In this document: one piece after another, positions 1-64,000 of the stretch | Layout: every line of letters begins with the position of its first letter | How positions within the stretch are numbered: position 1 is the stretch's first letter | DNA from: Chalara sp. BL73 | Taxonomy: Eukaryota > Ascomycota > Leotiomycetes > Helotiales | Direction of reading: 5' to 3' | DNA length: 64,000 nt | Assembly (NCBI GenBank): GCA_918026815.1 | Contig: CAKJVC010000010.1 | Span: forward strand, 1,118,501 to 1,182,500 | Notes under the pieces: generated by a model | What the model was told of the DNA's origin: nothing | Seen by the model: only the letters and a program-made list of their open reading frames with translations | Database searches by the model: none | Position numbers and translations under genes: made by a program

Positions 1-176
1 ATGTTGGATATGACTGGGCGGGTGACATGGAGAGAATGCGCGACAATCCGAAAGTGCAAGAGTGGTGGAAGATGACGGATAGCTTCCAGGAGAGTTTCGT
101 GCCAGGAGCGGAAAGCAGCTATGCCGGCGAGCCAGCATGGTGGAAAGGGGTAGAAGAAGTTTTCTACCATCCATAA
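1..176 (+). CDS. L-rhamnose mutarotase-like protein (DUF718), 3' end only
   Basis: Only the last 57 codons are in the window; the frame enters at base 3 and ends with TAA at 174-176. The fragment contains GDMERMRDNPKVQEWW, MTDSFQESFVPGA and a tail PAWWKGVEEVFYHP, which I recognise as the C-terminal half of the fungal RhaM/DUF718 family (small alpha-beta barrel proteins of about 110-130 residues that interconvert the anomers of L-rhamnose). The WW pair and the final VFY are typical of the family. The start and any upstream intron lie outside the window. Substrate is inferred from the family only. It converges on the minus-strand thioredoxin-like gene, with about 106 bases between the two stop codons. 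Confidence 0.8.
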   Translation, partial: VGYDWAGDMERMRDNPKVQEWWKMTDSFQESFVPGAESSYAGEPAWWKGVEEVFYHP

Positions 177-282
177 ACTCCATCTTCATGCCAGAGGTTT
201 CGTTGTTTGCCGAGTTTCGGAGCCGTTGAGGACCGCTGGCCGTTAGATTATGAGTATATGAATATTAATGCCGCAGAATCTC

Positions 283-804
283 TCATTTCTTAGTATTTCC
301 CAAAAGACCTCCAAAGAAGCTGCCATTACTTCCAAATCCGCCGCCGCCTCCTCCACTCCCCTGTCTCCGCGCTTCAGTTCGGATCCATTCTTTTAGCCAT
401 TCTCTATCCTTCATGAGCTTTGGATCCGTAACTTTCGTAACAACCTGTGGTTCTCCTCTGTCAAAACTCAATAACGTGGGCATGCTGCTAATCATATATG
501 TCAAACCCAATCCGCTTTCCATGATGTCTGGAGAATCATATTCAATTTCGCAGAGTGAGACGCCCCCTTCCTCTTCGCCGACTCCTGAGGAGACAAGTTC
601 GCTGAGTATGGGAGATACAGCTTTGCAGGTTTTGCAGTAGGAAGCGGTCCAGAATGTCAATAAGGGTGTGCGCGAAGAGCTGGATAGCAAAAGATATGAG
701 GAGAAGTCACCGGGGCGACGTACACTATATAGGCCTGTTAGGAATTGATGTAGAGCACGAAGCAGTGGTGGAGCCTCACGGAGTGTACATCCTGTTTTGG
801 GCAT
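283..804 (-). CDS. Thioredoxin-like domain protein (CKTC redox motif)
   Basis: Single-exon gene of 173 codons. Residues about 35-130 form a thioredoxin fold: a strand (LLTFWTASYCKTCKAVSP) carries the two-cysteine motif CKTC in place of the classical CGPC, followed by a helix, a strand with EIEYDSPDIM, and a SSMPTLLSF segment with the cis-proline expected before the last strands. The C-terminus is a low-complexity glycine-rich tail (about eight glycines) ending NTKK. No clear signal peptide is seen; the N-terminus is basic and could be a weak mitochondrial presequence. The likely role is a thiol-disulfide oxidoreductase or thioredoxin-domain chaperone; the partner is unknown. The model is complete with both start and stop. 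Similar short proteins with Trx fold and Gly-rich tail are common hypothetical genes in ascomycetes. Confidence 0.85.
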   Translation of the reverse strand: MPKTGCTLREAPPLLRALHQFLTGLYSVRRPGDFSSYLLLSSSSRTPLLTFWTASYCKTCKAVSPILSELVSSGVGEEEGGVSLCEIEYDSPDIMESGLGLTYMISSMPTLLSFDRGEPQVVTKVTDPKLMKDREWLKEWIRTEARRQGSGGGGGGFGSNGSFFGGLLGNTKK

Positions 805-1535
805 TATTTCGTTTGGTGGTAGAAAATTGCCGGGATAAAATAATTATGGGAACATTTCGGGAAGAAATTGAAGCTCTAAGCAGCGTTTTGCTAGGTTTGG
901 ATAACATTTTGGTAGGTACATGCGTCTTATGTTCATGTCGAAAGGCAGCAAACCAGCAGCTTCACGAGCCTGTTTGCCAAGAATACTTCTAACCTTTATC
1001 AATGTGCATCATCTCCTTGGCAGATCTGTATCATAGCATCTCTGGCTGATCTCCTAAATTAGAGCAAACATTGTACTGTAACAATAATAACCGAAGCTCA
1101 GTCACGCGAGCTGTTGCAGACGTGGTACGAAACCTGGCACAAAATGATAACTTTTTTTGCAGGATCTGGTTGTTTGTACGCTTTCTAGACTTCCTTGGAA
1201 GATTGTCTGATCACTTTTCCTATTACAATGAATCAGTCCAGAGCTGTTCTACCACTCGGCTTTGATTATAGTACGAGTCAGGCTTTATGTCGTACCAACC
1301 CCATTTTCTATGGTTTCCTTGCGCAAGTGGCGGGAAACGTTGTTCTTTCCTTCTACAACCTGTGTTTGATCCGACCGGACTAGATGTCTAGGATCGAGAT
1401 TTCGCATCTCTTCCTCAGCGTTCTCATAGCACACTATCTCTTCTAAGCCAATCGTATTCTTTTCTCCCTAGATCTTTCCACCACCCTCCAACCGTACCTA
1501 ATATTTAACTCCACTTTACTCGCTCGTTGATAATC
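805..1535. other. Intergenic, promoter region of the MFS gene
   Basis: No convincing coding sequence on either strand. A pyrimidine-rich stretch (1385-1530, many CTC/TCT runs) just before the ATG at 1536 looks like a fungal core promoter and 5' UTR. Confidence 0.5.
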
Positions 1536-4384
1536 ATGTTGGAGCCAGAGCCACAAGGGCTTAACGTGGTCTGGTCAAACTACCTCGCAGAGCATGCGGC
1601 AGGCAATGTGCTGCCAGCTGAACGGACTACAGTGGAGTATTCTTCCTCTAACCCTTCACCAGAGCATTTGTCATGGTCGGGATCCAGGTTGAGGTCATTC
1701 TTTCGAAGACGTTCTACCTTGATGCGAAGCAACAAGACTGGCCATGAGGATGAAAACGGTCTCACGCGACCTGTGAAATGGAGTTTGGGAGTTCTGAATG
1801 ACCGAAAAACTCTTGAAGTACCAGGTAGATAGCGCAAGCTCAAAGGTTAAGTAATGGAACCATAAGCTGAAGTATTTAAGGCTCTGTTCTACTTTTGGCT
1901 GGTGGCCGCAATGAACTACTTGGCGTGCGAACATCACTAGTTACGGGAACACATTCTTCCACGCCCAGATCCTCAAATGCAGGTATCAAGTCTCGCCGGG
2001 AGTCACACCGGTCACATAGGTCTCACAAGTCTGAAGCTTCTGAAAGGAAGAAACTGACCACGGACGGTCAGATCATTCTAGAACCTCAGCCAGATGATTC
2101 ACCAAATGATCCACTGAATTGGCCAGGTTGGAAAAGGGATTTGGCATTGGTATCATTGGGACTATATTGTATGGTCGGCGGTGGCATAACCCCAATTCTC
2201 GCCGCAGGGTTCACTGATGTTGCTTTGACCTATAACGTCACCACATCCAGAGTTGCTCTAACGACTGGACTCTACATGATGGGCATGGGTATAGGCTCAG
2301 TATTTGCTTCCCCAACCGCCATTCTGTTCGGCAAGCGACCTGTGTATCTTGCTGGAGTTATCCTTCTCATTGCGAGCTCGATTTGGTGTGCCTCTTCACC
2401 ACATTACATATCTCTTCTTATGGTAAGACCTTTAGCAAAATGAACGGCACCTATATTCTGCAATGTTTTTAACAAGGTATCTTGACTGAAATCTCATAGG
2501 CGAGGATTATCCAAGGTATTTCAGTAAGTAAGTGTATAATAATCCGTGGGCCGCAGTCCACGTAATAAAATTCTGTAGTCTTTGTTCAAACAGTGTTCAT
2601 TGAGCTCTCATTTACACACATATCATAGGTCCTGTCGAGTGCTTACCGTCAGCCACGATTGCCGATATATACTTTCTCCACGAGCGTGCTTTTCGGATAG
2701 GAATTTATACATTACTCCTTCTGGGTGGCAAGAATCTAGTCCCTCTTGTAAGTGCAGCAACCATAGAATCATTGAGCTGGCGTTGGGTATTTTGGTAAGT
2801 CTCGAGCTCTTCCGTCGATAAACCGTGATGTTAATCGTACCAGGATTGTCTCCATTACCGCGGGATTTTGTGCTATTCTTTTATTTCTCTTCGTCCCGGA
2901 GACGTTCTGGGATCGGACTCCTTCTCCTAGAGGTAAGCATACCTCAAAACATAGCTCATGGTCTGGGTTTACCCTGTTTCGCAAGAGGCTATCTCTTCCA
3001 AACAAAGACCTACCTAAGCAGATAGATGGTAATGAGCAGCCTGATGGGAAATCGCCGAATCAAGCACCTGTGCGATCCCTTCATGTCGGCTTTGCCCCAG
3101 GCACAATAGATGATGATCCAGAGAAAATGGATGGAGAACCTGGACCTCTCAGTGTTCATGATCAGCCACCTTCTGATCTGCACAGCAAACAGCTTCTAAA
3201 GTTAAAGCCGCCTAGTAAGTTACATAGATGGCTTGGCACCTCTCAACAATTAACTTATATTTTCACAGAGCCTCCGGCACTCGAGCTCGGTGGTCTTACA
3301 CCTGCTCCTATTCCGCGCCTGCATGAAGCACAAGACCGTGTTGCTCCTCAAGGAGGTGCTCCCCCAACGCCTTGGCTACATAGCATCAACTCACCATTCT
3401 ATATTGAAGCAGAGCATCGCAGAAGTTCGAATTATTTCAAGGATGTAGGGAGCCAGCGAGCGTCATTTTCTACAAATTGTGGAGTTTCATGCCCTGTGCA
3501 AAAACCGCTTCCGTATGAAGATACTCCAGAACTTCAGCGCTATACCTCGATACTTAAGGAACGGCCAAAGTTGACTTTTGTTCAGCAACTGAAACCTTAC
3601 AATGGACGTCTACAACCAGATAATTGGTTCCGAGTAGCTGTTCGCCCGCTCATCTTGTTCACCTATCCTGCAGTCCTCTGGTCTAGCATTGTTTATTCAT
3701 GTTCTGTAGGATGGCTCATTGTCTTGTCCGAATCAGTCGCCATTGTTTATCGCTCACAGGCTACGTATAGCTTCTCAGCGCTCTCAACTGGCTTGGTATA
3801 CATTTCGCCTCTCATTGGCGGCATTCTAGGCACTGCTGTAGCAGGGAAGGTCAGTGATCTCATAGTCCAAGCTATGTCGAGACGAAATGGCGGCCTTTAT
3901 GAGCCTGAGTTCCGCTTGTTAATGGCATTACCCATCACCGTGACGACGGCCCTCGGTCTTATGGGCTTTGGCTGGTCCGTACAAGCGCGTGATGCCTGGG
4001 CCGTGCCTACAGGTAAGAATTGATCAAACTCAACTTTACATGACAATGTGGACTAATAATCACCGATGATGAATAGTTTTCTTTGGGATCATATCTTTCG
4101 GGTGTTGTCTAGGGTCAACCATGGCTATCACATTTTGTGTAGACAGCTACCGACAATATGCTGCCGAGACTCTTGTCACACTCAACTTTTGCAAGAACAT
4201 CTTTCATGGTCTGGTCTTTAGTTTATTCTTCCCAGCTTGGCTTGAAAGCGATGGCTCAAAATGGGTTTTCATATGGCTTGGTATAATCCAATTAGTGCTT
4301 ATGACGCTTACGATACCTATGTATATACTCGGAAAAAGAGCAAGAATGTGGACCGCCAGACGAAATTGGATGGAGAGGTTCTAG
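1536..4384 (+). CDS. MFS transporter, large DHA-like polyamine/drug type
   Basis: Seven exons: 1536-1824, 1881-2422, 2500-2527, 2629-2794, 2844-3214, 3269-4012 and 4077-4384. They sum to 2448 bases (815 codons plus stop) in one frame. After a serine-rich cytoplasmic N-terminus come the membrane core motifs: QPDDSPNDPLNWPGWKRDL before TM1, GSVFASPTAILFGKRPVYLAG (MFS motif A position), GISVSPVECLPSATIADIYF, and LGGKNLVPLVSAATIESLSWRWVFW ending the first six TMs with PETFWDR. A long soluble loop (roughly residues 320-480) precedes the second six TMs, which end with a basic YILGKRARMWTARRNW tail. Upstream LNDRKTLEVPG is conserved in this family. Exon 3 is a 28-base microexon. All introns are GT-AG. 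Substrate cannot be read from sequence. The ATG at 1536 is the first in frame. Confidence 0.92.
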
Positions 4385-4755
4385 ATTATTCGTACTGCTT
4401 AGCCTCCATAAAGTATACATCCAATAAGCTAACCCCTCATATACAACTCAGGGTCGTAAATAACGAGGCAAGTTAGCAATGTATTGATGTTTCTACAACA
4501 GCCAAATCGTAATCAGGCCGTTCCACAATCTACTATTTAGAGCCTGAGCAATTCATATGGTACTTTGGTCGATCGAATACCAAGTCTACTTTCTCAAAGA
4601 ACTCAAATCTTGTTGGACTTCAAGGTAGATCTGGAATTTATTCATTACAAGGATCTATGTATTCTACATTTCATGCAATGCTATGCCTTATGCACATGGT
4701 ATCTCCAGGAAGAAACGCCTTAGCACATGCCCGCTCGTCTTGCTGCCCGCTTTAG
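4385..4755. other. Intergenic between convergent genes
   Basis: Shared 3' flank of the MFS gene and the thioesterase. AT-rich; I see no gene or clear repeat. Confidence 0.4.
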
Positions 4756-5983
4756 CTAGAGGCGACTCTTTGATACCTTTGAAGCGCCTTCTTTTGTAAG
4801 TCTGTAGTATCCCTGCACTGTATGAGATAACTTGAGTGCTTAAGATGCTCACGGAGAAGAGAAGACATACCTCAGCAGTACATGACGCCACAAGCACCCC
4901 ATCCCTGGACCACAATTTTGAGTCCACCAATACTCTTCCGCCACTTGATAACTGAAGTTAGTATCTTCGATAATGAGGCCAGAGATGATTAGGCAAGAGT
5001 TTGGGTTGATGCAAGTGCTCAGGATATAACTTACTATGCAGCCGATGTTCTTGCCTCCATCAAAATCCAATCATCCGCCCTGAGTTTTGCGAGGTCATGA
5101 AAGTAAATTGTATGATTGAGCGAGACCATTGCTGCAAGATCTGACTTCGGTCCTTGTATCCAGGGCCTCGCCGCACTCGCTGTGGATCTGAAATCCCAAG
5201 GAGTATAGCTCTCTGTAATCTGGGCTTCGCCGAGCCCGATTTGGAGATTATGAAGTCGAGCACCAGCATCCAGGAAGAAGATGTCAGAGGTCGCTGCGAG
5301 ACCGCAATGATGATTTACAGCCCCGGCTGGGTCGGATATCCCACTGACTTTAATGTATGCATACGATTTATGCTCCTCAAAGTTCGTCGCCTCTGGTTCT
5401 AAATGGTAGAGTTAATATACGATGCATGTAGAGAATACGAACAAGGACAGGAGAGGCGCACTTATTTTTCTTGCCATATGCTGCGCAGACAGGATCCCGT
5501 TACTGAGAAATTTCATATCATTAATCTCATCGTCTGGCTCCTCAATCTTAGGTATTACGTTCTGATACTTCAGGGATAAGCCGTCCAATAGCGGTTTACG
5601 AATAAAGCTCATCGTCATCATGCAAATCGGTTTTTGTTCTTGCGAAACGTGGACGATCCGGCCGGCATTATTCTTGCCGTCGGTGGTGCGTACAACCTCA
5701 AAAGTCAAGGAGAGCTTGCCGTTGCCGGCGTGAAAAAATTGCGTGGAGATATGGTGGATTTGGAAGTCACTAGGTATGGTGCTGTATGCTGCCTTCATCG
5801 ATTGCGCCAGAAGCATGCTGCCCATGACAGGACGGTTTCCAGGTGCCCAATGAGGTGGATTTTTGAGATATTTTTCAATTTGCTTTCCATATCAGCTCTG
5901 CTTCTGAGAGATATCAGATGTCCTACATTGGGAGCTTTTTCTAATAGCAGCTGTTGCTCGAATGGACTCCGAGAGTTTGACAT
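4756..5983 (-). CDS. Acyl-CoA thioesterase II (TesB-like), peroxisomal PTS1 end
   Basis: Five exons read from the minus strand: 5983-5927, 5882-5462, 5398-5035, 4943-4871 and 4812-4756, totalling 972 bases (323 codons). The N-terminal hotdog half has PPHWAPGNRPVMGSMLLAQS and a long acid/ester-binding helix. The C-terminal hotdog half has DPAGAVNHHCGLAATSDIFF and MVSLNHTIYFHD, then LRADDWILMEA and GGRVLVDSKLWSRDG, the usual TesB order and length. The protein ends in S-R-L, a type 1 peroxisomal targeting signal, so it most likely hydrolyses fatty acyl-CoA in peroxisomes. The first intron is only 44 nt, so the first 19 residues are less certain than the rest. The consensus GG of many homologues is replaced by MGS. 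Confidence 0.85.
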
Positions 5984-6557
5984 CTTTGGCTGATTTTACA
6001 GGATTGTACCGTTTAAAAGAAGCAGTCGACAAAAAGATATGATACGAGAAGATCACGCTTTATCTCTGGGTTGCGAATAAAAAATAAATAAATAATAGCT
6101 CCAACTACCTTAAAATCTCTCGTAGCGGCAGCACGGCTGATCTCGATCAGGTACTTCGTATATATGGTGTATGATTTTTTCCTTTGAATAAGCTACAGTA
6201 GCCAACACCAGCTTAGTGGGGCGGCCTTTATGTCAGGATCACAAGTAAGCGCTAACTTGGCCTTCGTAAACTCGGAGCAGGGATGAATGAGATTCGGACG
6301 TGCATTGTCAAGGTTGACAGTCAGAAACTTGGGTTATTGGTCTGTGGGTTATTATCCATCCGACGCAAGGATCGGCTATTCTGAGTAGTGTATTCACAGC
6401 CCAACCAAAATGCCCCCAGAGTCACCAGAACATTGATAATCTTTTTATTACCCTTGAGTTGAGCATCACCTAATAGGTCGAGACTAAATTCAAGCAAATA
6501 TCGAGTTATGCATTCGCTCCTAGATAAACATTTTACGTGCTATTTCTCCTATTTAAA
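5984..6557. other. Intergenic, no gene seen
   Basis: AT-rich with short A/T runs near 6080-6095. Contains the 5' flank of the thioesterase and the 3' flank of the nitronate monooxygenase. No ORF with family features. Confidence 0.4.
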
Positions 6558-7863
6558 CTAGAGCATTTGTAGAAGTTTTCGAGCTTGATCTTGAGAGGTC
6601 TTCACAACCTCGCTGATTGGAAGTACAGATGTTATAAGACCGACTCCAGATCCCCTGAGTCCATGTTAGATTTGATCTGAATGAGAAATTCAAATACGTA
6701 CGCCCAGACTATATCCCTCGAATGGTCACCTGAAGCTAGTGCCATTTTGTATTTGTCTATGTTCTCTCTCTCCGGAAGTCCTGACCGGTAGTCTTTGTAG
6801 GTTTCACTGATGATTGCTCTGCCATCATAGACTTCTGGCCAAAAAGCTGTACCTCTTACGTCATCAAAAACGGTAGACCTTAATGATATTAGATCTTTGT
6901 ATCATCGTTTAAGAGACGACATACTTGACAGTAGATTGGCCGCCGTCCCTGACTTTCACCAGGACGTCTTTGGTGTGAGCGGATGCAGGCGCTTCTTCGG
7001 TAGCCACAATCTGGCACCATCAACATCGGAAAGCGTGTGGAGAGGGAATTACATACTCTTGTACCCATAACAACACCATGTGCTCCTATATTACAAGTCA
7101 GCAAAAGGAGAAAAAAGTAGGCTTCTTTTGGAAGAGCTTACCAAGAACCAGTGCTGCGGCGATACCTCTACCATCCATCACTCCACCAGCAGCAAGAACT
7201 TGTACCTCTGAGTCTCCAAACTCGTCAGCAAGCATGTCAACAACCTCGGGAAGCAAGGTGATTAGGCTCGCTCCCTGTGCCCACTGATGTCCTCCAGCAT
7301 CAACAGATTGGATAACGAGCACGTCACACCCATCTTGTATCGCCTCTCTCGCAGCCTGTACAGTTCCAACTTGTATGAAGACTTTTAGTCCCCATTCTTG
7401 TCCCGCGCTCTTCAATTGCAGGATGATCTGTGCATGGCAGTCCCTGTGTGGGGGTGCAAACAACCATACTGCGGCCGGCCTGTGTTCTCTTACTAAGGGT
7501 ACTACCCCATCAAGGATGTTTAATTTCTCTGGAACAGCAGTGATAAGACCTATGCCAATAGGCAACGTGCTCTTGGGATCTGAAAGGTTCAGCAGGTCCC
7601 TAGCCAAGCCAAGCTCAGCGGAAAGACGCGTAGAATGAGCGGAACCAGCGCTGAAGTCAACTCCACCCCCGATGTACCCTAAGTGTCGCGTTAGGAGATA
7701 TTCTAAGCCAATGTGGACAAAAGGAGGTTTTAAGCATACCGAATCCCCCTGCTTTAGTTACAGCTACCGCAACTTTGGCATCAGTATGCCCAAGCATAGG
7801 CGCATTGCACAAGAAAGGCGCTGTAGTTCCTGGAAACCAAGTATTCAAGGTGTTGGAGGTCAT
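6558..7863 (-). CDS. Nitronate monooxygenase (2-nitropropane dioxygenase family)
   Basis: Six exons: 7863-7740, 7678-7142, 7085-7057, 7010-6925, 6878-6702 and 6654-6558, sum 1050 bases (349 codons). The FMN-dependent TIM barrel is visible: an N-terminal APMLGHTDAKVAVAVTKAGGFG, then YIGGGVDFSAG, PIGIGLITA, a central FIQVGTVQAAREA and DVLVIQSVDAGGHQW (phosphate-binding and substrate-side region), AAGGVMDGRGIAAALVLGA (second FMN phosphate loop) and GVVMGTRIVATEEAPAS. The C-terminal cap carries residues for the alkyl-nitronate pocket. The enzyme oxidises nitronates such as propionate-3-nitronate to aldehydes or acids plus nitrite, protecting the cell from nitro toxins. Exon 3 is only 29 bases. 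All junctions are GT-AG and in phase. Confidence 0.92.
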
Positions 7864-8730
7864 GATTCAAGGCTTGTCTATGGCTACTTTGAGAGAAAAC
7901 TTTGTGTTCCTGAGACAAGTTCTCCTAGCCGAACCTAGCCATCGGATATATTAATATGGCAATGTTAGGAACTTTTCGCAGGCTTACATCAGCAAATCTT
8001 AGCGGCGAGTGTTCAAGACACATAAAAGGTACGAAATACTCTTTGAATATGACGGTCAATCATGAGCCTTACTTATTTCCGCGGTATGTCCATTAGCTAC
8101 TAAAAACTGCAGTATTGAGCGTCGGCCGCACACATTGGCGAAGTTAGGCTGGGTACTTCGATAAGTCATCGCACCGGCTCAATAAATAGCATTCCGTTAC
8201 CGCTTGTTATACAGATATTCAGAGGAACCCTAATGAAAATAACAATGAAAATAATGAGTGATTTGGGTTGACTTTTAGCAATCTTGAGAGACCATAACCA
8301 CAGGTCGAAAATTATGCCTCAGGCACTGAGTAATCATCCTGGCTAAACCCACATCATTTTCTTCTTCTTCCGCCTCTGATTCCTCAAACAGATGATACTA
8401 CAAGTGACGGGCCATTGAAGAAAAGAGGTTCTGTTGGTGAGAAACTTCAGCGCTGCGATGTCACAATCTCTACGTTCCATGAATCAAAGAACATTCAAAA
8501 ACAGAACATAGTCATAAATGAGATACTTTGCAAATGAAATACTGGAGCTCAGTTAATGAAAACTGAATATACTCGGCTGTTCGCTAGATTAACGACTGAA
8601 ATATTCTCAAGCAGACAACAATCTGTCCAGAGCGCCTCCTCCGGTTTTGTACCGTGCTTTAACTGAAAATAAGGCAGGGTTTAGCATCTATCGAGGCCGT
8701 TGCCCCTCTTCCTTGACAACCACCTCTCAG
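7864..8730. other. Intergenic, no gene seen
   Basis: Upstream of the nitronate monooxygenase and downstream of the DUF1996 gene. A CT-rich patch lies at 8350-8395. I see no coding signal and no repeat shared with the rest of the window. Confidence 0.4.
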
Positions 8731-10169
8731 CTACATGGCCGCACCTGGTAATTTGGGTAGCCCTGAGAAAACCGTTACTTTCATGAATTCGGTTATCTCA
8801 AACGAGAAGGGAGAATAACTTACATCCATCCACAGGTTCTTTGACCGTATCCGGAACGGAACATTTATTAGCTACGGTGAAAGCCTGTGTCTTCAGTGCG
8901 CTGCATGTTGCGCCGAAGCAGCTCGCTTCCATCGCTTTCTGGAGAACGTCGCCTTGCCAGCCAAAAACGTAATCGCCATGCTGCCCATAGCCAGTCCTGT
9001 TGACACGCATTGAGTCAGTAAAGTACCTTTGAAAGGTAAATGACCAAGGATATGACACGCACGTATCTCCCATGCTAAGAACAAACGGTTGGGATCCGTC
9101 AGCAGGCCAGATAGATTTGTCGTTGAAAGAACTGGTATCCCAAATAACCTCGAACATCAGTTGCGGGAGCTTTACTGGATGGGTGGAAGGACAGGGGCCG
9201 CTGGTCTCGAATGTTCCTGACGAAGGATACGAAACGTGACTGGAATGAGATGGACTATCTAAATTTACACCATCCCAACACCTAAACTCATTGTTATCAG
9301 AATTTCGCTCCGTTATATTATGCAAAAACCAAGAGGGGAGAGTATAGACTTACGTGGGAAATCTAACAGTGGTCCGGATACCTCCTGGACACGCCTTCGT
9401 GGGTAAGGCGACGCTGTCCACGGTGTTATCTGAGCAGGGAGCTTGGTTATCACCTCCAAAGTTTTTGGCATTGTAGCAGCGGAAGCAGATGGCATTCCAT
9501 TTCGTGACGCCACCCGGAGCTCTTTGGTTAACGTCCCCGGCTAGCATGCGGAAACCCTCGAAATTTTTGTCAGCAATATGCGGCAACATGCTGGGTCTCT
9601 TACTGGCTTGAAAGCAGTGACTTTTGCACCGTCGTATGGCGATGTATAGTAGATGGTCATGCCACCAACCGATCCATCAAGGTACCTGTTTGGAATCTGT
9701 GGAACGCGTTTGTAGGTCCCATTACGTGCTTTGAAATAGAGGTTTGCAGTCCAGTAGTTGGAAAGATCCTCACTGAAGGAGCAAGTGGTGCAGTTTGCGA
9801 TTTTGGAAACGTCGGCACTGGGGATGGAGGGAGCAAAGGCGTTCTGTGGCATTAGTTAGAGGATGAGAAATGAGATAACACAACATACTCCTCCAACAAT
9901 CTGATATCAGGTCAGCATGTCCTCGGGGCTGTGGTGTGACATTGGGAGATAGGCCTCTACCTGATGAAGATGTGGTGATGGCGTGGAGCCTGGATTGACA
10001 AGTCTGGAGGTGTTTATGTCACTGCCTATACTCAGCATCGCAAAAAATGGTACACAACTCACGGGTCAAGTCGCTCAATTACAACTTGTGAGCATCCAAA
10101 GCGCAGCACAGATGCTGCAGAAGTAACTTGTGCGAACAACGCAGTAGTAATAAATCTTCTCAAGTACAT
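8731..10169 (-). CDS. Secreted DUF1996 domain protein
   Basis: Eight exons: 10169-10063, 10003-9961, 9900-9889, 9843-9604, 9556-9354, 9281-9063, 8996-8824 and 8762-8731, sum 1029 bases (342 codons). The N-terminus MYLRRFITTALFAQVTSAAS is a signal peptide. The body is a full DUF1996 domain: LDPLVNPG, HQIVGGNAF, CTTCSFSEDLSNYWTANLYF, RVPQIPNRYLDG, PGFRMLAGD, CFRCYNAKNFGGDNQAPCS, CPGGIRTTVRFPTCWDGVNLD, CPSTHPVKLPQLMFEV, TGYGQHGDYVFGWQGD, ending DGWLPKLPGAAM. Many paired cysteines suggest an extracellular protein. Function is unknown; the family occurs alone or fused to WSC domains in secreted fungal proteins. Exon 3 is a 12-base microexon encoding IVGG. Confidence 0.93.
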
Positions 10170-12367
10170 TGTAAATGATGCCTTTCTCGGTGCAAAAAGT
10201 GTATATAGCACTACAAGAGCAAGGAGAAAGACAGCACGATCACTTGATGACCTCATATACGATTTATTTCTGCCAAAGCCCTTCCCGAGACAAACAGCCG
10301 ATGCGCCAACTGCCGGGACGCCACGACGTGAATGGATGTTGGAATATTAGCCGTATGAAATGTATATTAATTCTTTTCCAATCCCATATCGAGGATCTGC
10401 ACCTTTTCAGACGTAGTGGTAGATAACATTAGGACGGGTCTAGTCAAGTAAATGATTGCGTTCTATATGCATTCGGCCTGGTGGAAGGACTCAGGGGTTT
10501 AACCGAGAAGCTTCTCTTCGTCTTAATATCAACAACCAAACCAAGTATTTGGAATGACAGCCAGGAAAGACAGCCAAGTGCGTTAAAAAAAAATTTGTTC
10601 CGAGAGACTCTCATACTCTAGATATTAGCATCTAGGTAACCCTAAAGCTCTTGCTTGTGATACCAATCAAATGGCTCGTTTGAGCATCCCGATCATGACA
10701 TTCTCAGCCTAGATATAACACCACACTTTATAGAGTGATAACTACGCGGCTTATGTAAGAAACCGTGTTGTTCCCGTGCGGTCAATTTGACGAGAGAAAG
10801 AAAAATTTTCAAGAATGCGGCTACAGGTCAGCCAGGTAACGGAATCGAGGTCTATTTCTTAGAAGAGTCGAGAATTGAGTATTTCTTTTGGGGACGATTT
10901 TCGCGATTTCAATTGGACTCTTCATAGGATCAATTGACCTTATATTGTAGTCAGTATACGCATTTGTCAGGATAATTCTTAGCTTATTTATGTCATTTCA
11001 CAGAAAAATCCTTTGATGATTTGTGGCTTTATGACTTCAAGTATTTCTCCCTCGACGCTACTTCGAACGGTCCACGGTGGCTCTGTAATCATTAAGTAGC
11101 GTCTCGAAAGTAGGAAATAGTTGTTAGTATGTTTTGCAGCAACTTAAGCGACACCCTGCAGAAGAAAAAACGGGATGTGATGGCTATATATCGTAAAATC
11201 TATGGACTTGCTAACGCCTAATTTTTTCCAGCTTAAGACTAGTTCAAAGAGAGCTCTGGACTCAGTGTAGTTTATGATTAGCAAGTTGCCATGCCAATCA
11301 TAACTGGAACTCGAATCATAATCAAGACCTGAGCCTGTGAATGTAATAGCAGCCTGATTTCTGGCCAGCCATCATGTCGGAAGTTAGCGCGGAAATAAAG
11401 ATTAAATTGTATGGTTCAATCTCTAGGTATCAAGACAATCTATAGGTGAGGGATTATTTATCCAAGATTTGTGCTCAAGCGGTGGAAAGATTGCTGGCTA
11501 TCGTAGTGAGGGCAAGGACTCTTCACAGGCAGCCTTATGCTTTGGTACGATTCCCAGATGAATTTTGGCTGGAAATTTTTGCTGGTAAAAAATATATTAG
11601 TATTAGAGTTCGGCGTGGGATTTTTCTTTGGCAGTTTCTAGAACAGAAGCGGAAAAACTCTGTGAGGCACATAATTAAGTTCTGATTTAATGGCACCAGT
11701 CTCTAATCCAACAGGTCTCAAGCATATGCTGATAGTTAGATGGATACCATGCGATGTTGGAAATTCGCAATCTATCTTTCCGCAGTAGAGGCACCATTGC
11801 AGCTGGGACAAGCCTTGCCTACTCCGATGCAGAGAGCAAATTGCTGAGAGTTTGCTATTTCTATGTTTGTGCGGAGTTATACGCCTATATGATGTCTCCC
11901 GTATCATAGAGTATTGGATGGCTGGCTTCTGAAAGTGAATATTTACCTTTTGAATCACAATGCATGAAACGGTGGCATGGAGGGCATACTTTGCAATATG
12001 GCTGAAGAGGCAGCTGGATTGAAGTAGAGAAGAAAGTCGGCTGCTATACCCAGAATGGAGGCTTCATTTTGGCTAGAGAAGGAATGCATGTTCTGTATAT
12101 ATCAACTGAGAAATCTCAAGCAACGAAAATTCAGGGGCTATCGATATCAACAAAAACGCCCCAAAGGTTGACTTATTAGATATTTTAATATGAACATTAG
12201 CATCCCCACATAGTATGCCTGGCCCCTGGTGGCCTGTACGATCGCGGGTGATCCCCTGCTGATCCCCTGTAGCTTGTCGATCCTCAAATGCCACCAAATT
12301 CTGTAGAACTACAATAGAACTACTAGCCCCGCATCACCGAGTCTAGTACCATACAACTATCTCTTCC
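10170..12367. other. 2.2 kb without a recognisable gene
   Basis: AT-rich, many stops in all frames. Short ORFs (for example near 11446-11685 and 11638-11958) have no family features or plausible splice partners. The region could be decayed repeat, but nothing in it matches other repeats in this window. Confidence 0.4.
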
Positions 12368-13270
12368 ATGGCCGTGCTCGATGATAGCGCACTCTCAATA
12401 GCTGCCAACATTACCGGCATCCTTACGTTCTGTGCCGCCGTACTTGCCGGCTTCTATGCTCGTTCTGTCAACCTTAGAAATGCTATTGACACGCAGGCCG
12501 AGTTGTCCCGCGCGCTTGACCAGCTCGACTTCTTGGAGACGGAAACGGATATGCTGAACAATGCATACATGGCTTCTCAGATCCGACAACCAGAGCGGCG
12601 GTACGGCAGTGGCGATTTTGTCTACTTCCAGGGGCTGTATGTTGCATCTCTACAAAGAATGAGAAGGATGAATAGCAATTTGGTTCAAAGTATCGCTGCC
12701 GTCACTGGTGGTGATCGTTATGACAGAATCGCCAGAATCAGAACGGCTGCGGCCTGGATGGGAGCCCGTGATCAGATTCATAGAGATATCGAGGAGCGAA
12801 AGGCAGAAAGTTCTCGCATCTTTCAGATTCAGTTGGCGATGTTATCCGCGTAGGTTTCTCATCGAGCCAAGGCCAACCGAGTATGCAGCTAATTGAATTG
12901 CACAATTAGAAAAATCGATGAGCTGTCGTACTACCAGAGAGATCACAATTTCAGATGCGAAAGCGTTGTGCATGAACTGGAGAGTCTCCAAGGAAACGTG
13001 GCCCGCATCAGTGGACTATCCCGCACCAAAGCGATTCCTGGTCCGAATGCAGAGTCGTCCAACGCTCGAATCTCTCACGTGCAGTAAATCCTATAGGCTT
13101 GGGTAACCTTATTATTGCCAGTACAGTAGCTGAAGAGTAGATTGCCTGATGTGTTTCATGGATGTGCCATGTACAGGCAACATGCTAATCTTTTAAATAG
13201 TGCTGTCAAGGCTGCTACAGCGTATCAGAGGCCTAACCTGGAGCCACTGCCGCCCCCAATACCACAATGA
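12368..13270 (+). CDS. Hypothetical protein with N-terminal membrane helix and coiled coil
   Basis: Three exons: 12368-12849, 12910-13083 and 13201-13270, sum 726 bases (241 codons); both introns are GT-AG and in phase. Residues about 9-32 (ALSIAANITGILTFCAAVLAGF) form one hydrophobic helix. It is followed by long heptad-rich helices (LSRALDQLDFLETETDMLNN, and later KIDELSYYQRDHNF with ESVVHELESLQG). The tail is proline-rich (LEPLPPPIPQ). This layout resembles uncharacterised ascomycete proteins whose N-terminal helix sometimes precedes signalling modules, but no such module is present here. Function unknown. The third exon is short and rests on one acceptor (AAATAG at 13200), so the C-terminus is less certain. 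Confidence 0.6.
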
Positions 13271-14167
13271 GCAAGGCGCCCCAGCAAAAAAGCAGCTGAA
13301 GTGGCCGGAATCCCTTGCAGAATTAGCGATAAGCTACATGCCGCTTATTTATTGATTTCCTCCTCTGAAGGGCTTGGGAGCGGCCCAGAGAGGGGCAAGT
13401 TCGTGCCATGATAACAAAACCACCGACATCCGCACGCAATTGTGGAGATATACCCTTTACCACGACGCTATCCACGCTACAATATCCCAATAGTCAATCA
13501 GGCCAAACTCTATCCGAGTTCGCGTTGCTAAGCATCTATCTCCAACTGCACTTTATCGGGGCTGAGACCAGACTCCACATTGATGTAAGAAGGATAGGAA
13601 AACAATAAAGCCTCCTGCGGGAATTGCCAATATACAGCCCACGCCCTCATGCAATTTTTTTTCCTTCTCTCTCTCTGAGAGAACTGCAGCTTCACAATTG
13701 ATCACCTAGCTTAGGCAAAGAGTTCTCCTGCCATTTTACCGTCACATCAAGTAGACCAATCAGTGGAACTGATACCTTATACCATTGCTTAACATTCCAT
13801 AGGTCTGGCGGCTCGGGAAGCATTATTGAAGGGAGTACAGAGTAGAGAGAAGACTTCCTCGCAATCCGGGTACGTGGTTCGCAGAAAATTGGTAGAAGGG
13901 TTGGCACAGTCAGCCAATTGTTGGGTACATACGTGGCTGTTAGCACTGGTTCGACTGGGGATGAAACTCCCAGTTGTGCTGTGAGATCACGGACGTAGAC
14001 TTTGAAGGACGCAAGAAGCGAAAAGAAGTGGATTTATGAAGCGAATCTCATGGCGGTCTCAGCCACCTCGGATATTGTATGTAGCATGCACGAGTTCCTC
14101 TCCATACCTACTAATAAGCCATCATAGAGAACCTAATAGAAAACTCTGTGATAATGGATTAGACAAA
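13271..14167. other. Intergenic with one possible orphan exon on the minus strand
   Basis: On the minus strand 14030-13692 reads as a continuous 110-codon frame ending in a stop (LTATYVPNNWLTVP, RKSSLYSVLPSIMLPEPPDLW, WQENSLPKLGDQL). It has reasonable amino-acid composition, but I could not find its start or an upstream exon, so I do not call a gene. The rest shows nothing. Confidence 0.3.
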
Positions 14168-15425
14168 ATGGAGGAAAAGAGAGCTTTGGATTCTGTTGCA
14201 CCTACGCGAATACCGAAGGATTCGAAGTCCCGAACTTCACTTTCACTTAGCCAGGACATAAAACAGGATATACGTAAGGACCTATGGGATAAGAACTTCA
14301 GACCAGAAAGCCCGCCTCCTCTTCCTGCCATTAGTTTTGATGATCCATTTCCAGCTGTGTCCATCAGTGCAGATGAATTCAAAAGTGGAGGCCTAAAGTT
14401 TAAATCGTCGAGAAATATTGCTCGAAAGGGTCTCACGTTCCATCTTTCTGAAGGCGATTTGAGAACGCTTCAAGAATTGAAGTCTGCGAACTCCAGCACC
14501 TCAACTCTGTTCAAAGATCCACAACATGAAATCACTATAGTGTTAACAACTCCTGAAGATGAAATTCCGCAATCCACGTTTTCTGAAGCAATGAAGTCCT
14601 GGCGGCAGGGCAAGGAACTCCTCAGTCACCTCTTTACCCGCTATGTCCCTTCAACAAAGTCGCATAAACACCACTTTGCTGATGCCCCCATCCGATAAAC
14701 AATTAGATCCCAGAAAATTTCGACAAGAGCAAGAAATCAAAGAGGTCCGGAAATGGTTAATTAACTTCATAAATTCCAAGGGCGATACCTTCCCTCGCAA
14801 AGTACGCCAGAGGATGATGGATGCTTACTCAATTCGAGAATTTGACCTTGCACCTGAAGCTGTAGCGAAATTTAACGCGGCGGAAAGAGACGAAGGGGTA
14901 AGCATCGACAACCTCGACGAACCTGACCCTAAGGAGGGTTTACGGCTTTTGAACAAGGCATTTCAAAGCCAGATCGACGATATCACTCCCAAAGGAATTG
15001 ATAGAACGCCATTGCCGATCCCACGAACTAAGAAAAACAGCAAATCCGTCACCCCGCGAGCAAAGTCCGTGCTGGTCACCATAACGGATGATGAAGAACC
15101 GCCACCGACATGGCTCGGTCCACTCATAAGCACATCTATGAACTCCCGAGACTCGCTGCTGAATGACCCACAGTTTCTAAAGAAATCCTACTCAACGCCC
15201 AACTTACATAAAGGATCCCGACCGCCGAAAAAGAAGCACGAATCTTCTAGCTCGATTCCGACGGTAGCAAGCGTGAGAGAGGATCTGAAACGGAGAGAAA
15301 AGGCATTTGAAAAGGAGAGGAGAGGAAGCGGATTCTGGGGCAAGTGGAGGGAACGTCTTGGTGGAGAATCAGACGGGGTCAGGGCTTTGAAGAAGAAGAG
15401 TATGCTTGCACCCGCCGCGATTTAA
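14168..15425 (+). CDS. Hypothetical basic, Ser/Pro-rich protein (two overlapping frames)
   Basis: A first open frame runs to 14698 (start MEEKRALDS at 14168; an in-frame ATG at 14036 is an alternative) and a second from about 14643 to 15425. The composition is alike: basic, serine- and proline-rich, with coiled-coil stretches (DPRKFRQEQEIKEVRKWL; VREDLKRREKAFEKERR). This suggests one protein of about 400 residues. The frames can be joined by an intron with a weak GTCACC donor near 14627 and the acceptor CAATTAG at 14706; otherwise there is a frameshift. No known domain; perhaps a cytoskeletal or septum-associated linker, but that is a guess. It ends FWGKWRERLGG and a basic tail. Confidence 0.55.
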
Positions 15426-16030
15426 AAGGTTGAAGCTATTTTTTTGGGCCAGAGTTTTGAAATATTTTACAGCTTTCAAGCATTTATTCATAGCATGGAG
15501 TTCGGAATACCCGCGTTTTCGGGAACAGGCATACATCGCCCAAGTTTAAACGCTTAGGATGGAATTGAACACACCTTTGGAAGTTTGGAGGTTCCTTGTA
15601 TATTACTCTATTCATCGTAATTTATTACTTTTTACTCATGGAGGCCGATGACCAGCCGCAGTAAGCCCTTCCTCTGTCGCCATAAGAAAAGGAAAAGGAA
15701 TATACGAGCAATCAATCTAGCTAACAGCTCCACACCCATGATGTGCACGCATCTTGTGGCTCACATTGGTACACATATATCATGTTTCCTCGAATAGAAA
15801 CTCATCAAATTCTTGAACTATCTGGAATTATGGAGTATCGCATCTATATCTTTAATGCTCCAAGCAGGTATGCCCGCTAACGCCGAATGTCCCATATATA
15901 CAGCCTTGCCCATGTTTTATACAACAACACCTCTAACCTAGTGATGGAGGCTGGTGACACCAGCAAAAGCATCACTCAAGCCCTACGTCCATCACGATAG
16001 CCACCCAATCCCCTCCCATCCGGGTGGAAG
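15426..16030. other. Intergenic between convergent genes
   Basis: 3' flanks of the hypothetical gene and the small mitochondrial-type gene; no gene or repeat recognised. Confidence 0.4.
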
Positions 16031-16368
16031 TCACATGTTCCCTTTGATCGCATATTCTGCTGCCAGCGGCCAGGCCAGGAAGCCAAACATCCAAGGGAAA
16101 TAGCTATGCTCGTTAGCGTACTACATGAAGATGGGGAATGGAGGGAAGGGTAGAGAATGACATACAAGACCGCAGCACCCGTTGCATGTCGACGTACGCG
16201 GCTCCAATCTGCCGGGGCGTGGTCCTTGACCGTGGAGTTCCGCTCGAAGATCTGAGCCTTTGCGGAATCGAGGGCGCTTCGGAAAGAGGTGCCCATGGAG
16301 AAGGCGCGTCTTTGTGCTGCTGGCGAGCGGACGAGGATGGCTGAGCGCCGGAGGATTGTTGAGTTCAT
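16031..16368 (-). CDS. Small mitochondrial-type membrane protein
   Basis: Two exons, 16368-16166 and 16103-16031, sum 276 bases (91 codons). The N-terminus MNSTILRRSAILVRSPAAQRRAF is rich in Arg, Ser and Ala without acidic residues, as in a mitochondrial presequence. Then comes FRSALDSAKAQIFERNSTVKDHAP, a basic VRRH segment, and a hydrophobic AAVFYFPWMFGFLAWPLAAEYA helix ending IKGNM. Size and layout suit a single-span inner-membrane protein such as a small respiratory-chain or supercomplex subunit, but I cannot name the family. The intron is GT-AG (GTATGT donor) and joins the membrane helix in phase. The divergent region upstream is rich in short ORFs that I regard as noise. Confidence 0.7.
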
Positions 16369-17464
16369 TGTTCTTATTATTTTGGTGTTGATTGAGGAGA
16401 GATGTTTCTTAATCTACAGAGCGGAGAGGGGATGTAGAGTGGAGTTTTGGCTTCTTTGGAGTGAAGTGGTGTTTTCTTTTTATGTGCTTGTTGATGGGTA
16501 GTAAATGAGGGGCAATTGCAGATGATCAGAACGAAATTTGGATTGCGAACCAAAGAATTTGTTGTACTGAACTCGATGCTCAGCCTTATTGATCGAGAGT
16601 TGTCGAATGGTCTGTCGTACGTCGAGTCGTGGTGGTTGTGGAAGAAATCTGGTTGGCAGGTTGTTGTTGCGTGTAAACAAAAATAGCCTGGCGCGGGGCA
16701 ACATCGTCACACGAGGGAATAAAACCTCGTTAACTCATATCGATAAGGCTTAGCAGTCCGCCACCCGCAGCCACATCTTCAGCACAGGCCTTGTTAAGTA
16801 AGATAAAATACGTTGTAATTACTGTAACCAATGCCTATACCTATGATGCCGACGCGATCACCAAGGCCGTACGCCACCATCATAAAGGGGGCTCCCACAC
16901 AGTGGCGCCTGCACACATCAGCGGACCAGCATCTTGATCCCAATCTGCAATACCGAAGTAAGTACTGTTGACGGAAATACTCGTATATAGGTTTCTTCCC
17001 TTGAAGACCCCCATCGAGAAGAACTGAATCGACATCACTAACACTAATCCATCTAGCAACCTGTTCAGCATGTGGTCGCAAAGATGTAAGATCATGAAAG
17101 TTACCCGCGTGTGCAGTGTACGGACTTCAGCTTATGTATGTCCGCCGCAAACCGTGATCCACTTAAACCCGCAAACTATGATCCACTCTTGCTCGTACCG
17201 AATCATCTCAGCAGATGCAGCCGTGGGGCAACGGTTTTCTTGGCTTTCTAGATTTTCGTCGAGTGGATCATTTCCACACCAAGTTTACGTATATCTTTTA
17301 GGCTGCAGACTTTGCTTTATAGCAGTGGTTCAGCCAATGTACTCATCCATCAACACTCCATTAAGCAATTTTGATTCGAGATACCAAATATTCTAGTGAC
17401 CTCTTGGACATCCTCAAACATTTTAATACGAATCACCATACATTGTGTTGATTTATCGCTCAAC
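16369..17464. other. Intergenic, no gene supported
   Basis: Lies between two divergent genes and so holds both promoters. Short ORFs on both strands (16480-17396) have no recognisable family and do not splice into one frame. Confidence 0.4.
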
Positions 17465-18199
17465 ATGGCATTTGCAATCCGAGCGGCGAGTCCGACCGAC
17501 CTGCCCTCTATAGCAACTCTTGATATCGCAGCTCACAAGCCAACATCAGCCCTTCTAAATATAGACCTACTTCCACCAGACGACATACACGCTCTGTACC
17601 TCTCCCGTTACGCGCACTTCCTGTCACAACCAGATCGTTATCAATTCCTTGTTGCCATTACATCTAAGAATGAAACCACACATGGTGGAGATATTGCAGG
17701 CTTCCTCGTAGGAGCGAGACCAAAACTAGAAAGTGTCCAAGAAGACGAATGGAACCCAACATTTCCAGAGGATGCGCCGGCGGAGAAGCTTGCATGGTTC
17801 TCGGGGTTGATGAAGTTGATGAAGGAGGACAAGATGAAGTATTTTAAGAACGATATGTGGGGTTCGCCGTCCAGTTCTCATAAAATCTTTCCGTTCCCCA
17901 CCTGCATCCTCCAGGATCGTCTACAAACATTGCGCTGACGCCAAACAGAACTCGAAGCTCTCGCAACGTCACCCTCTTACCAGCGTCGCGGAGTCGGCTC
18001 TCTTCTTCTAACCCACTGGCTACAAGAAGTCGACATCGCTCGTGGAACGCTATACGTTCGCGCCTCACGGTCTGGGCGTGGCTTGTACGAGAAACTCGGC
18101 TGCGTGAATAAGGGGGAGCACTCGGTCGACGTAAGCGATCGCGGATGGACGCAGCCTATTGTCAACACCAACATGATAAGAGCAGCCAAGGGCACGTGA
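17465..18199 (+). CDS. GNAT family N-acetyltransferase
   Basis: Two exons, 17465-17861 and 17949-18199, sum 648 bases (215 codons). The N-terminus MAFAIRAASPTDLPSIATLD is the usual first strand and helix of a GNAT fold. Motif A, the acetyl-CoA pyrophosphate loop, is LATSPSYQRRGVGSLLLTHWL (Q/R-x-x-G-x-G/A pattern, Q-R-R-G-V-G). Motif B follows with LYVRASRSGRGLYEKLGC. The insert with MKYFKNDMW before LEALATSP matches a fungal subfamily with larger N-terminal lobes. The substrate amine is unknown. The donor (GTTCGC at 17862) is weak, but the joined codon gives the conserved E-L-x-A-L-A-T. Confidence 0.85.
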
Positions 18200-18844
18200 T
18201 GTTTTAGCACTATTTTGGGTGTGAGTGATTTGCGATGTCTAAGCATGCGAGAGAACTATATTTAGGGCCAAACGTGGTTTTATATGATCGTTGGTGTAAG
18301 GAAACTGAGTAGCGTTTCCAGTATTCGCAGCATCGACGGCCTTTATCCGGCGAGCAAGACACGTGCCTCCAGCCACCCCACAAAATCAAACACGTCCCCC
18401 ATTCTCACCCCATGTTTGTGAATAACCCCAGATTCCCCGCTCCATCCTTCTTTTTATATCATCAAGACGTCAAGAATGAGCACGCGCAGCAACATCACCA
18501 CTCGCCCTAGCCGCTTATCTGACTTGATCCATCTAACTTGACTTGACCTAGCAGCCAACTCCAACCATCCCCTCATAGCCCTCTCGTTCCCTTATCCATT
18601 CCTTGCTACGAAACTCTTCCTCAAACCTCTACAGTACGGCTTCGCTAGACCGGAACGGTATCGCTTTCTGATTGCTACTTTTTGACATCTACACCTTTGT
18701 CTGAATCGGGCTCGGTTGTGGGTTTCGGGGCGGAAAAGGATGATTCGGGATGTGGAGAAGGGGAGGCGGTCGGATTCCCGATGTGAAATGAAGGGAAGCC
18801 AAAGATGAAGGTTGGGATTGGGAAAGCAGTAGGCACCTTCACTT
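18200..18844. other. Intergenic, no gene seen
   Basis: Pyrimidine-rich on the plus strand at 18400-18620; possible promoter-like composition but no gene to the right on that strand. Confidence 0.3.
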
Positions 18845-19620
18845 CTAGGCGTTGCCAATCCCGAGCACCGGGTCCTTTGGGCGTGTAACGCACAAAGTCA
18901 TTGCGTAAAACCGCTCCAGGTCTTTGCCGTTGAAGTAGCTGATATTTTTAGAGAATATATATCCCATTTTGGCGTTCTTAAAGACGCGGAATGTAGTCCA
19001 TAACTCCGTCGGTTCATCAAGGTCAATTTTGAGATGGCCCATAACGTCCTCTGCAGCAAATGGCCACGACCTGCTGTTGTATTCAGGGTGCTGACGGCAA
19101 AGATTGTCTAAGAATGGATATCCTGTCCAGGCATAAGGAGGCTCCACAAGATCCAGAAAGTTCAAGATTACCTTGAAAACTTGGAAACAATCTATTCGCG
19201 CGTGTTTCACATTTCCCGGGGCCCTCGAAAACCCTACAAGGAACACTTTCATTTTGTCGTCAAACCCACCCGTAAAACAGCGTCGTCGCATGTATCCAGA
19301 TACATAACTCCAGCCTGGTTCATAAATGCGACATGTCTTACTAAGTCTAATAATTAACGCCGTGCCATACGAAGCAAGAATTTGCTTGTACCAAACGAGG
19401 ATTCCCTTTTACGGAACGAGCGCTTGCTGGTTGATAAAGATACAATGCCTTGTCGTTCTTCCGTAAGTAGGTAAAATGCGTCCCTGGCTCGATAAAATCT
19501 TTCATCCACAACGAATGGGCGTTCGTCCACTGTAAAAGCCTCATCCAGAGTGGAAGATCTATTACGAGTGATGAGTTCGTCCTCAGTTGCAGGGTCGTTC
19601 CGCTTTATAGATTAGATTAG
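18845..19620 (-). CDS. Hypothetical protein, model incomplete, possible pseudogene
   Basis: A clear frame ends at 18845 and runs back to about 19375. It contains YEPGWSYVSGYMRRRCFTGGF, DDKMKVFLVGFSRAPGN, FLDLVEPPYAWTGYPFLDNL, EDVMGHLKIDLDEPTELW and KDLERFYAMTLCVTRP; these look like genuine protein. Upstream (19345-19620) a second frame (LWMRLLQWTNAHSLWMKDF; RKNDKALYLYQPAS) has similar quality but lies in another frame. No convincing GT-AG intron joins them, and an in-frame stop blocks direct extension. Either a short unusual intron or a frameshift separates them. I do not recognise the family; possibly a fungal F-box-associated or 2EXR-like protein. Confidence 0.4.
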
Positions 19621-21182
19621 TACCGAGGATCAAACAAGCGAAAAGTTACTCATTCAGATAAAAAACGATTCAGTATTGCATGTCGAACGCCCGCGCAGCT
19701 GCAAGTTCAAATTTAGAGCTTGTGGATCTAAGCAATGCCGAAGGATAGCTGTAGAACTTCCATAGAGCCGCTGACCAAGCCATGTTCGGTCCATAAATTG
19801 GCTGTAAGCATAATACGAGCGTTAATACACACGTAAAGCCCAGGTGACAAATTATCGACTTTTTCAGTAGCTCGAGCTGCATTACGGCCTGTATGTTGAG
19901 CCGTAATCCTGATTATTCCGGAATTGATCCAGGAGGTTATCTTGGTCGGTAACGCGATTTTTTTCTTCTTTAGTTCCTCCCACATGCCACGAGGATCTTT
20001 TGCCATGATATGCGGATTGATGCTCACCGACCTATTCCCCGATCTTCCACAAAACCAAGCTCCCGACCACACAGCACTCTGCTTACAACTACCGCCCTTT
20101 ACCCTCCGATGTCCACGTCTTGTTTGCGTAGGAGTTATCGTCAGGAACTGTTTCCATGTTAAGCAATTTCCCAAAGGTGCCCGAAAACAAAACTCACACT
20201 TATTCCCAAGCATCAAAGCTACGGTGAAGACCCTGTATTCACTTCCGGTTCTGCCTTTCACCCGCGGATTGGTGATCTTGAGTCGGTAAATGAATATTAA
20301 GGCTAGAAGAACCGCATTCTGTAGCACCCGGATAGTTGGTAAAATTGTCGCGACCCACTTGCGGAAAATGGTAGAAGGCATTGCTTCTTCTCGAAGTGCC
20401 TCCCTCGCCGTCCTAGACACTTCCATTGGCCGCAATTTCCTCTCTCTTCGCTTTACCCGGTCTCAATCCACGAATCCAAAATATCACATCTATCATTGAA
20501 CGCTCACCCTCGCCACCCCTTCACTGTCTCACTCTCTGTCTAACACCCTTGAGTCGACTCTCGCTATCCTCAGCGCCTCTAAACTTGATTCTCTCGAAAG
20601 TAACCCTCCACTTCTGCCCGCTCCCTCAGGACTGCCGACAAGAACATGCCCTCATAATACAATTCGAGCGGAGGAATTTAATAGAGCGAAACAGTGCCGA
20701 GCAGACATTCTTTCGCACATCAAACTTCAAGACATTACTAGAGGAATCTATTAGAATCAGTGCATTGAGAAACCGGTTGAGCGTGCTCTCGAATATGTCA
20801 GCAAAAGTTCCCAAAACTTCGCCAAGATTTCGAAAATGTATTGACCGAGGCGAAGGACCGGTTTTCTGTTATGGAGAGGCCTTCTATACCCGAGGACTGC
20901 AAGGCCTATTTCTCCCAATAAGACCTTGCTGAGTCTCGATATCTACAAAGCCACCAAAATAGCAGTCGATAGGCACTACGAAGAAGAGTACTTTCATAAC
21001 TCCATTACTTGGAAAGTGTTTAAAGACGTTTCCTCCGTTGCTATCTTGCGTATTCGAGCTGTAGTACAGAATCACAGAACTGAAATTCTCCTAAGTTCTT
21101 CCGAAAAAGTCGGCCACAAATACCTCCCCCCTTATGCCATCTTTTACTCTGATCTCTGTGCTTTAGGTTAAGAATCTTTCCC
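19621..21182. other. Gene-like fragments without a joined model
   Basis: The plus strand at 20650-21170 has successive coding-like stretches in changing frames (for example 20930-21170, LSLDIYKATKIAVDRHYEEEY and SSVAILRIRAVVQNHRTE; and near 20780-20860, ERALEYVSKSSQNFAKISKM). Stops separate the stretches. The minus strand at 19728-20435 has an open frame of 235 codons with no family features. I regard the plus-strand pieces as a possible decayed gene and do not call it. Confidence 0.3.
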
Positions 21183-22691
21183 CTAAGCTTCGAACTTGAG
21201 CATCCTCTTTGACTGCTGTTGTGCAATCCACTCCGCTTGCCACTGCTCCTGCATCGTGATTGCGTTCTGTCTTGCAGTCTCATTAAACACTATATTACCG
21301 AAAAACTCAACATCACCCTCATCCACACCCTTGTTAGGTGAAGTCGCGACTACATCTCGCTGGCCCAATTGAAGGTGCTCATCTCGCATATGGCCTACTG
21401 AGCGTTTGCCATTGCCCGACGCTGGACCCATGCTAACTATTGAACAAGAGGAGTTAGCTCTTACTAGACTATAAGCGAATCGATTTTGCTGTCAAAGACA
21501 CTGATTGATGAGCTTGTTGGCAATATTGCAAGCAAAGAAAATGTCTAAACGTGAAATTCTGCCCTCCCGTTACTTACCAGGCGGCGAATCTGGAACCCTA
21601 TGCGAGCATCGAGCCCCGGGAGTCAAATAACCCCTCATAAGGTTCCCAGCAACATTCTTCTGATTCTCTAGGCAGCGCCAATTACCCAAAGGATCAAGCC
21701 CTCCTGGTGATACAATCTCATACAATAAGTACTGGCACAGCTCGGCATAATCTTCTCCGTAGTCTATGCGTCAAAGATCAATATATTCCTTGGAGCGACT
21801 GCTGAGATAAAGGTTTAGGGGGAGACATACTAGCAGGACTGGCATCACAAGTGTCCTTGGCAACGGCGTCACGGAACTCCGCGGTTGAACTTGTAGGACC
21901 GTTAACACCATGGTCAGGACGTAATTGAAAATCAGCGGCGTGTCCAGCTTCGTGTATGAAAACGGAGGGTGTGGCGCGGCCTTTAAAAATAATGTCGCCG
22001 CCATTCATATATGCCCCCCCACTGGAATGTATTTTGTGGTTAGCAATTGACTTTATATGGGTCGAGACAGGAGAGGTGGATGGCTACCCGCGAGAAACGG
22101 CAATAACATGTCTAACGGCCCCGCGATAGCCAGCAGGAAGGCGGCCAAAGAGATCGATCATATCGATTTGACTAGATAACGACCACCAGTCAGCAAATTG
22201 TCCTCCAGGTCGGGCTAGGGGTCTTGAGATGACTGGTACCAACCTCAGATCTGCGTTATGGTGTCGACACATCGTCCAGGTGGTGTCGCAGTCAGAATAG
22301 TGAACATTGAAAACCTCGACATCATAAGGGCTAAGTCCCTCCTCCTGGATGCGCTCAAAACAGCTTTTAGGAATCCATCCCCAACCCCATGCGTCTATGC
22401 GCAGTTAGCAGTGGCTCTTGCCGAAACTTTCGAGAGCGGCGAATTAGAGTCGTTTTATTGAACACTAATAACATGACCCATGTTATGATATTATTTCTCT
22501 GCTTCTCAGAAATATAAATTAAGGAGATAGTTATACTAACCCCAATGAGATTGAGTAGGTTTAAGATAGTTCCAGAAAACCGGATCAAATCTGGACGTAA
22601 TGTCCTGGAGAAAGACTCTCTTGCCGTTTACTGCAACAGCAGACTGGCCGAATAGGAGCGTTGCAGCTACGACAGAGGTTGAAAGCAGCAT
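21183..22691 (-). CDS. Secreted HExxH protein, conidiation-specific protein 13-like
   Basis: Six exons: 22691-22541, 22394-22244, 22171-22088, 22021-21831, 21763-21578 and 21436-21183, sum 1017 bases (338 codons). The signal peptide is MLLSTSVVAATLLFGQSAVAV. The domain then reads LQDITSRFDPVFWNYLKPT, DVEVFNVHYSDCDTTWTMCRHH, QIDMIDLFGRLPAGYRGAVRHV, DIIFKGRATPSVFIHEAGHAAD, DYGEDYAELCQYLLYEIV and LDPLGNWRCLENQKNVAG. HEAGH fits the zinc-metalloprotease HExxH pattern; a third ligand may be D/E in EDYAE. The architecture resembles fungal secreted proteins annotated as conidiation-specific protein 13. Protease activity is not proven. Cysteines are paired, as in a secreted protein. All introns are GT-AG. 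Confidence 0.85.
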
Positions 22692-24136
22692 CTTCAATCA
22701 GAGGGCTAAAAAATAAAGATTAAGTGGTAGATAATGGACTAGAACTCAGGATGTTATTATCGAGTGGTTTCATCTAAATAAATGGACCATCTGGTACTTC
22801 TTATACCACAATTCTCATCAGCCCTATCAATATTGAAATTGTTCGTAAAATTGATCATTTTCCTAATTCAGCTACTTCTTATGCAAGGCCGTTCTCCCGG
22901 TACGAGCGCAGCTTCTGACAACAAAGGCGCGGGTCTTAAAAAGGAAACGAAAAATTGTACGGTCAGTTGCGATAATTGTCTATACGGCTAAGAATAGAGA
23001 ATGCGCCCGCATGCGTATTCGGCTATACAGGTAAGGTTTTGGATTGAAAAATACCGCCGATCCAATAAAGCTTAAGGGCATCGCCGTTAGAATGTTCTAA
23101 AATCTCACATAACCATTCGCCGTCTTATTCAAAAGTAACGTGTACGGCCATGTATAACGCTCCCTTTAATTACTGTTTGTACAGAGTGAGCACAGACCAT
23201 ATTAGCTCTGAAGGTCACTACGCAGTTTAGAACGCAGTTTCTGAATTAAGATTAGCCCTGTCCACCTTCCAAAAGATACGAAAGTGCAGAAGGATAAGAT
23301 CTTACTTTAAAAGTAAGCACTTGACTTTTGATGACCGCAGCAGCGTAGTAATTATTTCTTTTGCCTTTCTTTAATCGAATTTCTTAATAGTTGGAACACC
23401 GAGCAGTGCCAGCTGAAAGCCAACAGCGCCCAGAAACTCGATGTGGGTAGTCTTTCAATAACCGCTTATAATGAACCTTTATAGACTCGACCTTCATTTA
23501 CTCTTCGATCTGAGTCACGGTGGGGTTGTCAGCACCGAAACGCCTCAATTATGCTGCTGGTCCTTGACATTTTTTAGCCTAAAATTTCTAATTCAGCGCG
23601 TAAGCCAATCGAAAACAGGCGCCAAGATACGAATAATACGCCTTATGCAACGTCAATACCGTTGTCTTTTTAGGTAGACATACATCATATATAACATACG
23701 TTATTTTGTAACATTTTCACTCTTAGGGATTTTAGCCCTCGATCCTTCAATTTTGTAAGCGACAAGAGCTTCAAAGCCTATCCAAAATGTTATGTAAAAG
23801 ATCAAATGACAAAAAAGAGCGATGCTAGGTGTTTTTACTATAAAAGACGGTTCACTTGGCCCACCGTCTTATTGACTACCTTGCATAGCTGCCTCCCCCA
23901 AAAAAACCTTTGTCATTAGACACGTGGCTGTGGATAGTTGGTATTCTCCCTAGTACATCACACAACTGTTACGTAATTCGGCAAATGAGGTTTTCTACTA
24001 CTCGGCTTGTCTCTATTTTAGTTTGGCTTGGTACATCAGGTCGGAAATTACCGAGTGCCTAAGATCTACACGAGGAGTAACAAAAGGAAAGCGTCTAGTA
24101 AACCTGAGCTGAAAACGAAGAAAATAAGGTTCTGCT
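22692..24136. other. AT-rich gene desert
   Basis: About 1.4 kb rich in TA and with stops in all frames, consistent with old RIP-affected sequence at the left edge of the transposon zone. No ORF or repeat with a recognisable family. Confidence 0.4.
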
Positions 24137-24354
24137 GTAGGCTATGCAGGCGGGGACCCCATTTTCCTGATTAGGTATAGCTGGCAGCTTACCCCCACTT
24201 CCTCGAATGATGGCCCTGCTTGTAGTGTGTACAATATGTATCCCGGTATCCGCTATAGGCTATGCAGGCAGAGACCACATTTCCTTGATTAGGTATAGCC
24301 GGCGGCTTACCCCCACTTCCTCGATGTTGGCCCTGCTTGTAGTGTGTACAATTA
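24137..24354 (+). repeat. Tandem duplication, about 119-base unit, two copies
   Basis: Two direct copies, beginning at about 24137 and 24256 (AGGCTATGCAGGC...). They share the blocks GATTAGGTATAGC, GGCTTACCCCCACTTCCTCGA and GGCCCTGCTTGTAGTGTGTA. Differences are mostly C/T or G/A transitions. The duplication lies just left of the DUF3435 relic. Confidence 0.85.
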
Positions 24355-24820
24355 AAACATATAGAGGTCTGCTAACTAGTTTGCCGCTAACCGCGCACCG
24401 TCTGCTCGATACACCAGGCACCGCGCATCCATTGGCCGCCTACGCGACAGCTTCTCTTCATCATCTTACAGGAAACCATTCTCAACCCTTCCCCCGCCGA
24501 ATTCAAGGGGACATCACGAAGCCAATAGAGGCTCCTTCTGGGCCCACTCGATGCTGATGATGGATTTAAAGAGTGCCCTCGTCCTCCACTCATCATCTCG
24601 ACCCCTCTGTACCTATCATCCCCTCTTGTATCTCGCATCCCTCTTCTCTCTACTTTAACTCCTCTTTTTTCCGCAGTGCTCTTGTGGCAACGGTTGTCCC
24701 GTCTCCTCTATCACAATTGTCCTCCTCCCCTTCCTCACCTAGTTAGCAGCCGTCTCGACGTCTCAATCTGCTATCTCCTGGCCACCCCAAAGCCCTATAT
24801 AATAATGCGCCAGTCTCAAT
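24355..24820. other. Pyrimidine-rich flank of the DUF3435 relic
   Basis: Strongly CT-rich on the plus strand (24400-24790). Probably the old promoter or 5' leader of the recombinase relic. No intact ORF. Confidence 0.35.
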
Positions 24821-27615
24821 CCGATAAAGACTACCCGCCTATCGATCTGACAGCACAAGCGACTCCGACACGGACAGCCTATTTGACAGTAGCGACCATG
24901 AGGAGGACACGGCAAATGATACCGATTCGGAGGGCCTTCTAGAGGAGGTTGACAGTGATACTGACGACGATGATCTCTTTGATAACGGAGTTCGACACCC
25001 ATCTGAATACTACCTTGTCGTATCGGCCAATCTTGATGTAGGACAACTCCGGCAGAAACTTTATAGCCCTAAAACGCAAGACCGTCTTAACTGGGTCAAG
25101 GACCATCATGATCAGTATGTGCCAAATGTAGACCGGCTCTGCTACGAAGTTCCGCTGCCTTCACTTTGCTTTTAGGTACTGCACCTTAATTGGAAAGCAT
25201 CCGGTCTAGTGCTTTTAGGAAGTCTCGGCTAACTTCTTCTACGGATTCCTATGCTGGGTCTGCGATCAGCGACGTGGCAAAAAGGAACGGAAACGGCCTG
25301 GAATTAAGCAAACAGGCTCGCTAGAGACATTCCGGAACTGGTAGCTCATCGTATATTGGCTCGAGACTGGCAAGAAGATCGACGGTCTGGTTCAAGTCCA
25401 AGGTCAAGATGTGGGATGCCTCGTAGCTTCTGGCACGTTCTCTTGTCGCGTAGCCTCTTGCCAACGGATCTTAGGTTTTTGACGTTGTTGCTACAAAAAA
25501 GGAGCTTGACACCACAAAACGGGAGAGTGCTACTATGTATGTCGAGGATCTGGCCGAATATGTGTCACGTCGCGTGCTCCCAAGCACATGTGACCCATAT
25601 TAGGCGAGCTCCCCGAGCTCCTCGTGTATATATAGCTTGCTCTCCTCGAGCTCCCTCTTCCTCCCTCAGCTATAGATTCTCGTATAGTACCACAGCTGCC
25701 CTCTGTATCTGTAGATCCACAGCTCGTGCCGTGACAATATGCTCGCGTGCTTCTGACTACAAAAGAAATGGCTTTCCAGCTTAGCTAGCCTCAGATCCAG
25801 CTGATGCTTTTTTGCCAGCTTGCAGGCATTACCAGTAACCACCCAGAGGCTCTGGTTCAACTTCCCTACCGACACTTCAAATTAACTTTAATTCGAGATT
25901 ACAACAACCCTCGCCTACGACTTTTTATCGAGCTGACGGCCGAGGTCACGAAAGGATTTCTAAGCATGAAAAATGCGTTCGTCCCTCCTGCTTTTTATCT
26001 TCGCGCGTGAGCTAAGTATTCTTTAGCAATAAGTTTAAAATCCCGGAGATCATTTACGACCGACGCTGGTGCTCAGCTCTTACACATTCCTGCCCGGTAT
26101 GCTTTTCAAAGTTCAGGCGTTCAAATCTCCTAGCATTGTTTCTCCGGAAAAGCCGTATAGTTTAAATGTTCTCAAAGGGATGAGTGAGCAACAGCTTCCG
26201 CTTAAGGATACGTTGAGCGACGATTTTATATTTTGCCAAGCTATACAGACAGCCTATAGCGTTTGTCTGGCGCCGCAATTGCAGCTGTCTGATTCAGTCC
26301 GCTATCGGATGAAAATAAGAGACCAGATTACAGGCTTCATGCAGGTAACGAAGCTATACGTTCTTCGCAATAAGGTTGCCAAAAGGCTGAACGAAAGTCG
26401 TAAGTATTAACCTTCAAGACTTATAGACTGTCAACTAATCACAGAATTTTGTATAGCTAATGTTAGCGACTCTTTCCAGAACCTCATCTTTCGGCATTTT
26501 AGCATCGACACGATTCTGAATCACTATCTCGATCGGAATATCAACGTTGATGTTCAGAACATCCACCGTAGCCAAGCGCCTCAAAAAGAGCTGATGAGGT
26601 TTGCATGCTCAATAAGCCGCTTGATTGACCCCCACCGACCACGGAAATTGACACCTGAGCAATCTGCGTCAGTCAATAAGCTTCTATGCATTGTTAATGT
26701 TGGTATGAGTGAATAGCACACACCGCGACGCACGGACCACATGGGATGTATTATAGCACTCGTACGTAGATTAGCACTTAGAACAATTCAAGAACAAGTC
26801 AACCACCTGCAACGAGCATAATAGCGCTGCGCTGAGATCGCGGTGCTACGTGCCCCGTGGGTAACCGACTTAAGCAATTGCAAGTCACCAACACGGAAGT
26901 ATCACAGAGAGTGATACAAACAGTTAAATTGAATCGTCACATCACAAAACTGTCAGGCGCCCGAGGAGATCCTGCGGGGGAAGATGCATACCAGAAGGCC
27001 CGTCGTCGCCTTCAGAGTGAGAAGCAGCGGCAGCGGAGGCTCCTTCTGGTCGACCTTGTGGAACTTTTCAAGAAGGAGCAGCTGGTGATCGATAGCGAGC
27101 GGCAGTTATCTGGGAAGGTGGTCGAGGAGGACACCTCCTCTTAATAGACGCCATCTTGACGCTGCCTGAGACGTCTCTGGAAAATGAGTATCAACGGAGG
27201 ATCGCGGCAGTCAACGCTATCACAGCGTACTGCGGCGTGAAAGAAGGACCCGCTTCTCGTCGTATCCAGCGTGGACGTCCGGTGAAGGATGAAAGCCCGC
27301 CAGTTCTCAAAACCGAAGGGCCTGATGCCTTGAGCCAAGCCATACGATCGATTAAAAGAGAAAAGAGGCCTACAAAATGCTTCGTTTGTCTTGGGAACCC
27401 GTCTTTAACATTGTGCGAAAAGGTTGCCTCGTATACAACCCCTGGTTCTTTGAGTAGAACTTTCTGAGGAAGCATGTGAGCAAGCTGCAAGAAGGGATGC
27501 ACATTGATTGTCAGACTTGCGGCGTCAGGCTAGAAGACCGAAGGGAATTACTGATTCATGCAGAGAGGTTTCACGGAACCGTCTCACGAAGCCCGGCTGA
27601 GAGATTGATCATCTA
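24821..27615 (+). pseudogene. Decayed DUF3435 (tyrosine recombinase-like, FluG-domain) gene
   Basis: The order of conserved blocks follows fungal DUF3435 proteins. They are an acidic Ser/Asp N-terminus (24843 on), QLRQKLYSPKTQDRL, a GT-AG intron (about 25114-25175), CDQRRGKKERKRPGIK, SLETFRNW, KKIDGLVQVQGQDV, MYVEDLAEY, FCQLAGITSNHPEALVQL, LTLIRD, RLFIELTAEVTKGFL, AFKSPSIVSPEKPYSLNVL, QITGFMQVTKLYVLR, FSIDTILNHYL, KELMRFACSISRLIDP, SERQLSGKVVEEDTSS, LENEYQRRIAAVNAITAYCGV, a CFVCLGNPSLTLCEKV finger and a CQTCGVRLEDRRELLIHAERFHGTV finger. Stops at 25207, 25216, 25342 and 25786, plus frameshifts, break it. A solo LTR splits it at 25563. DUF3435 proteins include the captains of Starship elements, but no cargo boundary is visible here. 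Confidence 0.88.
25563..25736. repeat. Solo LTR (family C), 174 bases, 5-base target duplication
   Basis: Begins TGTCACG and ends CGTGACA (perfect 7-base inverted termini, TG...CA), and has a TATATA box inside. It is flanked on both sides by ATATG (25558-25562 and 25737-25741). It sits inside the DUF3435 relic; without it and one ATATG the recombinase frame continues from DLAEY into ARVLLTT, which proves insertion into the coding sequence. Confidence 0.92.
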
Positions 27616-27654
27616 GATATCAAGATTATTTGTTGGTTTGGTTTGGTGAGGTTA

Positions 27655-27770
27655 TTGTTAGAATGCATGTACATAGCTTCACGCGTTCCATATCGCAAGG
27701 ATTGCAGGCCCTCCACCATCTATATAACTACCTGGCAATAGGCCGTAGCTTAGAAGAATCAACGAATATC
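27655..27770. repeat. Dispersed repeat, copy 1 (about 110 bases)
   Basis: Shares GAATGCATGTACA, ACCTGGCAATAGGC and GTAGCTTAGAAG in the same order with 55815-55915. It lies just 3' of the DUF3435 relic; nature unknown. Confidence 0.7.
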
Positions 27771-27929
27771 AAAACCACACCAGCAAGAGCGTAGTCACAG
27801 ATACTACGCCTTTGGCTACGTGGCAGGTATTCCGACAGTTATCTTCGATTCGGCAGGGCAAAAATAAGAACTGGATTATGTTTGCAGATGTCCCGGGCTA
27901 TTTTCGTTTATCATTGATTTGGTTCCACG

Positions 27930-28273
27930 TGTAACAACTCAAGCTGAACAGGGATCTCGATCCGTAGATCCAGGTGGAAGGACTCAGAGGTGTGAACAAC
28001 TATCAATTGTCATAACTAAGAGAACAAGCTACGGACAAAAGAAGGGAAGGAAAGCAATGCTCTATATACAGTAACTGGCCGGGGCATCCGGTGCTGAGCT
28101 CCGTCCGAGCCTTTGGGTATCCGGTGCTAAGCTCCAAGCCAGAGAAGGCCAGGGCCGTGACAGTCTAGACCATCCCTTTAACCGCCAATGCGTCATAACT
28201 CGCTTAATTCCCTAACAGACCTTGGCTGTTACAGGACCGTCTTAACTGTCCTTAACCGACCCTGGCTGTTACA
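27930..28273. repeat. LTR-like element (family B), copy 1
   Basis: Starts TGTAACAACTCAAG and ends GCTGTTACA, so the 7-base termini are inverted repeats. Internal blocks (GATCTCGATCCGTAG, AGAGAACAAGCTAC, AGAAGGGAAGGAAAGCA, TATATACAG, CAGGGCCGTGACAG) recur in inverted orientation at 54161-54615. No perfect target duplication is seen (CCACG left, CCAAT right). Confidence 0.75.
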
Positions 28274-28404
28274 CCAATGTCCGATCTTAGACAACCAATA
28301 CGAATGAAGATTATCCCTTCGATAGCCTTTAGTGTCACCCGCCAGCCACCTATCGCAAACATTCCACTCAAGCCCTCAGGGAGGAACTGGGCGAAGGCTC
28401 GTAC

Positions 28405-31400
28405 TCAAAGCGAGGAGAGTGATGGCGTTGGACTGGCACCGTCACGAGAAAAACACAGCAGCGGCGTCCGGAACTCGATCGCGACCTGTTCCGCTGCCAA
28501 TAGCTTGCTTATTGCTTCATATCCTTTCTTAGCAGCCCACAATAGCGGTGTCCAGCCGTGATTATCTAGCGAGTCGATAGCAGCCCCTTTCTCTACTAAT
28601 AGCTTAACTACTCCTTCGTGCCCATTCCTGGTAGCCAACGATAGCGGCGTCCGGCCGTAATTACCATCTCGCGACTCGATCGCAGCCCCTTTCTCTAGTA
28701 ATAGTTTAACTATTGCTTCGTGCCCATTCCTGGCAGCCAACGATAGCGGCGTCCGGTCGTAATTATCTAGCGAGTCAATAGCAGCCCCTTTCTCTAGTAA
28801 TAGCTTAACTACTGCTTGGTGCCCATTCCTGGCAGCCAACGATAGCGGCGTCCGGCCGTAATTACCATCTCGCGACTCGATCGCAGCCTCTTTCTCTAGC
28901 AAAAGTTTGACTGTTGCCTCCTGCCCACTCGCAGCAGCCCACAATAGCGGCGTCTGGTCCTGATTATCAAGCGAGTCAATAACAGCCCCTTTCTCTAGTA
29001 ATAGCTTAACTACTGCTTGGTGCCCATTCCTGGCAGCCAACAATAGTGGTGTCTGGCCGTACTTATTATCTCGCGACTCGATCGGGGCCCCTTCCCCTAG
29101 CAAAAGCTTGACCGTTGCATCATGCCCATTCCTGGCAGCCAACAATAGTGGTGTCTGGCCGTACTTATTATCTCGCGACTCGATCGCAGCCGCTTCCCCT
29201 AGCAAAAGCTTGACCGTTGCATCATGCCCATTCCTAGCAGCCCACGATAGCGGTGTCCAGCCGTGATTATCTAGCGAGTCGATAGCAGCCCCTTTCTCTT
29301 GTAATAGCTTAACTATTGCTTCGTGCCCATTCCTAGCAGCCCACGATAGCGGTGTCTGGCCGTGATTATCTAGCGAGTCGATAGCAGCCCCTTTCTCTTG
29401 TAATAGCTTAACTATTGCTTCGTGCCCATTCCTAGCAGCCCACGATAGCGGTGTCTGGCCGTAACTATTATCAAGCGAGTCAATAACAGCCCCTTTCTCT
29501 TGTAATAGCTTAACTATTGCTTGGTGCCCACTCGCAGCAGCCCACAATAGCGGCGTCTGGTCCTGATTATCAAGCGAGTCAATAGCAGCCCCTTTCTCTA
29601 GTAATAGCTTAACTACTGCTTCGTGCCCATTCCTGGCAGCCAACAATAGTGGTGTCTGGCCGTACTTATTATCTCGCGACTCGATCGCGGCCCCTTCCCC
29701 TAGCAAAAGCTTGACCGTTGCATCATGCCCATTCCTAGCAGCCCACGATAGCGGCGTCTGGCCAAAAATGTCTCCCGATTCGAAGTCTCCTCTCAACTCG
29801 AGTCTAGTACCTTTTGGGGACCGTACTCGTAGTATGCTTCGTGATAGAAGATTCCGGTTCCTACTTTCATCCTTTTGCTCTGTTGTATAGAATTTCGAAA
29901 GCAAGAGCTCCACAACAGATTGATTCCCAGCTCCAGCAGCATATGACAATGGCGTACGACCCTCTTTGCCTCTTGCACTAGCATTTGAACCCTTTTCAAG
30001 TAGCTCTTTCACAAGTCTTTCCGATCCAGCTTCTGCAGCCCTGGACAGTATTGTCCGCCCATTATCATCTAGTAAGTCCATATCAGCCTCGTTTTCATCT
30101 AACATTTGATTGACTAGTATGTGAACCCCTCTGTCTACCGCACACCATAGAAGCTCCTTTTCTATTTTGTCTCCCCAGATAATCATATGTTCTAGCCATG
30201 TCTGTCCAATCTTGTTTGAGTAGCTTATTTTGACGACCTCCATAGGACGTTGTCTACCATAACGTAGGTGGATTTGCTCCTCAATTGCAATATGTACGGT
30301 TTGTCCATTTCCCAGTTTTTCGAGAACCTGATCTTGTTTCTGTTGGGATTCTACTCTGCTAGAAGCATTATGCCCTTTATCCGCACTTGATGTAATTGTT
30401 GTTGCTATCTCTACGAAAATAGATCCGTTGTATTTCTTTAGAAGTACTTGGAAAAAATTTCCGTCATAACACATAATAAAGAGTCGACCGAAAATTCCAT
30501 CAGGAATATCTAATATATTCATAATGATCTGGTTAGTAGCGAGTTCGCAATATGGGTTGCGATTGGTGATGTATGAAGCGACACCCTCTTCTGCCATGTC
30601 TCCTAACTTGATTTCACATGTGCTTGTATTCCCCCGCGTTTGGTTATATATTGGTAGCCATTGGCGAACGTACAAGTTTTTCGAGGGATATTTTGATGGA
30701 TCACTACTGTCAACATTAATTAGTTCAAGTTCTGTGCTCTTCACCCTCACAAAATCCGTATTATTGAGCAATATATCCTTTAGATAGATTGCGAATCGCT
30801 TGTTTTCTTTCCCCTTTTCCGTGCATTGAAGAATTGCACGTATGTCATTTTTAGTGTCACTGACTAATTGAAGTGACAAATAGATTCCTCTACTAGTTAG
30901 AATTGCAGGACTCCTCATAGCAAAGGCTGGATTGGTTGGGATAATGCTGCTAGACTCAGCGAATGCGGCTGGTGAAGTTGCAAGAATTGCAACTCGTCCA
31001 CTATCATTCTCTATCGATTTCCAGGCAAAGATACTGTGGTCATCTGATATTTTCATAATCTCTTCTTGTAACCTGATAAAGGCCCTCTCCCCTTCTCCGT
31101 ATAACATTGGCATATAAATACCAAAAATTCCCATTAAGCTATAAGCGAGGTCCTCCTTTCTTGTTGTTCTTCTTCTAGATGCCCACGACATCCTTTGAGC
31201 AATACTAGCATGATTGAGATCCTCACCTAGTAAGAAATTGCCCGGAATCCCGGTGATCTGGGATAAAATTGGATGCAATCTTGACTTTGTGCCGATTTCA
31301 TGCCATTCCTTGTTAAGAAAGATTACTCTTTCTGGAGCAATAAGCTCTTGAAGCGTCCAACCCCTAGTAAACCACTTGCTAGTTTGAAATTCGCCATTTT

Positions 31401-31755
31401 CGATAATGGTCCATGTATTGATATGACTCAGTGAAACATCGGCCAGGTAAGCGTAACATTCTTCAGCTTCCTGGTACCAGCGATACATTGAGTTAAGGGC
31501 TTCTGAGAGTTCTGCGCTGCTTGTCTTATCAATACAGCAAGTGTCAATCCAAACATACTCGATTCCCCTTTCCATTGCAAAAGAGCAGGCCATCTTGACT
31601 TTTTCATAGCCTCGTAGCTCCTCGGCATTGCTTGCCTTGATGTCCTGCAACGAAATCTCCTGCTCTCCCCATGTGTGGGAAAGAATGGCATAGCGTGGTA
31701 TTGAATCGCTTGAAAATTCCCGAAGGTCCCCCTCTTTCGCATGAAGAAGTCGCAT
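28405..31755 (-). CDS. HET-domain protein with C-terminal ankyrin repeats
   Basis: One uninterrupted 1116-codon frame. Residues 1-250 are a HET (heterokaryon incompatibility) domain: MRLLHAKEGDLREF, YAILSHTWG, YEKVKMACSFAMERGIEYVWIDTCCID, TRGWTLQELIAPE and LAYSLMGIFGIYMPMLYGEG. A linker of about 300 residues follows, with a RYGRQRPMEVVKISY stretch typical of HET proteins. From about residue 560 to 1100 there are 15 ankyrin repeats of 33-34 residues, of the type TPLLLAARNGHEAVVKLLLEKGAAI. Neighbouring repeats are nearly identical at DNA level, alternating AIDSLDN and AIESRDN linkers. HET proteins trigger cell death when unlike strains fuse; ankyrin arrays are the recognition part. The last repeat is cut short (RTPLLCFSRDGASPTPSLSSL). 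The stop lies 130 bases from an LTR. Confidence 0.93.
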   Translation of the reverse strand: MRLLHAKEGDLREFSSDSIPRYAILSHTWGEQEISLQDIKASNAEELRGYEKVKMACSFAMERGIEYVWIDTCCIDKTSSAELSEALNSMYRWYQEAEECYAYLADVSLSHINTWTIIENGEFQTSKWFTRGWTLQELIAPERVIFLNKEWHEIGTKSRLHPILSQITGIPGNFLLGEDLNHASIAQRMSWASRRRTTRKEDLAYSLMGIFGIYMPMLYGEGERAFIRLQEEIMKISDDHSIFAWKSIENDSGRVAILATSPAAFAESSSIIPTNPAFAMRSPAILTSRGIYLSLQLVSDTKNDIRAILQCTEKGKENKRFAIYLKDILLNNTDFVRVKSTELELINVDSSDPSKYPSKNLYVRQWLPIYNQTRGNTSTCEIKLGDMAEEGVASYITNRNPYCELATNQIIMNILDIPDGIFGRLFIMCYDGNFFQVLLKKYNGSIFVEIATTITSSADKGHNASSRVESQQKQDQVLEKLGNGQTVHIAIEEQIHLRYGRQRPMEVVKISYSNKIGQTWLEHMIIWGDKIEKELLWCAVDRGVHILVNQMLDENEADMDLLDDNGRTILSRAAEAGSERLVKELLEKGSNASARGKEGRTPLSYAAGAGNQSVVELLLSKFYTTEQKDESRNRNLLSRSILRVRSPKGTRLELRGDFESGDIFGQTPLSWAARNGHDATVKLLLGEGAAIESRDNKYGQTPLLLAARNGHEAVVKLLLEKGAAIDSLDNQDQTPLLWAAASGHQAIVKLLQEKGAVIDSLDNSYGQTPLSWAARNGHEAIVKLLQEKGAAIDSLDNHGQTPLSWAARNGHEAIVKLLQEKGAAIDSLDNHGWTPLSWAARNGHDATVKLLLGEAAAIESRDNKYGQTPLLLAARNGHDATVKLLLGEGAPIESRDNKYGQTPLLLAARNGHQAVVKLLLEKGAVIDSLDNQDQTPLLWAAASGQEATVKLLLEKEAAIESRDGNYGRTPLSLAARNGHQAVVKLLLEKGAAIDSLDNYDRTPLSLAARNGHEAIVKLLLEKGAAIESRDGNYGRTPLSLATRNGHEGVVKLLVEKGAAIDSLDNHGWTPLLWAAKKGYEAISKLLAAEQVAIEFRTPLLCFSRDGASPTPSLSSL

Positions 31756-32838
31756 TGCAGAGCTCTAGCCTCGGACTGAAATTGTCGAGAAGCTGTGCAA
31801 GAATCGGTGGTGTTGTTGAAGTAAAGCGGTAATGCTACCTTAGAGTGAGTAGAAAACAAGAATCCAAGGAAAGCACGCTTCGTAGTGAGAAAGTTTTTGA
31901 ATTACTTAAGCTGAACTTGAAGGTTTGGATTTGAAGAACTTCGTGAGCTGAAGTTGAATGCCAGCGCCTTGCAGCGCTTGGCAACAAATGATACAGTTTG
32001 TTGCAAAACGCCACAACCAAGCTGATACCAGAAATAGAACATACCTTTACCTGTCGGCTGTGAGAGAAAATGAAAGATATGGAACTAATACAGAGTATGA
32101 ACCAAGCTATTCTCAACAGATAGGTTGCGCATAAACTGCAAACTACTTTATATCGCACCAACCTTTAGCAGAAGGTTGTGAGATGTCACGATTTATTATA
32201 CGGAGATTACTGTAACCACATACGGTTGACCAGGGATCCTTGATCGCTGAATTGGAGGACCAACTCATGCGGCGACGTCGCATGACACGCAACCAGATTG
32301 ACAATGACTTATTAACATCGTGTAGAGACTCGAAAATCCAGATCCGATCATTTGTGAGTTTGAAAAGGCGCAAAAAGCTCGGCGGTGGTGCTGCAGGTTG
32401 AGGGGTCACATTACACCATGAAAGAAGGTTCTCGCAAATCAGGGGGCGGCGAACGACGAGATCGTAATTTTCGAGTTAACAGGTCAGGAGTGTTCGGGAG
32501 GGGCACACAACATAACTGATATAGTTTATATCAGAAATTTTAATACGCTCACAGATTCAGAGCTATTTGAATTCAAAGTACCTATGGTTCGTCTCGTAAC
32601 AGGGTGCGTCTCTCAACGCAAGGACAGATGTTATACAGATATTTACCTTGCAAAAACGGGCAAATGCCGGAATTTGTGGCGGTGCGGAATTTGTGGCGCA
32701 TCTCAACAAACGAGTTTTCGAGGGATTTTGGTCGCGATAGGCATCAGCTCAACTACTCTTCAAGGTTGATACCGTTAAATACCGCAACCTTCCTCTGAAA
32801 CTAGTTACTCTTCGTCTCAGCGTCTCTCGCATCACAAT
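31756..32838. other. Divergent intergenic between HET gene and bZIP1
   Basis: Holds both promoters. Contains CGTGACATC (as ATGTCACG at 32183), a one-base variant of the cluster motif, about 650 bases before bZIP1. No gene supported. Confidence 0.4.
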
Positions 32839-33635
32839 ATGATTGTGAAGGTGAACAGCTCGAATTCATTTCTTCCCAACCACCATAACGCTGACCTGTT
32901 TTGAAATAGGAATCCCGTTCACCTACCTTAGATCGAATTCGAGACAACCAGCGGCGCTCTCGTGCCCGCAGGAAGGAATACATTGAACAACTTGAGGAGC
33001 GCGTGCGGACATTTGAGCGTCTCGGTGTTCAGGCCGGCGCGGAACTGCAGGTCGTAGCGCAGAAAGCTGCCGTGGAGAACTCTCTGCTTCGAGACTTATT
33101 GGGACAACGTGGCATAACATTTGATGAGGTTGAGGCATATCTGAGTGATAGATGGGCTGGCTTGAAGAAGGCTTCCCCTACTTCGGATTCTCGTTTCCTT
33201 CCTCGATCACTGTTGGCATCCCTGATGAATACCACCGATTGTTTGAAACGTAGCGATCCCAAAGCAATGGCAGAAAAACCAGGATCTCTAGCCCAATATC
33301 TCCAGACCACTGCGCCGCTTTCATCGGCTCCTCGTTTCGAATTAAATGCATCAGAGCCTGCCATAATGCCTGCTTCCGTTCAGACACCTCCAGTTCAGCA
33401 GCTTGTGGAAGAACATTTTTCACCTGTTAATCCCCATCATTTGCCCAACGACACTGAAAAGACATCTCTTTATGAAAGAGTCGACAATGTAACATCGTGT
33501 GAGGAAGCTGCGTATATTATTGCGAGTTTGCGTGGGCATGACAAACTGGATGAGGTCCGAGCTGAGCTGGGTTGTTCTCTAAAGAAAGATTGTAAGGTCA
33601 CGAACCTTGCCATATTCGAGGCGATAGATCAATAA
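32839..33635 (+). CDS. bZIP transcription factor 1 of the arsenic cluster
   Basis: Two exons, 32839-32850 (MIVK) and 32910-33635, sum 738 bases (245 codons); the intron is GT-AG with a GCTGAC branch site. The basic region DRIRDNQRRSRARRKEYIEQ runs straight into a leucine/valine zipper (LEERVRTFERLGVQAGAELQVVAQKAAVENSLLRDLL, the heptads are irregular). The C-terminal module TSCEEAAYIIASL...GCSLKKDCKV aligns with the ends of the other two bZIPs at 41.5 and 46 kb. The fixed cysteines (C-x3-AY and C-K-V) are candidates for metalloid binding. It probably regulates arsenic genes as Yap8/Arr1 does in yeast. No exact AGTGACAT lies in its own promoter, unlike most cluster genes. Confidence 0.85.
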
Positions 33636-34800
33636 CAGGCTTGCTCTGTGTGAAATCCCTCATTTTGAATCAGCTCGGGTTTAGCGTCTAGAGCGATGAC
33701 TTGAAATGATCAGTCTAGTCTAAAGGCTATCAAGCTGAATCATCGCAGCCATTTCTCTTATTACACCTACCAGATCCTGCGGCGCGCAGAGCCATCTAAT
33801 TGTACGCAATCTGGCCAACTCGGAAGGTATGTGTGCCGCAGAATCTTTAATTTTAAGATGAAATCGTTTTCCTCCCAAAGTTTGCCCAACGTAAGTGCAA
33901 ATTTCTATACTCACGCAAGATAATTTAGGTGACGCACTGACGATGTATCTTCACCTCAAGAATAAGATGTCGATGTTTATTGCTATGGGAAGCTGGTCTC
34001 AGTAGAGATAATCTGTACACTGCACTCCTATCTCTCCGATGGATGGGCTTCTTGCAAAGACTCGTGTGTGAGGCTGGATATTGAACACAATATACCTAAT
34101 TCTTGCCAATGCACATATCATGCCATTTGATCAACTCGTCCGTCCTGCGCGTCGTGGTATGTTGTTCTGAGGAGACATCTTGAACTTTGGATGCCGTAAG
34201 TTCAAAAGACTTGAAGACTGATACGTTAATATTGACTCTTGGTTAAACAGAGTTTGGTTGTATACAAGGTGCGCTTGTTTCTCGAGATAATACTATTGAA
34301 AGAGGTTCGGGTCGTGCGATGTGGTGTAGGCATCTCGATCGATCTCATGAATTGAGTTTTGCTATAATGCCTGCAGGTAGTCAAGTGTCATCGGGCGCAT
34401 CTTTGGACACAGATGTGCCTGAGAAATAAATGTCATTATATATTTCTCGGCAAACGCAATTTAATATAAGTGTAAAGAATTTGTCTTGCTGCGATCACCA
34501 AAATCCTCCAATATCCTCCAATATCCATTGACACCTTCCAACGCAACATAAACGTTAGCTCTAGGTAAAATATATAAAGGGTGATTGCGTGCAGCAGAAG
34601 CAAAGCTGCTGTGACGAGCATGTATCAGGGGATAATATTACAGGTATTCTCGTGTAATTTTTGAAAATTAGCTTGGTTTTAGCAGCCGCGATCAAGATGG
34701 TTGGCACTCAATTCTGACTCCAGCCCAGTCAACAAACGATAAACAGCAGAGTAAGCTTAACGCGATCTTGCTCAACCGTAGTGGTGTTTATGAAAGACCT
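33636..34800. other. Intergenic, no gene seen
   Basis: 3' flanks of bZIP1 and ArsH. A short direct repeat (ATCCTCCAATATCC twice, near 34500-34530) is present. No coding signal. Confidence 0.4.
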
Positions 34801-35798
34801 CTATATCTTATCTACAATATCCTTTTTAAGGGTCACATCCTTCATCTGCTTGTCAATATTCTCCTTTCTTTCACTAAACCGATCCCCAAACAGCTCTATA
34901 TGCGGCCTCATAACAATGGTATACTTAACAAATTCCTCCATACAATCCACCAACCTATCTCGATTTCCACTCGGCAACAACCTAGCCTTCCCACTGCCAT
35001 CTCCCCCCTCATCCTCAAATTGCTTCCACGCGGTTGGCAAACTACTCTGATTCGGGATAGTGAACATCCTCATCCACCTGCCTAATATCCTTAAACTGTT
35101 AACAGCGTTGAAGCTCTGACTCCCACCATTGACCTGGATCACGGATAGTGTGCGGCCTTGCGTGGGCCGCACCGAGCCCGTAGATAAAGGGATCCAGTCT
35201 ATTTGGTTCTTGAAGACGGCAGTGATGTTTCCGTGCTGCTCAGGCGAACACCAGATGTGCCCGTCGGACCAGAGAGATAGGGAGCGTAGTTCTTGAACCG
35301 AGGGGTGCGAGGCGTCGACAGAGTCGCGGATGGGGAGTTCGCTTGGGTTGAAAACGCGAACGTCGCAGCCGAGGCGGTGAAGAATGCGAGAGGCTTCGAA
35401 AGCCATTAGTTTGGAGTAGGAGCTTTGAATACACGTTAAGCCGACCCAGTACTTCAAGCTCTGGGGCAAGGATCATACCGTTTCCGCAAGCTTCCATAGA
35501 GCACCAGGACCTTTAGCCTAGATTTGGTCTTTGCTAAATTTTCCGCCATGGCAATGACAGTCTCTAACTCCAACTGAGATATCCAATCCGTAGCTTCGAT
35601 CTTTGCATCTAGCAAAAAGGGACGGTATTTAGCTCTGATTTCGGGATCATCTTCGGCTTTTGAAATGGCCAGCTGAGGGTATTCTGCCAATGTTCGAAAC
35701 TCCCGTGCTGGAGAGACAAGAGAACCCATTCGAATTGGCGTTTTATTGAGACTCCTTGATCGTAAAACGCTACGAGTACAAAGAAGAAGAGTTTTCAT
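34801..35798 (-). CDS. arsH: ArsH, NADPH-dependent FMN reductase for arsenic resistance
   Basis: Two exons, 35798-35479 and 35422-34801, sum 942 bases (313 codons). The flavodoxin-like core starts LKVLVLYGSLRKRSYSKLMAFEASRIL, with the FMN-phosphate loop GSLRKRSYS. Next come GCDVRVFNPSELPIRD, LWSDGHIWCSPEQHGNITAVFKNQIDWIPL and VRPTQGRTLSVIQVNGGSQSFNAVNSLRILGRWMRMFTIPNQSS. This string is diagnostic for ArsH, with family-typical length. ArsH oxidises trivalent methylarsenicals and/or relieves redox stress from arsenic. The start at 35798 gives an N-terminus MKTLLLCTRSVLRSRSLNKT that looks mitochondrial; M24 (MGSLVSPAREF) is an alternative start. AGTGACAT lies 127 and 352 bases upstream. Confidence 0.95.
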
Positions 35799-35924
35799 AT
35801 GGGTGGTAAGTTCGGTAGGTAGGTTTAGGGAAGGAAGAGGAAGAAAATATCACTTATACATAAGTTCGACCAGAGTTAGCGGTCGGAGATTTGGGCGGAT
35901 CCTGCCAAGAAAAAGTGACGTATC

Positions 35925-35932
35925 AGTGACAT
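35925..35932 (+). promoter_or_regulatory. AGTGACAT cluster motif (arsH promoter, proximal)
   Basis: Context CAGTGACATTCC, 127 bases upstream of the arsH start; preceded by AGTGACG at 35914. See the motif finding. Confidence 0.6.
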
Positions 35933-36149
35933 TCCGTACTTTATTCCTAGTGGGAGGCAGTTTTTATGCAGGATTCTATTCAATCCTTGATGCGAATATT
36001 CATGCAACTTAGTTTCTGAAAAAAGAGTTCGAAGTGAAAGGGAGCAAATCATTCTTTAATCTCTTTGAAAATTGACTTCTCGAACTCTTTACTTTATCAG
36101 ATGGTCTTGGCGAGTAGAAAGTTCTCCCCATCTCTGAGAGGCTGATGGG

Positions 36150-36157
36150 ATGTCACT
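36150..36157 (-). promoter_or_regulatory. AGTGACAT cluster motif (arsH promoter, distal)
   Basis: Context (minus strand) GATCAGTGACATCCC, 352 bases upstream of arsH and close to the 3' end of the Acr3 gene. Confidence 0.5.
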
Positions 36158-36296
36158 GATCGGTATGTGCATTTATGATACAGTAAGCTACGCAAGCTAT
36201 TCTAGTATGAAGTAAACATATAATAAATATACAAGTTTCGGTTGCGTCTGATGACACATCCACAATTTCTTCCTCCTCAGTCCGTCCAACTTCTCC

Positions 36297-37602
36297 TCAG
36301 TCTTTCCAACCCCTCCTACGTCCGATAGCTTTCACAACATACACCAGGCCAAGCAAAACAGGCACTTCAATAAGTGGCCCGACAGTAGATGCCAAAGCCT
36401 GGTCACTATTAGGGCCATACGTAGCAACTGCGACGGCGATTGCGAGCTCGAAATTGTTGCTGGCTGCTGTAAAGCTTTGCGTCGCCGCCAATTTATATCC
36501 AAAGCCAAGCTTATACGTTAATAAAAGTGTAAAGAAGAAAATGACCGCAAAGTAGACAATTAGCGGCGCTGCAACTCTAACAACGGACACTATTTGGTGC
36601 ACAACTTGCCGGCCTTGAGACGCGAACAAAACGAGGATAGTGAAAAGAAGACCGATGAGCGACCACGGGGCAGCGAACTTCAAAAATACTTTGTCGTACC
36701 AAGTCGGACTGAAAAGTTTACGAAGACCGAACCGGGTTATGATTGCAGCACCAAGAGGGATCCCGAGGAAGACAGCTACTGATTTGGCGACAACTTCGTA
36801 GGAGACCTGCGCATCCGCACCACTTATGACTCGAAGGAACAGGATTGCGAGAGGGGCAAAAAGAACCATTTGCAGCATTGAATTGATAGCGACGAGGATG
36901 GCGCAGTATTCGTTATCCCCGCCAGCGAGACCCGTCCAGATTAGGACCATCGCGATACACCTCGCGAGGCCGACAAGAATCAGCCCATCTCGCAGACCTG
37001 GCTTGTCAGGAAGGAACGCCCACGCGAGGCCAAGCTGCACTGAATTAGTATGGCGAACGGGAAAATGTGACACTAGAGAAGAACATACCATGACTAAAGG
37101 CGCAATGACCCAATTAACCACTATGCTAAATCCTATCTGTACCCAGATTTTGCGCTCACGGAAGACGTGGTGAAGCGTCTCGTACCTGACTTTACACAAG
37201 ATAGGATACATCATGACGAGTAATCCAATTGCTAGTCACAGAAAGAGAGTGTAAGCAAGAGATCTTCGTAGGCCAAGGAGGCAATTTCTTTTTACCTATT
37301 GGAACAGAGACTCCAACAAATTTCCCCTTCTGCAAAGCTGGGCCAGTATTGGGGACAAAATTCCCCAGAATGATGCCGATAGCCATAGCCAAGAGAATCC
37401 ACACTGCTAAAAATCGGTCCAACAGCCCTAAACTTTTGAAAGCAGATGTTTTGGATGAACGAGAGTCATTTGTTGGATTGCCTTGCAGTTGTAGCTCGAT
37501 ATCGGGATCCAGAGATGAAGGCGGCGTCAGGTCGGAAACTGACTGCTCCTTCTTGGATTGTAGCGCGGAAGAATGAAGATCATGCGGAGTTGTTGGAGGC
37601 AT
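36297..37602 (-). CDS. acr3: Acr3 arsenite efflux permease
   Basis: Three exons, 37602-37296, 37231-37089 and 37034-36297, sum 1188 bases (395 codons). A polar N-terminus of about 60 residues leads to ten membrane helices of the Acr3/BASS fold. These start LGLLDRFLAVWILLAMAIGIILG and LLVMMYPILCKVRYE. The diagnostic stretch is PGLRDGLILVGLARCIAMVLIWTGLAGGD: its helix-4 cysteine (ARC) is the residue essential for arsenite transport in characterised Acr3. FTAASNNFELAIAVAVATYG carries the conserved helix-9 glutamate, followed by STVGPLIEVPVLLGLVYV. It pumps arsenite out across the plasma membrane. It is divergent from the arsenate reductase gene; two AGTGACAT motifs lie in the shared promoter, 218 and 243 bases from this start. 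Confidence 0.97.
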
Positions 37603-37819
37603 TTTGTGAATGCTGTTGGTGAGATGATGTTCGAAGTCTGTACTGGAGATATTATGTCGGGGGAACAGATTCGAGCACAAGTTCCTGTTTTATACATGTA
37701 TTCGAGCAGAGAAGAAGAGACGCGAAAGGAAGAGAAAAAAAGAATATGTTCGCGGCCATGCGTACAGAATGATCGAGGCCCAGGCCCTTATCCATCGCAT
37801 CAGCCAATCAAAAAGAGGC

Positions 37820-37827
37820 AGTGACAT
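37820..37827 (+). promoter_or_regulatory. AGTGACAT cluster motif (acr3/acr2 divergent promoter, copy 1)
   Basis: Context GGCAGTGACATTCTT; 218 bases upstream of acr3 and 337 upstream of acr2. Confidence 0.6.
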
Positions 37828-37844
37828 TCTTGCGGGATTAAGCG

Positions 37845-37852
37845 AGTGACAT
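37845..37852 (+). promoter_or_regulatory. AGTGACAT cluster motif (acr3/acr2 divergent promoter, copy 2)
   Basis: Context GCGAGTGACATTCCG, 25 bases after copy 1 (between two and three helical turns), in the same orientation. Confidence 0.6.
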
Positions 37853-38163
37853 TCCGGCATCCACACCGCCACTAATAACGCCGCGGCTTGAACAATCGAT
37901 TCCAATTATTGCACTCGACGCCAGGCACGAGGCATGGAATAGGAAGCTATATGGCGTAAAATTTTCTTCTCTACTGTTCCGCATGCTAGTGGCAATCTTT
38001 CCCAGGTTCAGAGATCAGGTCGCATGTGTCGATGTCGAGATCTTCTTCGCCTTTCCTACGCTTCTGCATCCCTCAATGTATGACTTTTAAAAACCTGCTG
38101 TTGAACTCGAAATTACATTACGGCACTACCAAGTCCTGTTCCATATCTTACTCCACCGTAATA

Positions 38164-38836
38164 ATGGCAACAGACAATCTCAGTTCCATCAAACCAACAG
38201 AAGAGAAGCCGTGGCATGCCTCTTACCCACCGCCAAAACTCACTGCGCCAGTCGTCGCTCGTGAAACCCTTCTCTCATGGATGCTCGAAGGAAAAGTAGC
38301 CGGAAAGGATTTCGTTCTTGTGGACCTTCGGAGGATGGACCACGAGGTATGTCCTAATGTTCTTTATATAGGCCTTTACAAAAGGGACCACATACTGTAC
38401 CAGAAGACTCGAAATTCATCCATGTACTGAAATGCTGACCCTTATGAGGGTGGCACTATTCGTGGATCAATCAACCTACCCGCCCAATCTCTCTACTCCA
38501 CGATCCCTTCACTATACAATCTTTTTTCGACTGCCACTATTCGGACCGTAATCTGGTACTGTGGTATGTTATCTGCTTTCCGCATTGTTATCTGCGCATT
38601 CGTCACTCAATCTTTTTTTTCTTTTTGCCGCTTCTGGTATACTTGGCTTAGAAGTTTCAGGTTCCTCACGCGGCCGCGGTAATCGCGCAGCAGGCTGGTT
38701 TGCAGATTACATCAAAGACCAGAACAACACTGGGATGGAAAGCTGTACTCTCGAAGGTGGCATTAAGGGTTGGGCGACCGCAGGAGATGAATACGTGAGA
38801 ATGATGGACGGGTACGATGCTTCAGTATGGAAGTAG
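38164..38836 (+). CDS. acr2: Acr2-type arsenate reductase (rhodanese/Cdc25 fold)
   Basis: Three exons, 38164-38346, 38449-38563 and 38661-38836, sum 474 bases (157 codons). The rhodanese/Cdc25 domain is complete: LVDLRRMDHEGGTIRGSINLPAQS, then the active loop WYCGSSRGRGNRAAGW, which has the C-x5-R signature of Acr2 arsenate reductases and Cdc25-like phosphatases, then a GGIKGWATAG end. It reduces arsenate to arsenite with glutathione/glutaredoxin, feeding Acr3. The length is close to yeast Acr2 (130). An in-frame ATG at 38026 would add 46 residues resembling a mitochondrial presequence; I prefer 38164 because the typical N-terminus begins near it. The active-site codon is split by intron 2. 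Confidence 0.92.
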
Positions 38837-39487
38837 AGTGGGTGTGTCTCCTGTTAGTGAGCGTGACGTGTTCTGTGTAGTACGGAAAGAGACCCGTGTC
38901 TTCAAGGGCCTACGAATCTTTTCCACCGCCGACACTTATATAAGAAACGCCAATCTCTTAGAACCGTTGTTCTCTCGTAAGCGCTAGCGCTCTGCCCAAC
39001 AAGCAGAAATGGCCTAAAAACCATGTTTGCATTGCCTGACACAGCACATCTGCATTGAGATGGAATTTGTGTTTTTCGTCGATTACATCGGCCAAACGGC
39101 TGCATAATGTAGACGACGTCCCTTTAAATATGAATTGGATAAAAATCAATATACTGCCAGTCTTGCGCCTTGTTTCGTGCTCGACTAGAGAGTAAGATCC
39201 TCTTCAAGCTCCTCTTATATACTCGCCGCTACAGTCCGCATAGTTTTTTAAACATGTCAAGTGGGAGTCCGCTTCTATTCCAAACCAAGATGAATCTGCT
39301 CTGCACGGTGACCACCTGACTCCTAATGCAAATATTGTTTTGGGTATGTGCGATTGTCAAGGCGACAGCCGCTTCCGCTTTCCGTATTTCCTTTTCGCGG
39401 AAAATCGAAATGTATATCCTTCGGAGAACCGTGTCATAATAAAAGTTTAAGCTCAGATGAGAAGCGTCATTGCCCACTAATATCTCT
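38837..39487. other. Intergenic between convergent genes
   Basis: 3' flanks of acr2 and the MCT-like transporter; no gene or motif recognised. Confidence 0.4.
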
Positions 39488-40958
39488 TCATAGAGCTCGC
39501 TGACTTGAGGCTTGTTCGACAACAGTTAATCGTCGGCGAACTCGCCATAATTCTAGAATTATAATGCTAGCTATGAAGTACGCTAACCCGGCAAAGATCT
39601 GGGGGTAGAGAAACGCATGTCCGGATCCGGGGCGCCTCAATTTCAGTGCGATTACTTCAGAGACTACAAATTGGTATAGCAATATAAGAATCATCCCTCA
39701 AATGTAGAATGAGCAGTGCTAAACTTACAGGTGGTTGGTAACACGATCACCAACCAGGCCAGTGAGAGCATAGATGGTAGCTCTTCAAGTCCCACGACTT
39801 CTGTGCATATTGGCCCAATTGTCTCCATGTAAGGTTAGTCTAAGGTATGAGCGGCGGGCTATGAGAGGACTCACAACCCAAAAGACCCCCAGGATTGCAC
39901 CATTGACAATTACAAAGAGAATGGTAACTCCGTATGAGGTAGCCGGTATCCAAATTGTAAAGACCGATATTGCGCATAGAAAAGTTATGAATCCCGCAGA
40001 CTCAATTCGGCCACAGTTATCACTAATAACTCCGATGAAAGGCCTTCCAAGTGCGGTGCCCAGGTTCAGAAGGGCTGTAATAGTGGCGGCTTGAGATTCA
40101 TCAAGACCTATTGAGCTTGCGAAGTTGGACATAGAGAAGAGTAAGGTTATATAACCTAACATACTCACAAAGGCCCAAGAAAGGACTAGTATGACATCGT
40201 AACGGCAAAGTAGGGCTATATCAAATGGATGTTGTTTTGGTTGAATAATATGATTGCGGCTCCGAATGGCAACTGTCGCGAGAATATTCATGAATCCACT
40301 AACGAGGCCAGTAATTCGAAGTGACCAAGCCAGAGAGGTATTGCTAATAGCTGCCCGCACCATAAAAGAGAACAAAAGCCCGCCAATACCAGAACCTGCA
40401 GCACTGATGCCATTTGCTAAGCTGCGACGCCGACGGAACCATTGAGAGAGAATGGCGACGCTGGGGATGTAGGTGAAACCAACTCCCAGTCCGACTAAGG
40501 CACCTTGGGCAAGGTAAAGATGCCAAATGCGTGTCGCGAATGATGCTGTGGTAAAGCCGGCTGTTTGCAGAGATATGCCAATGAACATAGGCAAGTGAAT
40601 CCCGAATGAGGTGCAGCGGGCGAAGACCGTTACGGCTGGAGTGGCCAACATCGCCACCGAAAAGTTTAGCCCTCCGATTATGGCAAAGTCCATAGGCGTG
40701 GCATCTGGGTAGATGTCGTTTTCGAGGTAGTATCCCAGAAAGACGCCGAATGACTGTACACTAATTATTAGCAATGCTGTGAGGAAGATTATGTTGTGTG
40801 CGAGATATCCACATTCTTACAGCAACCACACCCCACGTAAAGCAGTTGATGGTAAAACATGCGGCAACGCAAACCCAACCATATCCGCCGTCAGGTGGCG
40901 CGGGAACAGAGATTGATGGATTCTCAGAATCCCGCAGAGAATCGCAATGTTTACTCAT
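39488..40958 (-). CDS. MFS monocarboxylate-transporter-like permease
   Basis: Four exons, 40958-40821, 40753-39875, 39822-39729 and 39663-39488, sum 1287 bases (428 codons). The N-terminal PPDGGYGWVCVAACFTINCF is the MCT family signature (D-G-G-x-G-W). It is followed by TWGVVASFGVFLGYY, GLGVGFTYIPSVAILSQWF, RRRSLANGISAAGSGIGG (helix 4-5 loop of MCT/riboflavin-type transporters), SSIGLDESQAATITALLNLGTALGRPFIG and ILGVFWVTIGPICTEVVG. The C-terminus is basic (ELWRVRRRL). Substrate unknown; lying between acr2 and a bZIP with an AGTGACAT site 110 bases upstream, it may move methylated arsenic, a thiol conjugate or an organic acid. This is inference. Confidence 0.92.
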
Positions 40959-41498
40959 GTCCTATCTTACAGCAAAAATAAATGCACAAGGACTGATAGA
41001 CCTTAAGAGACCAGCGGGCTATGAAGATAAAAGAAGGGTGATCAGTCATTGTGGGTCCAGCGTTGATATGTCACTGCTCCTTGTTACGAGGGGAGCTACA
41101 GTTACGAAGCACCGATTGTGATTCGACGGTTGTATGGGGAGCAACATTGAAATTTTGAGGTATTCTCACAGTACTTCCAAAATTCTAAAAATGGAGTATT
41201 TTAAGACAAATGTACCAAAGACTACGAATATCACCTTATTTATTTTGTCACATTCGTTGTTGTAGCTAAATGTCCATTTGGGAGGCGGGTGAGGGAATGC
41301 GCCAAGCCCGCCTCGAGAAACGCGATTCTCGCCAAGATCGCCAAGTTTTTTTTTGCCAAGTTTTACGGGTCATGTGACAACCATCAAAAATGTTTGAACC
41401 GTCCGAGCCCTGGGCGGCATGTCGGGGCGAGGCTAAGAGGTTCTTTCGAGCCTGCGAGAAAGCAGAACCCCGTTTATTCAAACCACAAGCGCACAGTC
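40959..41498. other. Divergent promoter of MCT-like gene and bZIP2
   Basis: Contains AGTGACAT at 41068-41075 (minus) and the 10-mer GTCATGTGAC at 41369-41378 that recurs at 44809. No gene. Confidence 0.45.
41068..41075 (-). promoter_or_regulatory. AGTGACAT cluster motif (MCT-like gene promoter)
   Basis: Minus-strand context GGAGCAGTGACATATC, 110 bases upstream of the transporter start and about 424 upstream of bZIP2. Confidence 0.6.
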
Positions 41499-42440
41499 AT
41501 GGCACCGAAACTCAAAGGAAAGGTCAGCAGCTTATGCCACTACTCTCCAGGTCATGCTAACTGGAATTCACAGTCAGCTACGTTGGCCAGAGTACGCAAC
41601 AATCAGCGACGTTCGCGCGCACGCAAACGCGAGTATATCGCTGAGCTTGAGCGCAAGGTCCACGAATACGAGGCAAATGGAGCCCCAACACGCAATATCA
41701 TTCCTCACGATACAATCCTTCGACTTGAAGATGAGAATAGAAAGCTACGTGAGTTATTACACCTTGCAGGGGTAGAGCAGACTTTAGTGAACACCCATCT
41801 CAACTACAACGGTAGCGCTTCTGAGGTTGCTGACAGCGACAACCGTATGCAAACCTCACCAGAAATAGCGCTAGATGATCTGGTAAGTCTGGAGAACTGT
41901 ATTCTGCCAATATGGCCTTTTCCCTAGTTGGAAGACTGCTACTTTTCGTACTCGACATTGCTAATGTCTCAAAAGTCGACAGACTTGGTGCCAACCGCCG
42001 ACAGGGTAAGCATACCTGATCCTTCAGGTGATTTGCTCGCAGCATCGTTTCTGCGGATATCTCGAGACGAGCTCGGCCTGTTCGACCCTGTTCAAGCGAT
42101 GCCTTCATTTGATCTCTCGCCTGCCTCGCAAAGCCCCGCCGGTCCTTCTTTCCCCTTCACTTACGATTCATCCTTATCTCCACTTCCGTCCTCGCCCTTT
42201 TCAACTGCCCACGCTCTGTGCCCTGCTGGATCCAGTTTCCCGACTACCAGCCAGTCCGATAGCGGGACAACTTTGTGCTCAGTAGCATATCAGCTAGTGT
42301 GTCAACATAATAAAAGAGGGATTGATATGATGGAGATTGGCATTCGTCTTTGGAATGGTTTTGTAAAAGGTGATGGAGTTGCTGGTTGCAAAGTGGAAAA
42401 CAAATTGCTCTTCAGCGTCTTGGAATATATCAGCGATTAA
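41499..42440 (+). CDS. bZIP transcription factor 2 of the arsenic cluster
   Basis: Three exons, 41499-41522, 41574-41882 and 41976-42440, sum 798 bases (265 codons). The basic region TLARVRNNQRRSRARKREYI is followed by AELERKVHEYE and LEDENRKLRELLHLAGV as zipper. The middle is a Ser/Pro-rich activation-type region. The C-terminal module TTLCSVAYQLVCQHNKRGID...GCKVENKLLFSVLEYISD matches bZIP3 closely (C-x3-AY, GC-K/R-V, LLFS-L-ISD). It is a DNA-binding regulator, most likely of the surrounding arsenic genes; the Cys positions could bind As(III). Start chosen because MAPKLKGK followed by an intron is the only in-frame lead into the basic region. Confidence 0.9.
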
Positions 42441-42528
42441 TGTTCTTGCAGTGATAGTACGATGAATTCTGCGCAAATCTATCTGTAGTACGGATATCTT
42501 AATTTCCCATAGAACATATTTCGTTACG

Positions 42529-42536
42529 AGTGACAT
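42529..42536 (+). promoter_or_regulatory. AGTGACAT cluster motif (monooxygenase promoter, distal)
   Basis: Context ACGAGTGACATTCCA, 351 bases upstream of the FAD monooxygenase start. Confidence 0.55.
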
Positions 42537-42673
42537 TCCATACATGACATACCGCCAGATTTTCTACAACTTAGGCTTGAAATGCCCTGTATTTCAGTTG
42601 TTTCTGGGCATTATTTATCTAAATACGTCCCCCAAGTTGGACCAAAGGTATGATATATATCTGCCAAGAAAGA

Positions 42674-42798
42674 GAATGTCGCCAAGAGAATGTCGCCAAG
42701 AGAATGTCGCCAAGAGAATGTCGCCAAGAGAATGTCACCAGAGAATGTCGCCAAGAGAATGTCACCAAGAGAATGTCACCAAGAAAGAGAATGTCACT
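42674..42798 (+). repeat. Minisatellite of 9 operator-like 14-base units
   Basis: Unit AGAGAATGTCGCCA. GAATGTC starts at 42674, 42688, 42702, 42716, 42730, 42743, 42757, 42771 and 42789. Five units read GAATGTCGCC and four GAATGTCAC; the last reads GAATGTCACT, an exact cluster motif in reverse (AGTGACATTC). It lies 82-206 bases before the monooxygenase start. Confidence 0.9.
42791..42798 (-). promoter_or_regulatory. AGTGACAT cluster motif (monooxygenase promoter, proximal)
   Basis: Final unit of the minisatellite; 82 bases upstream of the start codon. Minus-strand context GTAGTGACATTCTC. Confidence 0.55.
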
Positions 42799-42879
42799 AC
42801 TCGATATATTTCATGGCCAGAAATATGGAACAGGTGATGCTAAGAATTTCCAACAGATTTACCTTGAAAGTTTCGAGCT

Positions 42880-44702
42880 ATGAATTCCTCAATGATCCCC
42901 TCTGATGTAATTATTATTGGAGCTGGCTTGTCAGGTAAATCAAGCATCGGAATCCTGCCTCCCTTAACAACGCCTACAAGCTGACATATTACAAAGGCAT
43001 TTGTGCAGGTATTCAATTACAATCAACATTCAAAAATGCAACTTTTGAGATTTTCGAAAAATCAAATGATATCGGAGGTACCTGGTCTAAGAACACCTAC
43101 CCTAACCTCAGCTGCGATATCCCCTCCCACGTAAGACATTTTCTTAAAGCAGGTCTTTCTATCACATATATCGTTACGTGCAAACCTTTACTAACGTCGA
43201 GCTATACATCTAAGTTATACGCTTATTCTTTCGCCCTTAACCCTGACTGGTCAACTACATACGCAAGCCAAATTGAGATCCTGGCCTACATCAAACGCGT
43301 AGCCTACAATCTTCAGTCCCGTATTCATTTGGGTCAGGAATGCGTTTCTGCCGAATGGCATGAAGAGACAGCTTTATGGAAAGTACAATTCATTGATCGC
43401 ACTACTAATGAAACGTATGTGCGGCACTCTCGTACTCTGTTCACTGCTGTCGGATTCTTAGACGCCCCAAAAGGACTTGAAGGCGTTACTGGAAACCATG
43501 AATTTCGGGGAAGAATATTTCACAGCTCTAATTGGGACGATGAAGTTAACTTTGAAGGAAAAGATGTTGTGGTTGTTGGCAATGGTGCTTCAGCTAACCA
43601 GTTTGTCCCGTGGTTACTCAAGAGCACTGGTCTGAGAAACCTGGTCCAGGTCGTACGAAGTGCACAGTGGATTGCCCCTAAAAATAATCAACGAATTGGG
43701 AATATGCAGAAATGGTAAGCGTCTCTGTAGTTATATTCTCTTTAATCTTGAGTAGTTTTTTCTTACGTCTGCAGGGTTTTTAACAGCTTCCCTTTCACAA
43801 ATCGACTATATTGCTGGTGGCTAGCTATAAAGCTTGATCTCGCTTTCGTTGCTTTCAAAAACAACTTTCTGGGCCGCCATGTCAGATCGGTCCTAGAAGC
43901 GTCACTTGTTTCTTATATAGAGCAGACCGCCCCTAGTCAATACCGCCCTATCCTTGTCCCTTCATACGCATTCGGCGCTAAGCGTGCCATATTAGACCAC
44001 GAATATCTTGCTTCACTGCATAATCCTAAAGCAAAGCTGGTCAAATCCAATAGCCTGACAGTCGTCGGTGCAAGGCAAATTGCAGATGAGAATGGCGTTA
44101 TATATCCTGCAGACATTATAATTCTAGCGAATGGATTTAAAACAGCGCAGCTTCTTACTCCTATGACAATTATTGGCCTGAATGGAGTAAAACTCCGGGA
44201 TCTATGGGAGCGCGGACCTAACAGGGCGAGAGCATACATGGGGTACGTACTTTCAAACATTCCACATTCATCTTTACAAAAGTCGACGAAGGAATACTAA
44301 CGGGATGAAAGAGTAATGGTGTCTGAGTTTCCGAATCTCTTTTTGCTCACAGGCCCGAATACGCTTCCTTCAGGTCATTCAACGCTTCTTGGCATTGAGC
44401 ATTCTGTAACATATATTCTGCGCTTGCTTAAACCTTTGCTTGGGTCAAAAGTGCAGTCCAACCAGCCAAGGACATCCAAGATTAATGTGAAAAAAAGAGC
44501 AGAAAATGATTTCAATAAATTTGTGGAGAATAGAATGAAAAAACTTGTTTATACGTCAGATATCAGCACTTGGTACATTGACCAGCGAACGGGGAGGAAT
44601 CATCTCATTTGGCCGGGAAGCCAGCTGGAATTTTGGTGGTCGAGGTGCATCAAGAGGATCCGGTGGTCCGATTTTGTGCTTTCAAAGGATAAGACAACAT
44701 GA
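42880..44702 (+). CDS. FAD-dependent monooxygenase (FMO / Baeyer-Villiger type)
   Basis: Five exons, 42880-42934, 42997-43130, 43215-43714, 43775-44242 and 44312-44702, sum 1548 bases (515 codons). The FAD-binding Rossmann motif DVIIIGAGLSGICAG is at residues 8-22. It is followed by FEKSNDIGGTWSKNTYPNLSCDIPS, the hallmark GGTW and Y-P-x-x-x-C-D-x-P-S of this class, and ALNPDWSTTYASQIEILAY. The NADPH motif VVVVGNGASA comes after FHSSNWDDEVNFEGK (BVMO-like fingerprint region), then ADIIILANGF and LFLLTGPNTLPSGHST. Such enzymes oxygenate ketones, amines or soft heteroatoms. Placement with ArsM, ArsH and Acr3 and two operator motifs suggests a role in the arsenic response, possibly organoarsenical oxidation; that is inference. 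Confidence 0.93.
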
Positions 44703-45919
44703 TAGCTACAGTAGGATCTAATTTATGAAATTTGTGGCGCCGTGAGAAAATGCAATATCTGTTTGTATCAATATTTTGCAGTATGCTTAGTTACTGAAGG
44801 TTGGATGGGTCATGTGACCCTGTCACATGACTCAGGGATGAGGATATGCCTCATCCCTTGATTCAATCTTCAACAAGGAGATCACATTCAACCCAACAGG
44901 CAACTGCGTAGCAATTACGTAGTGTTGCCACGGGTAGAGTGATCCGACAATATCTTTGAATATCCTTGAAAGAGCTCTTATAGTAACCTTCCCGTCAAAT
45001 TATCTTGTAAGAGCGCAAATGGGTCATGATACCCCAGGAAGAAAGATTGAGACGAAGCTTGAACTAATGATATAAGATTATTTGGTGCTATGCCACATCC
45101 AGAAGGAGATTGAGGCACACTTATAAAAAGTACACGTGATATCTATCTCATACTTCCTACCGTATCATCGGCTCAGAGGCATCGATACTAACGAAGACTC
45201 TTGGCGAACGAGACACACTGTTGACACCAAGCTGCTGACATTTCGCAACTCCAAAATTGAAACCCTTATAATGTACGAAAATAGAAGCACCCTCCGGCCC
45301 CATGCAATACCTCTCGCGTCTTTAATGTCCAGTACAAGTACGATACCGCGCAAATCAAACGATTTATATATGTCTCGTGCACATTCAACATTTCAGGCAC
45401 TCATCGTCTGCGCCGAGGAACGCAGAGCATGGTCAATCTGCAGCACAATATCTAATCACCACGGCCATCAAGCTTTGATGCTGACGATATCGAACAATGC
45501 GCGTTCATCCAGTTTGGCGACTAATACCATTGATGATATGCCGCTGGGATTCTATGGTCGCGGGTATACACTTTACCAGGCAATGAGATGGTAAAGGTGG
45601 GAAGATAACACGGAAGACCCCGCAAACGCGACACGTTACTATTTGGAAGTCTTATGCATCGTTGTCGCCCGGCTCTACACAGCTTCCATTGAGGTTCAAC
45701 ATCACCTCTGGTGGATGGTAATCCCATCGGTGCCTAGAAGATCCTACTAATGGCCTGGCGCAATCTTGTGGAAATGTTGCCGAGATTTGTGCCGGGGAGT
45801 TCGGTAGCAAGTTGATGCGTATCTCAAGTATCCTAAGAGGATCGGCAGACTTCAATACAAACACAAACAGATTGCTGCTCTGTAGGTGCCTTGCGACACT
45901 GTTGGCCTGTCGCGTGTGA
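44703..45919. other. Intergenic, apart from the hairpins no gene supported
   Basis: A 152-codon open frame at 45136-45594 has no family features and I do not call it. The rest is the 3' flank of bZIP3. Confidence 0.4.
44809..44857. other. Two adjacent perfect hairpins after the monooxygenase gene
   Basis: GTCATGTGAC, CCT, GTCACATGAC (44809-44831) is a perfect 10-base inverted repeat. GGGATGAGG, ATATG, CCTCATCCC (44835-44857) is a perfect 9-base one. They lie 107-155 bases after the stop codon. They could be a paired protein-binding site or a 3'-end structure. Confidence 0.8.
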
Positions 45920-46993
45920 TCATGTGTCGCTAATAAAAGCCAGAAGGCTGAACAACAGATCCGTCTTGACTCGGCATCCCTCGTCACGACGGGCTGGCTT
46001 GCGAAACCCGTACCAGAGCCAAGTTGCTACATCTTTCTGGTTGATTCCCTTGAAGTTCTGCTGCGCGATGAGAATGTATGCCTCTGCACAAAGCATCGTC
46101 GACTCTCCCTCGGTGCTATATCTGTAGTAGGCTTCAATGGCTGGCTGGAAAACAAACCCTGGCAGTGAGTGCAGGTTCTCTTGACTCAGAACTATAGCGT
46201 GTTCATCTGTCTTGTCGTCGTCCGGCTTCGAAGAGTGTTCATCAGAGCAGCAGGTTTCCGGTGTTGGCGGAATCGGGTCTAGAGTGGCTGCCGCAGATAG
46301 CAAAGTTCCAGTTCCTCCAGTGAGCTGGGACTGCGTGGTTTGGAAAGCTAGATCTGATGCACTACATGAGCGGGAGTGACATTCTGCACCGACGTCAGCT
46401 AATACAGGTACCGTAGCGAATGTATTTTCGGAGATATGTTTAGGCAACTGAGCTAGAGGAACCAGTGCTTGCGGAATCTCGAATTCGGTGGAACTATTGG
46501 CATTCTCAGGTCCAGCATGTGGAAAGATATCGACAAGTTCCGGGCCAAGTCCAGCAGACAAGTCATCAGAGAACAGATGCTGAAATGGAAGTGGGGCAAT
46601 CGGTGGCAAATTCTCGAAGCTAGTAGCATTGGGGAATAGGCCAAATGTTTGAGGGCTGGTTTCTTGCAAGCTAGGCAGTAGTGCAGGTAAACTGCCGCTA
46701 TTGTCACTCTGAAACTGTTGTGGCAGTACGGAACAGTTCGACGTGGTCTGGTTATCATGATTGCGGCGTTGGGATAATTCTGCTTGAAGAGCATCAACTT
46801 GATCTTGAAGGATTGTGATAGACTGTTCTGCCTGAGTGAGCTTCTGTTCTAGCGTCGCGATGTAGTCCTTTCGACGAGCGCGATGGCGGCGCTGGTTGTT
46901 GCGAACCCGCTCTAGCGTCTGTTGTGCCGTAACACTCTTGCTCCTAGGTCGTGTTCTGGGTCCGGCGGCATGTGAATGTGAGTTGGAAGCCAT
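45920..46993 (-). CDS. bZIP transcription factor 3 of the arsenic cluster
   Basis: A single exon of 357 codons. The N-terminal basic region TLERVRNNQRRHRARRKDYIA is followed by a regular leucine zipper (LEQKLTQAEQSITILQDQVDALQAEL, leucine or hydrophobic at heptad positions). A long Ser/Pro/Gln-rich middle follows. The C-terminal module is TMLCAEAYILIAQQNFKGIN...GCRVKTDLLFSLLAFISD, the same as in bZIP2. It is divergent from arsM; AGTGACAT lies 108 bases upstream, so it may be autoregulated, and another copy lies inside the coding region (46375). Paralogue of the other two bZIPs; together they look like a local expansion of one regulator. Confidence 0.93.
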   Translation of the reverse strand: MASNSHSHAAGPRTRPRSKSVTAQQTLERVRNNQRRHRARRKDYIATLEQKLTQAEQSITILQDQVDALQAELSQRRNHDNQTTSNCSVLPQQFQSDNSGSLPALLPSLQETSPQTFGLFPNATSFENLPPIAPLPFQHLFSDDLSAGLGPELVDIFPHAGPENANSSTEFEIPQALVPLAQLPKHISENTFATVPVLADVGAECHSRSCSASDLAFQTTQSQLTGGTGTLLSAAATLDPIPPTPETCCSDEHSSKPDDDKTDEHAIVLSQENLHSLPGFVFQPAIEAYYRYSTEGESTMLCAEAYILIAQQNFKGINQKDVATWLWYGFRKPARRDEGCRVKTDLLFSLLAFISDT

Positions 46994-47100
46994 GGAGATT
47001 GGTTATTTAGAGTTTCTCTATCGATCTGTCACCGTGTCCAATCCATTAATTATAAGCAACGAGAGCCGAACAAAGCCGGGCACTCGGGCAGGGTGAAAAC

Positions 47101-47108
47101 AGTGACAT
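47101..47108 (+). promoter_or_regulatory. AGTGACAT cluster motif (bZIP3 promoter)
   Basis: Context ACAGTGACATATCG, 108 bases upstream of the bZIP3 start. Confidence 0.6.
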
Positions 47109-47383
47109 ATCGAAACTGGTTATGTAAGCAGATATCCACAGCCACCTTTAGTCATAGCCCACCAATCACTACTATACATGCCCCACTTTAATGGGCACAC
47201 CAGTTCAAACTTCTGTGCGGGCGAAGCTTCGTACCGCGGATTCGGGCGACTGAATGATATGTCTTTACTACGGTCTCCTCTGGGTAGTCTTGAGCTCAAT
47301 ATGTGATGATCTTGTACAGCCGGCTGATCGTCTGATAAATCGAGGCTTCCTTAGTTGTCAAATTTATCAGCAGATGACATAGC

Positions 47384-47391
47384 AGTGACAT
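47384..47391 (+). promoter_or_regulatory. AGTGACAT cluster motif (arsM promoter)
   Basis: Context GCAGTGACATATCG, 123 bases upstream of the arsM start; nearly identical flanks to the bZIP3 copy. Confidence 0.6.
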
Positions 47392-47513
47392 ATCGCTGTC
47401 CATTGGAAAAGCTATATGAATTCTAGATTTAGCAAGGTTTTGTAAATTCCTTTTCTACCAAGATCGACCAAGCACTTCATTTATTACTATTCTTGCTCAC
47501 AGCATTCAAGACA

Positions 47514-48675
47514 ATGGAATCCAAAGAGATTTACGACCAAGTCAACAAACGATACGGCTTAATCGACAAGAGTAGCACAGGCCAGTACGAGCAGACAGTT
47601 GCCAATGCTTTCGGATACACAAAGGAAGAACTGGCTGGCATCCCAGAGGGTGCGAATCTTGGACTGAGCTGTGGCAATCCGCTTGCGCTTGCTAAGCTGA
47701 GAGAGGTACGTATAGATATACCTTACAATAAATCTCAGTGCTAATTTGCGCAGGGTGAAACTATTATCGACCTTGGATCTGGTGCTGGCTTCGACGTTTT
47801 TATAGCCGCAAAAAAAGTCGGTTTGTCCGGCAAAATAATTGGTGTTGACATGAACAAGGCGAGTAGGAATCCGGCCTGCGTAAGCGCTTGGATGTCGCGC
47901 TAATGATATATCGAAGAACATGATTGAAAAAGCAAACGCCAACAAGGCGAAGACTAACACTGAGAACGTCGAGTTCGTCGAAGGAGCTATCACTTCTATC
48001 CCGCTGCCAGATAACACAGCCGACTGCATAATCAGCAACTGCGTCATCAATCTCGTTCCTGCGGCGGAAAAGCAGCTTGTGTTCAATGAAATGTACCGAC
48101 TGCTTAAGCCTGGCGGAAGAGTCGCTATTAGTGACATTCTTGCCCGGAAGGAGTTGACTAAAGACATGAAGGAGAACATCGCTTTATATGTTGGGTGCAT
48201 TTCTGGGGCGAGTCAAGTCAGTGAGTATGAAGCATATCTCAAGAATGCAGGCTTTGAGGGTGAGTCCAATCTTATCACTGCGCTATGGCCAATAACTAAG
48301 TTGCATGCGGCAGAGCTCCTGATCGTAGATAGTAAAAATGACTTGAACGTGTACCTGACTGCAGCAGAGGACGGGACATCGTGCTGTGGTACGGCCGTAG
48401 AGAAAGTCTCATCTTGTTGCACTACAGAGAAGCAAGCGACATGCTGCAAGCCGGAGCTAAAAGAGTCCTGCTGCCAATCCGGTTCATCGACATGCGGTTG
48501 TCAGGACAAGACTTCGATGGCAAGTGAGGCCAAAAAGTTGGCCGCTTCAATGGAAAATATGGACTTTAACGAGTGGGCTGGTACGAACATCGCAAATTCC
48601 CCTGTATGCTGGTTCCAGGCTAATAGGCTCACAGGCTCCTTCCAAGTTTATGCTGTCAAGCCGATGACCAATTGA
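47514..48675 (+). CDS. arsM: ArsM, arsenite S-adenosylmethionine methyltransferase
   Basis: Four exons, 47514-47705, 47754-47858, 47917-48259 and 48314-48675, sum 1002 bases (333 codons). The N-terminus [17 protein letters not shown] and [29 protein letters not shown] contain the first conserved As-binding cysteine and SAM motif [15 protein letters not shown] carries the second cysteine, [15 protein letters not shown] is motif post-I/III, and [12 protein letters not shown] holds the third cysteine. The C-terminus is Cys-rich with repeated CC pairs ([22 protein letters not shown]), typical of eukaryotic ArsM, then a last [12 protein letters not shown] extension. It methylates arsenite to mono- and dimethyl species. 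Intron 2 starts with GC (AAG|GCGAGT, 47859-47916), the only join that keeps [10 protein letters not shown]. Intron 3 is 54 nt and in frame. Confidence 0.96.
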
Positions 48676-48944
48676 GGTATGAGCTGATATGGCAGGCATT
48701 CGTTGATGTATGTTGATGGGTAGCGATGTCACAGCAGTATTTGTCTTAATTTCTTCCTTTTAAATGCATTCACGTGTTCTCGCTAGTTCCTGACTACTTA
48801 GTCCTTGCGTTTTCTCCCTCAACTCCTTTTCAACACTCGCATTGTACGGTGCCATCAAATTATATCTCGACACAACCCGCACATCAAGAGATAATCTAAC
48901 AACATTTCCCTTCCATGTATGTGGGTTCGTATGTAGATAAAGTC
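48676..48944. other. arsM 3' flank
   Basis: No gene. GATGTCACAG (48725) is a near-match to the cluster motif but lacks its first base. Confidence 0.35.
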
Positions 48945-49155
48945 ACGTGAACCAACACCCTGCGATGCACAGACCACCACATCTTTAGTTCTCGCATGTA
49001 GATTAGCACTTAAGAATACAAGAACAAGTCAACCACCTACAAAGAGCATAATAGCACTGCGCTGAGATCGCGGTGCTACGTGCCCCGTGAATAACCGACT
49101 TAAGCAATTGCAAGTCATCATACGAAGAAGTATCACAGAAAGTGATACAAACAAT
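48945..49155 (+). pseudogene. DUF3435 fragment, second copy
   Basis: About 200 bases closely match 26715-26945 of the first DUF3435 relic (GTAGATTAGCACTTA, AAGAACAAGTCAACCACCT, GCTGAGATCGCGGTGCTACG, GACTTAAGCAATTGCAAGTCA, GTATCACAGA). Stops interrupt every frame. It is a detached piece of the same element family, inserted between arsM and the bHLH genes. Confidence 0.85.
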
Positions 49156-49261
49156 GTGTAAATGGATTTTTTTGGTGATCGGCGCAGGCGGTGAGAGAAG
49201 CGGCCGATTTTGCCCGATATTCAATATATTTGGACACAATATTTTTCATTTAAAAAATTCC

Positions 49262-49545
49262 TACCTTTAATCTCTGCCTTTTCTTTCTGCACGCACTTGA
49301 TGTACTCGGTCGCCATCTCGATAATGCTGGCAATAGAGTTTGTCTAGCTTCCATCACCACTAGCGCAGCCGTGTTGCCTGAATGGTACGATTTCTGCGGC
49401 GGTGTTCGGCAGTCTTGTGATTGGCACCCTCGGAATCTGCCTTCGTAGCAGGTTAGTCTAGGTTGGAGAGCCGGAGCTGAGAACGAATTTCCCCGACGAT
49501 AATGGTTGGATCTTGAGACAAGAAGGTATCTGGAGGAATGAATTG
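49262..49545 (-). pseudogene. bHLH gene relic (Pho4/NUC-1-like)
   Basis: On the minus strand a decayed frame reads SQDPTIIVGEIRSQLRLSNLD, a TAA stop, ADSEGANHKTAEHRRRNRTIQA (basic region) and, after an interruption, ASIIEMATEYIKCVQKEK (helix 2). This is the same order as in the intact bHLH gene at 50249. The TAA could derive from CAA by a CpA to TpA change, as RIP makes. Confidence 0.7.
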
Positions 49546-49751
49546 CTTTGCCTATTCAATACAGATGATAGCAGGGTTATATACCTGGACGCAGTATTTC
49601 CAGGTGCCAAGAAACGTGCAGGACCAATAATGCTGTGGCAGGAAAAATTCTATAGCTGAGTCCTGACTTTAAAGAGGCTCTATAGATTATTCGTTGAGCC
49701 TCGGACATTGTTTCTCCCAGCTCGCGTGACCATCTGGACGCGGGAATGGGA

Positions 49752-49759
49752 ATGTCACT
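49752..49759 (-). promoter_or_regulatory. AGTGACAT cluster motif (upstream of bHLH gene)
   Basis: Minus-strand context GGTGCAGTGACATTCCC, about 490 bases before the bHLH start. Confidence 0.5.
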
Positions 49760-49827
49760 GCACCGCGGCGATTGGTTCAAGTTTTGCGCCTCAGGTGTCT
49801 TTTTGGCGCATCAATTTCTGTGAGTGC

Positions 49828-49835
49828 ATGTCACT
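49828..49835 (-). promoter_or_regulatory. AGTGACAT cluster motif (upstream of bHLH gene, weaker)
   Basis: Minus-strand context CTATAGTGACATGC; flanks deviate from the consensus. About 415 bases before the bHLH start. Confidence 0.4.
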
Positions 49836-50248
49836 ATAGCTTCAAATCGCAATGACGCAGAGTGATTGGCAGACAGTATGCTATTTGTAAAAATTGATTG
49901 CTGGGCAAAATGGCAAAACCCGTAAGTCCAAGGCATGCTTCGGGACTCTTTGGTCTCATGTGCCACAAAGCAACTTGGTAAGAGCAACTTACAAGTTAAA
50001 ATAAGACGTACATGATTGCACCTCCGCTGTTTGGGTTTGGCATAAAATTCAAAAATCGAGAAGGCTCATTGCGTGAAAAACTACACACATAAGCTTCAAA
50101 TGTCTCCCCGTGGCAGAGTTACCAAAAGCCTAGAACGAAGTGGAAATGCGCGACATAATCTTCTCTCAAATCTGAACTCTTCAATAAGCACGGCACGAGA
50201 GAGAAGTCAGGGTTAATTTTTGCTTTCTTTCACAGCATTCCAAATCAT

Positions 50249-50668
50249 ATGCTAACTCCTTTTTTAGCAGTCAATCCGTCCGATTTACTCGCTTCGAAAT
50301 CCAACTATCAACTTATTATTGAGGGAGCATCTTCTCAGGCTGGACTCTCCTTTCCAAACCATATGGTAGAGCAGACAGTGTCAAAGAGCGCCACTTCGAA
50401 GCAAACCAGTCATACCACAGCCGAACGGGCTCGCAGAAATGATATGAAATCTGCCATCCAAGAGCTTGGTCATCTCATATTGCAAGAATGCTGCGATGAA
50501 GTCACTCAAAAGGCTTATGCATCCAGAGTTACAGTGCATGATAAGCGTAGACCTCAGCTCAAGAGTAAAATCAACACGGTGGAGCTAGCGATTGAGTATA
50601 TCAAGTGCATGCGGAAGGCAGCAGCTAGAGTACAGAGCAAGCCAGAAGGACATCACCACCAAGGATAG
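50249..50668 (+). CDS. bHLH protein, Pho4/NUC-1-like
   Basis: One exon of 139 codons. The bHLH domain spans about residues 52-130. Its basic part and helix 1 are SHTTAERARRNDMKSAIQELGHLI, where R-A-R-R replaces the usual E-R-x-R after H-x-x-A-E. A loop with AYASRVTVHDKRRPQLKSK follows, then helix 2 NTVELAIEYIKCMRKAA. The N-terminus (FLAVNPSDLLASKSNYQLIIEGA) resembles that of the decayed neighbour. The protein is much shorter than NUC-1, lacking an obvious activation domain, and could act as a small partner or inhibitor. Pho4-type factors control phosphate uptake, which is also the route of arsenate entry, so its presence here is suggestive. This link is inference. Confidence 0.75.
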   Translation: MLTPFLAVNPSDLLASKSNYQLIIEGASSQAGLSFPNHMVEQTVSKSATSKQTSHTTAERARRNDMKSAIQELGHLILQECCDEVTQKAYASRVTVHDKRRPQLKSKINTVELAIEYIKCMRKAAARVQSKPEGHHHQG

Positions 50669-51730
50669 CAGTGTTAGCCGGCAAGGCTTGCTTGGCTAAT
50701 TTGAAAGAAGTCAACGCCTGTTTCTTCTGCTATATGCGTATGGAAGCTATCATCTGAACTAGAATGCAGGTGTTTACGGGATGCTTGCCCTTAGTTCCTA
50801 CTGGCGTGTGTGGAAGGAAGTTATGCCCATTGTCGTATTCGGGAAAATAGGCCTGGGATAGAATGAGCATGTATCTTACCCGTTAGTATATTTGTCGCCA
50901 TTTGAGCCTCAAAAACATGCATTGTGAGATAAAGGCACGAGCGGTTTTGGGTTCTAGTTTAGAAGCGAGGTCGATCCTTCTACACCAGACCAAAATCCTA
51001 CTTACAAAAGGTGCACTCTCGACTCTACTTGTAGCTACATGGGTCATGAATGTTATGGGTAATGACCGAACTAGCAAGAAATCGCACAAATCGTTGGTCC
51101 TAGACAGGCGCAGGCCTTCATTGCTGGGCATCATAATAGTCATCTGAGCACGCCTGATATTTCGCGATGGGCTTGCTATAGCGGGGTATGGCGCATAGAG
51201 CCTAACCAGCAAAATGAGCATTAACGAGCCACAATATTGGGGCCACATTCTTCAACAAAGCAAGGCTACTGGAAGCAAACTGCAGGTTTTGCCGTTCTCA
51301 ATTTCCACCTTCACAGCGCCATCTAATGCAACCCCGCACTTCAATAGCTCCTCTAGCTTTCTATTCTCGCCTTGGAAGGCTGCCTGGGAGCGTATGTAAG
51401 AGATCGATTCAAGGCGGTTTGGGCTGAGGAGTCAAGCGTGAGCCTTGATATGGAGGGGCTTGAGGGGTTGGAGATGCTGAGACTAGATGTGGAGAAAGGT
51501 ATTAAATTTTATATGGCAGGAATCCACTGAAGCTTAGCGGCAAAGTGGGAAGGGGGCAGTCAAAGCGTAGGGTCGATTCTGATCCTGAGCCGGACTTGGA
51601 TTTAGCTATACTAAAATTATGGAAAGCAGAAAACCAATTGATTTAATAAAATAATCCTATTCGTTATGCGTGACATAGACGCAGATTGGAAAGCGGGCAA
51701 TACAGTAAGAAAATATAGACCCACCACCCT
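50669..51730. other. Intergenic with a possible decayed coding piece
   Basis: 51210-51530 (plus) has two coding-like stretches in different frames (QYWGHILQQSKATGSKLQVL and RFKAVWAEESSVSLDMEGLE) ending in a stop. No family recognised and no clean splice; not called. Confidence 0.3.
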
Positions 51731-53473
51731 TCACCCCGATTTCGCATCTGCTGTCATTCCCTGATCCCCGCCCTCATCCTTGTCTCTATGCTCATCCTCC
51801 TCTCTCACGACGTCTTCTTGGCTCTCATCAGACAATGTCTCGCCGTATAAGCTTTGGGGGTTGAAAGCGAAGGAACCATTAGGAATGAAGGTCGCAAGTA
51901 GTATGCTAATCGCAATGACAGTGAACTGCACCCCGGCAATGTTGAAGATTGCTGAGTGGATATTGATGTATCCGTCGGGCCATCCGGGAACCGGGATGAG
52001 TCCTTTGCTTAAGTTGTTGGTGTTAGCATTGCCGATTCTATCGATATATCTCCCGATAACAGAGGAAGTGATGGCATAAATGACGATATAAGTACAGTAG
52101 AGGAACGCCATGACGGCCCCGAGGGGAGAAACATCGTTAGAATCTTTCTCCTTCCGTTGGAGCAGAGCTTGGATGTAAGCCGCGAGGGAGACATCACCGG
52201 CTGCCCAGCCGAAGGATATAGGGATAAAGGTACCAGCGACCATCCAAGCGTCGGTGACACGTCCGGTCGGGACCCACCAGGATGAGAGATACCAGACAAT
52301 AAACAGTAAGCAGGCGTCGAGGCGGAGCCAGGGAATCGGAGTTCGGACTGTATTGGAGAGGAGGAAGACAACGAGAGCGCCGAGCAATTCTCCAAAGTTG
52401 GAACCGCCGACCATAATTTGCGACCAAGCCGAATTACCAAAATAGCGACGAGCAATCGCAGGTGCAATAGCATTCTCTAGATAACGATGGCCATAGAGAG
52501 CAAAACTGTAGCCTGGGATGAGCCAGATGAATTTGCGAGAGGTGAATATGATCTTGGCACCAACCCAGACTGACTCTCCGAACAAGTAGAAGCCTCCGAG
52601 AACTGCCTTGAGGTACATTGGCTGGCCAGCCAGGACCAAGGCCGATGGTTTCTCGAAGTTAAGGTGGGAGATGAACCACCAGGTAATCGATGCGCCGGTA
52701 AAGAAGATTGGGGTGATGATGAACGACATGTTATTACCCAGTTTTGGAATCAGTGCAAGTGCGGTACAGAAAGAGCCACCTGTGCCGGCCACTTCGTAGA
52801 AAATATGAACCAACGCATCCATACGGCGCAATTTTTGGACATCGCCTCCTACGATGTCTCGCGGAATGACTCTGCGGATCAACTCTACCATGCCATATGC
52901 AATACCCGACACACAGTAGATGGGAATAATGCCATCAGAATTATAGTCTCCATAATAAGCCCAATCGTCCTTTTTATGAGTCTTGTCCCAACCTGCTGGC
53001 TTTATCCTTCCGCCAGTGCTAGCATCGACGACGAGCAGGATGGCGGTCAGGAGGCCGAAGACGAGAATGGCCATTGACAAGACCGTCTTGGTTGGGAAGC
53101 GCTTGATTAGGGGTGCGATCAGGATGCTGCCAACACATTGAAAAGCCTGATTGAGACCAGTCAGGAGACCGATCTTGAAGAATGTCTGATTGTGTGTCTG
53201 TTTGATTTTGGCATCGTAATCATAACGATTGGTCGCAAGCGCGATAATTGAGCCATTAAAGGCTTCGAGCCCGAATTTGTAGAACATGATGCCAACTATA
53301 TAGATGGTAATATTGCGTTTCTCGATTGGTGTGTACAGCGACCAAGCGGCTCTGACCGAGTACTTGGACATCTTCTTAGTCTCATACATGATGGCCGACA
53401 CTGCGTTGCTGGATGTTGGGTGCCTTGTCCTGTTTGTACGACAAATTGAATAGACGAGAGAGAGAATATCCAC
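51731..53473 (-). CDS. MFS transporter, fungal family of unknown substrate
   Basis: A single exon of 580 codons. Conserved sequence starts at YSVRAAWSLYTPIEKRNITIY; the first ATG (53473) adds a short polar leader, and M29 (53389) is a possible alternative. Membrane segments include MFYKFGLEAFNGSIIALATNR, KIGLLTGLNQAFQCVGSILIA, VLSMAILVFGLLTAILLVVDA, GIIPIYCVSGIAYGMVELIRR, FIWLIPGYSFALYGHRYLEN, and GWAAGDVSLAAYIQALLQRK after helix 8. The acidic C-terminus (DVVREEDEHRDKDEGGDQ) is cytoplasmic. A TATAAA lies about 110 bases upstream on the minus strand. An AGTGACAT motif lies 517 bases upstream, so it may belong to the arsenic regulon. Substrate unknown. Confidence 0.92.
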   Translation of the reverse strand: MDILSLVYSICRTNRTRHPTSSNAVSAIMYETKKMSKYSVRAAWSLYTPIEKRNITIYIVGIMFYKFGLEAFNGSIIALATNRYDYDAKIKQTHNQTFFKIGLLTGLNQAFQCVGSILIAPLIKRFPTKTVLSMAILVFGLLTAILLVVDASTGGRIKPAGWDKTHKKDDWAYYGDYNSDGIIPIYCVSGIAYGMVELIRRVIPRDIVGGDVQKLRRMDALVHIFYEVAGTGGSFCTALALIPKLGNNMSFIITPIFFTGASITWWFISHLNFEKPSALVLAGQPMYLKAVLGGFYLFGESVWVGAKIIFTSRKFIWLIPGYSFALYGHRYLENAIAPAIARRYFGNSAWSQIMVGGSNFGELLGALVVFLLSNTVRTPIPWLRLDACLLFIVWYLSSWWVPTGRVTDAWMVAGTFIPISFGWAAGDVSLAAYIQALLQRKEKDSNDVSPLGAVMAFLYCTYIVIYAITSSVIGRYIDRIGNANTNNLSKGLIPVPGWPDGYINIHSAIFNIAGVQFTVIAISILLATFIPNGSFAFNPQSLYGETLSDESQEDVVREEDEHRDKDEGGDQGMTADAKSG

Positions 53474-54160
53474 ATGGAATATACAAAGAGAAATTGACGG
53501 TGAAGCTGAACAGCAAAGCTCCTTCGACTTCGAACAGCTGCCTTCTTGCCAGGCAAGCCGACGCGATCAGTAGGTTACAATTGGAGCCTTTATACTTAAT
53601 GGAGTCCCAATTGTGAAAGGCCCCTGGCTGTAACGAACTGGTAGTGTAATATACCGGAGATGCAACAATATCGGAGCAAGCCATGTCGTCAAAACTCTCG
53701 ACACGGCCACTGAAGGGCTTTGCAAGCAACACGTGCGTTACTGGAGATGGTAGCAGGAAGCTTGAGCAAGAAATATCGTGTCCCTCCAAGATCTTGGAGA
53801 TTATCTGCGTACCGCAACAAGGGTGAGAACAACGCTATATCACAGGAAAGCAATACCATACGTTGAGACACTCGAGCTAAGACGGCCAAGCGTTAGCGCC
53901 AATCATTACTGTCCATCCATGCTTCCTATTCCAGAAGGTAGAAGAGTTCGGAGAAAGGTGTCCCGGCAGTTTGGGCTGAGGATAATGGAATGTCACTGCT
54001 CCACCCTAATTGGCCGGTCCTGCCAATTAGCATTCTCGTGACTGCACTGCATGGCAAGGAACCATTCGACGCAATGGTCTTTAGTGTAAAGTACCCATGC
54101 ATGGGGATCTCCTCGTTCTCTGCCATGCTGGCAGATGAGTAGCCGCAATCGCAACATGGC
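53474..54160. other. Promoter of the MFS gene, no gene
   Basis: Contains a TATAAA on the minus strand near 53590 and AGTGACAT at 53990-53997. Otherwise no feature seen. Confidence 0.45.
53990..53997 (-). promoter_or_regulatory. AGTGACAT cluster motif (MFS promoter)
   Basis: Minus-strand context GGAGCAGTGACATTCC, identical over 12 bases to the MCT-promoter copy. 517 bases upstream of the MFS start. Confidence 0.55.
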
Positions 54161-54615
54161 TGTCACGGCCCTGACCTTGTCTCGGTTAGAGTAGAGCTTG
54201 GCCCCTGTGTTGAACAGGTTAGGTCTAAGGACCATACCTAAAGTCTATCGTAGGCACCAAGTAGGCACTAGTAGGCACCAGTAGGCATCATTGTGTTGAC
54301 ATGCGAGTATCACACCTCTATAAGTAGAGGGACTCTCTCCTGTAGTTTAGGTTCTACAACCTTCAGCAATTGACACTAGTTTGGCCTATACTCTCTGAAG
54401 GCCACGTGACTCTTTCTATTTCAACACCCTGACACACCACAGGGCTCGCTTACACTGGCCCTGGCCAGTCTTCTGTATATAAAGCACTGCTTTCCTTCCC
54501 TTCTTCTGTCGGTAGCTTGTTCTCTTCGTTATAACAATCAATAGACGTTCATACCTTTAAGTCACTCTACCTGAGACCTACGGATCGAGATCACTGTTCG
54601 CCTTGAATTGTTACA
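54161..54615 (-). repeat. LTR-like element (family B), copy 2, split by a nested LTR
   Basis: Reverse orientation relative to 27930-28273. It shares GATCTCGATCCGTAGG, GAGAACAAGCTACCGACAG, AAGGGAAGGAAAGCAGTGC and TATATACAG, and both ends are homologous (TGTAACAATTCAAG at the 54615 side, CAGGGCCGTGACAG at the 54161 side). Interrupted at 54208-54426 by family A. Confidence 0.8.
54208..54426. repeat. Solo LTR (family A), copy 1, nested, CCCTG target duplication
   Basis: Begins TGTTGAACAGG and ends CTATTTCAACA (219 bases). It is flanked by CCCTG on both sides (54203-54207, 54427-54431). Contains GTAGGCACC repeats and CACCTCTATAAGTAGAG. Inserted inside the family B element. Confidence 0.93.
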
Positions 54616-54675
54616 ATTTGTTTTTATGCCTGCCTTTAAATATTTGAAAATTACCTGTTATAGTAGATTCTTTAT

Positions 54676-54759
54676 ACGGCAAATATCACATATACCACAA
54701 AAGAGTGATCATATATCTCATATACCATACTTTTTTGCGGTATATGAGATATTTGCCGT
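54676..54759. repeat. Imperfect palindrome, 27-base arms
   Basis: Arms 54676-54702 and 54733-54759 (ACGGCAAATATCACATATACC against GGTATATGAGATATTTGCCGT) differ at two positions; the loop is 30 bases and AT-rich. MITE-like or a recombination hotspot. Confidence 0.8.
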
Positions 54760-55059
54760 TATTTATAACGTCATATCAAGGAAAGTATATTTTATCCACC
54801 CACTAAAGGCAAACCTGAAAGCTAAAGCCCAATTGGTCCGAGGCTGAGTGATGAAAGTTGAATGGTTTTAGATTTAGAAACGATTATTTCTCCCCCCAAA
54901 AAAGCGATCAACTCTTTGACCCTCGCCAACTAGTGTATCAAAGCCGTAGGAAGCCGACGACGTCCTCGGAAGCGGCTCAGACGGGTGAGAAGCACGGAGA
55001 ACGCCAGTGTAGAAGCAGCTTCCACTCGTCCCCCCAAGGTGTCATGTCAAGCGAGTGAG

Positions 55060-55407
55060 CGATTTTACTTACGGCTGTTGCTTACAACTGTTTGCGGGCC
55101 GTGCTTTTTTCATGACTTATATGTAATAGATGGCGTTCAACATTCGACATATCGAGCTGCTTGCGTTGCTCGCGGGATCGCTGATGATGATCAGGAGTGG
55201 GTTTATTGCTTTGCCGAAGCAGCTTTGTTTACGCCTGCAAGCGGTTTACGGGCCTTATTTATTACTGGCCTGAAGACTTGGAGTATTGCAGATCCGTCTG
55301 ATATTTGGTTGCAATTCCGAGCTTTCTTCTGCGATGATCTTTATAAACTCAGTCAAGATCGTGATTGGCCAATACTTTTGGTTGATGCTTATTATAACTA
55401 CGGGCTG
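55060..55407 (+). pseudogene. Helitron helicase fragment
   Basis: Reads LRLLLTTVCGPCFFHDLYVIDG, STYRAACVARGIADDDQEW, YCFAEAALFTPASGLRALF, WLQFRAFFCDDLYKL. This matches the Pif1-type helicase region of fungal Helitron RepHel proteins, between the Rep part and the helicase core (V-C-G-P, A-A-C-x-A-x-G, D-D-x-x-W, F-C-D-D-L). Truncated at both ends; the right end is cut by the LTR at 55408. Confidence 0.8.
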
Positions 55408-55657
55408 TGTTGAACAGGCTAGGTCTAAGGATCATACCTAGCCTATTAGGGAAGTTGTAAGTATGCTTGCGCAAGATGCAACATACTTTTGCCTTCGATG
55501 ATGAATCTACTGACATATGTGATACTCACACGTGAGTATCACACCTCTATAAGTAGAGAGATTCTCTCCTGTAGTTCTGTTCTACAACCTTTAGAACTTG
55601 ATTAGTTTACCCCATACTCTCTGAAGGCCCCGTGACTTTCTTCTTCTATTTTCAATA
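55408..55657. repeat. Solo LTR (family A), copy 2
   Basis: Begins TGTTGAACAGG and ends near TTTTCAATA. It shares the block GAGTATCACACCTCTATAAG and CTCTCTGAAGGCC with copies 1 and 3 but has a different inner part (55440-55530). Flanks GGCTG and GGCTT match at 4 of 5 bases. Confidence 0.85.
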
Positions 55658-56620
55658 GGCTTTACTGTATCCAGCTTGGAATTGTGAACCTTTACAAAAG
55701 ATAAACGGGCTTCGGTTTGCCTTCCGTAAACCGGGATTGGAGCCGCAAGTTTTGGGTACACAATAATCCCGTTACCCCTGCGCTGGAACAAGATCTTTTT
55801 GATAGTATGTGTTGGAATGCATGTACAAAGCTCACGCGATCCACCAGATCGCGGGAATTGTGGGTCTTCTATCACCTATATAATTACCTGGCAATAGGCT
55901 GTAGCTTAGAAGGCTCTATAAATTAAATTACACCGTAAATAGTGTGGGACGTGCGGGGTCGTTTTGCTCTAGCTCGAATATCGTTAGTCGTTTCGAGGCG
56001 GGTACTGATCAGCGTGACGATCTTGCATGGATTGGCACGCCACAACAGCCATAAGGCTCAGAACGACTTCCCTCATAGTGCTGGGGTCTTAGAGCCCGGA
56101 TATGACCCCTTTATTTATATTAGAGATGGTGAGAGCTCGGTGGTGGAACTTAGTGGAGGAACTCTATCGCGCTATAAAAGGAGACTCTTTGCAACCAGGC
56201 ATAAGAGCAACAATGCAAACGTGAATTCTAGTAAAAAGGGTTTAGGGTGTCCGGGAGTGGCCACAGAATATAACTTATAAAACATTATAGGAGGTATTGA
56301 GGCGTGTATAGATTTTAAGATGCTTAAAGTCCAAGTACCTATCATTTTTTCCGGCACGCAGGGTTTTCGGGCACACAGGGATGGACGTTACACCAAGTAT
56401 ACAAAATACAGCAGTAGAGCGTACACTGCATCACAGACTTCTGACGATAGCATCACGGCCCCTCCCACTAGCCTTAGCAGACAAACCACAACTTTTAAGT
56501 AGGTCACATATTCACTCCGCAACAGGCTGTGTAACTGAAAAACATCCCGATCACAGACTTCTAACGCCATGACAACATCTCCTTAGCTCTTTTTCCGTGT
56601 CTTACCCTTTTTAAGCCGTC
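55658..56620. other. Flank of the NLR gene
   Basis: Apart from the dispersed repeat nothing is recognised. 56380-56620 probably holds the promoter of the NLR gene; a CTCCTTAGCTCTTTTTCCG pyrimidine stretch precedes its ATG. Confidence 0.4.
55808..55920. repeat. Dispersed repeat, copy 2
   Basis: Matches 27655-27770 (GGAATGCATGTACAAAGCTCACGCG..., ACCTGGCAATAGGCTGTAGC). See that entry. Confidence 0.7.
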
Positions 56621-59600
56621 ATGTCTGAAAAGAATGGCCCTCGACAACGCCTGAAGCGTTTTTTCAGCCGATTAGGATCAAATTCGCGGCCGCCACGAGA
56701 TGGGACCTTAGATTCCAGAGAAGGGCCTTCCGGCGCCGCAAAATCAACTACTACCTCAGTCATCAACCCATCTCCATCTCTCGCTGCCGTTACTCCTAGC
56801 GGTAATCAGTCACTGGGGGAGGTCTCTCCTACAACCACCGCACAATCTGTATCACCTCGGAGCCGTTTCGGTCTTTTTCAGTTGACAAATGCGCTTAGTG
56901 AGGAAGAGCTCCGCCAGGGGGGTGTTGACATTGTTGCGATTCATGGAATCACTGGAGATTATGAAAGAACTTGGACTCATCCAGAAGGAGCTCTCTGGCT
57001 GAAAGACTTCCTTCCCAACGATCTTTCGGTTCTCACGAGGGTATTTTCATTCGGTTATGACGCCCAAGTCAAATTTAGCGTGTCCAAAGCGAAGCTGGAT
57101 GATTTTGCCCGTTCATTGCTCCAGGCTCTTAATAGAGTACGAAGAGAAAAGGCATGTTTGCTTAACTTTACCTTGATCGTTAATAGGGATAGATTTATTG
57201 AATGGAGAAATTTAACTAATTATAAACCAGAATCTGCAATCAAGGGCCTTGGTATTCATTTGCCATAGTATGGGCGGCCTCGTCGTAAAGCAGGTGAGAC
57301 TTTGTCAAGACTACGATACTAAAAAATGAGCCTGTCGCTATATTTCGACTCTTTTGGCCCCGAGATCTATTACCCATCCTTTGACAACTAGGGAGTTAGT
57401 GAGTCAGTTCTGACTTTTCCAGGCTCTTGTAATTGCCCGACTTGACTCCAATCTTTATCCAGGAGTGCAGGGCTCTACGAAAGGAATAATCTTCCTCAGC
57501 ACTCCGCACCGCGGCTCTGGCAGCACTGACTTGCCAATCTCATTGGGCAAAGCCCTCAACGCGTTATTGGCGTTTACTCCATCCTCAGTCGGATCTACTC
57601 GAACCGATCTTCTAGAGACCTTGAAAAGTAATTCGGATGAGCTCAAAAGACTCGCAACCGATTTTCGTAACCAAGCCGTTGGTATTAAGATGGTGTCTTG
57701 CTATGAGATGAACATAACGCCTCCTTTAAAAGCCTTGGTAATTATACTACGCCCCGAGTCAATTGTCGGACGTGCTTAACCAAAGCTATAGATCGTTGAT
57801 AAGCAGACGGGAACACTGGACTTCCCCGGTGAGGTGCATATACCTATGGAAGGCTGTAACCATAATGAAGTTTGCCGGTTTTCAGCACACGGGGACTTTA
57901 ATTATCAGAATGTTTTGGCTGAGCTGCAGAACTTAGTTGGTTAGTCGATAAATGTACCCATTAAGATTGTTTCTACTTTGGTCTAATATAAATCCTAATC
58001 GCTTAGATGAGTGCTTAACAAAAGTCCACGACCTTGCAGTTGATGAGGTGGACAAGGATGGTGAATAGTACCATTACATTTTTAAAACTCAATCAGTTAC
58101 TGAAATCCAGCCGCAGCGAACCCTGAAAAAGTGTATCCAGAGCTACCTTTAAGCACTGACGCATTTTATGGGCGAGATATAGAACTTCGCAAAATGGAAG
58201 AACTTCTCGATCCGGGAAAACCTGGACAAAAGGGTGTTGTGCTTTGCGGCATTGGCGGCTCGGGAAAGACACAAACCACGCTCCACTTTATTATGAAACA
58301 CAAAGAGCTTTATTCCGCATTTATATGGATCAACGGGTTAACTATCGAGCACACGAAACAGTCTTTTTCCGAAGCAGTGGATGCAATTGCATCTAACTGG
58401 CCATCGCGCGACTTTCCTATGACATACACAGGTCCTATCAGCTGGAAAAGAGTAATCACACGGCTTCGAACGACCCGTTACTCCCGTTGGCTATTGATTA
58501 TTGACAGTGTAGACAATTTAGATTTGGAAGACTACAGACGATATATCCCTTCTTGCAATCACGGGTCCATTATTGTCACGAGCACGCAAATTCAGGCTTC
58601 GGAAGTCTTTCGAATGCCAAAGCTAGATGTAGACAGCCTGGATCCTCAGAGTAGCCGAAAACTCCTTATTGCGAGGGTTTTTGGGCCTGCCAAGAAAGTC
58701 GATCCGACCAATACTAGCAAGTATTATCTAGTACGGTAGTTGGATGGTGTTAATGACTAGAAATAGATCACCAATTTGCTGCATCTATCGTCAAAGAGCT
58801 AAATGGTTCACCTTTGGCAATAGAACAAGCTGCCGTCCTGCTCCGAAAGAATGTTCTCTCATTCTCTAGCTTCGTCTCCGACTATAGGGCTCAATATTGC
58901 ACTTTGATGGATCAATATCCACCACGAGGCTACTTGTCTTATGATAAAGAACGCCCAATAACAGCAGTGTTCAGCATGCTCTACCGCTTTATTCGAACCG
59001 AGAAGCCTGAGGCTGCTATACTCCTAACCTTCATTGCAATACTTGGCCCGTGGCAAATCCCAATATCATTCATCGAAAATTTCCAGTTCAGTGAAATCCA
59101 GAAGAGTGCTCCCATGGACAGCGATACGAATACACTAAGAAGAACTTTAAGCGATCGTATTGCTTTTCGTCTAGCACTCGATTACCTTGCGGATGTGTGC
59201 CTAGTAAGGGTAAGGTATGATAGCAAACTCTCTTGGAAGTCCTTCTCAGTACACAGAGCCATTAGCCATTGGTGTGTCGAGGTAATGACATCAGAGAAGA
59301 GAGCTTGGATTGTTCAGGCAGCATACAGGCTTGCGATTGGGGTCTTATTTCCCACTAAAGGGTGCGTCTAATTTTCCATTAATTTGTAATTCTCTTTGGT
59401 TATTCCAGAGCAGAACGCATGCTGATGCGTCTTACAAGCCCCGACCAATGGCTCAATAAAGAGAAAGCCATCATGCGTGCCTACATTGCCCCGCTTGACC
59501 GGTGCATCTCCCTTATTCAAAAACATATCCCCAAGGACGAGATCAAACCGCCCAGCGGACGGTTTTGTCAGGATTTCACCACCATCACTGCTCAACTAGC

Positions 59601-61794
59601 CCAAGTATATCTCCTTGAGGGTAGACTTGAAGAAGCGAAAGCTCAATTTAGCATGGCCATTGAATATGAAACAATTGAACAAGGCGACGAATGGCCGAAA
59701 ACCGAAAGAGTTCTTGACCTTCTTTGTGGGCTTGCAGTCGTGCTTCATAGACTAGGTGATTTAGAGAGTTCAGCAGAACTCTACAGCTCTGCAATCCCAC
59801 TATCTGAGAAACTATTCGGTCACGTCGACGAGAGAACTGTTGCAATCTCTAATCGGTTTAAATCATTATCCGACAGACACGAGGTTATGCTAGCGCACCA
59901 CAAGGCAGCCGTAATTGGTGCGACAGACCACAAACTATTGGAAAACGCTCAGAGAACGCAAGCAGTAACAAATATTCAAGAAAGTGTTGTAGCTGAAGCT
60001 GGACTATCTAATGAGCTAGTTAGTGAAGATGTCAGTGTAGAACTGCGTGGAGCGGCATATGCTGGCGATGAAGGAATGGTCAGATTGATACTCGGGATTC
60101 AAACTATTAACCCTAATTCAGCAGACCTACAAAATCGAACAGCACTTTTCTGGGCCGTTCTGGGAGGGCACGAAAGCGTGGTCAAGCTGCTACTTGCGAC
60201 AAACGAGGTCGACATCAACTCAAAGGATACCTACAAGCGGACGCCGTTGTTGTTGGCGGCAGAAAATGGGCACGAAAATATGGTCAAGCTGCTACTTACA
60301 ACGGGCCAAGTCGACGTTAACTCGAAAAACAATTACGGTAGGACGCCGTTGTCTTTAGCAGCAGAGAATGGGCATGAAAACGTGGTCAAACTGCTACTCG
60401 CAACAGGCCAAATAAACGTTAACTCGACCGATATTGAAGGCTGGACGTCGATATTGTGTGCGGCAAAGAAAGGACACAAAAGCGTAGTTAAGCTGCTACT
60501 CGCAACAGGCCAGGTCGACGTTAACGCGAACGATAGTTGGATGACGCCGCTGTTTTTGGCAGCAAAACATGGACATGAAAGCGTGGTCAAGCTGCTACTT
60601 GCAACGGGCCAAGTCGAAGTTAACTCGACCGATACTAGAGGTTGGACGCCGTTGTGGTGGGCGGTAAAGAATGGGCACGAAAGCGTGGTTGAACTGCTAA
60701 TAGCAACAGGCCAAGTGGACGTTAACTCGAAAAGCAAATACGGTGGGACGCCGCTGTTGTTAGCGGCAGAGAATGGGCACGAAAGCGTGGTCAAGCTGTT
60801 GCTCGCATCTAGCCGAGTCGACGTTAACTCGAATGATGGTGAAGGTTGGACGCCGTTATTGCGCGCGGCAAGGAATGGGCACGAAGGCGTGGTCAAGCTG
60901 CTACTCGCAACAGGCCATGTCGACGTTAACTCGAAGGATAACTTCAACCAGACGCCTCTGTGGTGGGCGGCAAGGAATGGGCACGAAAGCGTGGTCAAGC
61001 TGTTATCAGCAACTGGCCAGGCCGACATTGACTTAAAAGATAACTACGGGCAAACGCTTTTGTCGTTAGCGGCAAAAAATGGGCACGAAAGCATGGTCAA
61101 GTTGCTACTAGCAACGGGCCAAGTCAACGTTAACTCGAACGATAATAAAAGTTGGACGCCGCTGTCGTGGGCGGCAAGGAATGGGCACGAAAGCGTGGTC
61201 AAGCTACTACTTGCAACGGGCCAAGTCGAAGTTAACTCGACCGATACTAGAGGTTGGACGCCGTTGTGGTGGGCGGTAAAGAATGGGCACGAAAGCGTGG
61301 TTGAACTGCTAATAGCAACAGGCCAAGTGGACGTTAACTCGAAAAGCAAATACGGTGGGACGCCGCTGTTGTTAGCGGCAGAGAATGGGCACGAAAGCGT
61401 GGTCAAGCTGTTGCTCGCATCAAACCGAGTCGACGTTAACTCGAATGATGGTGAAGGTTGGACACCGCTATTGTGCGCGGCAAAGAGTGGGCACGAAAGC
61501 GTAGTTAAACTGCTGCTCGCAACAGGTCAGGTCAACATCAACCCGAAAAACAGCCACGGTTGGACGCCGCTGTTGTTGGCGGCAATGAATGGGCACGAAA
61601 GCGTAGTCAAGCTCATACTCGCAACGGGCCAGGTTGACGTTAACTCGAAAAACAATTACGGTGGGACGCCGCTGTCGTGGGCGGCAAGGAATGGGCACAA
61701 AGACGTAGTCAAGCTGCTACTCGCAACGGGCCAAGTCGACCAACTCGATCAATGGTGGAGGTTGGACGCCGCTATAGTGAGCAAGACAAAATAA
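56621..61794 (+). CDS. NLR-like protein: serine hydrolase, NB-ARC, TPR-like, ankyrin repeats
   Basis: Exons 56621-57151, 57231-57293, 57423-57737, 57792-57939, 58007-58060, 58111-58730, then about 58767-59361 and 59409-61794. The N-terminal alpha/beta-hydrolase (SesB-like) has VDIVAIHGITGDYERTW, nucleophile loop FICHSMGGLVVKQ, and the last histidine in GCNHNEVCRF. The NTPase follows: YGRDIELRKM, P-loop GIGGSGKTQTT, Walker B LLIIDSVDNLD, TST sensor, then AIEQAAVLL. A TPR-like helical region (59420-59900) leads to 17 ankyrin repeats (for example WTPLLRAARNGHEGVVKLLLATGHV). Fungal NLRs of this kind mediate allorecognition or defence, the hydrolase being the effector. Intron 1 is GC-AG (AAG|GCATGT). 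The junction at 58720-58770 cannot be made in frame with GT-AG, so a frameshift is possible. Confidence 0.88.
60598..61470 (+). repeat. Near-perfect internal duplication in the ankyrin array
   Basis: 60598 to about 60850 and 61210 to about 61460 are almost identical, offset exactly 612 bases (six 34-residue repeats). The first difference comes after about 225 bases (TCTAGC against TCAAAC). Confidence 0.9.
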
Positions 61795-62106
61795 CTATAA
61801 AAACGTAGAAAAGCTCCTTTTTCCTCTTAGTATAATAATATTCAATGTAACAACTTTCCGCAATGTAGTAGTTTACAAAGCTGACTGCCCTTCTGGACAC
61901 ACTTAAACTTTTTCGGTTCCCAATTGAGGAGGGCCTAAGTCGTGCTGATCAAGATCCAAATTAAATATTCGATATAGCTGAGTGAAAGGCTTCAATCGTT
62001 GGCAGAATAAGCGGCCTACCGAGGACTCCCAGAAAAGGTTCAACTCCAAGCCAGGCCACAACCACTTCCACTCCAACCATATCAACCTCCAGCCGCAGCC
62101 AGTCGT
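61795..62106. other. Intergenic, no gene seen
   Basis: 3' flank of the NLR gene; AT-rich. Confidence 0.35.
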
Positions 62107-62907
62107 TGTCAGTTGCGACGGCACGCAATGAATCTTTGTTCCCTGGGTGATATCAACGAGAAAGACGTTTTCGACTGGAGAGCCCTCCACAGCTGCGACA
62201 ATTGCGACGACCATGCACAGTGCTTCGAAACCAGTCAGCAGCCGAACGATAGCGCGATCCGCGGTTGTGCTTTCGCCGAGCTTCTAGATTGGACTGCTGG
62301 TATCCGTGAAAAGACCTCCACTCGCCTGATCGATGTCACGGGCCAGGCTCCGAGGCTCTACACCCTTCTCCGAACGAGGCGGGCCGGTATTCCCGCATTG
62401 AGCTACTGCTGTGGTGGCCCACAGCTTTATTCAACAACGGTAGCAAAACTCGCCGAATACCCTGCGCTTTACCAACGGATGCCTTGCCTGCCACCATTCA
62501 GGCTATCATCCTGACACGGGCTCTAGAGATCCCATTTCTTTTGATCAACTCTCTTAGCACGGTCCAAGATTTGGCCCCACACAAAGCCAGAAAGGTTGCA
62601 AAAATGAGCCAAGTCTACAAGAATTCATGGGTAACATTCTCGGCAGCCATTGCCTTGAGTTGCCATGAGGGGTTTCTCGGCATTCAGCAAGCGACATGCG
62701 ATCGGCTGTCCCGCTCAATTACGATCCCGATAGCATGTCCGAATGGCCTCGCCAGGAGCACCATGCCCACCCAGCGAGGTTCGATGGGTTGAGCATGAGA
62801 TTCAAAGACAAGTTTCTAATCGACTGCCGCGCATGGGCGTCCCTAATTTCTTCTTCCGCCCCGCGTCATCAGCTTCTACCATGAATTCATCCAATTCAGG
62901 TGCACCC

Positions 62908-62927
62908 GGGGGGGGGGGGGGGGGGGG
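62908..62927 (+). repeat. Run of 20 G
   Basis: A homopolymer directly left of the family A LTR copy 3; the right flank is GGGGG. Confidence 0.85.
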
Positions 62928-63135
62928 TGTTGAGCAGGTTAGGTCTAAGGACCATGCCTAAAGTCTATTGTAGGCACCTGTAGGCACCAGTAGGCATCAG
63001 TGTGTTGACATGTGGGTATCACACCTCTATAAGTAGAGGGATTCCCTCCTGTAGTTTACGTTCTATAACCTTCAGCAATTGACACTTGTTTGCCCTATAC
63101 TCTCTGAAGGCCACGTGACTCTTTCTATTTGAACA
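62928..63135. repeat. Solo LTR (family A), copy 3
   Basis: Begins TGTTGAGCAGG and ends CTATTTGAACA (208 bases); flanked by GGGGG on both sides, consistent with a 5-base target duplication in the G run. Very similar to copy 1 throughout (GTAGGCACCAGTAGGCATCA, CACCTCTATAAGTAGAGGGA, CTCTGAAGGCCACGTGAC). Confidence 0.9.
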
Positions 63136-63300
63136 GGGGGATTGTTGTTGATCGACGACGGGCCGAAGGCGGAAGAGCTCCGCTGAATCCGCTCATGTTC
63201 CCAAGAAGCAGACAACCGGGGCAACATATGAACACGAATTTCTACCAGAGGTTCGACAAACCAACCACAAGTGTCAGAGCATGAGCTATCGCCTGCCCAT

Positions 63301-64000
63301 TTGCCGGGATATACCCATTTTGCCTCTGTTCTGAATGATGCTCCAACGCGTACGGATTGCTGGCTCGGTCCTATCTGAGAATTTCTTAAAAATCCATTCC
63401 CAAGGCCTATCTTCCTTTTTGTATGCTACCAAGCGCTGCTTATCCAGCATTGGCCACCTGTTATGCTTGACTTTGCATGTACTTTCCTGTGTTTTATCAT
63501 TTGAGTTTCCCTTGTATTATCACTGGATTCACAACTTTTGTCGCTTATACCGTTGTTTTCATGTAGCAAAGATAGATTCGCATCTGTGCCATGATAGAGC
63601 CGAGCAGACACTACACTATCATAACTTAGGCGGGAACCCGCTGTAGCTAAGAGCCAATTTATAAGATGGAAGCTGGGATGGCGTCTGATGGCTGAAACTA
63701 GTTAATATGAATGTATCTTGTCCGGTTGACTTGACCGGAAAGTCCTCGATCTTTCTATTATAGCTAATGCTTTGGATGAGTTGAGTAAGCTGGCTGAAAA
63801 TCACTTTTTGGCTATCACGACTACCCCGAATCAATACCGTAGAGAAGCAACAATATACTGAGTATAGACGAAATATAACTTCGGTCAGCGTAGGAAGATA
63901 GCTCTGGGCGATTCCTCAAGCATGTAGAAGCAGGACAACTCTGCATCTATAACCGTGACCACAGAAGGCGTCGGCGAAAGCGGTTTACCTTTAGGACTAG
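63301..64000. other. No gene recognised at the right edge
   Basis: Short ORFs on both strands only. Probably decayed sequence continuing the HET pseudogene region. Confidence 0.3.

Follow-up and report, generated by a model that had tools for sequence, protein, structure and literature searches.

An operator-like element common to an arsenic gene cluster, with an in-cluster bZIP protein as its candidate binder

Within the 64-kb window analysed here, by which we mean the whole stretch of DNA, one word, AGTGACAT, recurs among the genes of an arsenic cluster. This raises the question of whether its copies form a common operator and, if so, which protein would bind it. The genes concerned are the following.

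34801..35798, minus strand: arsH (NCBIfam ArsH, 289.8 bits on one exon, cut-off 292.25)
36297..37602, minus strand: ACR3 arsenite efflux pump (NCBIfam acr3, above cut-off)
38164..38837, plus strand: ACR2-like rhodanese-fold protein, three exons as spliced here (PF00581; no NCBIfam match; named ACR2 by resemblance)
39600..40958, minus strand: MCT-like MFS transporter, 3' end approximate (PF07690; NCBIfam lactate/monocarboxylate transporter models below cut-off)
41499..42442, plus strand: bZIP2, candidate binder, spliced model
42880..44703, plus strand: flavin monooxygenase (PF00743; weak NCBIfam matches only, ArsO included)
45920..46993, minus strand: bZIP3, the most likely candidate binder
47514..48676, plus strand: arsM, arsenite methyltransferase (the best NCBIfam model is that for arsenite methyltransferase, E 1.9e-45, below cut-off; matches solved arsenic methyltransferases)
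50102..50669, plus strand: bHLH regulator gene, start uncertain (PF00010)
51731..53389, minus strand: MFS transporter (PF07690 below the Pfam cut-off; no NCBIfam match)

Frequency and placement of the motif

The window contains 15 matches to AGTGACAT where 2.09 are expected, a number reached in 0 of 100 shuffles. Fourteen lie at 35,925-53,997, exactly at the coordinates given by the initial annotation, and the single outside copy is at 10016, rather than at about 10013 as it had placed it. Genome-wide the word occurs 1,500 times in 58,659,784 bases (58.66 Mb), or once per 39 kb, so that 0.46 copies are expected in the 18,073-base interval in which 14 are found; equal frequency elsewhere in the genome, which the initial annotation had named as a refutation of its claim, is thus not observed. 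The corresponding Poisson P of 1.5e-16, or 5e-12 after multiplying by all 32,896 8-mers, is somewhat flattered, as the outermost copies themselves set the limits of the interval. Statements about the whole genome draw on pattern counts and on searches with a limited number of listed matches. The individual sites are these.

35925..35932, plus strand: AGTGACAT in the arsH promoter, 126 bp upstream of the start codon at 35798
36150..36157, minus strand: AGTGACAT in the distal arsH promoter
37804..37827, plus strand: CCAAT-N11-AGTGACAT composite in the divergent ACR3/ACR2 promoter, with AGTGACAT at 37820, 217 bp upstream of the ACR3 start codon at 37602
37845..37852, plus strand: second AGTGACAT in the ACR3/ACR2 promoter
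41068..41075, minus strand: AGTGACAT in the promoter between the divergent MCT-like and bZIP2 genes, 109 bp upstream of the MCT-like start codon
42529..42536, plus strand: AGTGACAT in the distal monooxygenase promoter
42670..42784, minus strand: array of 14-bp tandem units in the monooxygenase promoter, three of them with GTGACATTC and five with GCGACATTC
42791..42798, minus strand: AGTGACAT next to the array, 81 bp upstream of the monooxygenase start codon at 42880
46375..46382, plus strand: AGTGACAT in the bZIP3 coding sequence, of doubtful role
47101..47108, plus strand: AGTGACAT in the promoter between the divergent bZIP3 and arsM genes, 107 bp upstream of the bZIP3 start codon
47384..47391, plus strand: AGTGACAT in the same bZIP3/arsM promoter, 122 bp upstream of the arsM start codon
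48130..48137, plus strand: AGTGACAT in the arsM coding sequence, in codons for Ser-Asp-Ile, probably coincidental
49752..49775, minus strand: CCAAT-N11-AGTGACAT composite upstream of the bHLH gene
49828..49835, minus strand: second AGTGACAT upstream of the bHLH gene
53990..54013, minus strand: CCAAT-N11-AGTGACAT composite, 600 bp upstream of the MFS transporter start codon at 53389

Two of the 14 copies are coding (46375 and 48130) and twelve are noncoding, as had been claimed, and these twelve occupy all seven of the intergenic regions that bear a promoter, from arsH through to the MFS gene (3.9 kb), and none of the four non-promoter regions (3.56 kb), with the stretch 49201-49559, placed in neither group, also free of the word. 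No other 8-mer is present in all seven promoter-bearing regions, and in 200 Markov shuffles no 8-mer covered more than five, a coverage reached once. Ahead of arsH, the MCT-like gene, the monooxygenase, bZIP3 and arsM, the same five genes singled out by the initial annotation, the motif lies 81-126 bp before each gene's own start codon, a slight correction of the 82-127 it had given. Scanning many words will always yield some clusters, and an interval bounded by the sites themselves favours the word that a reader picks, as an explanation by chance or base composition would stress; however, the P corrected for all 8-mers, the rank of AGTGACAT as top 8-mer by excess within 34-56 kb and its sole coverage of 7/7 promoter regions leave such an explanation next to no probability. 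An operator-like element common to the whole cluster, as originally claimed, is strongly supported by the enrichment together with the promoter placement.

Over the twelve noncoding sites the information content is at most 0.5 bits beyond positions -1 and +10, and the preceding base is C at eight, G at two and T at two, so that calling GAG common alongside CAG was an overstatement. The form AGTGACATATC, found at three cluster sites, occurs 26 times genome-wide, 3 in the cluster and 23 outside it, against 11 in all for the reversed control. Close pairs of the type GTGACAT-N0..30-AGTGACAT show no excess over the genome as a whole (5 matches, with 5 for the control as well), and a locus on C133 with two AGTGACATTC showed no arsenic gene among its long ORFs, read by eye. 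An 11-bp TGAC direct repeat is present at 35925 and 47384, two cases only.

The CCAAT composite, the 14-bp array and copied promoters

Beyond the initial annotation, and besides the confinement to promoter-bearing intergenic regions, the cluster holds a CCAAT composite and a 14-bp array. At three promoters (ACR3/ACR2, bHLH and MFS) CCAAT precedes AGTGACAT on the same strand with a spacing of exactly N11. CCAAT at one offset in 3/14 sites has a P of 1.7e-4 after allowing 160 offsets and orientations, for an arrangement noticed by eye before its P was computed. Six exact composites exist in the genome: three in the cluster, two in copied cluster pieces and one, at C69, within a reading frame that resembles an aldo-keto reductase by eye and is apparently unrelated to the cluster. 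Among 50 genomic matches to CCAAT-N8..14-GTGACAT, the N12 spacing falls from 11/50 to 6/45 and shows no peak once the five cluster-derived matches are removed, which makes the composite a feature of this cluster rather than of the genome.

The composites are oriented like known sites shared by the CCAAT-binding complex (CBC) and a bZIP, and an MFS transporter with no assigned substrate stands at the cluster edge, both of which would suit iron-regulon HapX/CBC elements in a cluster that answers to iron status. However, the HapX consensus CSAATN12RWT is not matched, as GTG follows CCAAT-N12 at all three composites; furthermore, CCAAT is missing from this position at 9 of the 12 noncoding sites, a count that also weighs against our own preferred explanation, and arsH, ACR3 and arsM are arsenic genes. 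We therefore regard control by iron as very improbable.

The array in the monooxygenase promoter consists of 14-bp tandem units built on the AGTGACAT motif, and the repeat search pairs two of the composites over 27 bp at 78%. Given these and the duplication of cluster pieces elsewhere in the genome, the copies might be taken for leftovers of a dispersed repeat, or for duplicated promoter pieces, devoid of a regulatory role. Against this stand the information content of no more than 0.5 bits outside positions -1 to +10, the array pattern, which is unique to the monooxygenase promoter (its two-unit pattern has no other occurrence in the whole genome), and the placement, since a neutral repeat is not expected to keep to promoter-bearing regions; the prospect of a repeat without function is accordingly slender.

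The copied pieces, all from this one genome, stand in for the orthologous clusters of related species. A DNA-similarity search with the ACR3/ACR2 and bHLH promoters listed one further copy of each, and both retain the composite, at 23/24 bases for ACR3/ACR2 (C129:597759-597782) and 24/24 for bHLH (C7:1436223); windows of composite width conserved as well number 26/538 and 6/519 in the two copied promoters. The second sites are not retained, with 7/8 bases in the ACR3/ACR2 copy and 6/8 in the bHLH copy, which counts against a common operator. An apparent ACR3 pseudogene, found by protein search at 54% identity, carries AGTGACAT 220 bp before its start as compared with 217 in the live ACR3, but in reversed orientation with respect to the gene, again a point against.

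Candidate binders and a proposed mechanism

The TGAC within the motif fits a bZIP half-site, from which we infer a bZIP protein as the binder. The link to the three bZIP genes made by the initial annotation stands in part: the promoters of bZIP2 and bZIP3 both carry AGTGACAT, but it is absent from both regions flanking bZIP1 (797 bp upstream and 1,164 bp downstream). The shorter word GTGACAT occurs once upstream of bZIP1 and once each in two of the four non-promoter regions, counter to what we would expect of the preferred explanation.

With only one TGAC half-site, the motif is asymmetric and does not form a palindromic bZIP site, which counts against an in-cluster bZIP. The operator could be genuine and its binder another protein, such as the in-cluster bHLH, a homeodomain, a zinc-cluster or a global bZIP protein; the bHLH gene has two sites upstream, and AGTGACATATC exceeds its control outside the cluster too (23 versus 11). 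E-boxes have the form CANNTG. The AGTGACAT motif is no E-box, however, which speaks against the bHLH protein, and its genome-wide count is only about 10% above the reversed control (1,500 versus 1,366), so that no large regulon is visible elsewhere in the genome. Furthermore, querying the genome with bZIP3 returned bZIP3, bZIP2, bZIP1 and one decayed copy, with nothing more among the matches listed. Taken together, a binder of another kind seems unlikely.

The cluster bZIPs have Val or Ile at the position of the otherwise invariant Asn of most bZIPs. In bZIP3, whose basic region reads VxxNQxxHR, Val30 is present in 23/23 aligned sequences, as are Cys302 and Cys340, with Cys248 and Cys249 in 22/23; the alignment comprises 22 relatives picked for spread from at least 120 listed. 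Bisporella sp. PMI_857, whose bZIP3 is 88% identical, is one example of a close relative. Both the residue that replaces Asn and the pair Cys302/Cys340 are common to a wider bZIP subfamily, so they are not arsenic-specific. The match of bZIP3 to Pfam bZIP_2 (E 5.7e-4, 20.4 bits) lies below the cut-off of 22.3, and the PDB gave no convincing match (best E 0.089). AlphaFold predicts basic region and zipper as one long helix (residues 23-83), confident to about residue 80 and poor outside it (mean pLDDT 50.9). Pfam scans of the bZIP reading frames list no Hap4-like domain, a motif that is itself short, and the N-termini ahead of the basic region are short, so that contact with CBC is hard to account for.

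We propose a model that is probably correct in its main outline, in which CAGTGACATnYC would serve as the common operator of an arsenic-detoxification regulon comprising arsH, ACR3, ACR2, the MCT-like transporter, bZIP2, the monooxygenase, bZIP3, arsM, the bHLH gene and the MFS transporter, and would be bound by an in-cluster bZIP of the RVRNNQRR(S/H)RAR subfamily. The binder would most likely be bZIP3, with bZIP2 or a heterodimer as the alternative, reading an asymmetric site that contains a single TGAC half. At three promoters, those of ACR3/ACR2, bHLH and MFS, CBC on CCAAT may present the adjacent site, a role that it plays with HapX and Yap5. Arsenite would probably be sensed through the putative sensor cysteines 248/249, 302 and 340 of bZIP3, turning on the cluster and, by autoregulation, the bZIP genes themselves.

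The fuller version, in which a bZIP subfamily that has lost the DNA-contacting Asn docks beside CBC at 11-bp spacing on the AGTGACAT operator, is tentative, and we lean somewhat against all of its parts holding together. Should it be true, CBC would serve arsenic and iron bZIPs alike as a platform, Yap8 would have undergone its change from Asn to an aliphatic residue independently, and the 14-bp array would represent local multiplication of the operator. The analysis yields a concrete putative operator, about ten candidate targets, a candidate sensor protein bearing conserved cysteines, and a CBC partnership as a prediction. A literature search with AGTGACAT gave no arsenic paper by title among the matches listed, and titles and abstract openings in openly licensed PMC text revealed no regulator of this kind for filamentous-fungal arsenic clusters.

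Comparison with known regulatory systems

In S. cerevisiae, YAP8 is chromosomally linked to ACR2 and ACR3. Its product has Leu26 in place of the conserved basic-region Asn and is a bZIP that regulates ACR2 and ACR3 through the Y8RE, TGATTAATAATCA, in their shared promoter (PMC7261193, PMC3865217). The cluster described here likewise has bZIPs, a site in a shared ACR2/ACR3 promoter and an aliphatic residue for Asn, Leu in Yap8 and Val/Ile in the cluster bZIPs. In contrast, the basic region of Yap8, LxxSQxxFR, places it in a different bZIP subfamily from bZIP3, its target TGATTAATAATCA differs from the asymmetric AGTGACAT, and it has two targets where this cluster has about ten candidates together with CCAAT composites.

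For Yap5, CCAAT followed by a bZIP site at 10-14 bp is described (PMC8662346), while the HapX motif is given as CSAATN12RWT (PMC10602907) and the HapX part of the CBC composite as non-palindromic (PMC4232046). The composites of this cluster share with both the order of CCAAT and then a bZIP-like site on the same strand at a short fixed or near-fixed distance. They differ in serving arsenic rather than iron genes, in the mismatch to the HapX consensus, in cluster bZIPs with no Pfam-reported Hap4-like domain and in their presence at only 3/12 noncoding sites.

Finally, XanC of A. fumigatus is described as having its element AGTCAGCA in five xan promoters, those of xanC and xanD not among them, and mutation of the xanB site cut expression (PMC8406171). 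That cluster makes a secondary metabolite and uses another site, whereas here the bZIP2 and bZIP3 promoters carry the motif and the system is known from sequence alone; what the two have in common is an in-cluster fungal bZIP and an 8-bp element in the promoters of its cluster.

An eight-letter word concentrated at the arsenic cluster promoters

The operator-like word AGTGACAT matches the window 15 times against 2.09 expected, a count that none of 100 shuffles reached (0/100), and the 14 copies that the initial annotation had placed across the arsenic gene cluster (35925-53997) were all recovered at their positions among the 15. Throughout the genome (58.66 Mb, 199 contigs) the word occurs 1,500 times and the reversed word, used as control, 1,366 times. 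Equal frequency elsewhere in the genome, named in the initial annotation as an outcome that would refute an operator, is not what we observe, as the 18,073-bp stretch of the cluster lies far above the genome rate, with 14 copies against 0.46 expected (P = 1.5e-16, or 5e-12 once corrected for every 8-mer); the ends of this stretch are set by the sites themselves, which flatters the P value, though does not explain it. When all 8-mers were ranked by excess in 34-56 kb, AGTGACAT came first. Corresponding counts are 97 genome-wide (control 78) with nine in the cluster for AGTGACATTC, and 26 (control 11) with three in the cluster for AGTGACATATC, which exceeds its control outside the cluster too and so counts against the cluster-operator reading.

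Genes of the arsenic cluster (gene ends approximate)
ACR3: above the cut-off of its NCBIfam model
arsH: NCBIfam ArsH, 289.8 bits against a cut-off of 292.25, one exon scored
arsM: best NCBIfam model arsenite methyltransferase, below cut-off; matches solved arsenic methyltransferases (PDB)
ACR2: rhodanese-fold protein, spliced by us, named from resemblance
Other genes: MCT-like MFS transporter, bZIP2, flavin monooxygenase, bZIP3, bHLH gene, MFS transporter

The ACR2-like protein (window 38449-38840) carries YC-x5-R in the signature position; the signature of yeast Acr2 is HC-x5-R.

With the gene models used here 12 copies are noncoding, in agreement with the initial annotation, and they occupy seven of seven promoter-bearing intergenic regions.

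Promoter-bearing regions with AGTGACAT
arsH
ACR3/ACR2
MCT/bZIP2
monooxygenase
bZIP3/arsM
bHLH
MFS

The MFS assignment is the weaker because its site lies 600 bp from the MFS ATG. Copies are absent from the four intergenic regions that bear no promoter (3.56 kb in total), from the two regions flanking bZIP1, and from 49201-49559, which holds a possible bHLH remnant and was kept out of both groups. Of the four non-promoter regions, two contain one copy each of the shorter word GTGACAT, and another copy lies upstream of bZIP1; the presence of this word outside promoter-bearing regions counts against the operator reading. Besides AGTGACAT, no 8-mer is present in all seven promoter regions, and the best 8-mer of 200 first-order Markov shuffles reached three regions 162 times, four 37 times and five once. 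The two copies inside coding sequence (46375 and 48130) probably fall there by chance. From the 12 noncoding sites the consensus is CAGTGACATnYC, the preceding base being C in 8/12 and the following bases being any nucleotide, C or T (9/3), and C (9/12).

Next to the site at 42791, the monooxygenase promoter has an array of 8.3 tandem 14-bp units (window 42670-42784), of which three have GTGACATTC and five GCGACATTC. A whole-genome scan with the two-unit pattern gave six matches, all inside the array, which may represent local multiplication of the operator.

The CCAAT composite and copies of the cluster

Three sites (37820, 49752 and 53990) have the arrangement CCAAT-N11-AGTGACAT, and the remaining nine noncoding sites are without it. 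This composite was first spotted by eye and tested afterwards, giving P = 1.0e-6 for a single offset, calculated from the CCAAT density of the surroundings, and 1.7e-4 over 160 offsets and orientations. Scanning the genome with CCAATN{8,14}GTGACAT returned 50 matches (control 26), all of which were enumerated, and six are exact.

Exact CCAAT-N11-AGTGACAT composites in the genome
Three in the cluster
C7:1436223, on the contig that carries the window, within a copied piece of the cluster
C129:597759, within a copied piece of the cluster
C69:365923, within a reading frame resembling an aldo-keto reductase (by eye)

A HapX site was considered and rejected, as CCAAT-N12 is here followed by GTG, against the HapX consensus CSAATN12RWT (excerpts of PMC10602907).

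The region C129:582436-598082 is a rearranged, decayed copy of pieces of the arsenic cluster at 75-86% identity (ACR3 5' end, ACR2, MCT end, bZIP2 and arsM end), the aligned ACR3/ACR2 piece differing from the cluster by 151 transitions and 83 transversions, and C7:1435.6-1436.6 kb is a copy of the bHLH gene with its promoter. Because the composite pattern itself had led to these copies, both promoters were searched by DNA similarity, which gave exactly one further copy each for the ACR3/ACR2 and bHLH promoters. The composite is kept at 23/24 and 24/24 bases, respectively, over background identities of 70% and 79%, and equally conserved windows of composite width number 26/538 and 6/519. The second AGTGACAT site of each copied promoter is not preserved, matching at 7/8 and 6/8 bases. 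A protein search identified a second, more divergent ACR3 copy at C191:80675-81654 (54% amino-acid identity), an apparent pseudogene with six stops in the matched stretch, in which AGTGACAT lies 220 bp before the assigned start, against 217 bp in the live ACR3, and on the opposite strand relative to the gene. An inverted CCAAT lies near AGTGACAT upstream of this copy.

Several other features were seen in and around the cluster. What may remain of a second bHLH gene (window 49240-49560, minus strand) has a helix-like stretch, TNSIASIIEMATEYIKCVQKEKA, noted by eye, and stops that break its frames. Tandem repeats of 102 bp lie on both sides of the cluster (window 28499-29763, 12.6 copies; 60166-61740, 15.5 copies), within long reading frames that by eye resemble ankyrin repeats. 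One dispersed repeat family has members at window 54205-54420, 55405-55660 and 62928-63135 and, elsewhere on the contig, at C7:1429085-1429303 and C7:1439817-1440128; within it, at window 54250 and 62970, are short tandem repeats of the GTAGGCAC type. A 31-bp inverted repeat lies at window 54676-54759.

A candidate binder and parallels with known systems

We propose a model consistent with the observed enrichment, placement and spacing of the sites and with their copies, in which an in-cluster bZIP, with bZIP3 the leading candidate, would most likely bind AGTGACAT at all these cluster promoters, and at three of them would most likely do so beside the CCAAT-binding complex (CBC) on CCAAT. In this model we infer the binder, the involvement of CBC, arsenite sensing and the sign of regulation.

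Querying the genome with bZIP3 returned only bZIP3, bZIP2, bZIP1 and one decayed copy at E <= 0.001. Among the proteins listed as relatives of bZIP3, the closest is from Bisporella sp. PMI_857 (88% identity), followed among named ones by Leptodontidium, Hyaloscypha and Pseudogymnoascus, with Oidiodendron also represented; the genome is therefore probably that of a helotialean fungus. Aligning bZIP3 with 22 of 120 listed relatives places Val30, Asn33, Gln34 and His37 in 23/23 sequences. With the register set by the zipper and conserved Arg and Gln residues, and with the Gcn4 and Pap1 sequences for comparison, we take Val30 to align with the conserved bZIP Asn. This position is instead Leu26 in Yap8, where LxxSQxxFR stands in place of NxxAQxxFR and Leu26 and Asn31 together narrow specificity (excerpts of PMC7261193 and PMC3865217). 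In a second alignment, of 20 sequences, bZIP2, bZIP1 and wider relatives have Val, Ile or Thr at this position, so that the residue is characteristic of the subfamily and not of arsenic function. Cys302 and Cys340 are common to the whole subfamily, and Cys248 and Cys249 occur in 22/23 bZIP3 sequences, a CC pair also being present in one bZIP2 relative of the second alignment, P0135. AlphaFold models the helix of bZIP3 from 23 to ~80 confidently and 298-357 with moderate confidence.

In the excerpts of CC-licensed PMC papers on arsenic clusters of fungi and their bZIP regulators, and on CCAAT together with arsenic resistance, we found no description of the element, a weak sign of novelty. Its architecture has parallels in HapX, which recognises a bipartite CCAAT element with one non-palindromic part (excerpts of PMC4232046), and in Yap5, whose YRE lies 10-14 bp from CCAAT (excerpts of PMC8662346), both pairing a CCAAT box with a nearby bZIP site, as proposed for the three cluster composites. 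Its distribution is paralleled by that for XanC, a bZIP encoded within its own cluster, where five promoters contain an 8-mer (excerpts of PMC8406171), much as a single 8-mer is common to the seven promoter regions here.
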